This document shows positions 1-64,000 of a stretch of 64,000 bases of DNA, piece by piece. The notes under the pieces were generated by a model. That model was given only the letters and a program-made list of their open reading frames with translations, was not told where the DNA came from and searched no databases. The position numbers and the translations under genes are program-made. Within the stretch, counting starts at the first letter, position 1. Each line of letters begins with the position of its first letter. Source of the DNA: Burkholderia sp. BCC0506 (GTDB lineage: Bacteria > Pseudomonadota > Gammaproteobacteria > Burkholderiales > Burkholderiaceae). The DNA lies in assembly GCF_902833145.1 (NCBI RefSeq), contig NZ_CADFEN010000008.1, positions 248,001 to 312,000 of the forward strand. The letters are read 5' to 3'.

Positions 1-127
1 CTTTCGATTCGAAAGGCGGGTAGCTTGCGTCGACGCCGAAGCGTACGGTCGTCCAGTCCTTCGCGTAAGCCGTGCCGGCCGATACGGCGAGCAGGGCCAC
101 GGTCACAGCCGCAAGAATCTTTTTCAC
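1..127 (-). CDS. Amino-acid ABC transporter periplasmic binding protein, N-terminal part (runs off the window)
   Basis: Only the first 42 codons are present, read leftward. The start is a GTG, chosen because GAGGAG lies about 7 bases upstream and no ATG fits. The peptide opens MKKILAAVTVALLAVSA with a basic N-region, a hydrophobic core and an AYA cleavage site, so it is exported. The mature part begins KDWTTVRFGVDASYPPFESK; this 'RFGVDASYPPFE' opening is characteristic of the HisJ/ArgT-type solute-binding family (SBP_bac_3). Substrate, permease and ATPase genes cannot be seen. Confidence 0.8.
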   Translation of the reverse strand, partial: MKKILAAVTVALLAVSAGTAYAKDWTTVRFGVDASYPPFESK

Positions 128-352
128 TCGGTGACTCCTCGTTTTGTTCGATGGGTGCGCGGTTGTGCCGCGCCGTAAACCTTCGGCCCGCCGCGGCTTC
201 GCGTCGGACTGTCCGTTTCGCCCGCCCGATGGGGGCGCGCGACGTGCGCAAGATTATCAAGACAAAATACCGGCAGGGCGCCTAGGACAAGCCCCGATAC
301 CGGGCCCGGCGGCGGCGCGTCGGTGCGCCGCCGTTTCACTCACAGGAACGAT

Positions 353-1273
353 TCAGCCGAGCGTTTCGTTGACCGCGCGCTGCAGGCACGTGACGAAGTG
401 CGACACGGCCGGCGTCGGCAGCAGGTCGCGCCGCGCGATGATCGACAGGTCGAAGCGCGGCATGCTTTCGTCGAGTTCGGCCGTGCGGATGCCGAGCGGC
501 GCGACCATCGCGGCGAGCGGGCGCGTGAAGCAGCCGATCACGTCCGAGCGTGCGACGAGCCCGAGCGTCACCGCGAACGACATCGGCGAGCGCAGCAGGC
601 GTTTCGGCAGCGGCAGCCCGTGCGCCTCGAACATCCCGACCATCACGCTGTGCGGAAACTGTTCGGCGCCGACGGTGACGATCCATTCGGCGTCGAGCAG
701 TTCCTCTAACCGGCGTGCGTGCGCGAGCGGGTGACCGTCGCGCATCACGATCGTGAACTCGGTCGACAGCAGCGGCAATTGCGTGAAATCGCGGTCGAGC
801 GCGGGCACATGGTGCATCGCAGCGATGTCGAGCGTGCCGTTGCGCAACCGCGCGAGCGCATCGGGCACCGTCAGTTCCTCGAGATGCAGGCTGACGTTCG
901 GCATCGATTCGCGGAACGCCGTCACCGCGAGCGGCAACGCGGTCAGCGCGATCGACGGCATCGTGCCGACCGCGACACGGCCCGACATCTCGCCTTTCAC
1001 CTGCTCGACGGCCTCGACCGTGCGGCGGACGTCGCCGAGCAACTGCTCGGCGCGCGGCAGCAGCGCCTCGCCGCAGGCGGTCAGTTCGACGCCGCGTACG
1101 CTGCGCGCGAGCAGCTCCGCGTTGAGCGCCGTTTCGAGCTCGCGGATCGTGTGCGTGATCGCCGGCTGCGTGACGCCGAGTTCGCGCGCGGCGGCGCGCA
1201 GGCTCTTCAGGTGCGCGGCGGAGACGAACGCCTGGAGCTGCGCGATGTTCAGGGGGTTGCGGATGCGGGTCAT
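353..1273 (-). CDS. LysR-family transcriptional regulator
   Basis: 306 residues, the normal LysR length. Residues about 10-70 form the winged HTH (LQAFVSAAHLKSLRAAARELGVTQPAIT), followed by the linker helix and a two-lobe effector domain (GRVAVGTMPSIALTALPLAV onward). The start at MTRIRNPLNI lies about ten residues before the HTH, as usual. The neighbours (binding-protein gene at the left edge, unknown gene on the right) run in the same direction, so there is no divergent partner to reveal its target. The Shine-Dalgarno is weak. The effector is unknown. Confidence 0.92.
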   Translation of the reverse strand: MTRIRNPLNIAQLQAFVSAAHLKSLRAAARELGVTQPAITHTIRELETALNAELLARSVRGVELTACGEALLPRAEQLLGDVRRTVEAVEQVKGEMSGRVAVGTMPSIALTALPLAVTAFRESMPNVSLHLEELTVPDALARLRNGTLDIAAMHHVPALDRDFTQLPLLSTEFTIVMRDGHPLAHARRLEELLDAEWIVTVGAEQFPHSVMVGMFEAHGLPLPKRLLRSPMSFAVTLGLVARSDVIGCFTRPLAAMVAPLGIRTAELDESMPRFDLSIIARRDLLPTPAVSHFVTCLQRAVNETLG

Positions 1274-1465
1274 CGGTCGGGTCCGGTTGGCGCGAAAGGG
1301 GGCGGTAGGTTCATGCGGCGATCCGGATGAACATCACGCCTCGGCGCGCGCATTGAGCGGGCACGGGTTCGGCGCCGTCGCTCGGGCAGGCCGGCGGGCG
1401 CGGTGATCGTCGCGACGGCGATCGTCGCCGGGCGGGCCGTGCTCGAGCCGTTGCGGCGGGGCGAA

Positions 1466-2059
1466 TCAGGCGAGCGCGATCTCCACCGCCGCCAGCGTAC
1501 GACGCCGGATCCAGCCGCTGCCCAGCCGGATTGCGAGCCAGTACGGCGTGAACAGCCGGCGCGTGTGCGCGCTCGGGCAGTGGACGAAGGTTTCGGTCCG
1601 CAGGATGTGCGCGCCCGACGCGAGCCCGACCACCTCGAACCGGAGCACCAGCTTCGCATCGCGCGGGTCGTCGTGCCGGACGAAGGCGTCGGCATCGGCG
1701 AGGGGGCGCACGTCGGGCGTCGGGCGCCAGAAGCGGCCGACCAGGCCGAGCGACAGCGACGTGTCGTCGCGATGGAGCGGCGTGAACGTGTCGAAGCCGA
1801 AGCGCGCGCGTTCGGGGCGGGCCGGCGCGTTGCGCAGCGCGGCCGCGATGGCCGCCGGGAATTCGCGCACCGTCAGCAGCGTGTCGATCACGGGATCGGC
1901 GCGCATGTCGAGCGACGCGACGACATCGATGATGCGCGCGGGCGGCGCGCCGATCGGCTGCGATTCGTGGACCTCGTGGAAGCCGAACGACGGAATGAAC
2001 GGCGGCTTGCGCGCCGAGGTCCGGGTGCTCGATTCGGAGACGATGCCAAGTGTGTTCAT
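1466..2059 (-). CDS. Conserved hypothetical protein, SRPBCC/START-like
   Basis: 197 residues, ATG start at MNTLGIVSES. No signal peptide or membrane segment. The C-terminal half has the pattern of small START/SRPBCC ligand-binding proteins: a WRP strand near the middle (LVGRFWRPTPDV), a VLRFEVVGLASGAHILRTET strand pair, then RRLFTPYWLAIRLGSGWIRR and a final helix. This is fold-level similarity only; ligand and role are not recognised. It stands alone between the LysR gene and the purine permease, all on the minus strand, separated from the permease by a terminator hairpin, so it probably has its own promoter. Confidence 0.7.
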   Translation of the reverse strand: MNTLGIVSESSTRTSARKPPFIPSFGFHEVHESQPIGAPPARIIDVVASLDMRADPVIDTLLTVREFPAAIAAALRNAPARPERARFGFDTFTPLHRDDTSLSLGLVGRFWRPTPDVRPLADADAFVRHDDPRDAKLVLRFEVVGLASGAHILRTETFVHCPSAHTRRLFTPYWLAIRLGSGWIRRRTLAAVEIALA

Positions 2060-2151
2060 CGCGACGCCTGAAGGCAAAACGCGATCGTAGCACCGGGTGC
2101 GAACGGGTGTCGCGCCGTTTTCGCGCCCGGCGTCGCGCGGCGCCGCACCGA

Positions 2152-2207
2152 CAAAAAGAGCCTGGGAACTCGCGTTCCCAGGCCGGGAGACCATCGTCGA
2201 CGATGGT
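2152..2207 (-). terminator. Rho-independent terminator of the purine permease
   Basis: Read leftward after the permease stop there are two hairpins: an 18-bp perfect palindrome at 2190-2207 (ACCATCGTC/GACGATGGT) and a 9-bp stem with a 4-base loop at 2161-2182 (CCTGGGAAC/GTTCCCAGG). The second is followed by a T-run (complement of aaaaa at 2153-2157), a textbook intrinsic terminator. Confidence 0.85.
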
Positions 2208-2271
2208 GGAGGAGACGATCTCGTCCCGATGCGCGCCGTCCTTCCGCAGGCGACGTCGCGGATGGCTTGGC

Positions 2272-3660
2272 TCAGATCGCCCAGCCGCCGAGATAGAACG
2301 TGACGAGCACGGCCGCGATCAGCACGGTGCCGACGTTGAGCTTGCGCAATTCGCCGCTGGCGATGCGGCCGATCACGAGCGTCGAGAAGCCGAGCATGAT
2401 GCCCGTCACGATGTTCGCGGTCAGCACGATGAACACCGCGCACACGAGGCCCGACATCGCGTCGACCATGTCGTCCATGTGCAGCTTGCTCACGCTGCCG
2501 AGCATCAGCAGGCCGACGTACATCAGCGCCGGCGCGGTGGCGTACGACGGCACGAGGCCCGCCAGCGGCGAGAAGAACATCACGACGAGGAACAGCAGGC
2601 CGACCACGGCGGCCGCGAGGCCCGTCTTCGCGCCGGCGGCCACGCCGACGCTCGACTCGATATAGGCCGCCGCCGGCGCGCCGCCGAGGAAGCCGGAGAA
2701 GATCGAGCTGATCGAATCGGCGGTCAGCGCGCGGCCGCCGTTGATGATGCGGCCGTTCGCGTCGAGCTGGCCGGCCTGTCCGGCGACCGCGCGAATCGTG
2801 CCGGTCGCGTCGAACACGGCGGTCATCACCAGCGCGAGCACGCTCGGCAGCACGGCCATCGACAGCGCGCCCTTGACGTCCATCGCGCCGATCAGCGACG
2901 CGTGGCCCGGTGCGCTCAGCGACGGCAGCGCGAAGATGCCGCGGTACTTCACGCCCGGATCGAAGATCAGGCCGACCAACGAGATCGCGATCACGACGAG
3001 CAGGATGCCGCCCGGCACGCGACGCTTCTCGAGGCCGAAGATCGCGGCGAGCCCGACGACCGACATGATGACCGGGAACGCGGTGATCTGGCCGAGCGAG
3101 ACCGGCAGGCCGGCGCCCGGGTTCTTGATCACGAGGCCGACGTCGTTCGACGCGATCAGCAGCAGGAACAGACCGATGCCGATCCCGGTGCCGTGCGCGA
3201 CGCCCGCGGGCAGGTTGCGCAGGATCCACGAACGCACGCCGGTGATCGAGATGCCGGTGAACACGAGGCCCATCAGGAACACGGCGCCGAGTGCGACGGT
3301 CGGAGGCAGCCCCTTGCCGAGCACGAGGCCGAACGCGGTGAACGCGGTCAGCGAGATCGCGCAGCCGATCGCGATCGGCAGCTTCGCCCACAGGCCCATC
3401 AGCAGCGAGCCGAACGCGGTGGTGACGCACACCGCGACGAACACGGCGCTCGTGTCGAAGCCGGCCTTGCCGAACATGCCGGGCACGACGAACACGGAAT
3501 AGACCATCGCGAGGAAGGTGGTCACGCCGGCAATGATCTCGCGGCGCTGCGTGCTGCCGCGCGACGAAATGCCGAAGTAGCGGTCGATGACTCCCTGGGT
3601 GCCGAAGTCCGTTTCTGCCGCGCCGACGCCGACCGTCGGCTGCACCGGGGTATCACTCAT
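2272..3660 (-). CDS. NCS2-family purine permease (AzgA / adenine-guanine-hypoxanthine type)
   Basis: 462 residues, about 12 to 14 hydrophobic segments, an inner-membrane nucleobase:proton symporter. The N-terminus ([38 protein letters not shown]) and the mid-protein stretch [36 protein letters not shown] are signatures of the AzgA branch (AdeP/GhxP-like), which takes up adenine, guanine or hypoxanthine. The start is supported by AAGGAG seven bases upstream. It is monocistronic: a 530-base gap lies upstream and a terminator follows the stop. The exact purine cannot be told from sequence alone. Confidence 0.93.
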
Positions 3661-4190
3661 GAGCTTGCTCCTTTATCAGCATGCTGAAACGGCCCGTTGC
3701 GAACCGTCGTCAGGGTGTCTCGTATCTGGTTGGGATTGTTCGGCAACGTCGTGGGGACGCATGACGCGCGATACGTGTCGTTACGTGCGAATCGAAACGT
3801 CGCGAGGGTGGTCGCGTCGGACGACGCGTGGTGCGGTCGACCCCGTCACGTGCGCTTTGCCGTAGCGAAGGTTAGGCGAGCCGCCCATCACGTCCCATCG
3901 GGAGAAGAGCATGCAGCGCATGTCGCAGCGCTTATATCGGCGTGCAACGGGGCTCCGTCGCGCCGACACGCGTGTATACGCCTAGTTCGAATCCGTTAAG
4001 GCGACTATTCGAATGCAGGATCGGCGGGCGGGGCGCAAGCGGGCGGCGCACCGGATATTACGAAGTGCTTTCGGCGTGGCCCGAAAGGCCGGCGCGAACC
4101 GGAGCGGGTGACCCGGTTCGCGATCGCGCGCAATCCGCACCCGGACGATACGACCGGCGCGCACAGGCGGCTTCCGTACGGGCGCCGGCC
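3661..4190. other. Intergenic region upstream of the purine permease
   Basis: 530 bases without a credible gene; the open frames here are short and have no ribosome site or recognisable product. It must hold the permease promoter and leader on the minus strand. A 12-bp palindrome, TCAGCATGCTGA, sits at 3676-3687, immediately before the permease Shine-Dalgarno, and could form a leader hairpin. I could not match any purine or xanthine riboswitch consensus by eye. Confidence 0.5.
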
Positions 4191-4823
4191 TCAATCGTGC
4201 GCGAGATGCGCGAGATACGCGCAGAACATGTCGGCCATCGCGGCCGAGTAGGCATCGATTTCCGCCGGTGTGCGCGCCGTTTCGGAGAACGCCTTGCCGC
4301 CCGTCGTGAGCGTCGTCAGGATCAGCTCGCACGCGAGCGCGTGCGTGGCGTCGGACACGCCGGGCAGCGCTTCGCGCATGAACGCGCTGAACACCCGGTT
4401 GCCCTCGGCCTTCACCGCCTGCGCCTCGGGGGCGTCGCGATAGAGCGGGGCGGCGTCGTCGAGCGCGATGCGCATCGGCGCCTCGTCGCATTCCGAGCGG
4501 ATGAACGCGTGGACGGCGCTGCGCAGCCGCTCGGGCGGCGTCTTCGTCGTGTCCTGCAGCATCCCGCACAGCATGTCGTGCGTCTGCCGCCACTCGTCGT
4601 GCTGGAGCCGGAACAGCACGGACGCCTTGTTCGGGAAGTACTGGTACAGCGAGCCGACGCTCACGCCGGCCCGCTCGGCGACGCGCGCCATCGTGAAGCG
4701 CTGCGCGCCTTCGCTCGCCAAAACCTGAACAGCCGCCTGCAGGACGTCCTCGACGAGGCGGGTCGAGCGCGCCTGCCGAGGCTGCTTGCGCGTAGCGATC
4801 GGGGCGTTTCGGCGGTCGGTCAT
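4191..4823 (-). CDS. TetR-family transcriptional regulator
   Basis: 210 residues from ATG 4823 (MTDRRNAPIATRKQPRQARS). An in-frame upstream ATG at 4868 exists but would leave only 48 bases to the divergent gene, so the internal start is preferred. The HTH is at about residues 30-60 (FTMARVAERAGVSVGSLYQYFPNKASVLFRLQ), the classical TetR DNA-recognition signature; the remainder is the helical ligand-binding domain. It is divergent from the O-methyltransferase gene, its most likely target. The inducer is unknown. Confidence 0.9.
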   Translation of the reverse strand: MTDRRNAPIATRKQPRQARSTRLVEDVLQAAVQVLASEGAQRFTMARVAERAGVSVGSLYQYFPNKASVLFRLQHDEWRQTHDMLCGMLQDTTKTPPERLRSAVHAFIRSECDEAPMRIALDDAAPLYRDAPEAQAVKAEGNRVFSAFMREALPGVSDATHALACELILTTLTTGGKAFSETARTPAEIDAYSAAMADMFCAYLAHLAHD

Positions 4824-4854
4824 GAGCGGTTGGCCAATGCGAATAGTAAAACCT

Positions 4855-4872
4855 GAATAGTTCGTCATATTC
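4855..4872. promoter_or_regulatory. Candidate TetR operator between the regulator and the O-methyltransferase
   Basis: GAATA-N8-TATTC, an imperfect inverted repeat centred in the short divergent promoter region. Its position fits an autoregulated TetR operator, but the arms are only five bases, so this is weak. Confidence 0.35.
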
Positions 4873-4916
4873 TAGTCGGGCGCACCGACGCACTCAACCT
4901 GACACCGGAGATTCGC

Positions 4917-5582
4917 ATGACTACCCTGATGCTCGACCCGCTGGCCTCGCTGCTGGCGCGCCTGTTCGACGAAGCCGACGCGTCGTCTCCCGCGACGAGC
5001 CCGGCCTTCGCCGACGTGTCGCGCGACGAGCAGGCGCGGCTGATGCGCAGCAAGACGGACTACGTCGATCTGTATGCGCGCCTGAAGGACTATCCGCTTC
5101 CCGTATCGCGCGAGACGGGCACGCTGCTGTACATGCTCGCGCGCGGCGGCGGCGCGACGAACATCGTCGAATTCGGCACGTCGTTCGGCATTTCGACGCT
5201 GCATCTCGCGGCCGCGTTGCGCGACAACGGCGGTGGGCGGCTGATCACGAGCGAGTTCGAGCCGTCGAAGGTCGTGCGCGCGCACGCGAACCTGGCGGCG
5301 GCCGGGTTGGACGATCTCGTGGAGATTCGCGAAGGCGATGCGCTGCGCACGCTGGCCGGCGATCTCCCGGATTCGGTCGACCTGCTGCTGCTCGACGGGG
5401 CGAAGGCGCTGTATCCGGAGATTCTCGCGCTCGTCGAGCCGCGGCTCAGGGGCGGGGCATTCGTCGTGGCCGACAATGCCGAATACAGCCCCGACTATCT
5501 TGCCTACGTGCGTGCGCCGGAAAACGGCTATCTGTCGGTGCCGTTCGGCGGCGACGTCGAATTGTCGATGCGGACACGCTGA
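4917..5582 (+). CDS. SAM-dependent O-methyltransferase, family 3 (CCoAOMT-like)
   Basis: 221 residues. The SAM-binding glycine motif is VEFGTSFGIST (residues about 84-94), followed by the acidic end of strand beta-2 (TSEFEP, about 111-116) and LLLLDGAK (about 156-163), the metal-binding-aspartate region typical of class I catechol/caffeoyl-CoA-type O-methyltransferases. Cytoplasmic. It is read divergently from a TetR regulator, suggesting induction by its substrate or a related compound. The methyl acceptor is not predictable. Confidence 0.88.
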   Translation: MTTLMLDPLASLLARLFDEADASSPATSPAFADVSRDEQARLMRSKTDYVDLYARLKDYPLPVSRETGTLLYMLARGGGATNIVEFGTSFGISTLHLAAALRDNGGGRLITSEFEPSKVVRAHANLAAAGLDDLVEIREGDALRTLAGDLPDSVDLLLLDGAKALYPEILALVEPRLRGGAFVVADNAEYSPDYLAYVRAPENGYLSVPFGGDVELSMRTR

Positions 5583-5704
5583 CCGGACGGAACGAGGGCG
5601 CCGGCGATTTCACGATTTCCCGCTTCAAATATAGGAAAGCTTAGTAAATGAAGGCGTGGCGAAAGGCGACAGGATGATGCCCGCCGCTTGCGACGCCGTG
5701 CGCG

Positions 5705-6223
5705 TCACTTCAGGAACACGTAGCGCGCGAAGTACGGGAAACGGCCGATCGCATGCTCGGTCGCGCATGTCGCCGCCGGCGGCATGCCGCCCGCGGTATC
5801 GAGCCGCTGCACGAAGCGCACGCCGGCGAGCGTGCCGGTTGCGGCCGGCGTCGCTGCGAGCAGTAGCTGCGGAACGCTGGCCGCGCTTGCACTCGGCATT
5901 TCCGCGAGCTTCTTGCCGGTAATGCGGCTGCCGTCGAGCGCTTCCCACGACGGCCCCGCACCGTGTCGGACGACGAGCGTGCCGCCGCCGTCGAACAGCA
6001 TCGCCTCCGGACGCTCGAAGACCCACGCGAGCCGGTGGTCGGCATCGTATTCGCACGAATAGATCTGCACGCCGGTCGCGGTGGTCGTCAGCACCGGCGT
6101 GGCCGGCGCCGGCGGCGTGAGGCCGGCGGCCGCGTCGGCGTGTGCGGGCGCGGTCAAAGCCGCCAGGGAAAGACCGGCCGCAACGGCCAGCAGCATATTA
6201 CGTGTCGGGGAGCGGCTTGGCAT
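5705..6223 (-). CDS. Exported DUF3455-family protein
   Basis: 172 residues with a signal peptide (basic start, hydrophobic MLLAVAAGLSLAALTAPAHA, cleavage after AHA near residue 29). The body has the DUF3455 pattern: TGVQIYSCEYD, then LAWVFERPEAMLFD, a WEALDGSRITGKKL stretch, a LLLAATPA strand, and the end CATEHAIGRFPYFARYVFLK. Members are secreted or periplasmic proteins of unknown function; some are described only as superoxide-dismutase-like by neighbourhood. AAAGGA lies upstream of the chosen ATG. Monocistronic. Confidence 0.85.
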   Translation of the reverse strand: MPSRSPTRNMLLAVAAGLSLAALTAPAHADAAAGLTPPAPATPVLTTTATGVQIYSCEYDADHRLAWVFERPEAMLFDGGGTLVVRHGAGPSWEALDGSRITGKKLAEMPSASAASVPQLLLAATPAATGTLAGVRFVQRLDTAGGMPPAATCATEHAIGRFPYFARYVFLK

Positions 6224-6312
6224 GTCGGGGCGTCCTTTCAGGTCGGCTGACGGTGGTACGTATCGATCCCGTCAACGTTAGACGCCGATCGCCCAGGCTG
6301 CAATGCGGAAAT

Positions 6313-6343
6313 GACAATCGCGGCGATAGTCGCCGCGATTGTC
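6313..6343 (-). terminator. Intrinsic terminator after the cyclase gene
   Basis: Perfect 14-bp stem with a 3-base loop (GACAATCGCGGCGA-TAG-TCGCCGCGATTGTC), 18 bases beyond the cyclase stop; on the minus strand it is followed by ATTTCC. It closes the aldo/keto reductase - ene-reductase - cyclase transcription unit. Confidence 0.75.
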
Positions 6344-6361
6344 GAAGGCGCGGGCCCGCGA

Positions 6362-7324
6362 TCAGCGGATCGCGACCGGGTTGATGTTGACCTGCGTGGA
6401 GCCGACGTACAGCGGCTGGCCGAGCACGAACAGGAATTCCCACGCGTGGTCGCGCACCAGCGCGCGGCTGTCGATCAGCTCCAGGTTGTAGATGCCGCGC
6501 TTCGCGAGCATGTACTGGTTGACCGGGAATTCGTCCGGCGTGTGCGGATTCGGATAGACCTCCGACGCCCACGTGTCGCCGCCGAACGCAACGATCCCCT
6601 GGTTGGCCAGCCACTTCGCCGCGTCCATGCCGATGCCGGGCTCGACTGCGAGGAACTGCTTGTCGTCCTTGCCGATCAGCTCCAGCCAGCCGGTGTTGAA
6701 CAGCACGACGTCGCCCTTGCGCAGCGTCAGCCCCTGCTTCTTCAGCACGGCCTGGATGTCTGCGACCGTGAACTCGGTGCCGCCCGGCACGATCGGCTTG
6801 CCGTAGTGGGCGGTCATGTCGAGCACGACGCCGCGCGTGACGATCGGCGGCACCTTCTCGACGCCGAGCTTCTTCACGCCGTCGACGGTCACGAAATCGG
6901 CCGCCCGGTTGCCGTTGTAGTACACGTTGTCGATGCCGATGTGGCCGATGCCGTTCAACTGCGTGCCGACGCCGGTCCACGCGTTGACGAGTTCGTCGTT
7001 GAACGTGAACTTGTTCGGGCCGAGGCTCTTGCCGGCCTGCTGGCCGACCTGCACGTTGTACAGCCGAAAGCTGCGATGGCGGAACGCCGGCAGGTTCTTG
7101 TCCACCGGCACGGCCAGCGGGTAGGTCTTGCCGGCCTTCACGAGGCCGACCGCCTGCTTGACGACGTCGGGCGTCAGCAGGTTGGCCGCGCCGATTTCGT
7201 CATCGGCGCCGTAGACGGACGGATACCAGCCGGCTGCCGCGGCGGACGGGGCCGCGTGGGCCGCTTGCGCGGCCGCGAACGGCAGGATCGCGGCGAGCGC
7301 GAGCCGGGCGAGCGTTGCTTTCAT
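6362..7324 (-). CDS. Exported cyclase-family protein (kynurenine-formamidase fold)
   Basis: 320 residues with a signal peptide (LARLALAAILPFAAAQAAHA, cleavage near residue 25). It belongs to the cyclase family (PF04199; metal-dependent hydrolases such as KynB and isatin hydrolase). The usual metal motif HxGTHxDxxxH appears as GTQLNGIGH (residues about 120-128): the first His is Gln122, the Asp is Asn124, and only His128 is kept, so the metal site may be altered or lost. It is last in an operon with an ene-reductase (20 bases) and an aldo/keto reductase. Substrate unknown. Confidence 0.85.
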   Translation of the reverse strand: MKATLARLALAAILPFAAAQAAHAAPSAAAAGWYPSVYGADDEIGAANLLTPDVVKQAVGLVKAGKTYPLAVPVDKNLPAFRHRSFRLYNVQVGQQAGKSLGPNKFTFNDELVNAWTGVGTQLNGIGHIGIDNVYYNGNRAADFVTVDGVKKLGVEKVPPIVTRGVVLDMTAHYGKPIVPGGTEFTVADIQAVLKKQGLTLRKGDVVLFNTGWLELIGKDDKQFLAVEPGIGMDAAKWLANQGIVAFGGDTWASEVYPNPHTPDEFPVNQYMLAKRGIYNLELIDSRALVRDHAWEFLFVLGQPLYVGSTQVNINPVAIR

Positions 7325-7344
7325 TACGGATTCCTTCGGTTCGA

Positions 7345-8460
7345 TTACGCTGCGGCTTGCGCGAGCGTCGGGTAGTCGGTCAGGCCGCGAGCGCCGCCGC
7401 CAAACAGCGTGTTGCGATCGTGCGGCGCGAGCGCGGCGCCGGTACGCAGCCGTTCGGGCAGGTCGGGGTTCGCGACGAACGGGCGGCCGAAGGCGACGAG
7501 GTCGGCCCAGCCGGCGGCGATCGCTTCGCGGGCGCGTTCGGCGGTGTACGCGCCGGCATAGATCAGCACGCCCGGGAACGCGGCGCGCAGCTGTTGCTTG
7601 AAGGCGACCGGCATCAGCGGCGCGTCGTCCCAGTCGGCTTCCGCGATGTGCAGGTAGCCGACGCCGAGTTCGCCGAGCAGCTTCGCGGCGGCGAGGTAGG
7701 TCGTCTCCGGATCGTCGTCGACGCAGCCGTTCAGCGTGGTCAGCGGCGCGAGACGGATGCCGACGCGCGACGCGTCGCCGGTCCCTTCGATCAGCGCCTG
7801 CGTCACTTCGCGCAGGAAGCGCAGCCGGTTCTCCAGCGAGCCGCCGTATTCGTCGGTACGCGTGTTCGCGTTCGAGTCGATGAACTGGTTCACGAGGTAG
7901 CCGTTCGCGCCGTGCAGCTCGACGCCGTCGAAGCCGGCTTCGATCGCACGACGGGCGGCGGCGCGGTACTGGTCGACGATCTCGCGGATCTCGTCGACGG
8001 ACAGCGCGCGCGGCTCGGACGCCTGCACGAAGCCCGGCGTGCTGCCGTCCTCGCCGGCGACGAACACGTTCACGCCCTTCGCCTGGATCGGCGACGACGA
8101 TACCGGTTGCTGACCGCCGAGCAGGCTCGTGTGGCTCAGCCGGCCGACGTGCCACAACTGCGCGAACATGCGGCCGTGCGCGGCATGGACGGCGTCCGTT
8201 ACCTTGCGCCAGCCGGCGACCTGCGACGGCGTGTGGATGCCGGGCGTCCACGCGTAGCCCTTGCCGAGCGGCGCGATGTAGGTGCCTTCGCTGACGATCA
8301 GGCCCGCGCTCGCGCGCTGCGCGTAGTACGCGGCCATCAGTTCGTTGGCTTCGTCGCCGGGCTGGCTCGCGCGCGAGCGCGTCATCGGCGGCATCACGAT
8401 GCGGTTCGGCAGCGTCAGCGCGCCGAGTCGCAGCGGTTGGAAAAGCGGATCCTGGGTCAT
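7345..8460 (-). CDS. Old yellow enzyme-family alkene reductase (NemA-like)
   Basis: 371 residues, an FMN-dependent TIM barrel that reduces activated C=C bonds, nitro groups or nitrate esters with NAD(P)H. The N-terminus LFQPLRLGALTLPNRIVMPPMTRSRA is the family opening. The substrate-binding pair is in HGANGYLVNQF (His183 and Asn186), followed by SNANTRTDEYGGSLENR, and FMN-phosphate contacts lie in the C-terminal GRPFVANPDL. Middle gene of an operon behind the aldo/keto reductase; likely under the nearby LysR. Natural substrate unknown. Confidence 0.93.
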   Translation of the reverse strand: MTQDPLFQPLRLGALTLPNRIVMPPMTRSRASQPGDEANELMAAYYAQRASAGLIVSEGTYIAPLGKGYAWTPGIHTPSQVAGWRKVTDAVHAAHGRMFAQLWHVGRLSHTSLLGGQQPVSSSPIQAKGVNVFVAGEDGSTPGFVQASEPRALSVDEIREIVDQYRAAARRAIEAGFDGVELHGANGYLVNQFIDSNANTRTDEYGGSLENRLRFLREVTQALIEGTGDASRVGIRLAPLTTLNGCVDDDPETTYLAAAKLLGELGVGYLHIAEADWDDAPLMPVAFKQQLRAAFPGVLIYAGAYTAERAREAIAAGWADLVAFGRPFVANPDLPERLRTGAALAPHDRNTLFGGGARGLTDYPTLAQAAA

Positions 8461-8529
8461 GGTGGTGTCCTTGCGGTGCCGCGGCCGGCGGGCCGCGGGC
8501 GGGTCATATCGGATCAGGGCGGGGCGCGC

Positions 8530-9336
8530 TCAGTCCCACTTCGGCGCGAGGCCGGCCGGATCGACTTCGCGGCCGTTGCGTTCGAGCGCGGCGATCTGCG
8601 CCATGTCTTCGTCGGTCAGGCGCAGCGTCTGCGCGAGCAGGTTGCTCGCGAGGTTCTCGCGCTTGGTCGACGACGGGATCACCGAGTAGCCGAGCTGCAG
8701 CGCCCACGCGAGCGCGACTTGCGCCGGCGTCGCGTCGTGACGTTGCGCGATCGCGCCGATCACGGGGTCGCCGAGCACCTTGCCGTACGCGAGCGTCATG
8801 TACGACGTCACGTGGATGCCTTCGGCATTCAGGAACTCGACCAGCTTGCGGTTCTGCAGGTACGGGCTCAGTTCGATCTGGTTCGTCGCGATCGCGTCCT
8901 TGCCGACGGCCGCGATCGCTTCCTTCGTCAGTGCGATGTTGAAGTTCGAGATGCCGATCCGGCGCGTGAGGCCCTTCGCCTTCGCATCGGCCAGCGCGGT
9001 CATGAACGCGTCGATCGACACGCCGTTGCCCGGGGCCGGCCAGTGGATCAGCGTCAGGTCGACACAGTCGGTGCGCAGCTTGCGCAGACTTTCCTCGAGG
9101 CTGGCCGCCAGTTTTTCCGGCGCGTAGTTGTCGACCCAGATCTTCGTCGTGAGGAACAGGTCGTCGCGGCGCACGCCCGATGCGGCGATCGCTTCGCCGA
9201 CTTCGGCTTCGTTGCCGTAGATCTGCGCGGTGTCGATCGCGCGGTAGCCGACTTCGAGGCCGTTGCGGACCGAGTCGATGACGACCTGGCCTTGCAGCCG
9301 GAACGTGCCGAGGCCGAATGCGGGAATCTTGCTCAT
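8530..9336 (-). CDS. dkgB: Aldo/keto reductase (DkgB-like, 2,5-diketo-D-gluconate reductase B type)
   Basis: 268 residues from the second of two adjacent ATGs; AAGAG is spaced six bases from it. The longer frame starting at 9381 lacks a ribosome site. The catalytic tetrad is complete: Asp35 and Tyr40 ([11 protein letters not shown]), Lys65 (TKIWVDNY), His98 (LTLIHWP). The C-terminus [12 protein letters not shown] binds the NADPH phosphate. It closely follows the DkgB pattern ([12 protein letters not shown]). First gene of its operon, 91 bases from a strong palindrome that is probably its operator. Role could be methylglyoxal/aldehyde detoxification. Confidence 0.88.
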
Positions 9337-9426
9337 CATGTGCTCTTGAAAAAGGTGGAACGGTTGCGGTATGGAAGTCATTCTGGCGCCTGATACTGAT
9401 GAAATAAACGCCTTTAGATGACAAAA

Positions 9427-9449
9427 ATATTTGATTTGAAATCAAATAT
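9427..9449. promoter_or_regulatory. Palindromic operator upstream of the aldo/keto reductase operon
   Basis: Perfect 23-bp palindrome, ATATTTGATT-N3-AATCAAATAT. Its core, TTGATTTGAAATCAA (9431-9445), matches the core before the LysR gene at 12091-12105 in both five-base arms and most of the spacer. It fits the T-N11-A form of LysR boxes, so the LysR at 12108 probably controls both. Confidence 0.7.
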
Positions 9450-9486
9450 CGAGCGCGCCGCGGCCATGTGCGGGCCGTATCCGGCC

Positions 9487-10437
9487 TTATGCGACGCGCG
9501 CCTGCGGATGCGTTTTCGGATGGAACGCGGGCAGCACGTCCGACGCGATCTCGGCCATCGTCTCGTCGAGCGGCCGCCGGTTGCGGCGGAAATGCAGGCC
9601 GATGTGCTGCACGCCGGCGTCGCGCATCGCCGCGAGTTCTTCGGTCAGCGCGATGCGCCCCGCGCGGGCGCCGAAGCGGTGCGGCTGCAGCGGTTCGTGC
9701 GGATCTTCCGCGAGGTCGAGGTGGATGAAGCTCACGTACGGCTTGTTGCCGGCCACCGCACGCCAGTTCGCGGCGCGCTGCACGTGGTCGGCCGGCGTGC
9801 CCGGATAAGCCAGGCAGCCGTCCATGTGCTCGCCGATCCACGCGGGTGTCTGCTGAGCGAGACCCGCGACGAGCAGCGGCACCGGCGAGCGGGCGGCGGG
9901 CAGCACGTCCAGGCCGGGCGGCAGATGCCCGCGCGCGCCGTCGCGCAGCAGCGCGACCTGGTCGCGGAAATTCGCGCCGCGCGATGCGAAGTCGCGACCG
10001 AACAGCGGATATTCGACCGGCCGGTCGCCGCTCGCGACGCCGAGCAGCAGGCGCCCGCCGCTCAGTTCCTGGATCGTCGCCGCCGATTTCAGCGTCAGCA
10101 GCGGTTCGCGCAGCGGCAGCACGACGGCGGCCGTGCCGAGCAGGATGTCGCGCGTGATCCCCGCGAGGTAGCCGAGATACGAGAACGTCTCGAATACCTG
10201 CGCGGCATCGCCGAACGACGGGTCGTACACCGGCACGTCGCGCACCCAGAGCGCGCGAAAGCCGAGCGTGTCGGCCAGTTGCGCGAGCTCCGCGTGGATT
10301 TCCAGGTCGGGCACGCCGGCGTGGCGGCCGTCGCGCCGGCGCTTCGCATCGCCGGACGCGGTCCAGTCGTTGTCGAGCGGCAGTTCGACGCCGACGCTGA
10401 AGCCGCCGTCGACGAGTCTGTCGAGTGAAGAGGACAT
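9487..10437 (-). CDS. LLM-class flavin-dependent oxidoreductase (luciferase-like monooxygenase)
   Basis: 316 residues, a bacterial-luciferase-type TIM barrel using reduced F420 or FMN. Recognisable parts: GVELPLDNDW near the start, LADTLGFRALWVRDVPVYDP, the GTAAVVLPLREPLLTLKSAATIQELSGGRLLLGVASGD stretch typical of the family, and LVAGLAQQTPAWI. GGAGC precedes the ATG. It sits 13 bases behind the MoaF-like gene in an MFS - MoaF - LLM transcription unit. Substrate unknown; the redox context suggests oxidative processing of a xenobiotic or metabolite. Confidence 0.9.
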   Translation of the reverse strand: MSSSLDRLVDGGFSVGVELPLDNDWTASGDAKRRRDGRHAGVPDLEIHAELAQLADTLGFRALWVRDVPVYDPSFGDAAQVFETFSYLGYLAGITRDILLGTAAVVLPLREPLLTLKSAATIQELSGGRLLLGVASGDRPVEYPLFGRDFASRGANFRDQVALLRDGARGHLPPGLDVLPAARSPVPLLVAGLAQQTPAWIGEHMDGCLAYPGTPADHVQRAANWRAVAGNKPYVSFIHLDLAEDPHEPLQPHRFGARAGRIALTEELAAMRDAGVQHIGLHFRRNRRPLDETMAEIASDVLPAFHPKTHPQARVA

Positions 10438-10450
10438 GGCCGGGCTCCGT

Positions 10451-10774
10451 TCAGGCCGCGCGCAGGCTGCCTTCGAGCCTGTAGAAATCGAGCGATGCCG
10501 CGGTGAAGAACGTGCGCGACGTGCCGGCGGCGAAATCGTCGATATGCACGACGGTGGCGCGATCGGCTTCCTGCCACGAGATCGCGTAGGTCTCGCCGGC
10601 GACGCGCTGCCACGTGTATTCGACTTCGCCCTTCGCGCCCGCGTACGGGCCTTCGGTGATCTCGTAGCGCATGTGAAGGCCGTCCTCGTCGTACGCGTTG
10701 AGCGCGGTGAGGCCGTCGTAACGGACTTCGAAAGTCTTGCCGGCGAACGGCGGACGTTGGGTCGATGCGTTCAT
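10451..10774 (-). CDS. MoaF-like small protein
   Basis: 107 residues, soluble. The pattern (GKTFEVRYDGLTALNAYDEDGLHMRYEITEGPYAGAKGEVEYTWQRV, then YAISWQEADRATVVHIDDFAAGTSRTFF) matches the lipocalin-like MoaF/MoaF-related domain. MoaF was named from a Klebsiella operon once linked to molybdenum regulation, but its biochemical role is unclear. It lies 29 bases after the MFS pump gene and 13 before the LLM oxidoreductase, so the three are probably co-transcribed. Confidence 0.75.
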   Translation of the reverse strand: MNASTQRPPFAGKTFEVRYDGLTALNAYDEDGLHMRYEITEGPYAGAKGEVEYTWQRVAGETYAISWQEADRATVVHIDDFAAGTSRTFFTAASLDFYRLEGSLRAA

Positions 10775-10803
10775 GCTGGTGGCTCCTGTAAAAAAGGTGA
10801 CGT

Positions 10804-12006
10804 TCAATGTGCGAGTTCGACGGGTTCGGCCGTACGTTCCGGCAGCCCGTGGCGGCGGTCGAGACAGCCGCTCAGCGCGGTGAGCGCGAATGCGCCGAGC
10901 GTGACGACGGCGGCGATCCACGGCGTGTGGCCGAGGCCGACGTTCGCGACGATCAGCCCGCCGAGCGACGAGCCGCCGGCCACGCCGAGGTTGAAGGCGG
11001 CGATGTTGAAGCCCGACGCGACGTCGGTGGCGTCCGGCGCGAAGTGGCGCGCCTGCTTGACGACGTACACCTGCAGCCCGGGCACGTTGCCGAACGCCAC
11101 GGCGCCCCACGCGAGCATCGTCAGCACCGCGAGCCATTTCACGTGGATCGTGAAGGTCAGCGCGAGCAGCACGATCGCGAGCAGCAGGAAGATCCGCTTG
11201 AGCGCCTGCACGGGGCCGACGGCGTCCGCGAGCTTGCCGCCCCACACGTTGCCGACCGCGACCGATACGCCGTAGCCGACGAGCACGAGGCTGACCTGCG
11301 ACGGCGTGAAGCCGGCGATCTGTTCGAGCAGCGGCGCCATGTACGTGAACGCGATCAGCGAGCCGCCGTAACCGACCGCCGTCATCGCGTAGACGAGCAG
11401 CAGGCGCGGCTGGGCCAGCACGCGCAGCTGGCGGGCGAGCGGCGCCGGCGGCGTCTGCGGCAGCCCGCGCGGCACGAAGGCGACCGCGCCGAGGAACGCG
11501 ACGAGGCCGAACAGCGCGACGATCAGGAACGTCGCGCGCCAGCCGAAGTGCTGGCCGATGAAGGTGCCGAGCGGAATGCCGGCCACGAACGCGACGGTCA
11601 TGCCGCTGAACATCGTCGCGATCGCGCTGGCGGCCTTGTCCTTCGGCACGAGCGTGGTCGCGATGATCGAGCCGACCGAGAAGAACACGCCGTGCGCGAG
11701 GCCGGTGAGGATGCGCGCGACGATCAGCGATTCGTAGCCCGGCGCCTGCCACGCGACGAGGTTGCCGACGGTGAAGAGCGCCATCAGCCCGGCGAGCAGC
11801 GTCTTGCGCGGCACGCGGCCGGTGAGCGCGGTGAGGAGCGGCGCGCCGATGGCGACGCTCAGCGCATACAGGCTGACGAGCAGGCCGGCGGACGGCAGGC
11901 TGACGCCGAGGTCGGCGCCGATCGTCGGGATCAGCCCGACGATCACGAATTCGGTGGTGCCGATGGCAAAGGCGCTGATGGTCAGCGCAAGCAACGCGAG
12001 TGGCAT
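10804..12006 (-). CDS. MFS efflux transporter (DHA1 family, AraJ-like)
   Basis: 400 residues with 12 hydrophobic segments, inner membrane. The first helix FAIGTTEFVIVGLIPTIGADLGVSLPSAGLLVSLYALSVAIGAPLLTALTGR and motif A-like LTGRVPRKTLL are characteristic of the arabinose-efflux/AraJ branch of drug:proton antiporters. It is divergent from the LysR gene (101 bases), the classic arrangement of a LysR and its target pump, and leads the MFS - MoaF - LLM unit. Substrate unknown. Confidence 0.9.
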   Translation of the reverse strand: MPLALLALTISAFAIGTTEFVIVGLIPTIGADLGVSLPSAGLLVSLYALSVAIGAPLLTALTGRVPRKTLLAGLMALFTVGNLVAWQAPGYESLIVARILTGLAHGVFFSVGSIIATTLVPKDKAASAIATMFSGMTVAFVAGIPLGTFIGQHFGWRATFLIVALFGLVAFLGAVAFVPRGLPQTPPAPLARQLRVLAQPRLLLVYAMTAVGYGGSLIAFTYMAPLLEQIAGFTPSQVSLVLVGYGVSVAVGNVWGGKLADAVGPVQALKRIFLLLAIVLLALTFTIHVKWLAVLTMLAWGAVAFGNVPGLQVYVVKQARHFAPDATDVASGFNIAAFNLGVAGGSSLGGLIVANVGLGHTPWIAAVVTLGAFALTALSGCLDRRHGLPERTAEPVELAH

Positions 12007-12090
12007 GACGGGATCCGGGTTTCAGTAGGAATGGATCGCAGTGTGCCGCCTTTACTTTTGCTGAAAAACTCGTCTATAAACCAAATTGTT

Positions 12091-12105
12091 TTGATTTCAG
12101 ATCAA
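12091..12105. promoter_or_regulatory. LysR operator in the divergent MFS/LysR promoter
   Basis: TTGAT-N5-ATCAA, a perfect five-base-arm inverted repeat ending two bases before the LysR ATG. It has the same arms as the 9431-9445 core. Its overlap with the LysR translation start suggests autorepression. Confidence 0.6.
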
Positions 12106-12107
12106 CA

Positions 12108-13049
12108 ATGAAGACCACCCTAGACGAACTCCAGGCCTTTATCGCCGTGGTCGATACCGGTTCGATCACCGCCGCCGCCCAGCAGCTCGACCTCACCGTG
12201 TCGGCGACGAGCCGCACGCTCGCGCGGCTCGAGGAAAAGCTGAAGACCACGCTGCTGCGCCGGACCACGCGCCGGCTCGAGTTGACCGAGGAAGGGCGCG
12301 CCTTCCTGCAGGACGCGCGCGCGATCGTCGAATCGGTCGAGAGCGCGGAAGAGCAGATGCTCGCGCGGCGCGAGATGCCGTCCGGGCGACTGCGCGTCGA
12401 CGCCGCGACGCCGTTCATGCTGCACGTGATCGTGCCGCTCGTGCGCGGCTACCGCGAACGCTTCCCGAAGGTCGAGCTGGAACTGAACAGCAACGAGGGC
12501 ATCACCGACTTGCTGGAGCGGCGCACCGACGTGGCGATCCGGATCGGCCGGCTGAAGGATTCGACGCTGCACAGCCGGCGGATCGGCAACAGCCGCGTGC
12601 GCATGCTCGCGAGCCCCGCCTACATCGAAGCGCATGGCCAGCCGCGCAAGGTCGAGGATCTCGCGAAGCACACGCTGCTCGGCTTCACGCAGCCCGAATC
12701 GTTGAACGTATGGCCGATCCTCGGCGCGGACGGCGAAGCGTGCCGCATCGAGCCGGACGTGTATTCGTCGAGCGGCGAAACGCTGCGGCAGCTTGCACTG
12801 GAGGGCACGGGCGTCGTCTGCCTGTCCGATTTCGTGACCGCGCGCGATCGCGAGGCCGGGCGGCTCGCGCAGGTGCTCGCGCGCCAGACGCTCGACGTCC
12901 AGCAGCCGATTCACGCGGTGTACTACCGGAACACCGCGATCTCGTCGCGGATCGCGTCGTTCGTCGACTACCTGATCGAGGTGTTGGGCGGCGGCAGCGG
13001 CGGCGACGCGCAGGCGCGGCGCAAGGCCGCGTGGATGGTGCCGCAGTAG
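12108..13049 (+). CDS. LysR-family regulator of the redox/efflux cluster
   Basis: 313 residues. The N-terminal HTH (MKTTLDELQAFIAVVDTGSITAAAQQLDLTVSATSRTLARLEEKLKTTLLRRTTRRLELTEEG shape, residues 1-65) and the effector domain (GRLRVDAATPFMLHVIVPLVRGYRERFPKVELELNSNEG) are of the DsdC/AaeR-like branch in which redox and efflux genes are common targets. It is divergent from the MFS pump. An operator-like repeat is found at its own start and before the aldo/keto reductase gene, so it probably governs both flanking operons. Confidence 0.93.
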   Translation: MKTTLDELQAFIAVVDTGSITAAAQQLDLTVSATSRTLARLEEKLKTTLLRRTTRRLELTEEGRAFLQDARAIVESVESAEEQMLARREMPSGRLRVDAATPFMLHVIVPLVRGYRERFPKVELELNSNEGITDLLERRTDVAIRIGRLKDSTLHSRRIGNSRVRMLASPAYIEAHGQPRKVEDLAKHTLLGFTQPESLNVWPILGADGEACRIEPDVYSSSGETLRQLALEGTGVVCLSDFVTARDREAGRLAQVLARQTLDVQQPIHAVYYRNTAISSRIASFVDYLIEVLGGGSGGDAQARRKAAWMVPQ

Positions 13050-13119
13050 CGGCGCGGGGCGGGCGGCGCTGCCCGTCGGGAGCGGGCGTGCCGCGCGGCG
13101 GCACGCCGTCGTGCTGCGC

Positions 13120-14595
13120 TTACGCCTCTTCGGCCCACGACATGCCGTCGCGCGCGAGCAGCGCCGACGAAGCCGCGGGCCCGAACGTGCCGGACGTGTA
13201 CAGGCGAGGCCGGTCGCCGAGCTGCTTCCAGCCGTCGAGGATCGGCTCGACCCACGACCAGGCGGCTTCGAGCTCGTCGCGGCGCATGAAGTGCGTGAGG
13301 CGGCCGCGGATCACGTCGATCAGCAGCCGTTCGTACGCTTCCGCGCGCCGTTCCGGAATCGCCTGCTGCAGGTCGAGGTTCAGGCTCACGGGCACCATGT
13401 TCATCCCGCTGCCCGGCTCCTTCGCGAGCATCTGCAGCTGGATCGACTCTTCCGGCTGGAGCTGGATCACGAGGCGGTTGCCGTAATTGCGCGGGCCGGT
13501 CGGGATGATCGAGAACGGCATGTCCGCGAACTCGATCACGATTTCCGACTGGCGGCGCTGCAGCCGCTTGCCGGTGCGCAGGAAGAACGGCACGTTCGCC
13601 CAGCGCCAGTTGTTGATGTACGCACGCAGCGCGACGAAGGTTTCCGCGCGGCTGTCCGCCGGCACGTTGTCTTCCTCGAGATAGCCCTTGACCGGCTGGC
13701 CGTCCACCGCGCCGGCCGTGTACTGGCCGCGCACCGTGTCGCGCGCGACGTCCGACAGCGACATCGGCCGCAGCGAGCGCAGCACCTTCAGCTTCTCGTC
13801 GCGCACCGCGTCCGGGTCGAGCGACACGGGCGGCTCCATCGCGACGATGCACAGCAGTTGCAGCAGGTGGTTCTGCACCATGTCGCGCAGCGCGCCCGTA
13901 TGGTCGTAGAAGCCCGCGCGGCTGCCGACGCCGACCGTTTCCGCCACCGTGATCTGCACGCTGCGGATGTTCGGCGCCTGCCACAGCGGCCCGAAGATCG
14001 GGTTGCCGAAGCGCAGCACCATCAGGTTCTGCACGGTTTCCTTGCCGAGATAGTGGTCGATCCGGTAGATCTGCGATTCCTCGAAGTGCTTGCCGACCGC
14101 ATCGTTGATCGCCTTCGCGGACGCGAGATCGTGGCCCAGCGGCTTTTCGAGGACGACGCGCGAGTGCGCGTCGACGAGGTGCGCGGCCGCCAGGTTGTCG
14201 CAGATCGTCGTGAACAGCTCCGGCGACGTCGACAGGTAGAACACGCGGATCGCCTCGCTGCGCGCCGCTTCGGCGAGCCGCCGGTAGTCGTCCGGCGCGT
14301 TCACGTCGATCAGCACGTACTTGAACAGGTCGAGGAAGCGGCTCCATGCGTCGGCGTCGAACGCCTTCTCGTCGATGAACGGGCGCGACTGCTCGTCCAT
14401 GAACTTGCGATAGCCGTCGATGCCCCAGTCGCGGCGGCCGACGGCGATGATGCGCGTCTCGGGAGGGAGATTGCGGTGCAGGTGCGCCATGTACAGCGCG
14501 GGCAACAGCTTGCGGGCGGCCAGGTCGCCACCGCCGCCGAAAATGATCATGTCGACGGGCCGGTCGGCCGCGGTCTGGGAAGGCTGATTCGTCAT
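13120..14595 (-). CDS. zwf: Glucose-6-phosphate 1-dehydrogenase
   Basis: 491 residues, the usual bacterial length. Oxidises glucose-6-phosphate to 6-phosphogluconolactone with NADP+ or NAD+, entering the Entner-Doudoroff or pentose phosphate route. The Rossmann motif is IIFGGGGDLAARKLLPALY (about 17-35), where GGGGDLA replaces the common GASGDLA; EKPLGHD lies at about 150-156, and the active-site signature RIDHYLGKE at about 178-186 contains the catalytic His. Cytoplasmic. No ED partner genes (edd, eda, pgl) are adjacent, suggesting this is one of several paralogues or a lone copy. Confidence 0.96.
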   Translation of the reverse strand: MTNQPSQTAADRPVDMIIFGGGGDLAARKLLPALYMAHLHRNLPPETRIIAVGRRDWGIDGYRKFMDEQSRPFIDEKAFDADAWSRFLDLFKYVLIDVNAPDDYRRLAEAARSEAIRVFYLSTSPELFTTICDNLAAAHLVDAHSRVVLEKPLGHDLASAKAINDAVGKHFEESQIYRIDHYLGKETVQNLMVLRFGNPIFGPLWQAPNIRSVQITVAETVGVGSRAGFYDHTGALRDMVQNHLLQLLCIVAMEPPVSLDPDAVRDEKLKVLRSLRPMSLSDVARDTVRGQYTAGAVDGQPVKGYLEEDNVPADSRAETFVALRAYINNWRWANVPFFLRTGKRLQRRQSEIVIEFADMPFSIIPTGPRNYGNRLVIQLQPEESIQLQMLAKEPGSGMNMVPVSLNLDLQQAIPERRAEAYERLLIDVIRGRLTHFMRRDELEAAWSWVEPILDGWKQLGDRPRLYTSGTFGPAASSALLARDGMSWAEEA

Positions 14596-14765
14596 GGGAG
14601 GTTCGCGGTTTGAAACGGTGAACGTGGAACGAACGTCGAGGGCATCGGGCGCCGGATGGCCGGCGCCGGTACGGCAAAACGCAATAGTGCACCGTTTTGA
14701 TGGATTGCGTATGCGTTCCCCGGATGTAACAGGGCTTGCATTCCCGATGACGGCTCGATTATGAT

Positions 14766-14779
14766 TGAGTGCTCACTCA
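14766..14779. promoter_or_regulatory. TetR operator before the TetR gene
   Basis: Perfect 14-bp palindrome TGAGTG-CT-CACTCA, 15 bases before the GTG start of the TetR gene. The TGAGTG half-site recurs in the palindrome before the downstream SDR gene. Confidence 0.6.
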
Positions 14780-14794
14780 TTAAAGGAATCGAAC

Positions 14795-15373
14795 GTGGCC
14801 CGACCGCGCAGTCCCGACAAGCACGAAGCCATCCTCGCCGCGGCCGCGCGCGCGCTCGCCGAGGACGGCGCGAGCGCGACTACCGCGCGCATCGCGCGGC
14901 TCGCGGGCGTCGCGGAAGGCACGGTGTTCACGTACTTCGAGACCAAGGACGCGTTGCTGAACGCGCTGTACCTGAGCCTGAAGGCTGAGCTGCGCGAAGC
15001 GATGATGACCGGATTTCCCGAGCACGCGCCGGCCGAGCAGGCGGTGCGGCATGCGTGGAACGGCTATGTGTCGTGGGGCGTCGCGAATCCGGACGGGCGG
15101 CGCGCGTTGCAGCAGCTCGGCGTGAGCGGGCGCATCGACGACGCCCATCGCGCGGCCGGCGCCGAAGGCTTCGGCGGGATCGGCACGCTGTTGCGCGAGC
15201 AGGTCGCCGCGTCGGGCGCGCTGAACCGCGACGAAGCGCATGCGTTCTGCTCGGCGTTGTTCACGTCGATCGCGGAAACCGCGATGGAGTCGATCGCACG
15301 CGATCCGGCCCAGGCCGATGCGTACCGGGAAGCCGGGTTTCGGGCGTTGTGGGCGGTGTTGCACGCGGTGTGA
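14795..15373 (+). CDS. TetR-family transcriptional regulator
   Basis: 192 residues from a GTG (VARPRSPDKHEAILAAAARAL), chosen because AAAGGA is eight bases upstream and the palindromic operator would otherwise lie inside the gene. The HTH is in residues about 25-50 (TTARIARLAGVAEGTVFTYFETKDALLNALY). The C-terminal domain is helical with no recognised ligand. It lies 153 bases before an SDR gene on the same strand whose promoter carries a related palindrome, so it probably represses both itself and the SDR. Confidence 0.9.
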   Translation: MARPRSPDKHEAILAAAARALAEDGASATTARIARLAGVAEGTVFTYFETKDALLNALYLSLKAELREAMMTGFPEHAPAEQAVRHAWNGYVSWGVANPDGRRALQQLGVSGRIDDAHRAAGAEGFGGIGTLLREQVAASGALNRDEAHAFCSALFTSIAETAMESIARDPAQADAYREAGFRALWAVLHAV

Positions 15374-15472
15374 GTCAAGGATTGGCGTCGTGGCGGCGCG
15401 TGCCGCCACGACAGGCAAGGCGTTTCAGGCAGGGCGATGCCGGTCACGAAGGATCGACGCATCGTTCATATT

Positions 15473-15494
15473 AATGAGTGAGTAATCATTCATT
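15473..15494. promoter_or_regulatory. TetR operator before the SDR gene
   Basis: Near-perfect 22-bp palindrome: AATGAGTGA-N4-TCATTCATT, one mismatch between arms. It lies 33 bases before the SDR start and shares the TGAGTG half-site with the palindrome at 14766-14779, although the spacing between half-sites differs. Confidence 0.65.
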
Positions 15495-15526
15495 TTAATC
15501 GTTTCACCACGATCAAGGAGTGGAAA

Positions 15527-16402
15527 ATGTCGAAAGTCTGGTTGGTAACGGGGGCCGCACGCGGCCTGGGCCGAGCGATTTCGGAAGCGGTGCTGGCCGC
15601 GGGCGACCGGCTGGTGGCCGGCGCGCGCGATCCGGCGCGACTGGCCGATCTGGCCGAACGGTACGGCGACCGGCTGCTGCCGGTCGAACTCGACGTCACC
15701 GACGAAGCGGCGGCTGCACAGGCCGTCGCGGCGGCACGCGCGGCGTTCGGCCGCATCGACGTGCTGGTGAACAACGCGGGCTACGGCCACACGGCGCCGT
15801 TCGAGCAGATGGGCGCCGACGTGTTCCGCGACCAGATCGAAACGAACCTGTTCGGCGTGATCAACCTCACGCGAGCCGTATTGCCGACGATGCGCGCGCA
15901 GCGCGCGGGGCACATTTTCCAGGTGTCGTCGGTCGGCGGGCGCACGGCGACGCCCGGGTTGTCCGCGTATCAGGCCGCGAAATGGGCGGTCGGCGGATTC
16001 AGCGACGTGCTCGCGAAGGAAGTCGCGCCGTTCGGCGTGCGCGTGTGCACGCTCGAACCGGGCGGGATGCGGACCGACTGGGCCGCGCAGGCGAAGCGCG
16101 GCCTCGACGACCTGCTGCCCGACTATCAACCGTCGGTCGGCAAGATCCTCGAGCTGCTCGGTGCATATGGCGGCCAAGAGATCGGCGACCCCGCACGGAT
16201 CGCGGCGCTGATCGTCGACCTGTCGCGCCGCGACGACGTGCCGATGCGCTTGCTGCTCGGCGGCGATGCGCTGTTCGTCTGCGAGCAGGCGGAGCGGCAG
16301 CGTGCGGAAGAGGCGGCGCGGTGGCGGGACGCAACACTCTCGACGCAGTTTCCGGATGCGAAGCTGCCGGACGGGCTGGAGGCGTTGAAGGCGATCGAGT
16401 AA
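15527..16402 (+). CDS. Short-chain dehydrogenase/reductase (SDR)
   Basis: 291 residues, NAD(P)-dependent oxidoreductase, cytoplasmic. Cofactor motif TGAARGLG (residues 8-15), structural NNAG (82-85), catalytic Ser134/135, Tyr148 and Lys152 (SAYQAAK). It resembles the classical 'oxidoreductase, SDR family' enzymes of about 280-290 residues with an extended C-terminus (EEAARWRDATLSTQFPDAKL). AAGGAG lies six bases before the ATG. Likely controlled by the TetR just upstream. Substrate unknown. Confidence 0.92.
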   Translation: MSKVWLVTGAARGLGRAISEAVLAAGDRLVAGARDPARLADLAERYGDRLLPVELDVTDEAAAAQAVAAARAAFGRIDVLVNNAGYGHTAPFEQMGADVFRDQIETNLFGVINLTRAVLPTMRAQRAGHIFQVSSVGGRTATPGLSAYQAAKWAVGGFSDVLAKEVAPFGVRVCTLEPGGMRTDWAAQAKRGLDDLLPDYQPSVGKILELLGAYGGQEIGDPARIAALIVDLSRRDDVPMRLLLGGDALFVCEQAERQRAEEAARWRDATLSTQFPDAKLPDGLEALKAIE

Positions 16403-16514
16403 CGGCGGCCGTGGATCGGTTCCGCTCAGGTCGACCGGACGGCTTGACGACCGATGGCGCCCGGTTTCTCGGCGCCCAGGTCGTCGACCTGGGCCTCCTG
16501 CGTCAAAGCGGCGA

Positions 16515-17225
16515 TCAGGCGCCGTAGACGTGCTCGCAGAGCGCGACACTCGCCCCCAGCTTGCGCGATAGATCGGCGGCTGCATCCAGTTGCGGCCGAT
16601 CCAGCTCGCCCGTCTCGTGCGCGACGCTGAGGCGAGACGCAGGACCGGACAGCGTCAGCGCCGCCATGAACTTGTCGCCGGCGCCGAAGATCGGCACCGC
16701 GAACGCCGCCGTGTGCACATCGCGTGCACCCGCGGTGAAGAGGGGCAGCGCAGGCGGCTTGTCGTAGATCGGTTCGTCGAGCCCCCAGAACCGGATCACG
16801 TGACTGATGGCCGTGTCGTCGAGGGGCAGCATCGTCCCCGCGAGCCGCGTTTCACGGAGACCTTCGGACGGCTCGGCGCGAAACAGGCAAAGCCGCTGCC
16901 CGTTGTCGTGCACGTAGTACGATGCGCTTTCCTTCGTCAGCGCGGCCAGCGCATGCAGCGCCGGTTCGACCACCGTGGACAGGTGGAACGACTGCTCGTA
17001 CAGCTTGCCGAGGTACAGCACGCGATGTCCGAGCGAATAGTTGCCGGATTGCGCGCGCACGACATAGCCCATTCGCTCGAGCGAATTCATCAGCCGATAG
17101 ACCGTCGTCTTGTGCATGCCGGATGCCTGCGACAGCATCGCGAGCGATTGCGATTCGGCGCCCGGCTTGAAGCAGTCCAGCAACGAAAGCGCCTTTTCCA
17201 CGGCGACCACGCCGTCATTTCCCAT
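16515..17225 (-). CDS. IclR-family transcriptional regulator of the sugar-acid-type cluster
   Basis: 236 residues from ATG 17225 (MGNDGVVAVEKALSLLDCF), preceded by GGGAGAG; the frame extends upstream but without a ribosome site. N-terminal winged HTH (LAMLSQASGMHKTTVYRLMNSLERMGYVVR, about 30-60), then the GAF-like effector domain (FAVPIFGAGDKFMAALTLSGPASRL). It is divergent from the aldolase gene, with matching palindromes in both promoters, so it very likely controls the cluster to its right and itself. Confidence 0.92.
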   Translation of the reverse strand: MGNDGVVAVEKALSLLDCFKPGAESQSLAMLSQASGMHKTTVYRLMNSLERMGYVVRAQSGNYSLGHRVLYLGKLYEQSFHLSTVVEPALHALAALTKESASYYVHDNGQRLCLFRAEPSEGLRETRLAGTMLPLDDTAISHVIRFWGLDEPIYDKPPALPLFTAGARDVHTAAFAVPIFGAGDKFMAALTLSGPASRLSVAHETGELDRPQLDAAADLSRKLGASVALCEHVYGA

Positions 17226-17254
17226 TCGTTCTCTCCCGTCGGTACACCACGGGA

Positions 17255-17271
17255 ATTGTACAGAGTAAAAC
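17255..17271. promoter_or_regulatory. IclR operator copy 1 (regulator side)
   Basis: ATTGTACAGAGTAAAAC, matching the perfect palindrome at 17354-17370 at 15 of 17 positions. It lies 30 bases before the IclR start. Confidence 0.6.
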
Positions 17272-17275
17272 GCCG

Positions 17276-17298
17276 GTTTACCACGTAAAAGGGTAAAC
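17276..17298. promoter_or_regulatory. Second inverted repeat in the IclR/aldolase promoter region
   Basis: GTTTACC-N9-GGTAAAC, perfect seven-base arms, immediately beside operator copy 1. It may be another regulator site or an accessory half of the IclR site. Confidence 0.35.
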
Positions 17299-17353
17299 GC
17301 CAGTGCCATGGTGCCCGTTCTCTGGTTATAGTGATTTCACTACGTACACCAAT

Positions 17354-17370
17354 GTTGTACAGAGTACAAC
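17354..17370. promoter_or_regulatory. IclR operator copy 2 (catabolic side)
   Basis: Perfect palindrome GTTGTAC-AGA-GTACAAC, 20 bases before the aldolase ATG. Confidence 0.7.
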
Positions 17371-17390
17371 GCATAACCCGAGGTCGAGTC

Positions 17391-18089
17391 ATGAGCAAGC
17401 CATTCGTCAGCACTTCTCCGATCAATCGCGACATCGAGCGCGTGCCGCCCGAACTCGTTCGGGCCGCCGCGCGCTATCAGGCGGCGATTCTGGCCGATGT
17501 CGCCGGCCGCCGCGGCACGGTGCATGGCCGCGTGCGGCCGCTGTCGCCGAAGATGAAGGTCGCGGGACCCGCGGTCACGGTCGAAGTCCGTGCGGGCGAC
17601 AACCTGGCGATCCATGCGGCGCTCGCCGTCGCGCAGCCGGGCGACGTCGTCGTGGTCGACGGCAAGGGCGACATCTCGTGCGCGCTGCTCGGCGAAATCA
17701 TGGCGGCGCAGGCGAAGGCGAGCGGCATCGCCGGCATCGTCATCGACGGCGCGGTGCGCGATGCGCACGAGCTGGCGAACGGCGACTATCCGATCTTCGC
17801 GGCCGGCCTCAATCCGTGCGGCCCGACCAAAAGCGTCGCGGGGCGCGTGAATGCGCCGATCTCGCTGGGCGGCACGACGGTCAATCCGGGCGATCTGGTG
17901 GTCGGCGACGCCGATGGCGTCGTCGTCATTGCGCGCGCCGACGTCGCGCGCATCGTCGATCTCGCGCAGAAAAAGCTCGACGTCGAAACCGCGCGTATCG
18001 CAGCGATCCACAAGGGTGACCTTCGTCCGGGCTGGATCGAGAAGGAGTTGCGCGCAGCCGGCATGCTGGCCGAAGGCGAGGCGCTGTGA
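17391..18089 (+). CDS. RraA-family aldolase (4-hydroxy-4-methyl-2-oxoglutarate / 4-carboxy-4-hydroxy-2-oxoadipate aldolase-like)
   Basis: 232 residues from ATG 17391 (MSKPFVSTSPINRDIERV), with GAGG about ten bases upstream; the in-frame upstream start would cover the operator. Family class II pyruvate aldolases and oxaloacetate decarboxylases use a metal held by the DGAVRDAHE stretch (Asp119, Arg123, Asp124), with the phosphate/pyruvate loop GEIMAAQAK (about 101-109); both are present. First gene of the IclR-controlled cluster; its stop overlaps the next start (TGATG). RraA-like RNase E inhibitors share the fold, but this genomic context favours an aldolase. Confidence 0.85.
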   Translation: MSKPFVSTSPINRDIERVPPELVRAAARYQAAILADVAGRRGTVHGRVRPLSPKMKVAGPAVTVEVRAGDNLAIHAALAVAQPGDVVVVDGKGDISCALLGEIMAAQAKASGIAGIVIDGAVRDAHELANGDYPIFAAGLNPCGPTKSVAGRVNAPISLGGTTVNPGDLVVGDADGVVVIARADVARIVDLAQKKLDVETARIAAIHKGDLRPGWIEKELRAAGMLAEGEAL

Positions 18090-19036
18090 TGCAGACCGCT
18101 TCGCACAAGCCCGTGGTGCTCGTGACCGCCGCCGACCTTGCGCCGCAAGCGCTCGAGATGCTTGCGCAGTTCGACGTCGTGTTCGCCGGCAAGCAACCGA
18201 CCGAAGACGACATCGTCGCGCTTTGCACCCGGCACAAGCCGGTCGCGATCGTCGTCCGGTACGGCAAGATCAACGCCCGCATCATGGACGCCGCCGAAAA
18301 CCTGCAGGTGATTTCGAAGCACGGCAGCGGCATCGACGTGATCGATCAGGATGCTGCCGCCGCACGCGGCATCGCGGTGCGCGCCGCGGTAGGCGCGAAC
18401 GCGGCGGCCGTCGCCGAGCACGCATGGGCGCTGCTGCTCGCCTGTGCGAAGTCGGTTCCGCAGCTCGATATCCGCATGCGCGAAGGCCATTGGGACAAGT
18501 CGACGCACAAATCCGTCGAGCTCGACGGGCGCACGCTCGGCCTCGTCGGCCTCGGCGCGATCGGCCGGCGCGTGGCCGCGATCGGCACGGCGTTCGGCAT
18601 GAAGGTAGTCGCGTTCGATCCGTTCGCGAAGGACGCGCCCGCCGGCGTGAAGCGGGTGCCGCTCGACACGCTGTACGCGGAGTCGGACGTCGTGTCGCTG
18701 CATTGTCCGTTGACGGCCGACAACCGCCGGATGCTCGACCGTGCCGCGCTCGCGCGTTTCAAGCGCGGCGCGATTCTCGTCAATACCGCCCGGGGCGGCT
18801 TGATCGACGAAGCCGCACTTGTCGACGCGCTGGCGAGCGGCCAGTTGCGCGCGGCCGGGCTCGACAGCTTCGACGTCGAGCCGATGACGGTGCCGCACCC
18901 GTTCCAGCAGATCCCCAACGTGATTCTGTCTCCGCATGTCGGCGGCGTGAGCGATGCCGCGTACGTGAACATGGGGAAAGGCGCGGCCGCCAACATTCTC
19001 GCGGTGCTCGACGAACGCGCGCACAGCGCGGCTTGA
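18089..19036 (+). CDS. D-isomer-specific 2-hydroxyacid dehydrogenase
   Basis: 315 residues, NAD(P)-dependent, cytoplasmic. Rossmann motif GLVGLGAIGR (about 151-160); catalytic residues Arg235 (NTARGG), Glu264 (DVEP) and His283 (SPHVGG) are all in place. Closest in style to SerA-like glyoxylate/hydroxypyruvate or 2-hydroxyacid reductases. The ATG overlaps the aldolase stop by one base, so the two are translationally coupled; the dehydrogenase may reduce or release the 2-oxo-acid made by the aldolase. Confidence 0.92.
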   Translation: MQTASHKPVVLVTAADLAPQALEMLAQFDVVFAGKQPTEDDIVALCTRHKPVAIVVRYGKINARIMDAAENLQVISKHGSGIDVIDQDAAAARGIAVRAAVGANAAAVAEHAWALLLACAKSVPQLDIRMREGHWDKSTHKSVELDGRTLGLVGLGAIGRRVAAIGTAFGMKVVAFDPFAKDAPAGVKRVPLDTLYAESDVVSLHCPLTADNRRMLDRAALARFKRGAILVNTARGGLIDEAALVDALASGQLRAAGLDSFDVEPMTVPHPFQQIPNVILSPHVGGVSDAAYVNMGKGAAANILAVLDERAHSAA

Positions 19037-19057
19037 ATCCAGAACATCGAGGTACGC

Positions 19058-19987
19058 ATGTTTTATCTGACGAGTCCCGACGTGCGCGAAGCCGATGTGT
19101 TCACGCGCATGCCGGAGAAGTTCCGGAAGCCGGATGTGCGCACGGAATGGGCGCGCGCGAATCGCGGCGGCATGGTCACCGATTCCTTTCTCGAAGGGCC
19201 GGTGTGGGATCCGGACGGCTATCTGTTCGTCACCGACATTCCGCACGGACGCATCTTCCGTATTTCGCCGTCGGGCGACTGGGAACTCGTCGTCGAATAC
19301 GACGGCGAGCCCAACGGGATGAAGCGCTTCGACGCATCGCACCTGATCATCACCGACTACCGGAACGGCCTGATGCTGCTCGATATCGAGCGCGGTGAAG
19401 TGCGTCCTTATCTCGAGCGCCGCAACACCGAGCGCTTCAAGGGCGTGAACGACCTGACGTTCGATTCGGCCGGCAACCTCTATTTCACCGACCAGGGACA
19501 GACCGGGCTGCACGATCCGACGGGCCGCGTCTATCGGCTGTCGCCCGGCGGCAAGCTCGACATGCTGCTCGGCACCTGCCCGAGCCCGAACGGGCTCGTC
19601 CTGTCGCGCGACGAGAAGGTGCTGTTCGTCGCGATGACGCGCGGCAATGCCGTGTGGCGCATGCCGCTGCAGGCCGACGGATCGGTTACCAAAGTCAGCC
19701 AGTTCTTCACGTCGTACGGACCGAGCGGCCCCGACGGCCTCGCCGTCGATCTCGAAGGCCGCCTGTTCGTCGCGAACCCGGGGCTCGGCCGCGTGTGGGT
19801 GCTCAACCACTGCGCGGAGCCCGTCGAGATCCTGACCGGGCCGAAAGGGGCGTCGCTCACGAGCGTGTGCTTCGGCGGCCCGGACATGAAGACGCTTTTC
19901 ATCACCGAATCGACGTCCGGTTCCGTCCTGAAAGCGGAGATGAGCATTGCGGGTCCGCTGCCGAAACAGGTAGCGAAGCAGGACTGA
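19058..19987 (+). CDS. SMP-30/gluconolactonase/LRE-family lactonase
   Basis: 309 residues, a six-bladed propeller hydrolase of sugar lactones. Family marks: the metal Glu in FLEGPVWDPDGYLFVTDI (about 45-62), LERRNTERFKGVNDLTFDSAGNLYFTDQGQTG with the metal Asn and Asp, PNGLVLSRDEKVLFVAMT, and GPDGLAVDLEGRLFVANPG. No signal peptide. It lies 21 bases after the dehydrogenase in the IclR-controlled unit. Supports a lactone intermediate in the pathway. Confidence 0.92.
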   Translation: MFYLTSPDVREADVFTRMPEKFRKPDVRTEWARANRGGMVTDSFLEGPVWDPDGYLFVTDIPHGRIFRISPSGDWELVVEYDGEPNGMKRFDASHLIITDYRNGLMLLDIERGEVRPYLERRNTERFKGVNDLTFDSAGNLYFTDQGQTGLHDPTGRVYRLSPGGKLDMLLGTCPSPNGLVLSRDEKVLFVAMTRGNAVWRMPLQADGSVTKVSQFFTSYGPSGPDGLAVDLEGRLFVANPGLGRVWVLNHCAEPVEILTGPKGASLTSVCFGGPDMKTLFITESTSGSVLKAEMSIAGPLPKQVAKQD

Positions 19988-20078
19988 GATCCACGAGCCG
20001 AGCCGGGACGCCGCTCGCGGGCTTCCCGCCCGCATGCAGAAAAATCGCGCCGTCAGCCGCGCGACGAAGGAGACAAGC

Positions 20079-21458
20079 ATGACCATTTCGCACGCGCTGC
20101 GTGCCGGCGACGACGCACCGCGCGCCGACGCGCCGTCCGCGGAGCGCCTTGCCAGCGACGATTACGCGGCCAGCGAGCGCACGCTCGCCAAGGCGTTCCG
20201 GCGCATTCTGCCGTTCATCTTCGTCTGCTACGTGATCAGCTATCTCGACAGGACCAACGTCGGTTTTGCCGCGCTCACGATGAACAAGGATCTCGGTCTC
20301 ACGGCCGAGCAGTTCGGAGTCGGCGCGGGCCTGTTCTTCATCGGCTATTTCCTGTTCGAGATTCCGAGCAACCTGATCATGCAGAAGGTCGGCGCGCGCC
20401 TGTGGATCGCGAGAATCATGATCACGTGGGGCCTGTTCTCGATGGCGACTGCGTTCGTCGTCGGACCGAAGAGCTTTGCGGCCGCGCGTTTTCTGCTCGG
20501 TCTCGCCGAGGCAGGGTTCACGCCCGGCATCTACCTGTATTTCACGCACTGGTTTCCCGGCAAGTGGCGCGCGAAGGTGACAGCCGCCTTTCTCGTCGGC
20601 ATTCCGGTCGCCAACATGATCGGCTCGCCGGTTTCCGGTGCACTGCTCCAACTCGGCGGCCTGCATGGGCTGCGCAGCTGGCAGTGGCTGCTGCTGATCG
20701 AAGGCATTCCTGCGGTGATGCTCGGCATCGCGTGCCTGTTCGTGCTGGCCGACCGTCCCGAGAAAGCGGCGTGGCTCAGTGACGAAGAGAAGGCGTCGCT
20801 CGCGAAGCGCCTCGCGTTCGAGCAGCGCGACATCGGTGCAAAGCATGGCAGCAAGCTGCGCGACGCGATGACGAACTGGCGCGTGTTCGTGCTCGCGTTC
20901 GTCAACTTCTGCGGGATCGTTGGCTCGCTCGGCGTCGGTTTGTGGATGCCGCAGATCATCAGGCAGTTCGGCGTCGAACACGCGGTGATCGGCTGGCTGA
21001 CGGCCATTCCGTATGCGATCGGTGCCATCGTGATGCTCTGGTGGGCGCGCATCGCCAATCGCGCGGTCAACCGCATTCCGTACGTCGCCGGTGCACTCGC
21101 CATCGCCGCCGTGGCGCTGTGCGCGAGCGCCTTCATTCATGCGCCGGCTTTCAAGCTGATCGCACTGTGCGTCACAGTGAGCGGGATCCTCGCGTTCCAG
21201 GCGACGTACTGGGCCATCCCGTCGGGATTCCTCACCGGACGGGCCGCCGCGGGCGGACTCGCGCTGATCGTGTCGGTCGGCAATCTCGGTGGCTTCGTCG
21301 GGCCGTCGATGATCGGTGCGATAAAGCAATACTCCGGCGGCTTCACCGCGCCGCTCATCGCCGTGTCAGGTGTGCTGCTGCTCGGCGCGTTGACCGTCGC
21401 GTGGCTCGGCGATCCGGGCTCGGGCGCCGGCGAAGCGCCTGCCGCCCGCACGACGTGA
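20079..21458 (+). CDS. MFS transporter, anion:cation symporter (ACS) family
   Basis: 459 residues from ATG 20079 (MTISHALRAGDD), preceded by AAGGAG; an earlier in-frame ATG at 20034 has no ribosome site. Twelve hydrophobic segments. The signature ISYLDRTNVGFAALTMNKDLGLTAEQFGVGAGLFFIGYFLFEIPSNLIMQK marks the ACS family, which imports carboxylates such as tartrate, galactarate, glucarate or phthalate with protons. In the IclR-controlled cluster, so likely the uptake system for its substrate. Confidence 0.93.
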   Translation: MTISHALRAGDDAPRADAPSAERLASDDYAASERTLAKAFRRILPFIFVCYVISYLDRTNVGFAALTMNKDLGLTAEQFGVGAGLFFIGYFLFEIPSNLIMQKVGARLWIARIMITWGLFSMATAFVVGPKSFAAARFLLGLAEAGFTPGIYLYFTHWFPGKWRAKVTAAFLVGIPVANMIGSPVSGALLQLGGLHGLRSWQWLLLIEGIPAVMLGIACLFVLADRPEKAAWLSDEEKASLAKRLAFEQRDIGAKHGSKLRDAMTNWRVFVLAFVNFCGIVGSLGVGLWMPQIIRQFGVEHAVIGWLTAIPYAIGAIVMLWWARIANRAVNRIPYVAGALAIAAVALCASAFIHAPAFKLIALCVTVSGILAFQATYWAIPSGFLTGRAAAGGLALIVSVGNLGGFVGPSMIGAIKQYSGGFTAPLIAVSGVLLLGALTVAWLGDPGSGAGEAPAARTT

Positions 21459-21504
21459 AATTTTCTTCGTCAGACCCACCCACAAAAATCAGTTTGGAGA
21501 CTCC

Positions 21505-22656
21505 ATGTTGTCGAATCAGGCCCGCCAGAATGCCCGCCCGAAACCCCGTTTCGCGTTCGGCGCCGTCACCGTCGCGAGCGCGACGTTGTGGTGCGGCGCC
21601 GCGCATGCGCAAAGCAGCGTCACGCTGTACGGCATTGCCGACGTCGGCATCGAACACATCAACAATACGAGTACCGGCGGCGCGCAGACGCGCGAAGCGT
21701 CGGGCAATCTGTCCGGTTCGCGCTGGGGACTGAAGGGCGTCGAGGAGCTCGGCGGCGGCATGAAGGCCATTTTCCAGCTGGAAAACGGCTTCAACATCAA
21801 TGACGGCACGACCGCGCAGTCGACGAAGGGCCTCGGTTCGAACGCCGCCACGACGTCGCGGATTTTCGGGCGGCAAGCGTGGGTCGGGCTGTCGTACCGC
21901 GGGCAGCAGCTGACGTTCGGCCGCCAGAACGCGCTTTTCTACGAACAGGCCGTGGCGTTCGACCCGATGGGCGCGTCGTCGCGATACTCGGTGCTGTCGC
22001 TCGATTACGCGGCGGCCGCGCGTATCGACAATTCGGTGAAGTACACCGGCGTGTTCGGTCCGCTGACGGCGCAAGCGATGTACAGCACGCGCTACGACAC
22101 CGGGTACGGCGCCGAGGTGCCGGGCGCGCAACTCACCGGCCGCTTCTTCAGCGGGGCGTTGATCTTCGCGCAAGGGCCGTTCGCCGCGAGCGTGTTGTAC
22201 GAGCAGCGCAACAGCAACACCGTTGCGACGAACACGGGCACCGAGCGGCGCGCCACGGCGGCCGCGTCGTATGCGATCGGGCCGGTGAAGGGATTCGCCG
22301 GCTATCGCTATCTGCATGCGTCGAACGCGTTCCTGCCGGCTAACCCGATCCGCATTGCGAACGGTTCCGAAGCCAGCGCGGCGAACCTGTACTGGGCCGG
22401 CGCGCAATACGCGGTTTCGCCGGCGTTCGTGATTACGGCAACGGCCTATTACCAGGACGTGCACTCGACCAGTGCCGATCCGTGGCTCGCGGTGCTCTGT
22501 GCGGACTATCTGCTGTCGAAGCGCACCGATATCTACGCGACGGCCGGTTTCGCGCGCAACAAGGGCGGCTCCGCGCTCGGCGTGAACGGCTACGGCACGG
22601 TCGCACCCGATCACAACCAGACGGGCGTCGTGATCGGCATGCGCCAGAAGTTCTGA
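21505..22656 (+). CDS. Outer-membrane general porin (Gram-negative porin, OmpC-like)
   Basis: 383 residues with a signal peptide that ends CGAAHAQSS near residue 34. The mature start SSVTLYGIADVGIEHINNTS and the SRWGLKGVEELGGGMKAIFQLENGF stretch are standard for the 16-strand betaproteobacterial porins, and the protein ends in aromatic Phe (GMRQKF) as outer-membrane barrels do. Placed between the ACS carrier and an amidohydrolase, it probably lets the pathway substrate through the outer membrane. Confidence 0.94.
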   Translation: MLSNQARQNARPKPRFAFGAVTVASATLWCGAAHAQSSVTLYGIADVGIEHINNTSTGGAQTREASGNLSGSRWGLKGVEELGGGMKAIFQLENGFNINDGTTAQSTKGLGSNAATTSRIFGRQAWVGLSYRGQQLTFGRQNALFYEQAVAFDPMGASSRYSVLSLDYAAAARIDNSVKYTGVFGPLTAQAMYSTRYDTGYGAEVPGAQLTGRFFSGALIFAQGPFAASVLYEQRNSNTVATNTGTERRATAAASYAIGPVKGFAGYRYLHASNAFLPANPIRIANGSEASAANLYWAGAQYAVSPAFVITATAYYQDVHSTSADPWLAVLCADYLLSKRTDIYATAGFARNKGGSALGVNGYGTVAPDHNQTGVVIGMRQKF

Positions 22657-22666
22657 GGCGACTGCG

Positions 22667-23713
22667 ATGCAGACCGTTCACGCGCCCCATCTTCCCGTCA
22701 GGCCCGAGTGGCTCGCATTGCGCGACGAGCCGGTGCTCGAACCCGAGCTGGCCATCGTCGACGCCCATCATCACCTGTGGGATCGCCAGACCGGGCGCTA
22801 TCTGGCGGACGAGTTCGGCGCGGACGTGCGCAGCGGGCATCGGATCGTGTCGACCGTCTACGTGCAGTGTCGGTCGATGTTGCGCGCAAGCGGGCCGGAT
22901 GCGTTCAAGCCGGTCGGCGAAGTGCAATTCGCGAGCGGCGTCGCCGCGATGTTCGAAAGCGGCGCATACGGCCCCGCGCGATGCTGCGAGGCCATCGTCG
23001 GCGGCGCCGATCTGTCGCTCGGCGCGGCGCTCGATGCGGTGCTCGGCACGATGCTGCAGGTGTCCGGCGGGCGGCTGCGCGGGATCCGCAATCCGCTCGC
23101 GTGGCATGCGAGCCCCGACGTGCGATCGAGCCCGGTGACGCCGCCGCGCGACCGGATGTCGGACCCGGCTTTCCGGCAGGGCGTGACGACGCTCGCTCGC
23201 TACGGGTTGTCGCTCGACGCGTGGGTCTATCACACGCAGCTCGACGACCTGTACGAACTTGCGCGCTCATGCGAGGACGTCGTCGTCGTCATCGACCATT
23301 TCGGCGGCCCGGTCGGCGTGGGGCCGCATGCCGGCCAGCGTGCGGAAGTCCATGCGGAATGGAAACGGCAACTCGCGCGTCTCGCCGCACTGCCGAACAC
23401 GCGCATGAAGCTCGGCGGTGCGGGCATGACCGTGTTCGGTTTCGACTTCGCCGCGCGCGACCTGCCGCCGTCGTCGCAGGAACTGGCGGCGGCGTGGCAG
23501 CCGTATTTCGACACCTGCGTCGAACGCTTCGGCGTCGATCGATGCATGTTCGAAAGCAACTTCCCCGTCGACAAGGGGATGTTCGGCTATCGCGTGCTGT
23601 GGAACGCCTTCAAGCGACTCGCATCCGCGGTGTCGGTGGACGAAAAGGCGGCGCTGTTCAGCCGGACGGCCGCATCGACGTATCGCATCGCGATTCCCGG
23701 AGACAACCCATGA
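22667..23713 (+). CDS. Amidohydrolase_2-family lactonase (fuconolactonase/LigI-like)
   Basis: 348 residues, cytoplasmic TIM-barrel hydrolase. The metal motif HxH is in IVDAHHHLWDRQTGRYL (His34, His36), followed by YVQCRSM, a GIRNPLAWH strand with the next His, VVVIDHFGGP, and the terminal catalytic Asp region in MFESNFPVDKG. Relatives hydrolyse sugar-acid lactones or 2-pyrone-4,6-dicarboxylate. Its stop overlaps the next ATG (ATGA). Substrate not fixed. Confidence 0.87.
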   Translation: MQTVHAPHLPVRPEWLALRDEPVLEPELAIVDAHHHLWDRQTGRYLADEFGADVRSGHRIVSTVYVQCRSMLRASGPDAFKPVGEVQFASGVAAMFESGAYGPARCCEAIVGGADLSLGAALDAVLGTMLQVSGGRLRGIRNPLAWHASPDVRSSPVTPPRDRMSDPAFRQGVTTLARYGLSLDAWVYHTQLDDLYELARSCEDVVVVIDHFGGPVGVGPHAGQRAEVHAEWKRQLARLAALPNTRMKLGGAGMTVFGFDFAARDLPPSSQELAAAWQPYFDTCVERFGVDRCMFESNFPVDKGMFGYRVLWNAFKRLASAVSVDEKAALFSRTAASTYRIAIPGDNP

Positions 23714-24990
23714 AGACGAGTGCAACCGCGGCGACGCAGGACATCGATTCCGCCGCCGCGGAAAAAGGACTGACGCGCGTGACCGGTATCGAGTGGCGTT
23801 CGCTGTCGCTCGCCGGCCTCGGCTGGACGTTCGAGAGCTACGACTCGTTCCTGCTTTCGCTGTTGCTGCCGACGCTCGCGCTGCAGTTCGGGCTGAGCAA
23901 GGCGCAGCTCGGCGTGTTCACGAGCGTCACGGCGGCCGGGCAGATCGCCGGCGGCATTCTGTTCGGCTTCGTGTCCGACCGGATCGGGCGCGTGCGCACC
24001 GCGCTGCTCTGCGTCGGCATCTATTCGCTGTTCTCCGGCCTGATCGCGTTTGCGCCCGACGCGCACTCGTTTGCCGCGCTGCGCTTTTTCGGCGCGCTCG
24101 GCATGGGCGGAACCTGGACCGCCGGCGCGGCGCTCGTCGCGGAAACCTGGCACCCGAGCCGGCGCGGCAAGGGCGGCGCGCTGATGCAGATGGGCCTGCC
24201 GATCGGCGCGATTCTCGCGATCGTGATCTCGGGCATCGTCGGCGCCGCGCATGGCGGATTGGCCGGCGACGGCTGGCGTCTGCTGTTCCTGATCGGCGCG
24301 TCGCCGTTCTTCATTCTGTTCTGGGTCGCGCGCAAGACGCCCGAATCGGCGATCTGGCTCGAACGCAGGCACGCGAAATCCCACGCCCGCAAGCTCGACA
24401 CGGCCAGTCACGAGAAGCTGAACGTGCGCGGCCTGATCACCGCGTTCTGCTTCATCTTCTTTCTGCAGTACCTGTACTGGGGCGTATTCACGTGGACGCC
24501 GACGTTCCTCGTCACGGTGAAGCACCTCGACTTCGTGCATAGCCTGAAGTTCGTGCTGGCACTGCAGTTCGGCGCGATCACCGGGTTTCTGCTGTTCTCG
24601 GCATGGGTCGACCGGCTCGGCCGGCGCCCGATGTTCCTGGCCTATCTGCTGGTCGGCGCGATGGCCGTCGGCGTGTACATCGTGTCGGCGAATCCGCTGC
24701 TGCTGATGACCGCGATCTTTCTGACCGGCTTCAGCGTGAACGGCATCTTCGCGGGCGCCGGCCCGTTCCTCGCGGAGATCATCGGCAACACCGCGTCGCG
24801 CGGATTCTTCATGGGCGTCGCGTACAACGGCGGCCGGCTCGGCGGCTTCATCGCGCCGTTGGTCATCGGTTCGCTGGCGTCGACGTCGGGCGGCTTCGTG
24901 CTCGGGCTCGCGACGACGATCGTCGCGTTCGTCGCCGCAGCCGCGGTCGTGCTGTGCGCGCCCGAGACGCGCGGAAGGGCGCTGTCATGA
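23710..24990 (+). CDS. MFS transporter (AAHS/sugar-porter-like)
   Basis: 426 residues, 12 hydrophobic segments. N-terminal GWTFESYDSFLLSLLLPTLALQFGLSKAQLG and motif A FGFVSDRIGRVRT (about 80-90) fit the aromatic-acid:proton symporter / NanT-like group; the central loop is hydrophilic (ARKTPESAIWLERRHAKSHARKLD) and a second motif A-like WVDRLGRRPMF follows. It overlaps the amidohydrolase upstream and the next MFS gene downstream by ATGA, showing one polycistronic message. Confidence 0.9.
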   Translation: MKTSATAATQDIDSAAAEKGLTRVTGIEWRSLSLAGLGWTFESYDSFLLSLLLPTLALQFGLSKAQLGVFTSVTAAGQIAGGILFGFVSDRIGRVRTALLCVGIYSLFSGLIAFAPDAHSFAALRFFGALGMGGTWTAGAALVAETWHPSRRGKGGALMQMGLPIGAILAIVISGIVGAAHGGLAGDGWRLLFLIGASPFFILFWVARKTPESAIWLERRHAKSHARKLDTASHEKLNVRGLITAFCFIFFLQYLYWGVFTWTPTFLVTVKHLDFVHSLKFVLALQFGAITGFLLFSAWVDRLGRRPMFLAYLLVGAMAVGVYIVSANPLLLMTAIFLTGFSVNGIFAGAGPFLAEIIGNTASRGFFMGVAYNGGRLGGFIAPLVIGSLASTSGGFVLGLATTIVAFVAAAAVVLCAPETRGRALS

Positions 24991-26225
24991 ACGTGGCGAC
25001 GCAAGCGGGGTGGGTGAACAGGCTGTTTCCCGCGCTGTCGGAAGCATCGTTGCGGCGCTACCTGAGCGGGCAGGTCGCGTCGGTGCTCGGCAGCTGGACG
25101 CAGAACGTCACGCTGAATCTGTTGATCTATCACCTGTCCGGCTCGGGAGCGATCCTCGCGCTGCTCAATTTTCTGCTGTACGGGCCGCAGCTGATCGTCG
25201 CGCCGGTGGCGGGCGCCCGCATCGGCTCGGCCAATGCTCGCCGCGTGACGCTGTGCGTGCTGACGACGTCGCTGCTGCTGACGGGCAGCCTCTTCACGTG
25301 GTCGCTGCTCGGCCTGCTCGGCGTGAAGCTGATCCTCGCGCATGCGCTCGCGATCGGCGTGTCGAGCGCGGTGGAAACGCCCGCGCGGCAAGTGCTGCTG
25401 CTGACGAGCCTGCAGGATGCGACGCACACGTCCAACGCGGTCGCGATGAACACGATGGTCTACAACGTCGGGCGCATGGTCGGCCCGACCATCGCCGGGT
25501 TCGTCTATCCGACGTTGGGGCCGAGGACGTCGTTTGCGATCTATGCACTCGCGCTGTGCTTCATGGCGACGTGCGTGCGGTCGATCCGGACCGCGTCGGC
25601 GGACCGCCCATCGCGCGCGGAGAGCGGCCTGCGTGACGCGGTCGGCTACGTGCTGTCCGATGCGTTCTCGGCGCGCTATCTGCCGATTCTCGCGTGCATC
25701 GGCCTGTTCGCCGGCAGCTACCAGACGCTCGTGCCGCTGCTCGCCGACCAGGGCTTTCACGACGCGGCGCGCTTTACCGGCGTGTTCTTCGCATGCGCGG
25801 GCGCCGGCTCGTTGAGTGCGGCGGTGCTGCTGTCGTCGGCGTTCGGGCCGCGCGCGTCGCACCGGTTGATCGCGTATGCGCCGTGGACGGCGGTCGGCGC
25901 GCTGGCCGTGCTGGCCGCGACGACCGATGCGGCGGGATCGATTCCGGCGTTCTATGCACTCGGCTTCAGCCTCACGTTCGCGGCCACGTCGACGAACGCG
26001 ACCATTCAGCGCCAATGTCCGGAACACGTGCGCGGCGGACTCGTCGGGATGTACGGCATGGCCTACAACGGCACGATGCCGTTCGGTTACCTGCTCGTCG
26101 GAAGCGCATCCGAGGCGCTCGGCGTGCGGCACACCTTCGCCGCCATGGCCGCCGTGCTCGCGTGCGGCGTCGTCGCGGTCATCGCGTGGCAACGATTCAC
26201 GGAAACGCGCCCCGGCGCACAATAA
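24987..26225 (+). CDS. MFS transporter (EntS/MFS_3-like)
   Basis: 412 residues, hydrophobic throughout. The pattern SLRRYLSGQVASVLGSWTQNVTLNLLIYHLSGSGAILALLNFLLYGPQLIVAPVAG is that of the MFS_3 group, whose best-known member exports enterobactin; most members are exporters. Also typical: ETPARQVLLLTSLQD and NTMVYNVGRMVGPTIAGFVY. Overlaps the preceding gene by ATGA. An exporter inside a catabolic operon is odd and may remove a toxic intermediate. Confidence 0.88.
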   Translation: MNVATQAGWVNRLFPALSEASLRRYLSGQVASVLGSWTQNVTLNLLIYHLSGSGAILALLNFLLYGPQLIVAPVAGARIGSANARRVTLCVLTTSLLLTGSLFTWSLLGLLGVKLILAHALAIGVSSAVETPARQVLLLTSLQDATHTSNAVAMNTMVYNVGRMVGPTIAGFVYPTLGPRTSFAIYALALCFMATCVRSIRTASADRPSRAESGLRDAVGYVLSDAFSARYLPILACIGLFAGSYQTLVPLLADQGFHDAARFTGVFFACAGAGSLSAAVLLSSAFGPRASHRLIAYAPWTAVGALAVLAATTDAAGSIPAFYALGFSLTFAATSTNATIQRQCPEHVRGGLVGMYGMAYNGTMPFGYLLVGSASEALGVRHTFAAMAAVLACGVVAVIAWQRFTETRPGAQ

Positions 26226-26236
26226 ACGGAGACAGC

Positions 26237-27559
26237 ATGCAAACCGATTTCATGGAAGCGTCCGCGATCGAGCGCCGGACCATACGAAAAGTCGTCTGGC
26301 GACTCATTCCCTTTTTGATGGTCTGCTACCTGCTGGCTTTCATCGACCGGGGCAACGTCGGGATGGCGTCGCTGCAGATGAACCATGACCTCGGGATGTC
26401 GGCGCAGGTCTTCGGTTTCGGCAGCAGCCTGTTCTTCATCTCGTACTTCTTTTTCGAAGTGCCGAGCAATCTCGCACTGCAGAAATACGGCGCGCGGATC
26501 TGGATCGCGCGGATCATGATCACGTGGGGCATCGTGTCGGCGGCGACCGCGCTCGTGCACAACGCGACGACGTTCTACGTGCTGCGCTTCCTGCTGGGGG
26601 CGGCCGAGGCCGGCTTCTTCCCGGGCGTGCTGCTGTATTTGTCGTACTGGATTCCCGCGCAGTATCGAGCGCGGATCGTCGCGACGTTCATGGTCGCGAT
26701 TCCGGCCGCGAGCTTCATCGGCTCGCCGATCTCCGCGCTGCTGTTGCAGATGGACGGCGTCTGGGGCCTGCGTGGCTGGCACTGGCTGTTCATCCTCGAG
26801 GGCATTCCGACCGTGCTGCTCGGCGTCGCGTGCCTGTTCATGCTGCCGAACCAGCCGCAGAACGCGACGTGGCTCGCCGACGACGAGCGCGCATGGCTCT
26901 CGAGCGCGCTGGCTGCCGGCCACGAGACACGCAAGAAGGTGCCGTCGCTGCCGCTCACGCAGCTGTTTCGCAACCGCTACGTGCTGTGCCTCGCGCTCGT
27001 CGACACGTGTGCTTCCGCGGCAGGCAGCACGCTGTCCGTGTGGCAGCCGCAGCTGCTGAAGTCGTTCGGCTTGACCGTCATGGAAACCGGCCTGCTGAAT
27101 TCGGTGCCGTACGCCGTGGCTTCCGTCCTGATGGTTTACTGGGGCCGGCGCTCGGACCGCCTTGGCGAACGCCGCTGGCACACGGTCGTGCCGATGCTGC
27201 TGATCGGCGTGGGCCTGTTCGCGACGTCGCTGAGCGGATCGCTGCTGCCGACGGTCTGCATGCTGTGCGCGGTGCTGGTCGGCGCATATTCGTTCAAGGG
27301 CCCGTTCTGGGCGCTCGCGACCGACATGCTGTCCAACAGTACCGTGGCGGCCGGGCTCGCGACGGTCAATGCGATCGCGAACCTGCTCGGCGGCGGGCTG
27401 ATGGTGAACGTGTACGGGTGGGTGAAGGCGGCGACGGGCAGCTACGCACTTGCATTGATGCCGCTCGCGATCCTCACGCTTGCGAGCGTCGCGACGCTGC
27501 TGCTGCTCACGCGCGATCACACGGGCGGCAGGCTGGTCGCCAAGACGGAGACCCTCTGA
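26237..27559 (+). CDS. MFS transporter, anion:cation symporter (ACS) family, second copy
   Basis: 440 residues, 12 hydrophobic segments. It carries the same ACS signature as the gene at 20079 (AFIDRGNVGMASLQMNHDLGMSAQVFGFGSSLFFISYFFFEVPSNLALQK) but is clearly a diverged paralogue, not a recent duplicate. It lies 11 bases behind the MFS_3 gene with GGAGAC before the ATG, and two bases before the next gene. Confidence 0.92.
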   Translation: MQTDFMEASAIERRTIRKVVWRLIPFLMVCYLLAFIDRGNVGMASLQMNHDLGMSAQVFGFGSSLFFISYFFFEVPSNLALQKYGARIWIARIMITWGIVSAATALVHNATTFYVLRFLLGAAEAGFFPGVLLYLSYWIPAQYRARIVATFMVAIPAASFIGSPISALLLQMDGVWGLRGWHWLFILEGIPTVLLGVACLFMLPNQPQNATWLADDERAWLSSALAAGHETRKKVPSLPLTQLFRNRYVLCLALVDTCASAAGSTLSVWQPQLLKSFGLTVMETGLLNSVPYAVASVLMVYWGRRSDRLGERRWHTVVPMLLIGVGLFATSLSGSLLPTVCMLCAVLVGAYSFKGPFWALATDMLSNSTVAAGLATVNAIANLLGGGLMVNVYGWVKAATGSYALALMPLAILTLASVATLLLLTRDHTGGRLVAKTETL

Positions 27560-27561
27560 TC

Positions 27562-28494
27562 ATGGCGTACATGGCAAGGCGCGGGTTCCTGCGGATCGCC
27601 GGTGCGACGCTGGCTTCGGCTGCATTGCCGAGGCCGGTCGCTGCCGGCGAAACGTGGTCGAGCGGCATCGAGCGCCCGGTGTTCCGGCTACCCGAAGGAG
27701 CGGTCGACTGTCACATGCACATCTACGACGACCGGTTTCCGGTCGCGCCGGGCACGACGCTGCGACCGCCGAACGCGACCGTCGCGCAATACCGGAGCGT
27801 GCAGACGCGTATCGGCGTGAAGCGCAACGTGGTCGTGACGCCGTCGACGTACGGGACGGACAATCGCTGCACGCTGGCGGCGCTCGCGCAGTTCGGTGGC
27901 GACGCGCGCGGCGTGGCCGTCGTCGACGGCACCGTGAGCGACGACGAACTTCGGGCGCTCGATCGCGGCGGTATTCGTGCGATCCGGTTCAACCTGAGCT
28001 ACCCGGGCGCGACGACGCTCGACATGCTGGCGCCGCTCGCCGCGCGCATCGCGAACCTCGGATGGCATATCGAGCTGGTGGTTCAGGGCGCGCGGCTGCC
28101 GGAGCTGGAGCCACATCTTGCGGTGCTGCCTTGTCCGCTCGTCATCGACCATATCGCGCATGTGCCGCAGCCCGGCGGGCTGTCGTCGGCCGCGTTTCGT
28201 ACCGCGCAACGCCTCGTTGAAAAGGGCCGTACGTGGATCACGTTATCGGGGCCGTACGTCGACAGCAAGACGGGCGCGCCTGCCTACGACGACGTCGCAC
28301 CCGTCGCGAAGGCGCTGATCGACATGGCGCCGGAACGCATGCTGTGGGGCACCGACTGGCCGCACCCGACGCAGAAGACGGACAAGCCGGACGACGCAAG
28401 CATGCTGGACGTGATCGCCGGCTGGATCGGGCGTCAGGACTGGCAGCAGCGGATATTCGTCACCAACCCTGCGAAGCTGTACCGATTTGCATAG
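27562..28494 (+). CDS. Tat-exported amidohydrolase (galactarolactone isomerase / PDC lactonase-like)
   Basis: 310 residues. The N-terminus MAYMARRGFLRIAGATLASAALPRPVAAGE has a twin-arginine motif (RRGFLR), a hydrophobic stretch and an A-x-A site, so it is probably moved folded to the periplasm. HxH metal motif in AVDCHMHIYDDRFP (about 52-54), then CPLVIDHIAHVP, TLSGPY, and the final catalytic Asp in LWGTDWPHPT, the Amidohydrolase_2 arrangement of D-galactarolactone isomerase and 2-pyrone-4,6-dicarboxylate lactonase. Last gene of the long cluster. Confidence 0.85.
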   Translation: MAYMARRGFLRIAGATLASAALPRPVAAGETWSSGIERPVFRLPEGAVDCHMHIYDDRFPVAPGTTLRPPNATVAQYRSVQTRIGVKRNVVVTPSTYGTDNRCTLAALAQFGGDARGVAVVDGTVSDDELRALDRGGIRAIRFNLSYPGATTLDMLAPLAARIANLGWHIELVVQGARLPELEPHLAVLPCPLVIDHIAHVPQPGGLSSAAFRTAQRLVEKGRTWITLSGPYVDSKTGAPAYDDVAPVAKALIDMAPERMLWGTDWPHPTQKTDKPDDASMLDVIAGWIGRQDWQQRIFVTNPAKLYRFA

Positions 28495-28685
28495 CGCAGG
28501 GAAGGTATCGGAAAACCCGAAGCTGCCGACGAAACGATGTCGTCCCCAATCGGGGGATACGTTTGAAGGCGGATGGAGCCAGCGGCTGCTCGACGGCGGC
28601 TAGCGCCGACCGCGTCGCGCGCTATCCGGCCGGACGCGCGCGTCGACGGCGACGCAGGCATGTGCGCCCACAAGCGGCCCGCGGC

Positions 28686-29480
28686 TCAGAGAATCGACCG
28701 GTAGGTGCCGCCCTCGACGCGCACCGCGGCGCCATTGGATGCCGCGCCCAAAGGGCTGGCAAGCAGCGCCACCATCGCGGCAATCTCGTCGGCCTCGATC
28801 ATGCGGGCGATCAGCGAGCTTGGACGATACGTGTCGAAGAAGTGCGATTCGATTTCCGCGTCGGTCATATCCGGCCGAGGCGCGGTTTGCCGAAGATACG
28901 CGACGATGCCTTCGGATCGCGTGGCGGACGGCAGTACGCTGTTGACGGTCACGCCGGTTCCCTTCGTCAGTTCGGCCATGCCGCGCGAGACCGCGAGTTG
29001 GGCCGATTTGCTGACACCGTAGTGCACCATGTCCGGCGGCGTGAACGCACCGACTTCGCTGGACATGAAGATCACCCGCCCCCAGTTCTTCGCAAGCATG
29101 CGGGGAAAGTAATGCCGTGACAGCCTGACACCCGACATCACGTTGACGTCGATCATTCGCAACCAGTCGTCGTCGGTGATCTCCGCGAACGGCTTCGCTT
29201 CGTAGTAGCCGAGATTGTTCACGAGAATATCCGTGTCCGGCTGGGCATCGATCAGTGCCGCGACGCCTCGCTCGCCGCTCACGTCGGCGACGATGCCGCG
29301 TACGCTGCCGCGCGGCGCGGCAGCGCAGAGCTCGGCGACGGCTGCGTCGAGCTTGTCTCGTTGCCGCCCCGTGATCGTGACCGCGACGCCTTCCGATGCC
29401 AATGTTCGCGCGATCGCCATCCCGATGCCGGCGGTGGCGCCGGTGACGATCGCGGTTTTTCCTTCAAGTTGCAGATCCAC
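28686..29480 (-). CDS. Short-chain dehydrogenase/reductase (SDR)
   Basis: 264 residues if started at GTG 29480 (VDLQLEGKTAIVTGATAGIG). That GTG has AAAGGAG nine bases upstream, whereas the ATG 27 bases earlier has no ribosome site. Cofactor motif TGATAGIG (about 12-19), NNLG in place of NNAG, catalytic Ser, and YGVSK (Tyr/Lys). C-terminal VALLASPLGAASNGAAVRVEGGTYRSIL is the usual SDR ending. Same strand as the two DJ-1 genes and probably co-transcribed with them (61-base gap). Substrate unknown. Confidence 0.9.
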   Translation of the reverse strand: MDLQLEGKTAIVTGATAGIGMAIARTLASEGVAVTITGRQRDKLDAAVAELCAAAPRGSVRGIVADVSGERGVAALIDAQPDTDILVNNLGYYEAKPFAEITDDDWLRMIDVNVMSGVRLSRHYFPRMLAKNWGRVIFMSSEVGAFTPPDMVHYGVSKSAQLAVSRGMAELTKGTGVTVNSVLPSATRSEGIVAYLRQTAPRPDMTDAEIESHFFDTYRPSSLIARMIEADEIAAMVALLASPLGAASNGAAVRVEGGTYRSIL

Positions 29481-29541
29481 GGTTTGCTTCTCCTTTGCTT
29501 TACTCATCGAGGAGCCGGCACGGCCGGTCCGTTGCACGGCA

Positions 29542-30384
29542 TTACTTGAGCCGCTTCAGCATTTCGCCGGCGACGTCCAGCGCCGACGCCGGATTCTGTC
29601 CGGTGATCAATTCGCGGTCGGTCACCATGTGCGCGGTAAACGGCACCTCGTTGCTGCTATAAACGCCACCCGCGCGTTGCAATGCGGTCTGCGGATAGAA
29701 CTTCATCGCGCCGCCGCCGAGCAGCCCTTTGGCTTGCTCTTCTTCCGCGTTGCTGATCACCGTCATCCGGTAACCGGCGTAGATCCATTTCGTGTCGCCG
29801 TCGCCCGCGTTTCCCGCCGCGAGCTTTCGCGTGAAGCCCGGCGCATCGGGCAGGGTCGACAGCAGCGCAATCGGGCCGTGGCAAACGAGCGCCGTGGTCT
29901 TGCCGCGCGCGTGAAAGTCGGCCAGCAATCTGCCGACGGCGGCACTGGTCAACAGGTCCTGCATCGGCGCATGGCCGCCGGGCACATAGACGGCATCGAA
30001 GTGCGCGTAACCGATCTGCTCCACCCGCGACAGGCTGATCACCGGAGAGTGCGCGCGCGACGTGATTTGCAGCCGGTCGAGCAAGGCGCGGTAGTCGCGC
30101 ATCGCGTTTTCGTCGCCGTTGAAGTACATCTTGTCGGTCGACGTGACGTCCAGCGTCGGCGCCTTGCCCTCCGGCGTCGCGAAGGTCACCTGGTGGCCGG
30201 CATCGAGCAGCGCCTTCACGGGCTGCATCAGCTCGTTCAGGTAGAAGCCCGTCGCGAAGACCTTGCCGTCCTTCAGGTCGAGGTGGTCGGAATCCGACAA
30301 CACCACGAGCACGTTGGCAGCGTGGGCGCCGTATGCGGTAATGCCGAGGATTGCCGCAACGGCGAGCTTGCGCATCGAATACAT
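29542..30384 (-). CDS. Exported DJ-1/PfpI-family protein (type 1 glutamine amidotransferase-like)
   Basis: 280 residues from ATG 30384 (MYSMRKLAVAAILG), chosen because GGAG lies six bases before it. A signal peptide (LAVAAILGITAYGAHA, cleavage near residue 22) sends it to the periplasm. The DJ-1/PfpI nucleophile elbow TALVCHGP places the Cys at about 168, with the partner Glu/Asp in DHLDLKDG and the glycine-rich VYVPGGHAPM. Members include Hsp31-like chaperones and glyoxalase III. The second of two adjacent paralogues; the neighbouring copy is cytoplasmic. Confidence 0.88.
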   Translation of the reverse strand: MYSMRKLAVAAILGITAYGAHAANVLVVLSDSDHLDLKDGKVFATGFYLNELMQPVKALLDAGHQVTFATPEGKAPTLDVTSTDKMYFNGDENAMRDYRALLDRLQITSRAHSPVISLSRVEQIGYAHFDAVYVPGGHAPMQDLLTSAAVGRLLADFHARGKTTALVCHGPIALLSTLPDAPGFTRKLAAGNAGDGDTKWIYAGYRMTVISNAEEEQAKGLLGGGAMKFYPQTALQRAGGVYSSNEVPFTAHMVTDRELITGQNPASALDVAGEMLKRLK

Positions 30385-30405
30385 CGCTTTCTCCATCGGG
30401 AAGTT

Positions 30406-31119
30406 TCAGGCTTGTCGTGAACGGGTGAGCAGCAGATGACGCATCGCGGCGCCCACGCCGGAAGCCGACTGCGGGTTCTGGCCGGTCACGAGCCGTCCGT
30501 CGACGACGACCTTCGCGGTCCAGTTCGGCGCGGGATCGTGAAGTGCGCCACGCTGCGCCAACGTACTCGCGAGCAGGAAGGGGACGACGCGATCGAGCTG
30601 GACCGCCCGTTCTTCTTCGTCCGTGAATGCGCTCAGATTCTTGCCGGCGACGAGATAGGTACCGTCGCCGAGCTTCACGTCGACCAGTGCGGCCGGACCG
30701 TGACATACGGCACCGACCACGCCACCCGCTTCATGGATCGTGCGCGTCACCTTCTCCACGTCGGCGTTGCGGGGAAAATCCCACATTGCGCCATGACCGC
30801 CGGCAAAGAAGACCGCCGCATATTTCGACGCGTCGACGTCGCCGAGCCGCTGCGTGTGGCGCAGTGCGTCGCGGAATGCGGCATCGTTCCAATACCGGGC
30901 GTTGATTTCGTCGTCGAGATCGAGCCCGTCGACGGGCGGTTCGCCGCCCTGAATCGATGCGAATTCGACGGGAATGCCGGCCGCGTCGAGTTCGGCCAGC
31001 GGATGCGTCACTTCGCCGAGATAGAAACCGGTCGGCTCGCCGGTCGAGCCTTTCTTCGCGTGGCTCGTGAGTACGAATAGAACCGACAGATCCTGCCGGT
31101 CGCGATGGTCGCCATTCAT
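30406..31119 (-). CDS. DJ-1/PfpI-family protein (Hsp31/glyoxalase III-like)
   Basis: 237 residues, no signal peptide, AGGAG upstream of ATG 31119. The conserved parts are VLTSHAKKGSTGEPTGFYLGEVTHPLAEL, FAGGHGAMWDF, and GAVCHGPAALV with nucleophile Cys139; the early Glu in TGFYLGEV is the usual acidic partner. This pattern (T-G-x-x-x-x-E-x-x-x-P) fits the glyoxalase III / protein-deglycase branch. It is divergent from the LysR at 31241 and 21 bases before the exported paralogue, so the LysR likely controls the pair. Confidence 0.9.
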   Translation of the reverse strand: MNGDHRDRQDLSVLFVLTSHAKKGSTGEPTGFYLGEVTHPLAELDAAGIPVEFASIQGGEPPVDGLDLDDEINARYWNDAAFRDALRHTQRLGDVDASKYAAVFFAGGHGAMWDFPRNADVEKVTRTIHEAGGVVGAVCHGPAALVDVKLGDGTYLVAGKNLSAFTDEEERAVQLDRVVPFLLASTLAQRGALHDPAPNWTAKVVVDGRLVTGQNPQSASGVGAAMRHLLLTRSRQA

Positions 31120-31240
31120 GCTGTGCTCCTGGATTTCAATGGGTGACTCGACGATGCAGTCACGACGCACGCACTTTATTTGGCTCGTTCGCGGAGATAA
31201 ACTGGCGGAAAAGTAAAGCTTTTGTTCTTTGGGGGACAAG

Positions 31241-32149
31241 ATGGCGCGCAAATTCGACCATCTCGGTGACGTGGAAGCATTCGTGACGGTGGTCGAAAAA
31301 GGCTCGATGACTGCCGGCGCGGTGGCATTGGGCAGCACGCCTTCCGTGTTGAGCCGGGCCATCACACGCCTGGAAGCCCGGCTGGGCACGCAGTTGCTGC
31401 GTCGCTCCACGCGGCGCTTGAGCCTGACCGAGCACGGCCGGCTCTATCTGGAGCAATCGCGCGCGGCGTTCCTGCTGATCGATGACGCCGAGCGGGCCAT
31501 TCAGGGGCACGGCGGTACCTTGACCGGCCATGTCCGGCTGAGCGTACCCACGACGTACGGGCACTATCGTCTGCCGCCGCTGCTTCGGCGGTTCACGCGG
31601 GAGCACCCGCACGTTCGCGTGGAGTTGAACATCGCGAACCGGAACGTGGATCTCGTGGCCGAGGGTTTCGACCTGGCGATCCGTCTGGGCGAATTGCCGG
31701 ACAGCGGCCTGGTCGCGCGCAAGCTCGAGGATGCGGCACTGTGCCTGGTCGCGTCGCCCGAGTACGTCGCGCACGCCGGCACGCCCGGAAGCGTGGGCGA
31801 TCTGGAGCACCATCTTTGTTTGCCGTTCATGCTGCCCAGCAGCGGCCGTATCGCGCCCTGGGTATTCCGCGACGGCGATCGGGACATCGATTGGCTGCCG
31901 GCTTCGAACGTCGCGGTGTCCGACGATGTGCTCGGTGTCGTGTCGATGGCGCAGAGCGGCGCCGGGATTTGCCAGACCTACGACTTCATCGTTCAGGACC
32001 GGATCCGGGCCGGACATCTCGTCGAAGTGTTGCCCCATCTGCGCGGGCGCACACGGCCGTTTTCGGTCGTCTATGCGCCGCATCGCCGCCTGTCGGCCGC
32101 GTCCCGCAACTTGATCGACATGTTGGTCACGTCGGCATCCGAGGCTTGA
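31241..32149 (+). CDS. LysR-family transcriptional regulator
   Basis: 302 residues; ATG 31241 with GGGGGA just upstream (the frame is open further left only via a TTG). HTH in residues about 5-65 (FDHLGDVEAFVTVVEKGSMTAGAVALGSTPSVLSRAITRLEARLGTQLLRRSTRRLSLTEHG pattern), effector domain beginning HVRLSVPTTYGHYRLPPLLRRF. Divergent from the two DJ-1 genes, the probable targets. It is the last host-like gene before the foreign island starts about 60 bases beyond its stop. Confidence 0.92.
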   Translation: MARKFDHLGDVEAFVTVVEKGSMTAGAVALGSTPSVLSRAITRLEARLGTQLLRRSTRRLSLTEHGRLYLEQSRAAFLLIDDAERAIQGHGGTLTGHVRLSVPTTYGHYRLPPLLRRFTREHPHVRVELNIANRNVDLVAEGFDLAIRLGELPDSGLVARKLEDAALCLVASPEYVAHAGTPGSVGDLEHHLCLPFMLPSSGRIAPWVFRDGDRDIDWLPASNVAVSDDVLGVVSMAQSGAGICQTYDFIVQDRIRAGHLVEVLPHLRGRTRPFSVVYAPHRRLSAASRNLIDMLVTSASEA

Positions 32150-32210
32150 AGTGCCGGCGATGCCGACGCGAGATTCGGCGTGGCGTGACGGGTGCTGCAT
32201 CGGAAGCCTG

Positions 32211-32293
32211 TATTCGCATCTCATCGAAAGCGACACGAGCCGGTGTTGCTTTCGATTAGATGCGGATATGATTTTCGATTAGATCTGGATATG
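32211..32293. repeat. Left repeat cluster (three copies of the 22-bp repeat)
   Basis: Copy a (inverted, degenerate, 21 bases aligned) at 32211-32231, ending CTCATCGAAAGC. Copy b at 32249-32270, containing TTTCGATTAGATGCGGATA. Copy c at 32272-32293, containing TTTCGATTAGATCTGGATA. Copies b and c are one base apart in the same direction. Confidence 0.8.
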
Positions 32294-32394
32294 AGCCCGG
32301 AAACCCTTTGCTCACGGGGCTTTGCGAGGGATGGAATGCGCACGGAGCGCAACTGTGCAGCGATGGGTATGCTTGGCGCACGTTGAGAACGGAT

Positions 32395-32416
32395 TTTTTG
32401 ATTAGATGCAGATATG
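32395..32416 (+). repeat. Left repeat, fourth copy
   Basis: A 22-base copy containing TTTTGATTAGATGCAGATA, same direction as copies b and c, differing from the core at two positions. Confidence 0.75.
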
Positions 32417-32662
32417 GGACCAAAGAGTCCGGCCGAACCACCTTCGCAGGACGCGCACGAGGTATCCGCCATTCCGTTCGAGAGGATCGTTGAGAGGCGG
32501 ATTCCGAAGTTGCCAGATTGCGCGCGAGCAGCGCTGGTCTTCAGGCCGCCTCTTCTAGAGTCCTGGCGAACTAGGCGATGGACAAGATTGCGATGCAACG
32601 TGGGGCTCGTCCATGTCAGCTCATGAGCCCCTCGCCTCTCAAATGGTTGCGTATCGAAACCG

Positions 32663-33346
32663 TCACTTCGTGCTCAGATAGGCCTCTTCCATACGCCGAG
32701 CAGCGGCCGCCAACGGGTCGTCCATATCCTCCACGTCGTCCCATTGTGGTTGATTTGCCGGAGCCGGCTGTTTGTCCGAGGAGGGGAGGTAGATAGAGCG
32801 CTCGATCTCCGCGAATTCGCTGGCCCGAGATGCCCGTCCGTTCTGTTTCGCCTGCGTTCTTGTTACACCAACAACGCCGGCGTAGCTATTGCCCCGGCCT
32901 CTTTCGTACGAGTCGACTCGCTCTTGCTGCGTCGCCTTAATTTTTCCTGCAAACCGCGCGCGCCGTGGTTCGAGGTTGGCCTTTTCTTGCAGCGTTTCGT
33001 CACGGTTGGCGAGTTCCAATTTCTTCCAGCCGCCCGAGCCGAACCGACGTTTGTCCTCATCGAGCATCTCGATTTCGAAGACATTCTTATCTGGTCCTCG
33101 ACAAAGCAATGTCCAAGAATCCTGGACGGTTCGCTTGATTTCGACCTTTAACTGTCGCTTTACTGGCAGCTTCGCATGGTTTGAAGCAATTTCGATAAGC
33201 TCGGATGAAGTGTATTGAGCTCTCTCATACTTGATACGGCCCCTGATGCAAGGCACTTCCTTCCAGGGCAAGAAGGTGTCGAACACTTCCTCTGGCGTCC
33301 AGGACCTGGCTGCCTTTCCGCGCCGCAATCCTTGATAGTACCGGTG
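32663..33346 (-). pseudogene. 5'-truncated gene, probable C-terminal part of a Mu/TniA/TnsB-type transposase
   Basis: About 228 codons without a proper start: the frame is open to the right into the IS66 remnant, and the only start-like codon inside is a TTG at 33328. The best reading is HRYYQGLRRGKAARSWTPEE, then FLPWKEVPCIRGRIKYERAQYTSSELIEIA, resembling the Mu-transposase C-terminal beta-barrel (PF09299) of TnsB/TniA, including 'YTSSEL', followed by a charged Arg/Lys/Glu-rich tail as in TnsB. The DDE catalytic core is missing. No search was run, so family assignment is an inference; it could instead be an unrelated phage or island protein. Confidence 0.5.
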
Positions 33347-33536
33347 GATCGCCGGATCACTGCGTGCGGGTCAGCGCGCGGCCGCCATCATGAGCATGAT
33401 CCGCTCGGCACAACTGAACGGGCTCGGACCTCTCGCCTATCTGAAGGACGTGCTGACGCGCTTGCCGACCCACAAGGTCAACGACATCGACGCGCTGCTG
33501 CCGCATCGCAGGCAGCCACTCTCGGTCGCCGCGTAA
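33339..33536 (+). pseudogene. IS66-family transposase (TnpC) C-terminal remnant
   Basis: About 65 codons ending in TAA, preceded in frame by a TAG at 33336. The peptide YRWIAGSLRAGQRAAAIMSM, then IRSAQLNGLGPLAYLKDVLTRLP and IDALLPHR, is the characteristic end of IS66 TnpC (AGSLRAGxRAAAxMSLI...YLxDVLxRLP...LLPHRW). All upstream TnpC, TnpA and TnpB sequence is missing. The junction with the transposase-like gene on the other strand lies at about 33339-33346. Confidence 0.85.
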
Positions 33537-33545
33537 ACTCGCTCG

Positions 33546-33571
33546 TCAAGATGGGTTGGCTGGCCGCTTAC
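33546..33571. repeat. Right terminal inverted repeat of the IS66 remnant
   Basis: The sequence ends GGCCGCTTAC ten bases or so after the TnpC stop region; reversed, it starts GTAAGCGGCC, matching the GTAAGCG start typical of IS66-family ends. The left end is absent. Confidence 0.6.
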
Positions 33572-33679
33572 CAAACTACTTTGGGAAACGCAGAAATGCT
33601 GCTGAAGTGACTGCATTAACTTAAACCAACAGGCCTCAACGATTCCCGGTGCGGTTCACACCGACGCGCTATCGAAGCA

Positions 33680-34837
33680 TCACATCTTTTCGATGACGCC
33701 GAGTGATGTAATCTTCTGCGACTTAACCTGATAGACCGAAACCGCCGCGTACTTCTGATCGCCCTTGCTGTCGAATTCAATCCTCCCGGTAACGCCGGTG
33801 TAGTCAATCGAATGGAGCGCATCAATGACCTTCAACGGGTCGAGGGAACCAGCCTTCCGTATGGCTTCACCAACCACCATCACGCTGTCGTACGTGTACG
33901 GCCCGAAGTACTGCGGCGGCTGGTGGAAGCGCGCCTCGTACTTTTCAACGAACTCCTTGGAGCCCGGGAGCTGGTCAAGAGGCGCGCCGGTTTGAGTACA
34001 GTATTCCCCCTCCGCGGCGGAGCCCGCGACTCGAACCCAGTTCTCCGTGCAAATCCCGTCGCCGCCAACGAATCGCACGCGCGTCATACCGAGCGTCTTC
34101 ATCTGCTTCACGAAAGGCGATGCGATGGCATCAGTGCTGGCCAACACGATGGCGTCCGGTTGACTTGACTTTAGCGAGGTAAGGATTGCCCGGAAGTCTA
34201 CAGCTTTATCGTTCGTGAACTCCCGCGTCACCGCAATTCCGGACTCCCCGGCATCCTTCGCCACCTGGTCGCCCAAACCCTGACCATATGCGGTCCTGTC
34301 GTCCACCAATCCTATGCGCTTCGCCTTCAACTGGCGGCGGAGGAATTGAACCATTCCACGCGCTTGTGCGTTGTCGTCAGCGACGACACGGAAAGTGTTC
34401 TTTAGGCTTTGCGCCGTAAGCGCGGGATTTGATGCGCCGCTCGATATGAAGGGCATCCCGGCCTGGCTGTAAATGCGTGAGGCTGGAATCGCAACGCCCG
34501 AGTTGATGTGGCCCACGACGGCGACGACGTGGTCATCAACCAATCGTTGGGCGACAATCGTGCCAACTCGTGGGTCCGCCCCGTCGTCTGCAGCAACGAG
34601 TTCGAAGCGGACGCGCTTGCCGTTCAACATGATGTTCTTTGCGTTAAGCGCGTCAATCGCCAGTTCCCCGCTGTTCTGCACGTCTTTGCCCAAACTCGCC
34701 AGCTGACCGGTCGTTGGTCCTGCAACAGCAATCTTCGCTACCAAGTCATCGGCGTTTGAATCGGTTGATGAAAATGCCAGTACGGCGGCGATACAAGCAG
34801 CCGCAAGCGGAGTTTGAATCTGAGTGTAGTGAGACAT
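33680..34837 (-). CDS. Branched-chain/amide-type ABC transporter binding protein (LivK-like)
   Basis: 385 residues from ATG 34837 (MSHYTQIQTPLAAACIAAVLAF), with GGGAG nine bases upstream. A signal peptide ends near SNADD (residue 29). The Peripla_BP_6 family pattern is clear: KIAVAGPTTGQLASLGKDVQNSGELAIDALNA, VAVVGHINSGVAIPAS, FISSGASNPALT, NTFRVVADDNAQARGMVQFL and FGPYTYDSVMVVGEAI. No permease or ATPase genes are next to it, so it must use host-encoded Liv components or be an orphan. First of module A of the island from the left, same strand as its neighbours. Confidence 0.92.
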   Translation of the reverse strand: MSHYTQIQTPLAAACIAAVLAFSSTDSNADDLVAKIAVAGPTTGQLASLGKDVQNSGELAIDALNAKNIMLNGKRVRFELVAADDGADPRVGTIVAQRLVDDHVVAVVGHINSGVAIPASRIYSQAGMPFISSGASNPALTAQSLKNTFRVVADDNAQARGMVQFLRRQLKAKRIGLVDDRTAYGQGLGDQVAKDAGESGIAVTREFTNDKAVDFRAILTSLKSSQPDAIVLASTDAIASPFVKQMKTLGMTRVRFVGGDGICTENWVRVAGSAAEGEYCTQTGAPLDQLPGSKEFVEKYEARFHQPPQYFGPYTYDSVMVVGEAIRKAGSLDPLKVIDALHSIDYTGVTGRIEFDSKGDQKYAAVSVYQVKSQKITSLGVIEKM

Positions 34838-35045
34838 GCTGTTTCTCCCAAAAGGTGACTTCATTCGCTCAGTGAATGCCACGTTCTGACATCGTTTGAT
34901 ATCCTAATTTAATACGTCGTGAATGCCGTCGACTTGAGTGTGCCGGCGAGTCACGAAAAAAAGTGGGTATTACGTAAAAAGCATCATAGTTGAGTCAAAA
35001 AACAAATTCTCGCAAATGAGAAAAATTTATTGCGAACCCGACTGC

Positions 35046-36278
35046 TTAGAAGCGTTCCGCTCGAAACGGCGCGAGGTCGACCGCCGGGCGAACGCCTGTA
35101 ATCGACTCGGCTATCAAGCGCCCAGTGATGGGCCCAAGCGTCAAGCCGTGGTGAGCATGTCCAAATGCGAACCAGATGTTTTTGTGGCGCGGGGCGGGCC
35201 CAATGACGGGCATCATGTCCGGCGTGCATGGGCGGCGGCCAAGCCACGGCTCGGCGTCGACTCGTTCTCCGAGGGGAAAAACTTCGCGGGCGACAGGTTC
35301 CACGGCGTCCAGTTGAACGGGTGTTTTCGGGGAGTCTCGAAAGCCAAGTTCCACGCCCGTCGTCAGTCGAATTCCTCTAACCATGGGCGTAATCATGTAG
35401 CCAATCTCGGCATCGAGGACTGGCTGATTCAGCGTCGCGCCGGGCCTGCTTGCGTAATGCATGTGATAGCCACGCTTCACTTCCAGTGGCAGTGAATAGC
35501 CAAGCCTTGTGGTCAGGTCGCCAGACCATGGACCCATGGCAATGACAGTCGCCTCGGCCTCTGCTAGCCCTGATTCGGTGTGCACGCGCCAGCCGCCTTC
35601 GAGGGTGGAAGCGTCGCCAACAAGCACGGTGCCACCGAGACGTTCAAGGAGCTTGGCGTACGCAGCGACGAGACCAGCCGGGTCACTGACTGAATCAGAC
35701 GACGTGTAGCGTACAGCGGCACGCAGCACAGAACTCAACGACGGCTCGGTCTGATGCAGAGCATCTGCGTCCAGCGCTTCAAACTCGACTCCGTATTCTT
35801 CTCTCCATCGTGACGCCTCCGCAACGGCATCTTCGAAAGCTTTGCCTGTACGAAAAGCCTTTACCCATCCGTTCTTTCTGAGTAGAGGCTGTGCTCCAGC
35901 TGCTTCAATAAGCTCGCGGTGTTCCGAGACGGAGTGCTCGATCAGCGTGGAATAGGCTCTCGCAATCTGTGCGTGACGGTCAGCGCGCGAGTTCTGCCAA
36001 TACTTCAGCAGAAACGGCGCCAAACTTGGCATCGCCATCGGGTGATAGCGAACATCCGTCGCGCGATTGCCCGCGTAGTGGACAAGGGACGCAAAGTCGC
36101 GAGGGAATGCGTACGGATACACGCCTTCACGCTGGATGAGCCCAGCATTTCCGAGCGAGGTTTCATTACCGGGCGCTTTGCGGTCGATGAGCGCCACTTT
36201 AAGGCCTCGGCGCTGCAGTTGCAAAGCGACTGACGTGCCGACGATACCACCGCCGAGGACCATTGCGTCAAACTTCAT
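35046..36278 (-). CDS. FAD-dependent D-amino-acid dehydrogenase/oxidase (DadA-like)
   Basis: 410 residues from ATG 36278 (MKFDAMVLGGGIVGTSVALQLQRRG), AAGGA upstream. The dinucleotide fold GGGIVG is at about 9-14, followed by the acidic strand end LIDRK and NAGLIQREGVYPYAFPRD, as in DadA; the C-terminal FAD signature is GHAHHGLTLGPITGRLIAE (about 378-395). It oxidises a D-amino acid to the 2-oxo (imino) acid. The gene order DadA-like - RidA - amidase suggests hydrolysis of an amide to a D-amino acid, oxidation, and imine clean-up. Confidence 0.9.
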   Translation of the reverse strand: MKFDAMVLGGGIVGTSVALQLQRRGLKVALIDRKAPGNETSLGNAGLIQREGVYPYAFPRDFASLVHYAGNRATDVRYHPMAMPSLAPFLLKYWQNSRADRHAQIARAYSTLIEHSVSEHRELIEAAGAQPLLRKNGWVKAFRTGKAFEDAVAEASRWREEYGVEFEALDADALHQTEPSLSSVLRAAVRYTSSDSVSDPAGLVAAYAKLLERLGGTVLVGDASTLEGGWRVHTESGLAEAEATVIAMGPWSGDLTTRLGYSLPLEVKRGYHMHYASRPGATLNQPVLDAEIGYMITPMVRGIRLTTGVELGFRDSPKTPVQLDAVEPVAREVFPLGERVDAEPWLGRRPCTPDMMPVIGPAPRHKNIWFAFGHAHHGLTLGPITGRLIAESITGVRPAVDLAPFRAERF

Positions 36279-36333
36279 CTCGATATTCCTTTCATCAGGC
36301 ACGATGCGAAGGCTTGATTAGCGAGAAGGCCAG

Positions 36334-36687
36334 TCAAGCGAGCGCCGTAACGCCAATCTCAACGTCCAGGCCCGGTTTCATCAAAATCGACGTAACGCAT
36401 GCACGCGTTGGAGCGTGCCCTTCGGGCACCCACGCGTCCCAGACACCGTTGAATTGGTCAAAGTGCTGCGGGTCGCTCAACCACACGTTGGCGGTCAGTA
36501 AGCGAGTCTTGTCGATTCCGGCTGAGGCCAGCAGCTTGTCGATGCGAGCGAGGATTTCTGTCGCCTGCACGTCGATAGGGGCACCAGCCGTCTCGGGAAC
36601 CTGCCCCGAAAGATAAACAATACCGTTTGCCACCACGACCTGGCTCATGCGAGCGTTGGTCTGCAAGCGTTCGATTTGATTACTCAT
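36334..36687 (-). CDS. RidA/YjgF-family protein (imine/enamine deaminase)
   Basis: 117 residues, the normal Rid length. It hydrolyses reactive imines and enamines released by amino-acid oxidases. Family marks: SQVVVANGIVYLSGQVPE, ILARIDKLLASAGIDKTRLLTANVWLSD, and TRACVTSILMKPGLDVEIGVTAL, in which the Arg of TRACV is the catalytic carboxylate-binding Arg. It lies 55 bases after... the amidase side and next to the DadA-like oxidase whose imine products it would handle. Confidence 0.93.
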   Translation of the reverse strand: MSNQIERLQTNARMSQVVVANGIVYLSGQVPETAGAPIDVQATEILARIDKLLASAGIDKTRLLTANVWLSDPQHFDQFNGVWDAWVPEGHAPTRACVTSILMKPGLDVEIGVTALA

Positions 36688-36689
36688 GT

Positions 36690-38222
36690 TTACACCATTG
36701 ATAAGCCGGATGCATCGCGCCGTCCGGATGGGTTAAAAATCGGAGGTGAAGTAACGATAGACTTCAGTGCTGGATTTGCTTCGCGTAGAAGCAAGATGTT
36801 CGGGCGGGGACGGCACAGCGTTGACGAGCAGGCGAAGGCTTGTTCAAACGCGTGAGAAATCGCAAGGGTCTGCGAGTCGCCACGGAACGGGCCGACTATC
36901 TGCAAGCCGAACGGCATGCCCGCCCCATCCACGCCACACGGCAAGGAGAGTGCCGGATGGGTCGTGAGGGTAACGACATAGGTGAGCGCCAGCCACCGAT
37001 AGTAATTTTCCTGTGTTCTTCCTTCCACGGTAGACGCGTAGAGTTCCGTCCACGGAAACGGCGACACCGGCGTCGTGGGTGAGATAACAACGTCGTAACG
37101 GGAGAAGGCAAATTGAAAGCGCTGGAAGATTCGTGTCTGCTCGGCTTGCGCCCACGCAGAATCCGCAAGTGACATCTTCGCGCCCATCTCGTAGTTCGCG
37201 CGAGTGTTCGGACCCAAGGCGCTCGGGTCGCGTGCGTATGCGGCGTGCAGACCGGCAACGAAGCTTTCGGCGCGGACGACGTCAAAGCACCGATGCGCAT
37301 CGCCGAGATGGAAGTCAACTGGCTCGCACGTACGAACGATGCCCTTAATGGAGGCGACTCGCGACCGGAACGTTTCTCGGATTGTTTCGTCTACGTCACA
37401 ACAGCCAAAGTCTTCTGTGTAGCCGACGCGAAGTCGCGAGAGGTCGATGTTGGCAATCCGGCCAAGCCCGAGGGCATCGACTGAATAACTCAATGGGTCA
37501 TCGGCCGACTCGCCGGCAGTTGCGGCGAGTTGCAAAGCGGCCTCGGCGACAGTTCGCCCCATCGGTCCGACAACTGAAATGGGGGTCCAGCCCAGTAGCC
37601 GGCGCGAATTGGGTATAAGCCCTGGTGACGGGCGGAACCCGACCACCCCACATTTTGACGCCGGAATGCGTAAAGAACCACCGGTATCAGACCCTGTGCA
37701 CACCGGCAACATGTCGCATGCGAGCGCGGCGGCCGAACCGCCTGAGCTTCCACCTGCGTTTAGCGCCGGGTTGAACGGGTTGCCCGTTGCGCCCCATACT
37801 GGATTTCGTGTGTTCGCGCCGGCACCGAGTTCCGGCACGTTTGTCTTCGCGAGCAAGATTGCTCCCTGTTTGCGCAACCGCTCGACCAGAACGACATCGC
37901 GTGACGGCACATTGCCACGTGACATCGGAGAACCGTAGGTGGTAAGTAAGCCGGCTGTGTCTTCAAGGTCTTTCACGCCCATCGGCAGGCCGTGAAGGAG
38001 CCCCAGTTCCCTTCCGTCCATTACGTGCTGTTCGGCGACCTTCGCCTCGCTTCGCGCGGTGTCGAAGCAGGTCGCTGTGACAGCGTTCACCGCCGGATTG
38101 AGTGCTTCGATGCGGTCGATACAAGCATCGACCAAGTCGACCGGAGAAATCTGCTTGGTGCCAATCAATCTGCGCAGCTCTTCTGCAGACTTGGTCACCA
38201 ATTCTTCTTGAGCGCGCGTCAT
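36690..38222 (-). CDS. Amidase (amidase signature family)
   Basis: 510 residues from the second ATG, 38222, which is six bases after AGGA; the first ATG would touch the ribosome site. The Ser-cisSer-Lys triad is visible: Lys84 (MGVKDLEDTAG), the cis-Ser in GGSSGGSAAALA (about 157-168), and the nucleophile Ser183 in SDTGGSLRIPAS. The C-terminal LSLPCGVDGAGMPFGLQIVGPFRGD is standard. Cytoplasmic (no signal). Two bases separate it from the RidA gene, so they share a message. Likely releases an amino acid from an amide. Confidence 0.93.
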   Translation of the reverse strand: MTRAQEELVTKSAEELRRLIGTKQISPVDLVDACIDRIEALNPAVNAVTATCFDTARSEAKVAEQHVMDGRELGLLHGLPMGVKDLEDTAGLLTTYGSPMSRGNVPSRDVVLVERLRKQGAILLAKTNVPELGAGANTRNPVWGATGNPFNPALNAGGSSGGSAAALACDMLPVCTGSDTGGSLRIPASKCGVVGFRPSPGLIPNSRRLLGWTPISVVGPMGRTVAEAALQLAATAGESADDPLSYSVDALGLGRIANIDLSRLRVGYTEDFGCCDVDETIRETFRSRVASIKGIVRTCEPVDFHLGDAHRCFDVVRAESFVAGLHAAYARDPSALGPNTRANYEMGAKMSLADSAWAQAEQTRIFQRFQFAFSRYDVVISPTTPVSPFPWTELYASTVEGRTQENYYRWLALTYVVTLTTHPALSLPCGVDGAGMPFGLQIVGPFRGDSQTLAISHAFEQAFACSSTLCRPRPNILLLREANPALKSIVTSPPIFNPSGRRDASGLSMV

Positions 38223-38242
38223 TGTCATTCCTGAGTTCAGCG

Positions 38243-39529
38243 TTAGTTGATGGCTTCGCCTGTTCGGTCACGCAGCCAGATGACCGGGACCAACGAGATC
38301 GCGCAAGCAGCCGCGACATACCACGCCGGAGCCAAAGCATTACCGGTACGCTCGACAATCCAGCTTGCGATGAGCGGGGAAAATCCGCCAAAGAACGAAG
38401 CACTCACGACGTATGTCAGTGCAATTCCAGTCGCTCTAACTTCGCGCGGAAACAGCTCCGGAATCATCACGAGAACCGGAACAATCTGGCCGGCGACGAA
38501 AATAGCGAGAAATGCGGAGACGATGCACAGGAGGAGGATTGAAGGATGTGCACTCAGCAGCGAGAACGCGGGATAAACCGATGCAAGAAGGATGACTCGC
38601 GAGGTAACGAGCACTCGTTTACGCGTGAACCGGTCTGCCAGCTTGCCTGCTATGGGAGCAGCGATAAAGAGCGTCATTGAACTGACCACGCCCGAGATGA
38701 CCGATGCGGTCGGCGATAGGTGCAACGTTCGAACTGCGTAATTCGGAAGGAAAAATGCCGTGATGTACACGGACACCGAGCCACCAAGTTCTGTGAATGT
38801 ACCCAGGATGGTCAGCTTAAGGTGGGTCGTGAGGGCAGCTTTCAGCGCACCATCCTTCTTTCCGTCATTAGCTGGTGCGTGGCTAAGCGTTTCCTCGAGC
38901 CGGCGTCGAATCAGCATCCCGACCGGCGCAGCCAAGATGCCAAGGAGAAACGGAAGGCGCCATCCCCAATCGTCCACGACCTCTTTAGAGAAGCTGACAT
39001 TCACCAGCGTGGCGACCACTGCACCGAGTGCAAGACCGAGCGCAGTCGCTGCGAAGTTCCAACTTGCGAAGAATGCGCGCGTGTTGTCCGTCGCGTATTC
39101 AACAAGCAGGGTCGTACCAGGGCCGAATTCGCCACCTGCGGCAAAGCCTTGAATTAGACGAGCCGCAAGTACAACCAATGGCGCGAGGACCCCTGCCACT
39201 GCATACGGCGGAGCAGACGCGATGAGCGCGCAACTCAGCGCCATCAACATGATGGTCAGCACCATGGCCTTTTTTCGCCCGACGCGGTCAGCATAGGCAC
39301 CGATGACGACGCCACCGAGGGGGCGAACGACGAAGCCAACGCCGAAGACCCCGATTGAAAGAAGAAATTGATTGACCGGAGACGATGAGGGAAAAAAAAG
39401 CTTCCCGATTTGGATGGCGAAGAAGCTATAGATGGTGAAGTCGTAGTACTCAAGCGCTGTTCCAAGGGTAGTCGCAGCAACAACCTGAGTCTTTGATAAG
39501 CCAGCCTTTTCGAGTGCAAGCGATGACAC
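38243..39529 (-). CDS. MFS transporter, metabolite:H+ symporter (MHS) family
   Basis: 428 residues from GTG 39529 (VSSLALEKAGLSKTQVV): AAGGAG is seven bases upstream, while the ATG 27 bases earlier has none and would run over the regulator region. The family start TTLGTALEYYDFTIYSFFAIQIGKLFFP, motif A GAYADRVGRKKAM and AARLIQGFAAGGEFGPGTTLLVEY are those of ProP/ShiA/KgtP-like symporters. It lies 20 bases before the amidase gene and is divergent from the XRE-cupin regulator, whose palindrome it shares. Presumably imports the module A substrate. Confidence 0.93.
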   Translation of the reverse strand: MSSLALEKAGLSKTQVVAATTLGTALEYYDFTIYSFFAIQIGKLFFPSSSPVNQFLLSIGVFGVGFVVRPLGGVVIGAYADRVGRKKAMVLTIMLMALSCALIASAPPYAVAGVLAPLVVLAARLIQGFAAGGEFGPGTTLLVEYATDNTRAFFASWNFAATALGLALGAVVATLVNVSFSKEVVDDWGWRLPFLLGILAAPVGMLIRRRLEETLSHAPANDGKKDGALKAALTTHLKLTILGTFTELGGSVSVYITAFFLPNYAVRTLHLSPTASVISGVVSSMTLFIAAPIAGKLADRFTRKRVLVTSRVILLASVYPAFSLLSAHPSILLLCIVSAFLAIFVAGQIVPVLVMIPELFPREVRATGIALTYVVSASFFGGFSPLIASWIVERTGNALAPAWYVAAACAISLVPVIWLRDRTGEAIN

Positions 39530-39571
39530 GATGCTGCTCCTTCGCGTGATGGACATTGACGTGAGTTATCA

Positions 39572-39599
39572 TATACGAGAAAAAATTAATTCTCGTATA
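39572..39599. promoter_or_regulatory. 28-bp palindromic operator of the XRE-cupin regulator
   Basis: Perfect ten-base arms TATACGAGAA and TTCTCGTATA around an eight-base AT spacer (39582-39589), centred in the 97-base gap between the divergent MHS carrier and regulator starts. Confidence 0.75.
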
Positions 39600-39626
39600 C
39601 GACAAAACCCGAATTCAAGAGACCTC

Positions 39627-40286
39627 ATGCGAAAGTCCGGAGCACAACGCGAGCAACTGAACCCCCCGTCAGAGACTGACGGAAGCTCGCCTCACATCGA
39701 CCACAAGGTGGTCGGCGCACAATTGCGTCAGGCGCGCAAGTCGCGCCACTTGACATTGATGCAGTTGTCCGAGCTTTCGGGCATTGCTGTCTCGACGATT
39801 TCCAAGGCGGAGCGTGGCGACATCGCGCTCACCTACGACAAGTTCGTTGCGCTGGCCCGCGCGCTCAACGTCGACTTCGACACAATCTTCGGGCGCGCGC
39901 CCGGCCGAGCATCGGGACCGATTGAACCCACTCTCACGCGGTCCGGAAAGCAGCTGATTTACGACACGCCGAATTACGAGTACGGAATGATTGCCAACGA
40001 CCTTGTGGGAAAGCGCATGGTGCCGATGCGGGCGCACATCCGTGCGCGAGCGCTCGACGACTTTCCTGACTTCATCCGCCACAGCGGTGAAGAGTTCGTC
40101 TTCCTCTTGCAGGGGGAACTGGAACTTCATTTTGAGAACGGGTCTGTCTTCCGGCTGGAGCGCGGCGACAGTCTGTATTTCGACAGTGCGCAGGGGCATG
40201 TCTATATCAGCACCGGAGCAGAAGACGCGGAGGTTCTTGTGTGCTGCGTCGACACCGACGAGCATCGACCACCACAGACGCTTTGA
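39627..40286 (+). CDS. XRE-family HTH / cupin-domain regulator
   Basis: 219 residues from ATG 39627 (MRKSGAQREQLNPPSE); the frame is open upstream to 39531 but that part would cross the operator and has no ribosome site. HTH of the XRE type at about 28-85 (VGAQLRQARKSRHLTLMQLSELSGIAVSTISKAERG), then a RmlC-like cupin at about 145-215 (FPDFIRHSGEEFVFLLQGELELHFENGSVFRLERGDSLYFDSAQGHVY). Such regulators (PuuR-like) sense small metabolites of amine/amino-acid catabolism. Divergent from the MHS - amidase - RidA - DadA unit, its probable target. Confidence 0.9.
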   Translation: MRKSGAQREQLNPPSETDGSSPHIDHKVVGAQLRQARKSRHLTLMQLSELSGIAVSTISKAERGDIALTYDKFVALARALNVDFDTIFGRAPGRASGPIEPTLTRSGKQLIYDTPNYEYGMIANDLVGKRMVPMRAHIRARALDDFPDFIRHSGEEFVFLLQGELELHFENGSVFRLERGDSLYFDSAQGHVYISTGAEDAEVLVCCVDTDEHRPPQTL

Positions 40287-40381
40287 TTGGGACATCGCAG
40301 GCTCCAGCATGCGTCGGTACACCAAGGCAACCGACGAACGAAGAAAAAATTGCGACAGCGCCCTCGAATCTGACTCGCTAT

Positions 40382-40501
40382 GTGCGTGTCGAGGTACAGC
40401 GACAGACAGGCCCGGTTGGAATGTTTTTCTTCCGACACGGTGATGGTTCGTGGCGCGTTTTTCCGCCTGAGACCGAACGATTAGCGATGCGAGCCTATTA
40501 G
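40382..40501 (+). CDS. Possible small protein or gene remnant
   Basis: 39 codons from a GTG, reading VRVEVQRQTGPVGMFFFRHG and then SWRVFPPETERLAMRAY to a TAG. The composition looks coding (balanced, with an aromatic FFF core), unlike shadow frames here, but there is no clear ribosome site, and the frame is open further upstream. It could be a real micro-protein or the tail of a lost gene. Nothing else was found between the regulator and the porin. Confidence 0.3.
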   Translation: MRVEVQRQTGPVGMFFFRHGDGSWRVFPPETERLAMRAY

Positions 40502-40556
40502 AGTTCAGCCAGGGGCGTATAGCGCCCCTCAGCCTCATGCCTCTGCCACGCCACGT

Positions 40557-42089
40557 TCAGCTCCCGGACAGCCCCAGCATTTTGTCGAAGAGGAACGTGG
40601 CGATGATTCCATATGCGATACCGTTGTTCGGCTTCGCAGTCGTGAATGGCGTAAACTCGCTATTCGTGTTGAATGTACGTACGATGTACGGACTCACGAT
40701 GACAGTGGGCGTGACGATGATATTGGCGTCTACCCGTACTGCGTACTCGTTTCGACCCACGTTGTAGCCAGTGCCTCCGAAAGCAAGATTGGTCCGTTCA
40801 ATAAAGCTTTGTTCCGATGCAGTGTTTCGCGTATAGATGACCCGCGCAGAAACAGTGTCGTAAGGCCGGCTCTTTAAAAGGCCCTTCGCGGTTAGGCCGA
40901 GCGTGCCGGTGCTCTCAAGCCCAGACGCGTTGTGTTGGTCGAAGCTGCTGGTGAAATTGCCAAATACGCTCAACGAGAAGGCCCCCGGTGTGCCTGCAAT
41001 GTTGCCGTCCGGATGCCACACCACCTGTTTGGCACCAAAATAGACCCCGGAGCTTCCTTTATACGGCCCCGGCATTATCGGACCCGGGCTTTTGAACGCG
41101 TTATGGCTGGCACTGTTGTAGAAGAAGAGTAGTTCGTAATTTTTCGCGTAACGGTCCTGCTGAGGATTGGTCCTGTAAGTCACGTTAGTGAGGTAAGTAT
41201 TGCTTTGTGGGCCTTTTGCCGACCAAGTCCAGCCATTGTTAAATGGGTAGTTTGCATCCGATTTCCAGAATCCTACCTGCGCGGTGATCTCGTTTGTGAA
41301 CTTATAGGCAGCCCGGACTCCCCAGTTCGCGGAGACGATTGGGTTGATCTGTCCCGCGTCCTGCAGGATCGGGGAGAAGCAGCCTAAGGGAATTTCGCAG
41401 ACCGGAACGGCAAAGTAATTTCCCGCGTTGCTCTTTCCAAATTCCACCGTGCCCCGTCCTTCCAGGAACTTCTGTTCCCACGTGAAGAGCGTCAAGTACG
41501 CCTTTCGCGGCACATACGGCGACGGCTGGCCGACAATACTGTCGCCCACCTGCCCGCCGTAGAGTGTATTGACAACAGATGGCGCAAACAGTTGTTGAAA
41601 ATGGATGATCGCGCCAGGAACGCCCAGCATCTTCTGAAGATTGACGTCCGCCCCCACGGCAATGACTGTCAACGCTTCATGATTGCCGGTCTGCTGACCG
41701 GCGGACGGATTATCAAGATAGAACTGAGTCAAGGAAAGGCTCGGCGTGATACCGACATTCTGCAGCGCCTGACCTGCCTTCCAGAAAATCGGATGTGCAG
41801 CGTCCCGGTCGCTTGCCTGATCGCGCACAGTTCCGATGAGGGGGGGCGTTTCACTGCTCGAGCGTGAGTTACCCGTCGAATCGAGAGCGACAGTCGCACT
41901 GTCCAAAGCATATGCGACCGTGGTCGCAGAAGCGTCATCAGCGCGAGCGAACGAGGCGGAACCGGCGAGCATTAGAGCAACAGCCAATTTGCTCTGCGTC
42001 TGGCGAGAGACCAACCGCCCAAAGGCGGTCACTGCGCCATGCATTCCAGCGTATAGGCGCGTCTGATCTCGGTTGGATTGGTGCTTCAT
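40557..42089 (-). CDS. OprB-family carbohydrate-selective porin
   Basis: 510 residues with a signal peptide (LAVALMLAGSASFARA, cleavage near residue 50, after an unusually long basic lead). It fits the OprB pattern: ALQNVGITPSLSLTQFYLDNPS near the mature start, GAIIHFQQLF, PRKAYLTLFTWEQKFLEGRGTVEFGKSNAGNYF, GWTWSAKG, SSGVYFGAKQVVW, and beta strands alternating to the end. Outer-membrane barrel that admits small hydrophilic solutes. It is read the same way as the flavoprotein genes of module B, 205 bases downstream of them. Confidence 0.85.
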   Translation of the reverse strand: MKHQSNRDQTRLYAGMHGAVTAFGRLVSRQTQSKLAVALMLAGSASFARADDASATTVAYALDSATVALDSTGNSRSSSETPPLIGTVRDQASDRDAAHPIFWKAGQALQNVGITPSLSLTQFYLDNPSAGQQTGNHEALTVIAVGADVNLQKMLGVPGAIIHFQQLFAPSVVNTLYGGQVGDSIVGQPSPYVPRKAYLTLFTWEQKFLEGRGTVEFGKSNAGNYFAVPVCEIPLGCFSPILQDAGQINPIVSANWGVRAAYKFTNEITAQVGFWKSDANYPFNNGWTWSAKGPQSNTYLTNVTYRTNPQQDRYAKNYELLFFYNSASHNAFKSPGPIMPGPYKGSSGVYFGAKQVVWHPDGNIAGTPGAFSLSVFGNFTSSFDQHNASGLESTGTLGLTAKGLLKSRPYDTVSARVIYTRNTASEQSFIERTNLAFGGTGYNVGRNEYAVRVDANIIVTPTVIVSPYIVRTFNTNSEFTPFTTAKPNNGIAYGIIATFLFDKMLGLSGS

Positions 42090-42293
42090 TGATTGTCTCC
42101 GTTTTTGATCGTATTTATATCAATCTGCATGCTTGTTGGTCCGCTTCGTGCATAACGCCCAGTAGACCAACAGTCGCGTGAATCGTCGGCGTTACGATCA
42201 GAAAGCAAATGCAACGGACTACTGAATGTATTGCGGAATTTTCTATTTTCCTCCATCGGAGGCCGTCAGCGGCGTCGCTCGCTCTCGCGGGAC

Positions 42294-43691
42294 CTAGGTA
42301 TTGGATAGCGAAAAATGGCCAGCATTCTTGCCCGCGATCCGACCGAATACGATGGCGTTGGCAACGGAATTACCGCTGCCCAGATAGACCTCGCCCATGG
42401 CGCCTCCCGAGGCCTCGCCTGCAGCGTACAGCCCCGGGATGGGTTGTCCCGAAGCGTTCTGCACGCGCGCCTCGCGGTCGATCCGTAGCCCGAAGGACGT
42501 CAAGCCCAGGCTCCGCATTTTCAGGACCGCCGCGTAATAGGGGCCGTCTCCCAAAGGCCGGAGATGAAGGGCGTTCTTGAAGAAAAGCGTATCGTTGCCA
42601 GCTGCTACATCAGCGTTGTAGCGTGCGACGGTCACAAGGAGCGCCTCGGCGGGAATGCCTGCCTTCGCGGCGAGATCCGTCAACGTTTCGCCACGCAGAA
42701 GCCGGCCGTCGCGCAGACCGGCTTCGAGAGTGTCGCGTTTCCAGTCATTTGCCAATTCTCCCGCTCGGATCATCGGTGCATAGCGAAAGTCCAGGGGGGA
42801 ATCTTCGAAGGAAGCTTGATCGAAGATTGCGAAGGCGACCTGATCGGGCTGAGCTTCCATGATGGACTTTTGGATGCAATACGCGGCGCCTTCGTCCATG
42901 AAGCGGCGCCCAAAGCGGTTGACGAAAATCAACCAGCCGGGCGGTAACGTCAATTCGCGGCTTAGACCGGACGTCATCATCATCGTGCCACGGTCCTCGC
43001 CGTAGAGATCAGCGCCAACCGCGGGCCCGAAGGTGAGGGCGTCTCCCTGCGCCGTGGCGGGGCCTCCGTACCATCTCCCCTCCACCTGAGAGCTCGGATA
43101 ATGCCGCGCGAGGAGTTCATCGTTGGCGCCAAAGCCGCCGCTCGCCACGACAACGGCCTTCGCTCTGATGACTTCGCCTTCGACCTCGATGCCCACGACT
43201 GCACCGTTCTCAGACACCAGCTTTTGCACCCGAGTGTGGGTGACAATCTCTACGCCAGCCGACTGAGCGCGCCCTTCGAGTATCTCGGTAATGCGCGCGC
43301 CCCCACCCACCGGCCAGTGGCTGCGTGGGGTATCTGACACGTCGCCTTGCGAAAGATTGCCGATGCTGACGCCGCAGTCGATCAGCCAGTCGAGCGTCTC
43401 GGAACCAGCATCGCAAAATCGCCGCATAACCGATGGTTCTATGCGGTAGCGAGACAGCGCCATCGCATACGTGAACATCGCATCGGGCGTGTCGCCGACG
43501 ATCCCAGCCTCGCGCTGAACCTTGGTTCCGGCAGCATAGATGGCGCCACCTGAAGTGGCGGTCGCGCCCCCGCAGCGCGCGCCCGCCTCCACGAGCAACA
43601 CGCGTGCGCCGGTCTCGGCCGCCATCACGGCGGCAGACAATCCCGCTCCGCCGCCACCGATCACGATCACATCAAAGTCGTCTCCTGCCAT
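42294..43691 (-). CDS. FAD-binding oxidoreductase, fumarate-reductase/KstD family (short form)
   Basis: 465 residues. FAD dinucleotide fold VIVIGGGGAGLSAAVMAAETGARVLLVEAG (about 9-38), then TATSGGAIYAAGTK, the capping domain, VVVASGGFGANDELL, and the FAD-binding C-terminus IPGLYAAGEASGGAMGEVYLGSGNSVANAIVFGRIAG. This is the FAD_binding_2 family (fumarate reductase flavoprotein, 3-ketosteroid dehydrogenases). Cytoplasmic. It is one of two such genes side by side (61-base gap) in module B. Substrate unknown. Confidence 0.9.
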   Translation of the reverse strand: MAGDDFDVIVIGGGGAGLSAAVMAAETGARVLLVEAGARCGGATATSGGAIYAAGTKVQREAGIVGDTPDAMFTYAMALSRYRIEPSVMRRFCDAGSETLDWLIDCGVSIGNLSQGDVSDTPRSHWPVGGGARITEILEGRAQSAGVEIVTHTRVQKLVSENGAVVGIEVEGEVIRAKAVVVASGGFGANDELLARHYPSSQVEGRWYGGPATAQGDALTFGPAVGADLYGEDRGTMMMTSGLSRELTLPPGWLIFVNRFGRRFMDEGAAYCIQKSIMEAQPDQVAFAIFDQASFEDSPLDFRYAPMIRAGELANDWKRDTLEAGLRDGRLLRGETLTDLAAKAGIPAEALLVTVARYNADVAAGNDTLFFKNALHLRPLGDGPYYAAVLKMRSLGLTSFGLRIDREARVQNASGQPIPGLYAAGEASGGAMGEVYLGSGNSVANAIVFGRIAGKNAGHFSLSNT

Positions 43692-43751
43692 CGCTCCTCT
43701 CCTTTTGTCTCAGAATTTCGTTCCACGAATTGCGTCAATCGCCGATCGGTG

Positions 43752-45434
43752 TCACGCAGCGAGATGGGCCGCCGCGATATAGCCGAATGTCATCGCCGCC
43801 CCCAACGTCGCGCCGGCGCCGGGATAGGAATCGCCGAATGGCGACGCCGAACTGTTGCCGATCGCGTACAGGCCGGGGATGGGCGTCCCATCGGCCTGTT
43901 CCACCTGTGCGTTGGCATTGACGCGGATGCCACCCTTGCTGCCGATGTCGCCGATATAGATGCGGATGGCGTAAAACGGCGGTTTGTCGATCGAAACCAG
44001 GCTGGGGTTTGGGCTTGCCGACCGTTCGCCGGACATCATCTGGTCAAACAGGGAATCACCACGGCCGAATTGTGAGTCCTTGCCCGTCTTGGCCGCTTCG
44101 TTCATCTGCGTGACGACCGAGTTGAGCTGCTCGGATGGCAAGCCTGTCAGCGATGCCAATTCGGAGACCGTGTCCGCTTTGTAGATGAAGCGGTTCCACC
44201 ATTCACGCGGAATCGTTTTGTCCGACGCCATCGACGACGGAAGGAGGTTGCCGATGGGATAATTCGCGCGATAGCGGGAGTCGAAGATCATCCAATAGGG
44301 ATCGGAGCTGCGGCGGGTCGATCCTTCGGCAAGTACCTTGTTGCCGATGCGGTCGTAGGACGATGATTCGTTGACAAAGCGTTCACCATCCGAGCGAACG
44401 AGAATGCACCCGGGAGAACGGAACACCGGCCCCGGCACCATTGAATTGGGGACGTGCGGATCCGGCAGCACGGCGACCGGCGTCCACCAGAAATGTCCCA
44501 TCATCTCGGTGCCGGCACCAACGTCCTGCGCCGCCAGCAGACCGTCGCCAGTGTTCACGCCGGGCGCGATACTGTGGCCGGCACTAGTCGGGCGAAGCGC
44601 GTGCGTATCTCGTAGGGTCTGGTTATGCTCGAACCCACCCGCTGCGATAATGACACCCTTGGCGGCACGCACCGAGATTTCCCGTCCATCATTGTCGAAC
44701 GTCGCGCCGCTGACGCGGCCGCCGCTTTCGACCAGATCGGTCATGCGCATATTCAGCATCAGCGGAATACCGCGTTTTTTCATCGCGATCCGCAGGGCGC
44801 AGACAAGCGCTGCTCCCATTGTGACGCGACGATCGCGCCGCGTGATCCGGCGCCATGAAATATCTGTCCAGTAACGCGCGAACAGCTTGAGAATCGAAAA
44901 CTGCCAGCCGGACGGCTTTTCGATAAGCGCGTGCATGTCGGGCCAGTCAAGCGCGATCCGATGTCCCGCCTTCCATAGGTGGGAAGGTTCGCGCATTTCG
45001 AAAAACATCGGGCCGAGTGCTTTGCCGTCAAGCTTTTTCGGAGCAACGCTGCGGCCGAACATGCTGCCGTCGACTTCCATGAAATAGTCGGGGAACGTAT
45101 CCCCAACGATTCCGACACCAATCTCCTCGAGATACCGTGTCATGTTCGGCGCCGCAGCAAGGAAGGCGTCGATGCGATCTTCACGAACGTTGCCATTTGT
45201 AATGGCAACAAGATACTTCTTCGCCTTCTCGACACTGTCTTCGCCGTTCAGGAACTGGTGGTTCGGCGCCCAGATTTGCCCTCCCGACAGCGCCGACGTC
45301 CCGCCGAAATAATGCGTTTTCTCCATCACGACGCTTCTTTGGCCGAGATCGTGGGCGCGAATGGCGGCAAGCATGCCACCAGCTCCGGACCCCACGACAA
45401 GCACGTCGCAGTCGATGTGCCGTTTCGGTTCCAT
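43752..45434 (-). CDS. FAD-binding dehydrogenase, 3-ketosteroid-delta-1-dehydrogenase-like (KstD family)
   Basis: 560 residues from ATG 45434 (MEPKRHIDCDVLVVGSGAGGMLAAIRAHDLG), with AGGAG about ten bases upstream. FAD fold GSGAGG (about 15-20), YFGGTSALSGGQIWAPNH (the KstD-like GGTSAxSGGxxWxP segment), GVIIAAGGFEHN, and the C-terminal IPGLYAIGNSSASPFGDSYPGAGATLGAAMTFGYIAA. Such enzymes introduce a double bond alpha,beta to a ketone in steroids or alicyclic acids. Paired with the shorter flavoprotein gene; the true substrate is not known. Confidence 0.9.
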   Translation of the reverse strand: MEPKRHIDCDVLVVGSGAGGMLAAIRAHDLGQRSVVMEKTHYFGGTSALSGGQIWAPNHQFLNGEDSVEKAKKYLVAITNGNVREDRIDAFLAAAPNMTRYLEEIGVGIVGDTFPDYFMEVDGSMFGRSVAPKKLDGKALGPMFFEMREPSHLWKAGHRIALDWPDMHALIEKPSGWQFSILKLFARYWTDISWRRITRRDRRVTMGAALVCALRIAMKKRGIPLMLNMRMTDLVESGGRVSGATFDNDGREISVRAAKGVIIAAGGFEHNQTLRDTHALRPTSAGHSIAPGVNTGDGLLAAQDVGAGTEMMGHFWWTPVAVLPDPHVPNSMVPGPVFRSPGCILVRSDGERFVNESSSYDRIGNKVLAEGSTRRSSDPYWMIFDSRYRANYPIGNLLPSSMASDKTIPREWWNRFIYKADTVSELASLTGLPSEQLNSVVTQMNEAAKTGKDSQFGRGDSLFDQMMSGERSASPNPSLVSIDKPPFYAIRIYIGDIGSKGGIRVNANAQVEQADGTPIPGLYAIGNSSASPFGDSYPGAGATLGAAMTFGYIAAAHLAA

Positions 45435-45505
45435 GTTCAAGTCTCCTAATGTCATTATTGTGGTCGGACCGGCAAAGGTAGTTCACCCCGCGGCGGGGCA
45501 CATCG

Positions 45506-46441
45506 TCAGTCTCGACGACATGCGCGTCGAAGCGCCTGGCTAGCGTCGTCGAATGCTTTTCGAACTTCAGCTGCCAGATCGAAGAAGCCGCAAAAGCCGT
45601 GAATTAAGCTGGCGTACTCGTGATATTCAACTGGGACGTCAGCGTTGGTCAGCCGATCGGCATACATTCTGGCTTCGTCACGGAACATGTCATTGCCACC
45701 CACCGCAATGAAGGCGGGTGGCGAGCGGCGGAGGTCCTTACGAAGGAGGATCGAGATACGTGGGTCAGTCCGCTGACTGTCCAACTCGAGGTAATTCTGC
45801 ATGCAATTGCGGTGTAGCCCGATGGTGATCAGGTGGCCTTCGGCGAATTCGCTCCTTGACGCGGTATCGATGTCGACTTGGGTCATCGGGTAGAACAGCA
45901 GTTGCAGCGCACACTGTTTGCTTGGCTCGTCGCGCAATTCGGAAGCGACGAAGGCCGCCATATTCGCACCTGCAGACTCGCCGCCGACCGCGATCCGCTT
46001 GGGATCGACGCCTAGTTGTCGAGCATGGTCGAAGAGCCAAGACGTGCTGGCTAACGCGTCATCGTGCGCCGCTGGGAAACGATGCTCGGGAGCGAGGCGA
46101 TAAGCGACCAACAACACCTTGATGCCCGCACCCAATGCAAGACGTCGTCCGCTCTGATCGTGCGTATCAAGCCCGCCGACCATCCAGCCACCGCCATGAA
46201 AGTAGACGAGGCACGGCAGATCGTCCGTGTCGGCCGCGCTGCGGGCTGGTGACAACAAGCGGGCGTCCAGCCTGGTATCGCCGATTTCGATTCGAAAGTC
46301 TCTAGATTCGACTCCCGGGATCGGCGTCGGAGCAGATCGGAGGGCACGGAAGAACTGCCGCTGCTCATTGGCGTCCATGCCTTCGAGCGCGGGGCCAGCA
46401 TGGTATTTCTGAAGCATGGCGGCAAGATTCTGGTCGAGCAT
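45506..46441 (-). CDS. Alpha/beta hydrolase, hormone-sensitive-lipase (HSL) family esterase
   Basis: 311 residues. Oxyanion motif HGGG (about 82-85), nucleophile elbow GESAG (154-158, Ser156), catalytic Asp in VGGNDMFRDEARMYADRL and His in SLIHGFCGFF, the full HSL triad. No signal peptide; AAAGG before the ATG. It probably hydrolyses an ester or lactone in module B. The gene lies between the long flavoprotein gene and an SDR fragment, on the same strand. Confidence 0.93.
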   Translation of the reverse strand: MLDQNLAAMLQKYHAGPALEGMDANEQRQFFRALRSAPTPIPGVESRDFRIEIGDTRLDARLLSPARSAADTDDLPCLVYFHGGGWMVGGLDTHDQSGRRLALGAGIKVLLVAYRLAPEHRFPAAHDDALASTSWLFDHARQLGVDPKRIAVGGESAGANMAAFVASELRDEPSKQCALQLLFYPMTQVDIDTASRSEFAEGHLITIGLHRNCMQNYLELDSQRTDPRISILLRKDLRRSPPAFIAVGGNDMFRDEARMYADRLTNADVPVEYHEYASLIHGFCGFFDLAAEVRKAFDDASQALRRACRRD

Positions 46442-46492
46442 AACTGGGCCTTTCTGGTTCGCGCAGTCACCGGCGCGGATGGCTTAGGGTTT

Positions 46493-46625
46493 TCAGTACA
46501 TCACACGTCCGCTCGACACGTCGAAGGCGGCGCCGGTCGAGAAACTGCATCCCGAACTCAGCCGCCTGCCGATCATCGCGGTGATCTCCTCGACGACGGC
46601 AAGGACGGCAGCCAAAGTTCTTAAC
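46493..46625 (-). pseudogene. C-terminal fragment of a short-chain dehydrogenase
   Basis: A frame of about 40 codons ends AVVEEITAMIGRRLSSGCSF, then STGAAFDVSSGRVMY and a TGA at 46493. The pattern 'tTGAxFDVSxGRxxY' is the typical final strand of an SDR, but no Rossmann motif or Tyr/Lys pair is in frame upstream; the sequence to the right reads into the next gene. It is most likely the tail of a lost SDR gene of module B. The call rests on about 20 recognisable residues. Confidence 0.4.
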
Positions 46626-46727
46626 AGGATGTAGCGGTCTTTGACCTTGGTCGCTTCGGACGGCCGCGCTTGCTTCCATTTCTTTGCGAAGGTGCGGCGC
46701 GTCGGCGTACCGGTGATTTCGCTGCGG

Positions 46728-47642
46728 TCAGGCGATCTGGGTTAAGAGGGTGCCAAGGCCGGCGACCTCGATCCGGATTTTGTCGCCCGTTGATATGAAA
46801 CGGCCGTTTTCGGCTCCCACACCCGCTGGAGTTCCGGTGATCAGGACGTCGCCAGGAAAGAGGTCGAATAGGCTGCTGAGGAACGCGATCTGCTCGGCGA
46901 TAGAATAGATGTGGTTCTTCGTGTTCGAGTCTTGCCGCAATTCGTCGTTGACCCAGGTCTTGATGGCAAGATCCTCGGGATCGGCGATATATTCCGCCGG
47001 TGTCAAGAACGGGCCGACAGGGCAAGATTTCGGGAAGACCTTCGCGCCCATCCAGTCGGCCCGAAATGGAGAGCTCACGTCCTCCTGTCGCCGAATCAGT
47101 CGATCGCGTGCCGACAGATCGTTGGCGCAACTGTAGCCGGCGACATAAGAAAGGGCGTCCGCTTCGCGGACGTTACGCGCGCGCCGACCGATAATGACTG
47201 CGAGTTCCGCCTCGAAATCCAGCTTCTGCACGCCACCGGGATAATCGACGTACTCGCCGTGTCCCGCCAAGCCGGTGCGGCCCGGAATCATGAAGAAGAA
47301 CGGCGGAGCGCCGCTAGCGCGGGGATCATTCACGGTGATATTCATCACTTTCGCCATCGCTTCGACGTGATCGCGATAATTCGCCCCGCAGGCGTAAATT
47401 GTAGCGGCGTTCAGGGTGGGCGCGACAAGACGCGTCACGCCGAGGTCGATCGCCTCCGGCATTTCGTCGCCGTCCGCGATCCGGCGGGCCAGTGCCTTCA
47501 TTCGTTCGTGCTGCACGTCAACGTCGGTCAGGTAGGCTTCCAGGGTGCAATCCGGCAGGTGGTAGGCCTGATCGGCAACCACGATTCCGAGTTCCGGCGA
47601 TCCAGACGAGGGCAGAAATTGAAAGAGCTTGTAAGATGCCAC
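46728..47642 (-). CDS. Fumarylacetoacetate hydrolase (FAH)-family protein
   Basis: 304 residues. The family core is well kept: LVAPTLNAATIYACGANYRDHVEAM, then PPFFFMIPGR, KLDFEAELAVIIGRRARNV (metal-binding Glu residues), YSCANDLSARD (metal Asp), GAKVFPKSCPVGPFLTP, and DVLITGTPAGVG. FAH-family enzymes cleave C-C bonds of 2,4-dioxo acids, decarboxylate or hydrate ring-fission products. It starts 15 bases after the amidohydrolase gene and is in the same operon. Its presence with the flavoproteins suggests ring cleavage in module B. Confidence 0.93.
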   Translation of the reverse strand: MASYKLFQFLPSSGSPELGIVVADQAYHLPDCTLEAYLTDVDVQHERMKALARRIADGDEMPEAIDLGVTRLVAPTLNAATIYACGANYRDHVEAMAKVMNITVNDPRASGAPPFFFMIPGRTGLAGHGEYVDYPGGVQKLDFEAELAVIIGRRARNVREADALSYVAGYSCANDLSARDRLIRRQEDVSSPFRADWMGAKVFPKSCPVGPFLTPAEYIADPEDLAIKTWVNDELRQDSNTKNHIYSIAEQIAFLSSLFDLFPGDVLITGTPAGVGAENGRFISTGDKIRIEVAGLGTLLTQIA

Positions 47643-47657
47643 GAAATAACTCCCGAA

Positions 47658-48926
47658 CTAGCGCGCCGTAGAATCAGCACTGGAGTGCTGTGCCTGAAAT
47701 TCCTTGTGGAACTTGCCGTCCTTCATCACCGCGAGAATGTTGCTCTTATCCTGAAGCAGGGTGACATCCTGCGTGACATCGCCTTTCACTAGCACAATGT
47801 CGGCGAGATAACCCGGCTTAATCATTCCAAGCTCATCGCCCATGTCCATCAACTGGCCGCCCAACTTCGTTGCGGCGACGAGCGCTTCAATGGGAGTGAA
47901 ACCCATCTGCTTTACAAAAATGTCGAGATCGCGGGCGTTCCAGCCGTGCGGATTGAAGGGGAAGCCATAGTCGCCGAAGGGCAGGACTCGGATCCCGCGC
48001 CGGCGCATTTCGGGGATCAGTTGCCGATGGCGCTCGATCACGTTCCGTGCGTCGGCCTTCTGCTCGGTGAGATCCATCCCAGGCGGTGGCGTGAAGTCCA
48101 GCAGGGCCTGAAGCACGCCGATCGCCGGTGCCACGAAGATATCGTCCTTGCGCTCCTCAAGCAGATCCAGCGCTTCTTCGTCCGCGTGGGTGCAATGGTA
48201 AAGAACGCGGAAGCCGTGGCGCGCGCCGAGCTTGACGGCTTCGGCAGCATGCGCGTGTCCGTTCAGCCAAATTCCAGATTCGACCGCTTGCTCATGCGCG
48301 GCTTGAAGCTCCTCGTCCCGATATTGCAACTCGAACGATGCACCGGGGCGCAGCTGGCTTTCGCCCGACAGCAGGAACTTCACGGACTTGGCACCGAACT
48401 CCGCGCACTCCTTGATGAACGCCCGTACCTCTTCCGGGCCGCCAAGTTGATGCTCGGACTTGCCGGGATTGAAGGTGTTATCTTCCCCCGCGGGTGGTTC
48501 CTTTTCGATTGACGAGGGAATGAAGCGCGGACCGGGCAGGCCACCGCTTTCAATTTGATCGGCAAGATAGATTTCGAGCCGCTGGCTCATCGCGCCGGCC
48601 GAATAGGCGCTAGTAATGCCATGGTCGAGCAGTATCCGCGCGTTGCGCGCAGCGGTCAGCGCGAGCGCTTCGGGCGGCATCGCCATTTCCCTGACAGGAC
48701 GTTCGACCGAGCTGGGCCACGTAAGGTGAGCGTGCGCTTCCACCATCCCGGGCATCAGGGTCGCGCCCTCGCCATCGATCACATGCGCATCGGCCTGATT
48801 GCCTGCGCCGTTCATCGAGCCGCCAGGCGTGACGGAAACGATGCGGTTCTCCTTGACGGACACCTCGCCGGCGAACGGCGGTGATCCCGTGCCATCAAAG
48901 ATTCGGACGTTTTTAAATATGATCAT
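47658..48926 (-). CDS. Metal-dependent amidohydrolase (imidazolonepropionase/Xaa-Pro dipeptidase-like)
   Basis: 422 residues from ATG 48926 (MIIFKNVRIFDGTGSPPFAG), GGA upstream; further upstream codons lack a ribosome site. Amidohydrolase_1 fold: VEAHAHLTW gives the HxH metal pair (His65, His67), KSVKFLLSGE carries the carboxylated-Lys candidate, WLNGHAHAAEAVKLGARHGFRVLYHCTHADEE holds two further His ligands, and FGDYGFPFNPHGWN the final Asp. The C-terminal PGYLADIVLVKGDVTQDVTLLQDKSNILAVMKDGK is typical. First gene of the module B operon, divergent from the TetR gene at 49339. Confidence 0.9.
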   Translation of the reverse strand: MIIFKNVRIFDGTGSPPFAGEVSVKENRIVSVTPGGSMNGAGNQADAHVIDGEGATLMPGMVEAHAHLTWPSSVERPVREMAMPPEALALTAARNARILLDHGITSAYSAGAMSQRLEIYLADQIESGGLPGPRFIPSSIEKEPPAGEDNTFNPGKSEHQLGGPEEVRAFIKECAEFGAKSVKFLLSGESQLRPGASFELQYRDEELQAAHEQAVESGIWLNGHAHAAEAVKLGARHGFRVLYHCTHADEEALDLLEERKDDIFVAPAIGVLQALLDFTPPPGMDLTEQKADARNVIERHRQLIPEMRRRGIRVLPFGDYGFPFNPHGWNARDLDIFVKQMGFTPIEALVAATKLGGQLMDMGDELGMIKPGYLADIVLVKGDVTQDVTLLQDKSNILAVMKDGKFHKEFQAQHSSADSTAR

Positions 48927-49338
48927 AATGTTTCCATAAGTAATACTAAACGTTTGAAAGCGATTATTAGGGTGCCCACACCCGTTATCTAACAAGTCAT
49001 ACGTCCGATGCCATACTTGGCGGAGTCGCTCGCGCGACTCACAAGAGGCGTTCGAACAGTTGCGTATCTCCGACGGTCGCAATCATTGTCGAACAACCGT
49101 CAAAGTCGTCGCCCGTTCGCTTTTTCGTCGGCCGGTTCACGATCGGCCTACCACCTGCGGCAGTCGGACGGCCGTCACATGAGGCGGAGCCGGAGCCTGT
49201 GCTGAGTGTGCGAAGCAGTGCATCAAGTGCGCGCGGAACTTTGACAATCGTCAAAGTTTTGGCGTTTGGTGTCAAGGTCGCGTCACTTGGGATTTTCCCT
49301 ACCGATGGAAGAGCGGATGACAGCCTTAAAATTCGAAA
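48927..49338. other. Divergent promoter region of module B
   Basis: 412 bases between the amidohydrolase and TetR starts, with no supported gene. It must hold both promoters. The only clear structure is the 22-bp palindrome at 49237-49258; it is 81 bases before the TetR start and about 310 from the amidohydrolase start. Confidence 0.6.
49237..49258. promoter_or_regulatory. 22-bp TetR operator
   Basis: Perfect palindrome AACTTTGAC-N4-GTCAAAGTT in the divergent region of module B. Its length and symmetry fit a TetR dimer site. Confidence 0.7.
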
Positions 49339-50037
49339 ATGGCAACTCACATCAAAAAGCCCGCACCACGTGATGGGGCGGCGTTTCGGCAGTCGATCCG
49401 GCGGACGGCACTCGACGTCTTTTCAACTTACGGCTTCGACGCCACGAGCATGCGCCAGCTTGCGGCCGCTGCAGGCATGGACGTAGGCCATCTCTCGTAC
49501 TACTACCCTGCGAAGGAGGCCCTGTGGCGTGATGTGCTGACGGAGTGCTCCCGCGACTATGAGCAGCACGTGGAGTCCGCGCTAGCAGCGGCGGTCGATT
49601 CGAAGACGGCAACCGAACGTGCCGCTATCGTGCTGCCCAGCCTCCTCGGCTTCATGGCCGACAATCCGAAGCTCTCGCGATTGATGATGCAGGAGTTCTC
49701 CATTAATTCGGCCCGCCACGACTGGGTCGTGGACACCATGGCGAAGCGGGTGTTCCTGCGGTTACAACCATTATTCGACGGCCTCAGGTCCGAAGGCGTC
49801 CTCGTCGATATCGATCCGACAGCCGCCTACTTTGCGCTAATCGCCGGAGCAGTTGCATTTTTCGCTTCAACGGACGAGTTCGGCCGGATATCGGGCTACG
49901 GCGTTCCAGATGCCGAACAGAAGAAGGAGGTGATTGCCTTTTTGTGTCGGGGTTTTCTCGCCACGACGGGGACGCCGTCAGGCAAGCGAGAGTCAGTCGA
50001 GAAAGCATCGCGCGGACAGAAGAAGCAGTCGACCTAG
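49339..50037 (+). CDS. TetR-family transcriptional regulator of module B
   Basis: 232 residues. HTH at about 36-60 (ATSMRQLAAAAGMDVGHLSYYYPAKEALWRDVL), an unusual DVGHLSYYYPAKE recognition helix but clearly TetR. The effector domain is the TetR_C type with ADNPKLSRLMMQEFSINSARHDWVVD. The C-terminus is very basic (GKRESVEKASRGQKKQST). It stands divergent from the amidohydrolase - FAH - esterase - flavoprotein unit and has a palindrome before it, so is the likely repressor of module B. Confidence 0.92.
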   Translation: MATHIKKPAPRDGAAFRQSIRRTALDVFSTYGFDATSMRQLAAAAGMDVGHLSYYYPAKEALWRDVLTECSRDYEQHVESALAAAVDSKTATERAAIVLPSLLGFMADNPKLSRLMMQEFSINSARHDWVVDTMAKRVFLRLQPLFDGLRSEGVLVDIDPTAAYFALIAGAVAFFASTDEFGRISGYGVPDAEQKKEVIAFLCRGFLATTGTPSGKRESVEKASRGQKKQST

Positions 50038-50523
50038 GCCCAAACCGCGCATCTCGGATGTGCGATTGGCGACCGTCAGGAAGGCCGGCGCAGACCGAAG
50101 GCGCCGGTTGCAAAGCCAACGGGATCGCTCTATTTCGTTACTTCAATTGGCTGTTCCAGTGTATTCCCTTAGCGGGGTAATCGTCGGGATCGTGCAAAAA
50201 TGGCGATTTGATCTTGAAAGCGCTTATCAATCAATTGGTTACATCGTCGTAACGTGAACGAAGGCCGTCGGAGCGCGAAGCCTTGCTGCATGCGCCTCTG
50301 CGAGTGGGTGCCACCAGATTTGGCTCGATCCGGACGATTACGCCTGGCGGCCCGAACACAACTTTAGTTGTGTGAGCGCGAAGAGCGGAAGAAGAGCGCA
50401 AGCGGCATGACCAGTGATGGACAGATAACGCACAGTTTCGGCGGCATTGCTGACCGTATCGGGCCTGTTCTAAGCGGACCTGCTCGCGGCAGTGGTCGGT
50501 GGTCGGGCTTTCCGCCTGACCGC
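50038..50523. other. Non-coding or decayed stretch at the right of module B
   Basis: 486 bases in which I see no convincing gene on either strand. An 18-bp palindrome, ACACAACT-TT-AGTTGTGT, is at 50356-50373 and could be a regulator site or part of a lost terminator. The GC content falls locally. Confidence 0.5.
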
Positions 50524-50760
50524 TCACTGCACCGCGTGCTCCCTCATGACGGCGTCGCGATACACACGAGCGACGAGCGTCCCGGTCCTCTCGATATGCC
50601 GCTCGACTGTGCCTTCCTCAAGGCAGTGCAACACATCGAGCGTACTGTCGCCGCAGACATTGCAGTCTCGCCGCGCCAGTTCGAGTTCCTTCGTCATTCC
50701 TTTCCTGGTCAACTCGGCAGAGAGCCACTCGAACGCGGTTGCGCCGTCCGTCGGTCGCAT
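50524..50760 (-). CDS. Hypothetical 78-residue protein, possibly the displaced tail of the HEAGH gene
   Basis: Reads MRPTDGATAFEWLSAELTRK, then GMTKELELARRDCNVCGDST and a C-terminus ending REHAVQ. The frame is open for some 20 codons upstream of this ATG and overlaps the end of the HEAGH gene in another frame. The composition looks genuinely coding (amphipathic helices, a CNVCGD pair of cysteines). Either a small coupled gene or the true C-terminus of the upstream gene after a frameshift near 50780. Not recognised. Confidence 0.45.
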   Translation of the reverse strand: MRPTDGATAFEWLSAELTRKGMTKELELARRDCNVCGDSTLDVLHCLEEGTVERHIERTGTLVARVYRDAVMREHAVQ

Positions 50761-51167
50761 GTAGCGGGGCAGTGCCCGCCCATGAGCGCGAGGTCGGAGG
50801 CCGATGCCTCTCCAAAGGAAATTCTGCAAAACAGGGGATCTGCCATAGCGCCAGTATCATCTGTCTCGCCGCTCAGGATTTCCTCGGCCAACATGCCGGC
50901 CATGCCGACGAGCATCTTCCAGTTCGCAGGTAGCTCGGGAGCGGCAAACCCATGGTTCAGCGCCACCTTGCGCATCACCTCAGGACAGGTGCGAGGACGA
51001 AACTGGCCCAGCCATGAGCTCTCGTCTGGATTGCCGCTCTCGTTTTTCCACACAACTGCGTCGCCAGCGCCGCCGAAGCGTTCGTAAAGCATCTTGTGGC
51101 CCGCTTCGTGGTACGCGGTGTTTCGGAGCTCTCTGGCAGCTATCTGCTCTTCCGAAAAATCGATCAT
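50709..51167 (-). CDS. Small HEAGH zincin-like protein (M41/FtsH-peptidase-like), perhaps frameshifted
   Basis: 152 residues from ATG 51167 (MIDFSEEQIAARELRNTAYHEAGHKMLYERFGG). HEAGH at 20-24 is the HExxH zinc motif, and WKMLVGMAGMLAEEILSGE (about 83-101) matches the downstream helix of FtsH-type peptidases, which supplies the third acidic ligand. There is no ATPase domain, so it is a free-standing peptidase-like domain of the sort found on mobile islands. The last 20 or so residues (TCDRRTAQPRSSGSLPS) look like out-of-frame sequence, whereas the next frame over reads naturally. No clear ribosome site. Function unknown. Confidence 0.5.
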   Translation of the reverse strand: MIDFSEEQIAARELRNTAYHEAGHKMLYERFGGAGDAVVWKNESGNPDESSWLGQFRPRTCPEVMRKVALNHGFAAPELPANWKMLVGMAGMLAEEILSGETDDTGAMADPLFCRISFGEASASDLALMGGHCPATCDRRTAQPRSSGSLPS

Positions 51168-51741
51168 GTTCGTTGGACGTTGTCGATGCCGTTGCGAGTC
51201 CCGCCGGTCGGCGGTCGCACAGGCGCGCGTTGCCTGCAAATGAGTGTAGGTTCGCCGAAGCGGCATGATTTGCCCAAAGTCGAGCAAATCGGCTTTGCCA
51301 CCTTGTTCTCGCATCGGCGAGACCCGACAGCGGTTACGCCGATTTCCAGTGTCGTTCTCCCGCCAGCCGTGCGGACCGCTGACGACGCGGCGTCCGGAAG
51401 AGCCGGTTCGATCTCCCATTGGATGGCCTATTGACTTGCGCGTAGAAATGCGCGGGGGCTTCTCGGTCAAGGCAAAAAGCCGTTTTCGATTAGATACGGA
51501 TACGCCATGTACCACGGGCGTACCGGGCCCGCACCGGATGCCGGTATCCGCATCTAATCGAAAGTCGTATCCATATCTAATCGAAAGCTACAGAGCCGGA
51601 CCGAAGCTCCGTACTAACCCTGATTAAAAACACTTATCGCGGTGAAAAATTCCGCATCTTATTGAACCGATATCGGCTGGATATAGTGGCTCGCTTTCCC
51701 GCACGCACCACCGGCGTGCGCAAAACGGCAGGAGCCTCTCG
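51168..51741. other. Right edge of the island: non-coding, repeat-bearing
   Basis: 574 bases with no supported gene. The 51483-51587 part holds three copies of the 22-bp repeat; beyond about 51592 the sequence is the AT-rich promoter region of the host-like M20 gene (poly-A tracts at 51626-51655). Confidence 0.6.
51483..51587. repeat. Right repeat cluster (three copies of the 22-bp repeat)
   Basis: Copy e at 51483-51504 (plus direction, TTTTCGATTAGATACGGATA). Copies f and g, reversed, at 51543-51564 and 51566-51587, each ending ATCTAATCGAAAG and separated by one base, mirroring the one-base gap of the left pair. Confidence 0.8.
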
Positions 51742-52932
51742 ATGACCACCGATACCCGATTCACCGAAGTCGAGGATCTGCTGCCCGCCGCCGGCGGGCT
51801 GCGCGAGATCCGTCACCACATCCATCGCCATCCCGAACTCGCGTACGAAGAGCACGACACGGCCGCGCTGGTCGCGGACAAGCTCGAGCAATGGGGCTGG
51901 CAGGTGACGCGCGGCGTCGGCAAGACGGGTGTCGTCGGCACGCTGAGGGTGGGCGACGGCACGCGCAGCATCGGCATTCGCGCGGACATGGATGCGCTGC
52001 CGATCGTCGAGGCGACCGGCCTGCCGTATGCGAGCGGCACGCACGGCAAGATGCACGCATGCGGCCACGACGGCCACACGACGATGCTGCTCGGCGCCGC
52101 GCAGCATCTCGCGAAGACGCGCCACTTCTCGGGCACCGTGCACCTGTATTTCCAGCCGGCGGAAGAGCACGGCGTCGACAGCGGCGCGAAGAAGATGATC
52201 GACGACGGCCTGTTCGAGCGCTTCCCGTGCGACGCCGTGTTCGGCATGCACAACCATCCGGGCGCGGCGCCCGGCGTGTTCCTCACGCGGCGCGGCCCGT
52301 TCATGTCGGCCGGCGACAAGGCGATCATCTCGATCGAGGGCGTCGGCGGCCACGCGGCGCGGCCGCACCTGACGGTCGACCCGGTCGTCGTCGCGGCGAG
52401 CATCGTGATGGCGCTGCAGACGATCGTCGCGCGCAACGTCGATCCGTCGCAGCCGGCGGTCGTCACGGTCGGCTCGATGCACGCGGGCACCGCGAACAAC
52501 GTGATTCCGAACGGCGCGCGCCTGGAACTCAGCGTGCGTTCGTTCAGCCCGGACGTGCGCGCGCTGCTCAAGCGCCGCATCACCGAGCTGGCCCAAACGC
52601 AGGCGGCGAGCTACGGCGCGAGCGCGAACGTCGAGTACATCGAAGGCTATCCGGTCGTCGTCAATACGGATGCCGAAACGGATTTCGCCGCGCAGGTCGC
52701 GCGCGAACTCGTCGGCGATGCGCACGTGGTCGAGCAGGCCGACCTGCTGATGGGCAGCGAGGATTTCGCGTTCATGCTGCAGCAGCGGCCGGGCTCGTTC
52801 GTGCGGCTCGGCAATGGCGAAGGCGAGGACGGCTGCATGGTGCACAACCCGAAATACGACTTCAACGATCGCAACCTGCCGATCGGCGCGGCGTTCTGGA
52901 CGCGCCTCGTCGAGCGTTACCTCGGGCGGTGA
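51742..52932 (+). CDS. M20-family amidohydrolase (hippurate hydrolase / N-acyl amino-acid amidohydrolase type)
   Basis: 396 residues. The M20D signature is present: HHIHRHPELAYEEHDTAALVADKLEQWG, IGIRADMDALPI, MHACGHDGHTTMLLGAAQHL (metal Cys/His), FQPAEEHGVDSGAKKMI with the catalytic Glu, GMHNHPGAAPG, GHAARPHLTVDPV and MGSEDFAFMLQQRPGSFVRLGNG. AGGAG precedes the ATG. It cleaves an acyl amide such as hippurate or N-acetyl amino acid. Followed 56 bases later by an MHS carrier, likely its uptake partner. Confidence 0.94.
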   Translation: MTTDTRFTEVEDLLPAAGGLREIRHHIHRHPELAYEEHDTAALVADKLEQWGWQVTRGVGKTGVVGTLRVGDGTRSIGIRADMDALPIVEATGLPYASGTHGKMHACGHDGHTTMLLGAAQHLAKTRHFSGTVHLYFQPAEEHGVDSGAKKMIDDGLFERFPCDAVFGMHNHPGAAPGVFLTRRGPFMSAGDKAIISIEGVGGHAARPHLTVDPVVVAASIVMALQTIVARNVDPSQPAVVTVGSMHAGTANNVIPNGARLELSVRSFSPDVRALLKRRITELAQTQAASYGASANVEYIEGYPVVVNTDAETDFAAQVARELVGDAHVVEQADLLMGSEDFAFMLQQRPGSFVRLGNGEGEDGCMVHNPKYDFNDRNLPIGAAFWTRLVERYLGR

Positions 52933-52988
52933 TCGCGGCGGCGGCGCGCGGCCGGCGCTTCCGGCCGCATTGACAGGAGAGGATAGCG

Positions 52989-54320
52989 ATGCAGAAGGAC
53001 CATCTCGCGCTGCACCCCGCGTCGACGGGCGCCGCCGAAGCCGGCGTGTCCGGCTCGCCTGCCGTCACGCGCCACGGCGCGATTACCGCGGCCGTGATCG
53101 GCAACTGGCTGGAATTCTTCGATTTCACCGTGTACGGCTTCTTCGCGGTGCTGATCGGCAAGCTGTTTTTCCCGTCGAGCGACCCGACCACGTCGCTGCT
53201 GCTGTCGGTCGCGACGTTCGCCGCCGGCTTCTTCACGCGGCCGCTCGGCAGCGTCGTGCTCGGCGTCTACGCGGACCGCAAGGGGCGCAAGGCCGCGCTG
53301 AACCTGACGATCATGCTGATGGCGCTCGGCACCGGCCTGATCGCGATCGCGCCGACCTATGCGCAGGTCGGCGTGGCCGCGCCGCTGCTCGTCGTGTTCG
53401 CGCGGCTGCTGCAGGGCTTCTCGCAGGGCGGCGAATTCGGCGCGGCGACGTCGACGCTGCTCGAACAGGGCGGCACGTCGCGCCGCGCGTTCCGCGCGAG
53501 CTGGCAGCTCGCGACGCAGGGCGGCGCGGCGCTGATGGGCTCGGGCTTCGCGGCGCTGCTGTCGAACACGATGACGAAGGATGCGCTGGAAAGCTGGGGC
53601 TGGCGGCTGCCGTTCCTCGTCGGCGTGCTGATCGCGCCGGTCGGGATGTACCTGCGCCGGCGGCTCGCGGACGATGCGCCCGGCGATCGCCATCACGGGA
53701 TCGAGCGCGGCGTGCTGCACGAACTGTTCTCGAAGCACACGCGCACGGTGCTGCTGCTGATGCTGACGGTGATGGGCGGCACGGTGTCGACCTACATCCT
53801 GACGTTCTACATGCCGACCTACGCGATCCACACGCTCGGCCTGCCGATGAAGCTGTCGATGTTCGTCGGCGTCGCGTCGGGCTGCGTGATGCTGGTCACG
53901 TGCCCGCTGTTCGGCTGGCTGTCGGACCGGCTCGGCAGCCGGCGCCTGCCGATCTTCGTCGGCCGCGGCGTGCTGGTCGCGCTGCTGTTCCCGGCGTTCT
54001 GGCTGATGAACCATCATCCGACGCTGTCGGTGATCCTGCCGCTGACCGCGCTGATGCTGCTGTTCTATTCGCTCGGCTCGGCGTCGGAAATGGCGCTGAT
54101 GTGCGAGTCGCTGCCGCGCCATGTGCGGGCGACGGGCATCTCGATCGCGTATGCGCTCGCGGTGACGATCTTCGGCGGCACCGCGCAGTTGATCGCGACG
54201 TGGCTCGTGAAGACGACCGGCAGCAAGCTCGCGCCGGCCGGCTACGTGGCCGCGTGCGTGGTGCTGTCGCTGATCGCGGTCGCGATGCTGCGCGAAACGG
54301 CGCGCGAGTCGCTGGACTGA
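52989..54320 (+). CDS. MFS transporter, metabolite:H+ symporter (MHS) family
   Basis: 443 residues. N-terminal GNWLEFFDFTVYGFFAVLIGKLFFPSSDPTTSLLLSVATFAAGFFTRPLGSVVLGVYADRKGRKAAL is the ProP/KgtP/CitA signature with motif A; FARLLQGFSQGGEFGAATSTLLEQ follows. Twelve hydrophobic segments, a good Shine-Dalgarno (AGGAGAGG). Same-strand partner of the M20 enzyme; substrates of this family include citrate, 2-oxoglutarate, shikimate and proline betaine. Confidence 0.93.
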   Translation: MQKDHLALHPASTGAAEAGVSGSPAVTRHGAITAAVIGNWLEFFDFTVYGFFAVLIGKLFFPSSDPTTSLLLSVATFAAGFFTRPLGSVVLGVYADRKGRKAALNLTIMLMALGTGLIAIAPTYAQVGVAAPLLVVFARLLQGFSQGGEFGAATSTLLEQGGTSRRAFRASWQLATQGGAALMGSGFAALLSNTMTKDALESWGWRLPFLVGVLIAPVGMYLRRRLADDAPGDRHHGIERGVLHELFSKHTRTVLLLMLTVMGGTVSTYILTFYMPTYAIHTLGLPMKLSMFVGVASGCVMLVTCPLFGWLSDRLGSRRLPIFVGRGVLVALLFPAFWLMNHHPTLSVILPLTALMLLFYSLGSASEMALMCESLPRHVRATGISIAYALAVTIFGGTAQLIATWLVKTTGSKLAPAGYVAACVVLSLIAVAMLRETARESLD

Positions 54321-54361
54321 CGCGCGCTGCGCGAGGCGGGCCGCGCCGCGGCCCGATGCGC

Positions 54362-55282
54362 CTACCGCCCGCGCACCACCCTGAGATACGACGCGAGCAT
54401 CGTCGCGAGTTCCTGCGCGGCCGGCGTCAGCGGCACGGCCGCGCGCTGCAGCAGGCAGATGTCCTGCGCGTCGGCCCGCTCGCGCACCGGCACCTTCACG
54501 AGCGCGCCGGCGAACGGCCCGTGCCGCGTGATCGCTTCGGTTTCGAGCGCGAGGCAATCGGTCTGCGTGACGATCTGCAGCGTCTCGAACATCCCTTCGA
54601 CGGTCGCGAGAATCTTCGGCGGCGGCTGGCCGTGCGCATCGAAGTACGCGAGCAGCCGGTTGACGACCGGGTCGGCGCTCAGGTTCGGCGAGCGCGTGGA
54701 CACCCATGCATGGTCGGCCAGCTCGGCGAGCGATCGTGCATGCATCGCCGGGTGCCCGTTGCGGCAGACGACCACCGGCGCCGACGTGCGCAGCGGCGTG
54801 ACCGCGAGATCGGTCGTGTCGGTCTGCTTCGCGACCAGCGCGATCGCGAAATCGACCGCGCTTTCGCGCAGCCAGCCGATCATCATCCGCGACGTGCCGG
54901 TGCGCAGGTGCACGTCCACCTTGTCGAAGCGCGCGCGGAACGCGGTCAGCACGGGCGCGAACGCGTCGATCAGCGGCTCGGTCACGAGGCCGAGCGTGAC
55001 CGTGCCTTCGTAGGCGCCGCTCAACTGACGGATTTCCCGCTCGACCTGCTCGCATTCGCCGAGGATCGCACCGGAGCGCGCGAGCAGCCGCTGGCCGACG
55101 GCCGTCGGCACGATCCCGCGATTGGTGCGCGTGAACAGCGTCGCGCCGAGCGCCGCCTCGAGGCCCTGCAGTTGCTGCGTGACGCCGCTTTGCGCGAGAT
55201 CGAGCGCGCGGGCGGCCGCGCGCAGGCTGCCGTGCTCGACGACGGCCTGGAAGATGCGGAGCTGGGACAGCGTGAACGCCAT
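54362..55282 (-). CDS. LysR-family transcriptional regulator
   Basis: 306 residues. HTH MAFTLSQLRIFQAVVEHGSLRAAARALDLAQSGVTQQLQGLEAALG (residues 1-46), effector domain from GTVTLGLVTEPLIDAF. Convergent with the MHS carrier and divergent from the binding-protein gene at 55420, with a 19-bp palindrome between. Likely controls the transporter/aspartoacylase side and itself. Confidence 0.92.
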   Translation of the reverse strand: MAFTLSQLRIFQAVVEHGSLRAAARALDLAQSGVTQQLQGLEAALGATLFTRTNRGIVPTAVGQRLLARSGAILGECEQVEREIRQLSGAYEGTVTLGLVTEPLIDAFAPVLTAFRARFDKVDVHLRTGTSRMMIGWLRESAVDFAIALVAKQTDTTDLAVTPLRTSAPVVVCRNGHPAMHARSLAELADHAWVSTRSPNLSADPVVNRLLAYFDAHGQPPPKILATVEGMFETLQIVTQTDCLALETEAITRHGPFAGALVKVPVRERADAQDICLLQRAAVPLTPAAQELATMLASYLRVVRGR

Positions 55283-55300
55283 GGGAAGCAGCGAGGCCGG

Positions 55301-55319
55301 TGATCGGAAATACCGATCA
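55301..55319. promoter_or_regulatory. LysR operator
   Basis: Perfect palindrome TGATCGG-AAATA-CCGATCA, 19 bases before the LysR start, in the 137-base divergent region; has the T-N11-A form expected of LysR boxes. Confidence 0.65.
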
Positions 55320-55419
55320 TGATAAGTCAGCCACGGGTTCCGGCGGCGGTGGCCGCCGCCTACGATCGCAGGCAGTCCGGCTCATGCCGTTTGCCCCCGC
55401 TTCCTGCCCGTCGTCGACC

Positions 55420-56193
55420 ATGAAACGTTTCCTCGTCCCGCTCGCTTCCCTGTGCCTTGGCCTGGCGGCCACGTCCGCGTACGCGCTCGACGCGCACGTG
55501 GTGCGGCTCGGCATCGACCCGACCTATCCGCCGATGGATGCGAAGGCGCCCGACGGCAGCCTGAAGGGGTTCGACGTCGATCTCGGCAACGAGATCTGCC
55601 GCCGCGCGCAGCTGCGCTGCCAGTGGGTCGAACTCGAATTCTCCGGGATGATCCCCGCGCTGCAGGCGCGCAAGATCGACGCGATCCTGTCGTCGATGGC
55701 GATCACCGCGAAGCGCGAGAAGCAGATCCTGTTCTCGTCGAAGCTGTTCCGCTTCAAGTCGCGGCTCGTCGCGCGGCCCGGCAGCGGGCTCGACGGCACG
55801 GCGGCGTCGCTGGCCGGCAAGCGCGTCGGCGTGCAGTCGGGCACGCAGTTCGAGTCGTGGGCGCTTGCGCACTGGGCGCCGGCCGGCGTCGGCGTGGTGC
55901 CGTACAAGAGCCAGGACGAGGTGTTCGCCGATCTCGTGAACGGCCGCGTCGACGCGGCGCTGCTCGGCACCGTGGAGGCCGACTACGGGTTCCTGCGCCA
56001 GCCGCGCGGCAAGGGCTTCGCGTTCGTCGGCGCGCCGCTCGACATGGGCGATCGCGGCGTCGGCATCGGCATGCGGCAGTCGGATACGGCGCTCAAGGCG
56101 TCGATCGACGGCGCGATCGCGTCGATGCTGAAGGACGGCACGTACGACCGGATCGCGAAGCAGTATTTCGATTTCAACCCGTACGGCGACTGA
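55420..56193 (+). CDS. Amino-acid ABC transporter periplasmic binding protein (HisJ/ArgT family)
   Basis: 257 residues from ATG 55420 (MKRFLVPLASLCLGLAATSAYA), with a clear signal peptide cleaved after residue 22; the frame is open upstream but without a ribosome site. SBP_bac_3 pattern: VRLGIDPTYPPMDAKAPDGSLKGFDVDLGNEICRRAQLRCQWVELEFSGMIPALQARKIDAILSSMAITAKR is that of lysine/arginine/ornithine/histidine binding proteins. Followed 55 bases later by the succinylglutamate-desuccinylase-like gene. No permease or ATPase gene is adjacent. Confidence 0.9.
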   Translation: MKRFLVPLASLCLGLAATSAYALDAHVVRLGIDPTYPPMDAKAPDGSLKGFDVDLGNEICRRAQLRCQWVELEFSGMIPALQARKIDAILSSMAITAKREKQILFSSKLFRFKSRLVARPGSGLDGTAASLAGKRVGVQSGTQFESWALAHWAPAGVGVVPYKSQDEVFADLVNGRVDAALLGTVEADYGFLRQPRGKGFAFVGAPLDMGDRGVGIGMRQSDTALKASIDGAIASMLKDGTYDRIAKQYFDFNPYGD

Positions 56194-56248
56194 GCGCCGT
56201 GCCGGCCGGTTCTTCCGATTCCCCGCTTTCATCCGTTCGAGATCCTCG

Positions 56249-57364
56249 ATGCAGATTCGCACCACGCCGCTCCTGTCGCCGTCGATCGGCACGCAGCGCA
56301 CGCTGACGAGCTTTCATTTCGGGCCGGCCGACAGCGGCCGCAAGATCTACCTGCAGGCCGCGCTGCACGCGGACGAGACGCCCGCGATGCTCGCGGCGGT
56401 CGTGCTCAAGCAGCGGCTCGCGCAGCTCGACGCCGAAGGGCGGCTCGCGGCCGAAATCGTGCTCGTGCCGGTGTCGAACCCGATCGGCCTCAACCATCAT
56501 CTGCTTGGGCAGTTCATCGGCCGGTTCGATCTCGCGAGCGGTCGCAACTTCAATCGCGGCTTCCTGCCGCTCGCGGAGATCGCCGCGCGTGCGCGCGACC
56601 GGCTGGGCGACGACGGCGCACGCAATCGGGCGATCGTGCGCGAATGCGTCGGCGCGGCGCTCGACGACATCGTGCCGCGCACGGAATTCGATGCACTTCA
56701 GCTTGCGCTGCTGAAGCTGTCGCACGACGCCGATGTCGTGATCGACCTGCATTGCTCGCTCGAAGCGGTGATGCATGTGTATACGAGCGACACCGCGTGG
56801 CCGGACGTCGAGCCGCTCGCGCGGTATCTCGGGGCGGAGGTGTCGCTGCTCGCCGAGGATTCGGGCGGGCACGCATTCGACGATGCGCATCATCTGCTGT
56901 GGTCGCGGTTGCGCGCGCAGTTGCCGGCCGGCACGCCGATGGCGGCCGGCACCGTGGCCGCGACGGTCGAGTGCCGCGGCCAGCGCGACGTGACCTACGA
57001 ATACGCGCAACGCGACGCCGGCGCGCTCGTCGACTATCTGATGTGGTGCGGCGCGGTGCGCGGCGAACGCGCGCCGCTGCCGCCGCTGGCCGCGCCGGCC
57101 ACGCCGCTCGCGGGCAGCGAGCAGTTCTACGCGCCGGTGAGCGGGATCCTCGTGCACCGCGCGGCGATCGGCGCGACGATTCGTGCGGGCGATCCGCTGT
57201 TCGACATCGTCGATCCGCTGACGGATGCGGTCACGACGATCTCGAGCGCGACCGATGGCGTGTTCTACATGCGCCGCGCGATCCGCTTCGTGACGGCCGG
57301 CGCGCCGCTCGGGCGCGTGACGGGTACGGTGCCGGTGCGCACGGGGATGTTGTTGGGCGCGTGA
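56249..57364 (+). CDS. Succinylglutamate desuccinylase / aspartoacylase-family zinc hydrolase
   Basis: 371 residues. The zinc ligands of the M14-like family are in place: AALHADETPAM (His40, Glu43) and VVIDLHCSLEAVMHV (His168), with the substrate-binding RNFNRGF (99-105) and the catalytic Glu region AATVECRGQRDVTYE. The C-terminal barrel-sandwich (VSGILVHRAAIGATIRAGDPLFDIVDPLTD) is typical of AstE/AspA relatives. It removes an N-acyl group from an amino acid. Behind the arginine-type binding protein, so probably N-acyl amino-acid use. Closed by a hairpin terminator or sRNA further on. Confidence 0.9.
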   Translation: MQIRTTPLLSPSIGTQRTLTSFHFGPADSGRKIYLQAALHADETPAMLAAVVLKQRLAQLDAEGRLAAEIVLVPVSNPIGLNHHLLGQFIGRFDLASGRNFNRGFLPLAEIAARARDRLGDDGARNRAIVRECVGAALDDIVPRTEFDALQLALLKLSHDADVVIDLHCSLEAVMHVYTSDTAWPDVEPLARYLGAEVSLLAEDSGGHAFDDAHHLLWSRLRAQLPAGTPMAAGTVAATVECRGQRDVTYEYAQRDAGALVDYLMWCGAVRGERAPLPPLAAPATPLAGSEQFYAPVSGILVHRAAIGATIRAGDPLFDIVDPLTDAVTTISSATDGVFYMRRAIRFVTAGAPLGRVTGTVPVRTGMLLGA

Positions 57365-57416
57365 GTGGTGGCGGGGGCGTGTCCGAGCGGCGCCGCGCAA
57401 TTTCGTTCTCGTCAAA

Positions 57417-57445
57417 TTGACCGGGCGGTGCCGTCCCCCTAAATT
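57417..57445 (+). promoter_or_regulatory. Sigma-70-type promoter of a small transcript
   Basis: TTGACC (57417-57422), a 17-base spacer, and TAAATT (57440-57445): close to consensus at both boxes. It points right, with no gene start within 1 kb on that strand before pcaF, and lies in a gap that otherwise holds only a terminator. Confidence 0.65.
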
Positions 57446-57451
57446 GGGCGA

Positions 57452-57537
57452 TGCGGAGCGTGCTCCGTGTTCCGTGAGAAGGACGTTGCAAGCAGAGTCA
57501 GAGAGTTGAGCGGGCGGCCCATGCCGCCCGTCTTTTT
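57452..57537 (+). ncRNA. Candidate small RNA, about 86 nt
   Basis: Starts about seven bases after the promoter's -10 box and ends in the T-run of a strong terminator. A 5' stem-loop is predicted at 57454-57467 (CGGAGC-GT-GCTCCG), then an unstructured purine-rich middle (AGAAGGACG, GCAGAGTCAGAGAG), then the terminator stem. No open frame of note fits. The layout is that of a Hfq-type small RNA; there is no sequence match I recognise. Confidence 0.55.
57511..57537 (+). terminator. Intrinsic terminator of the small RNA (and/or of the upstream gene)
   Basis: CGGGCGGC-CCAT-GCCGCCCG, eight-base perfect stem with a four-base loop, followed by TCTTTTT. Very strong Rho-independent form. Confidence 0.85.
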
Positions 57538-57618
57538 ATCCGCGCCATCTGCGTGTTTCGCGTGTTTCGCGCTTTCCGCGAACGATCGCGTTGCCGATCC
57601 GGCGAGCGAAGTAACCGC

Positions 57619-58446
57619 TCACCCGCGCCGAGCGACGAGCTCCGATACCGTCTGCGCGGCCTGCTGCAGTGGCCCGAGAAACTCCTTCACCATCTGCTTC
57701 GCGGTATGCCGCTGCGCATTGCCGCTGATGTTCATCGCGGCGATCACCTGCCCGCGCCGGTTGCGGATCGGCGCGGAGATCGACATCAAACCCACTTCGA
57801 GTTCCTGGTCGACCACGGCCCAGCCCTGCTGGCGCACCTGCGCGATCGTCGCCTTCAGCTCGCCGATGTCGGTGATCGTGCGCGGCGTATGCGCGCGGAT
57901 CGCGCTCTGTGCGAGCGTTTCGTCGAGCGCCGCGTCGTCGAGCGCGGACAGCAGCACGCGGCCCATCGACGTGCAGTACGCGGGCAGCCGGCTGCCGATC
58001 GACAGGTTGATCGTCATGATCTTGTGCGTCGGCACGCGCAGCACGTATACGATCTCGGTGCGGTCGAGCACCGCGGCCGAGCAGCTTTCGTGGATCTGCG
58101 CGGACAACTGCTCCATCACCGGATCGGCGAGATTCCAGAACGGCATCGACGTCAGATACGCGAAGCCGAGCTCGAGGATCTTCGGCGTGAGCCGGAACAG
58201 CCGGCCGTCGGCCTCGACGTAGCCGAGTGTCTGCAGCGTGAGCAGGATCCGGCGCGCGCCGGCGCGCGTGAGGCCGGTGGCCGATGCGACCTCGGTGAGC
58301 GTCTGCTCCGGGCGTTGCGCGTCGAACGCGCGGATCACCGCGAGGCCGCGCGCGAACGACTGCACATAGGAGTCGCCGGGTTTCGTCTGAGTATCTTCGG
58401 TTGTCGTGAGCGCCTGGAATGTCGTGCAGCCGAGAAGATAGCGCAT
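57619..58446 (-). CDS. IclR-family regulator, PcaR/PobR-like
   Basis: 275 residues from ATG 58446 (MRYLLGCTTFQAL); the frame extends to 58503 but without a ribosome site. HTH (TLTEVASATGLTRAGARRILLTLQTLGYVEADGRLFRLTPKILELG, about 48-92) and the effector domain (VAAMNIS region, GQVIAAMNISGNAQRHT). VEADGRLFRLTPKILELGFAYLTSMPFWNLA is characteristic of the PcaR/PcaU/PobR subgroup that senses protocatechuate or beta-ketoadipate. Divergent from pcaF, the classic target of PcaR. Confidence 0.9.
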   Translation of the reverse strand: MRYLLGCTTFQALTTTEDTQTKPGDSYVQSFARGLAVIRAFDAQRPEQTLTEVASATGLTRAGARRILLTLQTLGYVEADGRLFRLTPKILELGFAYLTSMPFWNLADPVMEQLSAQIHESCSAAVLDRTEIVYVLRVPTHKIMTINLSIGSRLPAYCTSMGRVLLSALDDAALDETLAQSAIRAHTPRTITDIGELKATIAQVRQQGWAVVDQELEVGLMSISAPIRNRRGQVIAAMNISGNAQRHTAKQMVKEFLGPLQQAAQTVSELVARRG

Positions 58447-58518
58447 GGGGCCCGACACGCCAACCGCCCGGCGGACCGCGCGCTTGACAGGTCGTCCCTG
58501 CACTCCCTATGATGCGTT

Positions 58519-58558
58519 GAACGTTCGATACACGATCTTATGTTCGTATGTAGAACAT
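58519..58558. promoter_or_regulatory. PcaR-type operator between the IclR gene and pcaF
   Basis: GAACGTTC palindrome at 58519-58526, which runs into GTTCGATA, followed 13 bases after by ATGTTC-N7-GAACAT at 58540-58558. GTTCGATA is the ten-base repeat core reported for PcaR/PcaU/PobR sites, and the arrangement of two palindromic repeats plus one fits. Confidence 0.55.
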
Positions 58559-58634
58559 TTAAGCGCATCCCGGCGGGCAATGCAAGGGGCGCGCCCTGTT
58601 CATTTCCCAGCCTTTCACGGGACCGGAGACACTG

Positions 58635-59837
<1,203 letters not shown>

Positions 59838-59895
59838 CCTGCGTGACGTTGTGAGGCGGCCGGTTGGCGCCGCGTCACGGTTGTTCCGCTTCGCA

Positions 59896-59933
59896 ACGAT
59901 GGGCGGCACGAGAATTCTCGTGCCGCCCATCGT
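59896..59933. terminator. Bidirectional terminator palindrome between pcaF and the GNAT gene
   Basis: Perfect 38-bp palindrome ending each arm in ACGATGGGCGG / CCGCCCATCGT, with central AATT. It lies after the pcaF stop and after the convergent GNAT gene, so can end transcription from both. No T-run, so it depends on stem stability. Confidence 0.65.
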
Positions 59934-60033
59934 CGTTAACCGGCCTGCGACAGTTGCCTGAGGCGGGCGTCGAGCGCGTCGATCTCGGTGTCCGCGAACA
60001 CCTCGATGCCATGCTCGCGCAGCAGCGCGGCCG

Positions 60034-60594
60034 TTACGCCGTCGGCCCTTCGAGGTGAATGTCCTCGGGCTCGAGCGCGTAAAGCGCGGGATCGGGCGCC
60101 GCGCTGACCGTGAAGCCGAGCCGCAGGTAGAAGTCGATCGTGCGCTGCGACGGCGTGGCCGACACGTACAGACGCCGGGCGCTCATCGCGCGCGCCTGCG
60201 CGCGGGCCGCGCGGTAGAGCTGTTCGCCGAGCCCGCAGCCGCGCCAGTCGTGGCTCACGTGCAGGAACTTCAGCTGCAGCATGTCGCGTTGCGGGCCGAG
60301 CGGCCGGCTGTCGACGACCACGGCCGCGACGAGCCGTGAGCCGTCGAACCTGCCGAGAAACCAGCCGCCGCGATCGTGGCAGTCGAGCAGGATCGGCGTG
60401 TAGTGGTCGGCTTCGCCGTCGGGCCAGCCGGCCACGTCGTAGAACTCGGGCACGCGATGCAGCGCGCCGTCGCGCAGCACGTACAGGTGTTCGATGATTT
60501 CGCGCCGGTCGATGGTCCACACGAGCGGCACGTCGTCGCGCGGCAGCAGGCGGGCCGACAGCGCGTCGCGTTCGGCGGCGGTGCGGCGCGTCAT
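60034..60594 (-). CDS. GNAT-family N-acetyltransferase
   Basis: 186 residues. The acetyl-CoA P-loop is RGCGLGEQLYRAARAQA (Q/R-x-x-G-x-G/A form, about 117-133), preceded by the LQLKFLHVSHDW strand and followed by RRLYVSATPSQRTIDFYLRLGFTV (family motifs A and B). Ends LEPEDIHLEGPTA, a natural end of the family. It is translationally coupled (ATGA overlap) to the 99-residue unknown gene before it. Downstream, coding-like sequence continues in another frame for about 30 codons (see findings). Acetyl acceptor unknown. Confidence 0.88.
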   Translation of the reverse strand: MTRRTAAERDALSARLLPRDDVPLVWTIDRREIIEHLYVLRDGALHRVPEFYDVAGWPDGEADHYTPILLDCHDRGGWFLGRFDGSRLVAAVVVDSRPLGPQRDMLQLKFLHVSHDWRGCGLGEQLYRAARAQARAMSARRLYVSATPSQRTIDFYLRLGFTVSAAPDPALYALEPEDIHLEGPTA

Positions 60595-60890
60595 GCGGCC
60601 GCCCGCTGCGCGGCGATCGCGACCATCAACGGCGGGCGCGGCATGCCTTCGGGCGGCACCATCCGGTTGCTGTCCGGTCCGCGTTCTTCCGGCAACGGCA
60701 TGGTGCCGCCATGGCGGAAAAACACGGCTTGATCGTTTTTGCGGATGTCATGCGCGACCGTCGCCGTATTCCAGGGCGACCGCTTCAGTTCATGCAATGC
60801 TTTTTTCATCGAATTCGAATGCAGACGGATGGAGTGGGATAGGTCGATCGTTTCGCCGCACGCAACGGCTGCCCGCATTGTCAATGCCAT
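60591..60890 (-). CDS. Hypothetical 99-residue protein coupled to the GNAT gene
   Basis: ATG 60890 (MALTMRAAVACGETIDLSHS) has GGAG six bases upstream. Its stop codon overlaps the GNAT start as ATGA, so the two are translated together. The sequence is soluble, without signal peptide or known domain; it contains LHSNSMKKALHELKRSPW and a Pro-rich C-terminus (GGTMPLPEERGPDSNRMVPPEGMPRPP). Not recognised. Its role may be as partner or substrate of the acetyltransferase. Confidence 0.6.
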   Translation of the reverse strand: MALTMRAAVACGETIDLSHSIRLHSNSMKKALHELKRSPWNTATVAHDIRKNDQAVFFRHGGTMPLPEERGPDSNRMVPPEGMPRPPLMVAIAAQRAAA

Positions 60891-61119
60891 GTGGCGCTCC
60901 GTGACAGGCAAATAAACGCGCGCGACGATTATCGCCCGATTATTTGATTGAAATCATGGTAACGACGGAATTGCCAATTCCATGCGAAACGGAATTAAGG
61001 TTTTCCGGTGAATTGCCGACAGTAAAGACGAGAGTGTCGTAAAGCGATCAACCGTTTTTCGGCTACTGAGCGCGATTTCAGCGCGGCGCGGACGACAGAT
61101 CCGCCTTTCGGAGCCTTGC

Positions 61120-62664
61120 ATGCGCAACAACCAGCCCGTTACCCAACAGGAATTCGATTTTCCCGACGACGTCACGCTGATGTCGACGACCGACGCCGAC
61201 AGCACCATCACCTACGCGAACACCACGTTCGCGCAGGTGAGCGGTTTTTCGAACGAGGAACTCGTCGGCCAGCCGCACAATGCCGTGCGCCACCCCGACA
61301 TGCCGCGTGAGGCGTTCGCCGACATGTGGGCGACGCTCAGGCGCGGCGAGCCGTGGACCGCGCTCGTGAAGAACCGCCGCAAGAACGGCGACCACTACTG
61401 GGTGCGCGCGAACGCGATTCCGGTGATGCGCAACGGCGCGCCGCAAGGCTACATGTCGGTGCGCACGAAGGCGCCGCGCGACGAGACCCAGGCCGCGGAA
61501 GCGCTGTATCGCGCGTTTCGCGAAGGCAAGGCCGGCCGGCGCCGGTTCCACAAGGGGCTCGTCGTCCGTACCGGGCTGCTGCGCATCGCCTCGCTGTCGC
61601 AGACGATGTCGGTGCGTGCACGCGTTCATTCGGCACTGTGCGTGCTGGCGCCGGCGGTCGTCGGCGCGGGCTGGGCCTGCGGGCTGGCCGGCGGCGCGCT
61701 CGCGGCGTTTGCCGGCGTGACGGCCGGCGTGGCGGCAGCGGCCGGCTGGTGGCTCGACGCGCAGATCGTGCAACCGCTGAAGCGGCTGCACGAGCAGGCG
61801 CTGAACGTCGCGACCGGCGAGAGCCGGCGCGGCGTGCGGATGAACCGCGTCGACGAGATCGGCATGACGCTGCGCACGATCAACCAGCTCGGGCTGATGT
61901 TCCGCTGGCTCGTCGACGACGTCAGCGAGCAGGTGCACAACGTGCAGCGTGCGAGCAACGAGATCGCGCAGGGCAACAACGACTTGAGCGCACGCACCGA
62001 ACAGGCCGCGTCGAGCGTGCAGCAGACGGCCGCGTCGATGGCCGAGATGACGGCGACCGTGTCGAGCAATGCGGAAACGGCGCTGCAGGCGAATCAGCTG
62101 TCGGTGTCGGCGAGCGAAGCGGCGGAGCGCGGCGGCCGCGCGGTGAGCGAGGTCGTCACGACGATGAGCGAGATCACCGACAGCTCGCGCAAGATCGCCG
62201 ACATCATCGGCGTGATCGACGGTATCGCGTTCCAGACCAATATCCTCGCGCTGAATGCGGCGGTCGAGGCCGCACGGGCAGGCGAACAAGGGCGCGGTTT
62301 CGCGGTGGTCGCGGGTGAAGTGCGCGCACTCGCGCAGCGCAGCGCGAACGCGGCGAAGGAGATCAAGACGCTGATCGGCGCGAGCGTCGAGCGGGTCGAG
62401 TCGGGCGCGCGGATCGTCGATGGCGCGGGCAAGACGATGGAGGACATCGTCACGCAGGTGAAGCGCGTGTCCGATCTGATCGCGGAGATCAGCTCGTCGA
62501 CGGCCGAGCAAAGTACGGGCGTCGCGCAGGTCGACCAGGCGGTCGTGCATCTGGACAACATCACGCAGCAGAACGCGGCGTTGGTCGAGCAGAGCACGGC
62601 GGCGTCGGAAAGCCTGAAGCAGCAGGCGACGCGGCTCGTGGATGCGGTGAACGTGTTCCGCTGA
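61120..62664 (+). CDS. PAS-containing methyl-accepting chemotaxis protein (Aer-like aerotaxis/redox receptor)
   Basis: 514 residues. An N-terminal PAS domain (about 15-125: [86 protein letters not shown]) is typical of Aer, which binds FAD and senses redox state. Two hydrophobic segments (about 165-215), HAMP-like linker, then the methyl-accepting coiled coil with the highly conserved tip (about 365-410: [43 protein letters not shown]). Inner membrane. The N-terminus has no periplasmic ligand domain. Sends signals to CheA/CheW. Confidence 0.94.
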
Positions 62665-62781
62665 TCGCGGCGAGGAAAGGTGACGCGGGCGCGACGGAGA
62701 GGGGAGCCGGCCCGCGTCGGGCCGCCCGGTTCCGGCCGGGCGGCGAAGGCCTGTCGCCGGGAAGCGGCAGGCCACGAACCG

Positions 62782-64000
62782 TCAGACGGCGAGGCAGAGG
62801 TACTTGATCACGACGTAGTCGTCGATGCCGTAGTGCGAGCCTTCGCGGCCGAGGCCCGACTGCTTGACGCCGCCGAACGGCGCGACTTCGTTCGAGATCA
62901 GGCCCGTGTTCACGCCAACCATCCCGTATTCGAGCGCTTCGGCCACCTTCCACACGCGGCCGATGTCGCGGCTGTAGAAGTACGCGGCGAGGCCGAACTC
63001 GGTGTCGTTCGCGAGGCGGATCACTTCTTCGTCGCTGCCGAACTTGAACAGCGGCGCGAGCGGCCCGAACGTCTCTTCCTTCGCGACCTTCATCGCGGGC
63101 GTCACGCCCGTCAGCACGGTCGGCTCGAAGAAGCCGTGGCCGAGCGCATGGCGCTTGCCGCCCGTCACGACGGTCGCGCCCTTCGCGAGCGCGTCCTCGA
63201 TGTGCGCCTCGACCTTCAGCACCGCGGCTTCGTTGATCAGCGGGCCTTGCGTGACGCCCGGCTCCGTGCCGCGGCCGACCTTCAACTGGCCGACGGCCGC
63301 CGCGAGCTTCTGCGCGAACTGGTCGTACACGGCTTCATGCACGTAGAAGCGGTTCGTGCACACGCACGTCTGGCCGCTGTTGCGGTACTTCGACGCGATC
63401 GCGCCCTGCACGGCCGCGTCGAGGTCCGCGTCGTCGAACACGATGAACGGCGCATTACCGCCCAGCTCCAGCGACACCTTCTTGACCGTCGCCGCGCATT
63501 GCGCCATCAGCAGGCGGCCGACCGGCGTCGAGCCCGTGAACGACAGCTTGCGCACGATCGGGTTCGACGTCAGCTCGCCGCCGATCGCCTTCGGGTCGCC
63601 CGTGACGACGCTGAACACGCCGGCCGGCACGCCCGCGCGCTCGGCCAGCACGGCCATCGCGAGCGCCGAGAACGGCGTCGCCTCGGCCGGCTTCACGACG
63701 ATCGGGCAGCCTGCCGCGAGCGCCGGGCCGACCTTGCGCGTGATCATCGCCGCCGGGAAGTTCCACGGCGTGATCGCCGCGCACACGCCGATCGCTTCCT
63801 TCGTCACGACGATGCGCTTGTCGCTCGCCGGCGTCGGGATCGTGTCGCCGTACACGCGCTTGCCTTCTTCCGCGAACCACTCGAGGAACGACGCCGCATA
63901 GCCGATCTCGCCCTTCGCCTCGGCCAGCGACTTGCCCTGCTCGGTCGTCAGGATCAGCGCGAGGTCGTCGGCGTTCTCCATCATCAGGTCGTGCCACTTG
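62782..64000 (-). CDS. gabD: Succinate-semialdehyde dehydrogenase (NAD(P)+), N-terminus outside the window
   Basis: The frame is open through the right edge; about 406 residues are visible of a family length near 485. Aldehyde dehydrogenase motifs: [20 protein letters not shown] (catalytic Glu), [16 protein letters not shown] (catalytic Cys), [41 protein letters not shown], and the C-terminal [45 protein letters not shown], which is the GabD signature. Converts succinate semialdehyde to succinate. The adjacent gabT or similar is presumably beyond the window. Confidence 0.93.

What the first reader, a model, noticed from the sequence alone, without database searches (positions are those of the whole stretch)
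32209..51592. A 19 kb cargo island bounded by clusters of 22-bp repeats, with a transposase-tail remnant: a decayed Tn7/Tn5053/Mu-like element
Seen: seven copies of a 22-bp repeat (core TTTCGATTAGATNNGGATA), four at the left edge and three at the right, absent elsewhere in the window by eye. Left pair b/c and right pair f/g each have a one-base gap and face opposite ways. Established: Tn7- and Tn5053-type transposons carry several ~20-22-bp transposase-binding sites per end, with ends of TGT...ACA and 5-bp target duplications. Here a TGTA/TACA border pair has AAGCC and GAGCC flanks (4 of 5 equal). A gene resembling the C-terminus of TnsB/TniA lies inside the left edge, truncated by IS66. Inference: a nonautonomous, cargo-bearing element whose transposition genes were lost; its family may be undescribed.
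Basis: partly seen in the sequence, partly recalled or inferred. Interest (0 to 1): 0.82.

Follow-up and report, generated by a model that had tools for sequence, protein, structure and literature searches.

The report
Decayed Tn7-like transposon with catabolic cargo
A 19-kb block of metabolic genes in a Burkholderia chromosome is a site-specifically inserted, now crippled relative of the transposon Tn7, and it belongs to a little-recognised group whose ATPase helper protein seems to have lost its ATPase motifs.

Summary
The repeats are real: all seven copies (up to 2 mismatches) in the 7.3-Mb genome lie at this island. The element runs 32244-51592, not from 32209. It is flanked by GAGCCGG on both sides, and a close relative (G323) has the unoccupied site with one GAGCCGG. 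The leftmost repeat belongs to an older relic end outside the element, present in G323 too. Related elements share the end layout (three sites in 7 of 8 right and 5 of 7 left ends). Two (G110, G011) carry a tnsC-tnsD-tniQ-tnsA-tnsB set; the window protein is the last 221 aa of that TnsB (93% to G011), without its DDE domain. The TnsB profile matches Tn7 TnsB, E 1.8e-17. Right ends sit 21-23 bp from a conserved motif upstream of an M20 amidohydrolase gene (6 of 6); 13 of 62 genus loci carry such an end there. So it is a decayed, site-specific Tn7-like element, not Tn5053 or Mu. Unexpectedly, 22 of 26 TnsC relatives lack the Walker-A lysine and 25 of 26 the Walker-B DE pair, under purifying selection in three pairs measured.

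The parts
32187..32235 (-). relic right end (one 22-bp site plus flank, terminus ACA at 32233-32235) of an older element; outside the present element
   Evidence: aligns to the B site and inner flank of right ends by eye; the same relic in G323 scores E 6.7e-7 with the right-end model, model positions 29-76
32237..32243 (.). left copy of target repeat GAGCCGG
   Evidence: empty site of G323 has one copy
32244..32414 (.). left end: terminus TGTTGC, sites at 32250, 32273 and 32396, same orientation
   Evidence: same spacing in G110, G011, G155, G387
32663..33349 (-). tnsB remnant, last 221 aa; catalytic DDE domain absent
   Evidence: 93% identical to the tail of G011 TnsB, 58% to G110
33354..33536 (+). 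IS66 transposase C-terminal fragment that abuts the tnsB remnant
   Evidence: Pfam PF13817, E 3.3e-16
33680..34882 (-). cargo: periplasmic binding protein
   Evidence: Pfam Peripla_BP_6, E 5e-62
35046..36302 (-). cargo: DadA-like FAD amino-acid dehydrogenase/oxidase
   Evidence: NCBIfam, below curated cut-offs
36334..36687 (-). cargo: RidA family protein
   Evidence: NCBIfam, below cut-off
36690..38228 (-). cargo: amidase
   Evidence: Pfam Amidase, E 1.6e-94
38243..39556 (-). cargo: MFS metabolite/H+ symporter-like
   Evidence: TIGR00883, E 2.7e-106, below cut-off
39531..40286 (+). cargo: HTH-cupin regulator
   Evidence: Pfam HTH_3, Cupin_2
40557..42089 (-). cargo: OprB-type porin
   Evidence: Pfam OprB, E 1.8e-29
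42294..43691 (-). cargo: flavocytochrome c-like FAD dehydrogenase
   Evidence: NCBIfam, below cut-offs
43752..45455 (-). cargo: ketosteroid dehydrogenase-like FAD protein
   Evidence: NCBIfam, below cut-offs
45506..46441 (-). cargo: alpha/beta hydrolase
   Evidence: Pfam Abhydrolase_3, E 6.5e-68
46728..47642 (-). cargo: fumarylacetoacetate hydrolase family
   Evidence: Pfam FAA_hydrolase, E 2e-60
47658..49082 (-). cargo: amidohydrolase
   Evidence: Pfam Amidohydro_1, E 1.7e-22
49339..50037 (+). cargo: TetR regulator
   Evidence: Pfam TetR_N, E 6.4e-12
50521..51325 (.). DNA shared, in pieces, with the interiors of the G011 and G110 elements
   Evidence: blastn pieces of 78-93% identity
51484..51592 (.). 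right end: sites at 51568 and 51545 (-), inverted site at 51484 (+), terminus ACA at 51592
   Evidence: same layout in 7 of 8 right ends read
51593..51599 (.). right copy of target repeat GAGCCGG
51615..51627 (+). conserved motif TAACCCTGATTAA, candidate target-recognition site, upstream of the M20 amidohydrolase gene at 51742-52932
   Evidence: 21-23 bp from the terminus in 6 of 6 three-site right ends at this site; motif found with up to 4 mismatches in 56 of 62 genus loci

Best explanation
The island is a non-autonomous, decayed member of a divergent Tn7-like group. An ancestor with TnsA+TnsB (cut-and-paste transposase), TnsC (adaptor) and TnsD/TniQ (target selector) inserted at a fixed attachment site upstream of an M20 amidohydrolase gene, right end toward that gene, and duplicated the target. 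The 22-bp repeats are TnsB-binding sites arranged asymmetrically in the two ends. Afterwards, or in the donor, internal change removed the tns genes except the last 221 codons of tnsB, which now abut an IS66 fragment; a catabolic gene cluster is the cargo. Shown: ends, empty site, target repeat, shared attachment site, homology of the remnant to a full-length TnsB, relatives with a full tns set. Inferred: that TnsB binds the repeats, that TnsD/TniQ reads the motif near TAACCCTGATTAA, cut-and-paste, and that the window copy can no longer move by itself.
For: Repeats confined to this island in the whole genome. Same end layout in relatives. One-copy GAGCCGG empty site in G323. Direct repeats of 4-7 bp at the termini of 5 of 6 elements measured, against 1 of 30 mismatched left/right pairs and a simulated chance of 0.6%; a seventh element, G377b, has no repeat directly at both termini. 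Remnant 93% to G011 TnsB. Gene sets in G110 and G011. TnsB profile to Tn7 TnsB 7pik E 1.8e-17; TnsC profile to Tn7 TnsC E 2.3e-14; TnsD Pfam E 6.6e-15 in the own-genome copy. Right-end model hits upstream of M20 in 13 of 62 loci at E < 1e-5, 13 of 13 with the terminus toward M20; 6 of the 13 were in the model.
Against: [quoted passage not shown] G155 has 6, G110 4, G387 none, G377b none directly at the termini. TnsB of this group reaches no Pfam cut-off. The TnsB profile holds one distant row (G648) that alone matches 7pik at E 1.3e-8, so part of the profile score comes from it; G110 TnsB alone matches nothing. No binding or transposition was tested. The target motif is deduced from conservation, which could also be kept as a promoter of the M20 gene.
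Confidence: 0.92

Rival explanations
1. A Tn5053/Tn402- or Mu-type element (TniA or MuA transposase, no TnsA) as the first reader also offered.
For: These too have multiple ~20-bp sites, TGT...ACA ends and 5-bp repeats (recalled; PMC8649781 section 6, read, names Tn5053, Tn5090 and Tn552 with such arrays). Weak Pfam Mu-transpos_C matches in the G387 remnant and G199 TnsB (E 0.11 and 0.069, below cut-off).
Against: Relatives carry TnsA with E/D/K at the aligned positions (24 of 27 loci) and TnsD; the best solved-structure match of the transposase profile is Tn7 TnsB.
Confidence: 0.03
2. The repeats are host intergenic repeats and the island a chance neighbourhood.
For: None found.
Against: No other copy in the genome at up to 2 mismatches; empty site in G323.
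Confidence: 0.01
3. The element is not dead but a non-autonomous passenger that moves when a related Tns set is present in the cell, like G155, whose 29-kb element has three-site ends and no tns match.
For: Complete ends and exact target repeat in the window; G155 ends complete with no tns gene found by tblastn in the two stretches that span it; the remnant shows dN 0.034 and dS 0.29 against G011, so decay of tnsB is recent.
Against: The only other Tns set found in this genome (C2:324486) has a TnsB 33% identical to G110, and no clustered copy of such repeats was seen in the 60 kb read around it.
Confidence: 0.25
4. The true target duplication is 5 bp (GAGCC) and the two extra matching bases are filler kept at one junction, as the overhang left by TnsA cleavage could leave.
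For: G011 and G118 have exactly 5 bp; G377b has CCGGC on both sides with one extra base at the right junction (by eye).
Against: The two extra bases match in the window, one extra base matches in G155, and G110 has only 4 bp.
Confidence: 0.45

Closest known systems
Tn7 (Escherichia coli), TnsABCD pathway
   Same: TnsA+TnsB, TnsC, TnsD; ~22-bp sites, three in the left end; insertion on one side and at a fixed distance from a recognised sequence; one orientation (Tn7 traits: papers, and recall)
   Different: Tns order C-D-Q-A-B with tnsB ending at the left end; right end has an inverted third site; TnsC Walker motifs degenerate; target upstream of a gene instead of the end of glmS; target repeats of 4-7 bp
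Tn7-like element BGImetal of Burkholderia (PMC10702557; passages read)
   Same: Tn7-like cargo island in the same genus, with left and right TnsB-site arrays
   Different: tnsA-tnsB-tnsC-tniQ order per its Figure 9 legend and proteins found through Pfam models; the TnsB of the present group reaches no Pfam cut-off. Its sequences were not compared here
Type V-K CRISPR-associated transposons with TnsC lacking Walker motifs (PMC11406308 section 9, read)
   Same: natural TnsC without canonical Walker A and/or B
   Different: V-K elements are RNA-guided; here targeting looks protein-guided by TnsD/TniQ. CRISPR genes were not searched for; I noticed none in the frames read
Dual tniQ-tnsD Tn7-like loci (PMC10293859; section 8 and passages read)
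   Same: two TniQ/TnsD proteins beside tnsC
   Different: its main text has 0 occurrences of Burkholder- and of Walker A; whether its tree holds this clade I could not check

Membership tests
Tn7-like transposons | DDE transposase homologous to TnsB | tested here: met
   profile to 7pik E 1.8e-17; D346, D434, E470 in G110, DDE in 20 of 27 aligned TnsB; window remnant is its tail only
Tn7-like transposons | TnsA endonuclease | tested here: met
   Pfam TnsA_N E 3.4e-5 to 0.03 in three scanned, all below cut-off; E/D/K in 24 of 27 loci; no TnsA match in the window
Tn7-like transposons | TnsC adaptor of the AAA+ family | tested here: met
   profile to Tn7 TnsC E 2.3e-14
Tn7-like transposons | TnsC with intact ATPase motifs (usual, not universal) | tested here: not met
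   Walker-A Lys in 4 of 26, Walker-B DE in 1 of 26
Tn7-like transposons | TniQ/TnsD target selector | tested here: met
   TnsD E 6.6e-15 (own C2); TniQ E 2.7e-5 (G110, just below cut-off)
Tn7-like transposons | TGT...ACA termini with arrays of ~20-bp sites | tested here: met
   the decayed left end of G118 reads TAT
Tn7-like transposons | 5-bp target duplication | tested here: inconclusive
   window 7, G155 6, G011 5, G118 5, G110 4, G387 none; G377b 5 bp but offset by one base
Tn7-like transposons | fixed attachment site and orientation | tested here: met
   6 of 6 three-site right ends 21-23 bp from the motif, 13 of 13 ends face M20; G011 and G377b share a second site on the right-flank side
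Tn7-like transposons | TnsABCD-dependent transposition | not testable with these tools
   bench assay needed
Tn5053/Tn402 (tni) | no TnsA, TniABQR set | tested here: not met
   TnsA present in relatives

The most novel reading that the evidence does not exclude
A clade of Tn7-like transposons in Burkholderiales targets upstream regions of genes through TnsD/TniQ with a TnsC that has given up ATP binding and hydrolysis, so that the switch which licenses and immunises Tn7 works here without ATP; a loose stagger of 4-7 bp may be a by-product.
Probability: 0.4. Interest if true: 0.75.

Novelty: new variant of a known kind. Interest (0 to 1): 0.55.

Why it matters
TnsC is the AAA+ switch that couples target choice to transposition, and what its ATP cycle does is open: the review section read says that Walker mutants behave in opposite ways in different elements, and that some V-K TnsC lack the motifs. 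A Tn7-like group with TnsD/TniQ in which 22 of 26 TnsC read here lack the Walker-A lysine, while the protein stays under purifying selection in the pairs measured, gives natural material to test which steps need ATP. Its TnsB reaches no Pfam cut-off, so surveys built on such models may undercount it and the cargo it moves; the M20-upstream site looks like an insertion hotspot in Burkholderia.

Tried and rejected
Scanning viral contigs for TnsB relatives gave none; plasmids gave one record, Paraburkholderia sp. 22B1P. G110 TnsB alone had no match in Pfam, NCBIfam or the solved structures; the distant G648 TnsB alone matched Tn7 TnsB at E 1.3e-8, the six-row profile at 1.8e-17. Left-end sites of 22B1P, G104a and G208a were partly recognised (C-B-A spacing 122 and 24 in 22B1P), but no ends could be set for own C2, G199, G340a, G327 or G310, so their target repeats are untested. 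I considered that the TnsC motif loss marks dead copies: disfavoured by dN/dS of 0.16, 0.09 and 0.14 in three pairs (the fourth pair, G110-G011, is saturated and gives no ratio; one pair, G146-G160, lies outside the ten-member clade of G110). I considered an alignment slip: G377c and G575 show canonical Walker-A motifs in the same columns, but the Walker-A column of the other rows rests on that alignment alone, because the match to Tn7 TnsC starts after it. In one search the first DDE column is not D in 7 of 27 TnsB rows (E in 5, L in 1, V in 1; G377c is one of them); I did not check whether these are alignment slips or real. TnsA is not E/D/K in 3 of 27 (G131, G286, G002). No structure prediction was run: the tool's list of allowed sources does not name stretches taken with the fetch from genomes.
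Full report
What was checked. The pattern TTTCGATTAGATNNGGATA has seven matches in the window at up to 3 mismatches, none expected by chance, and the same seven are the only ones in the 7.29-Mb genome at up to 2 mismatches. At exactly 3 mismatches seven further single copies appear, all scattered. Four lie at the left and three at the right of the island, as reported.

Where the element ends. The right terminus GCTACA ends at 51592. The bases next to both termini are GAGCCGG (32237-32243, 51593-51599). In G323, whose LysR and M20-side stretches are 98% and 96% identical to the window's and lie 94 bp apart, the site reads with a single GAGCCGG and no element. The leftmost repeat, 32211-32229, is also present in G323; it matches the inner part of a right end and is best read as the relic of an older element that sat at the same site. 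The island is thus a 19,349-bp insertion.

Relatives. The pattern with up to 1 mismatch occurs in 19 of 398 genomes of the family sample. Elements with sites at both ends were found in G110 (58 kb), G011 (48 kb), G155 (29 kb), G387 (12.5 kb; its contig length and site sequences equal those of the B. cepacia LK29 record) and, decayed on the left, G118 (3.5 kb). G377 has a right end at the M20 site, whose left end was not found, and a second element (G377b) elsewhere. Of eight right ends read, seven have sites A and B 23 bp apart and an inverted site C 61 bp further in; the eighth (G377b) has A and B only. Of seven left ends read, five have A and B 23-24 bp apart and C 122-123 bp further in, all in one direction; G118 keeps one site and G377b two, 123 bp apart. 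Paraburkholderia sp. 22B1P keeps the left spacing (122 and 24) with a changed motif.

The gene set. G110 and G011 carry, reading toward the left end, tnsC, a TnsD relative, TniQ, tnsA and tnsB (G011 TniQ is open over the cut between two fetched stretches). The six-row TnsB profile matches Tn7 TnsB (7pik) at E 1.8e-17 over positions 154-723, with D346, D434 and E470 in G110; one distant row alone matches it at E 1.3e-8. The TnsD relative has no Pfam match in G110 or G011, but its homologue in the own genome matches Pfam TnsD at E 6.6e-15. TniQ (G110) scores E 2.7e-5, slightly below the cut-off. TnsA is weak in Pfam (E 3.4e-5 to 0.03, below cut-off). The window protein 32663-33349 equals the last 221 residues of G011 TnsB at 93%, beyond the catalytic residues; an IS66 tail abuts it. 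Against G011 this tail shows dN 0.034 and dS 0.29, so it was under selection until late. G387 keeps TnsB residues 508-779 only; in the stretches that span G155 and G377b no tns gene was found by tblastn.

The site. The M20-upstream region was read for 62 of 65 genus genomes (G134, G148 and G181 had only weaker, partial matches and were dropped). The motif TAACCCTGATTAA with up to 4 mismatches was found in 56 of these 62. A right-end model from seven three-site ends matches there in 13 of 62 at E < 1e-5; six of these built the model, seven did not (G323, G211, G205, G308, G298, G049, G399). All 13 have the terminus side toward M20. Termini of a similar kind can be seen by eye in G193, G199 and G372, but G193 and G199 score only E 0.27 and 0.31 and G372 is not found by the model. 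In the six three-site ends at this site the terminus lies 21, 22 or 23 bp from TAACCC, the start of a conserved stretch that runs to the M20 gene; in G110 the gene on the other side of the element is a divergent TetR gene (by eye). G011 and G377b share another site, upstream of a gene that looks by eye like a betaine-binding protein gene: 3.7 kb of right flank is 91% identical, but their left flanks do not match. G110 and G011, which use different sites, are 84% alike in TnsA, 58% in TnsB and 49% in TnsC, but about 40% in the TnsD relative and 33-40% in TniQ, in line with, though not proof of, different selectors.

Target repeats. Lengths are 7 (window), 6 (G155), 5 (G011), 5 (G118), 4 (G110) and none (G387); mismatched left/right pairs give one 4-bp match in 30, and simulation gives 0.6%. 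G377b, not in that test, has no repeat directly at both termini; CCGGC is present on both sides with one extra base on the right. A fixed 5-bp stagger with filler bases is a fair alternative.

TnsC. Relatives were gathered from the profile search (100 of 398 family genomes match at E <= 0.001, many of them presumably other DDE transposases). I fetched 18 further regions chosen from that list, most of them high in it; others, such as G238 and G292, were not fetched. With the nine elements already in hand, 27 TnsB, 27 TnsA and 26 TnsC were read (G361 and G104b have no TnsC in the stretch held, G327 has two). In 24 of 25 loci with all three genes, tnsC lies upstream of tnsA-tnsB; G377c has the order A-B-C. 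The Walker-A lysine is kept in 4 of 26 (G575, G377c, G208b, G341), and the DE of Walker B in 1 of 26 (G377c). G377c also scores Pfam AAA_22 at E 5e-21, whereas G110 TnsC has no Pfam match. In the ten-member TnsB clade that holds G110, G011 and the own-genome copy, 0 of 11 TnsC keep the lysine. dN/dS of TnsC is 0.16, 0.09 and 0.14 in three pairs of loci. The TnsC profile matches Tn7 TnsC at E 2.3e-14 and aligns its LGLLIVxRI-like stretch to the LGLLVIDEI of Tn7; Walker A lies outside that match.

Literature. The review PMC11406308 (section 9 read; [quoted passage not shown] PMC10293859 (section 8 and passages) describes dual tniQ-tnsD loci, PMC8649781 (sections 5 and 6 and passages) the end arrays, PMC10702557 (passages) a different Tn7-like island in Burkholderia. 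Of the other papers listed I saw titles and starts of abstracts only; none of these named this clade, its TnsC or the M20 site. Most subscription journals are not held.

Verdict. The element is a decayed Tn7-like transposon with a catabolic cargo, ordinary as a single island; the clade it opens is the interesting part.

Noticed in passing
G000:C2:318963-326810 (L090/L091): The same genome holds a second tnsC-tnsD-tniQ-tnsA-tnsB set with open frames, TnsB 33% identical to G110, with TnsC P-loop IPAGMSQQ; its ends were not found.
   Followed up: partly
L064:4417-9560: In G011, between tnsB and the left end, genes that look by eye like a type II CBASS defence set (JAB, E1, nucleotidyltransferase, SAVED/HNH); not tested by any family search.
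   Followed up: no
L064:9745-11517 and L072:12131-14233: A 590-700 aa protein without NCBIfam match (and without Pfam match for the G011 copy) lies near the left end in both G011 and G387 (59% identical), perhaps an accessory gene of the element.
   Followed up: partly
L089:16243-22388: A related tns set with the same left-end spacing on the 2.48-Mb replicon p22B1P1 of Paraburkholderia sp. 22B1P; no TniQ of the G110 kind was recognised there by tblastn.
   Followed up: partly
L244 (G377:C4:300000-313000): A Tn7-like set with A-B-C order and a canonical TnsC in a genome that also carries two right ends of the present group.
   Followed up: partly
L230:5638-10362: G327 carries two tnsC genes about 2 kb apart, both without the Walker-A lysine.
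   Followed up: no
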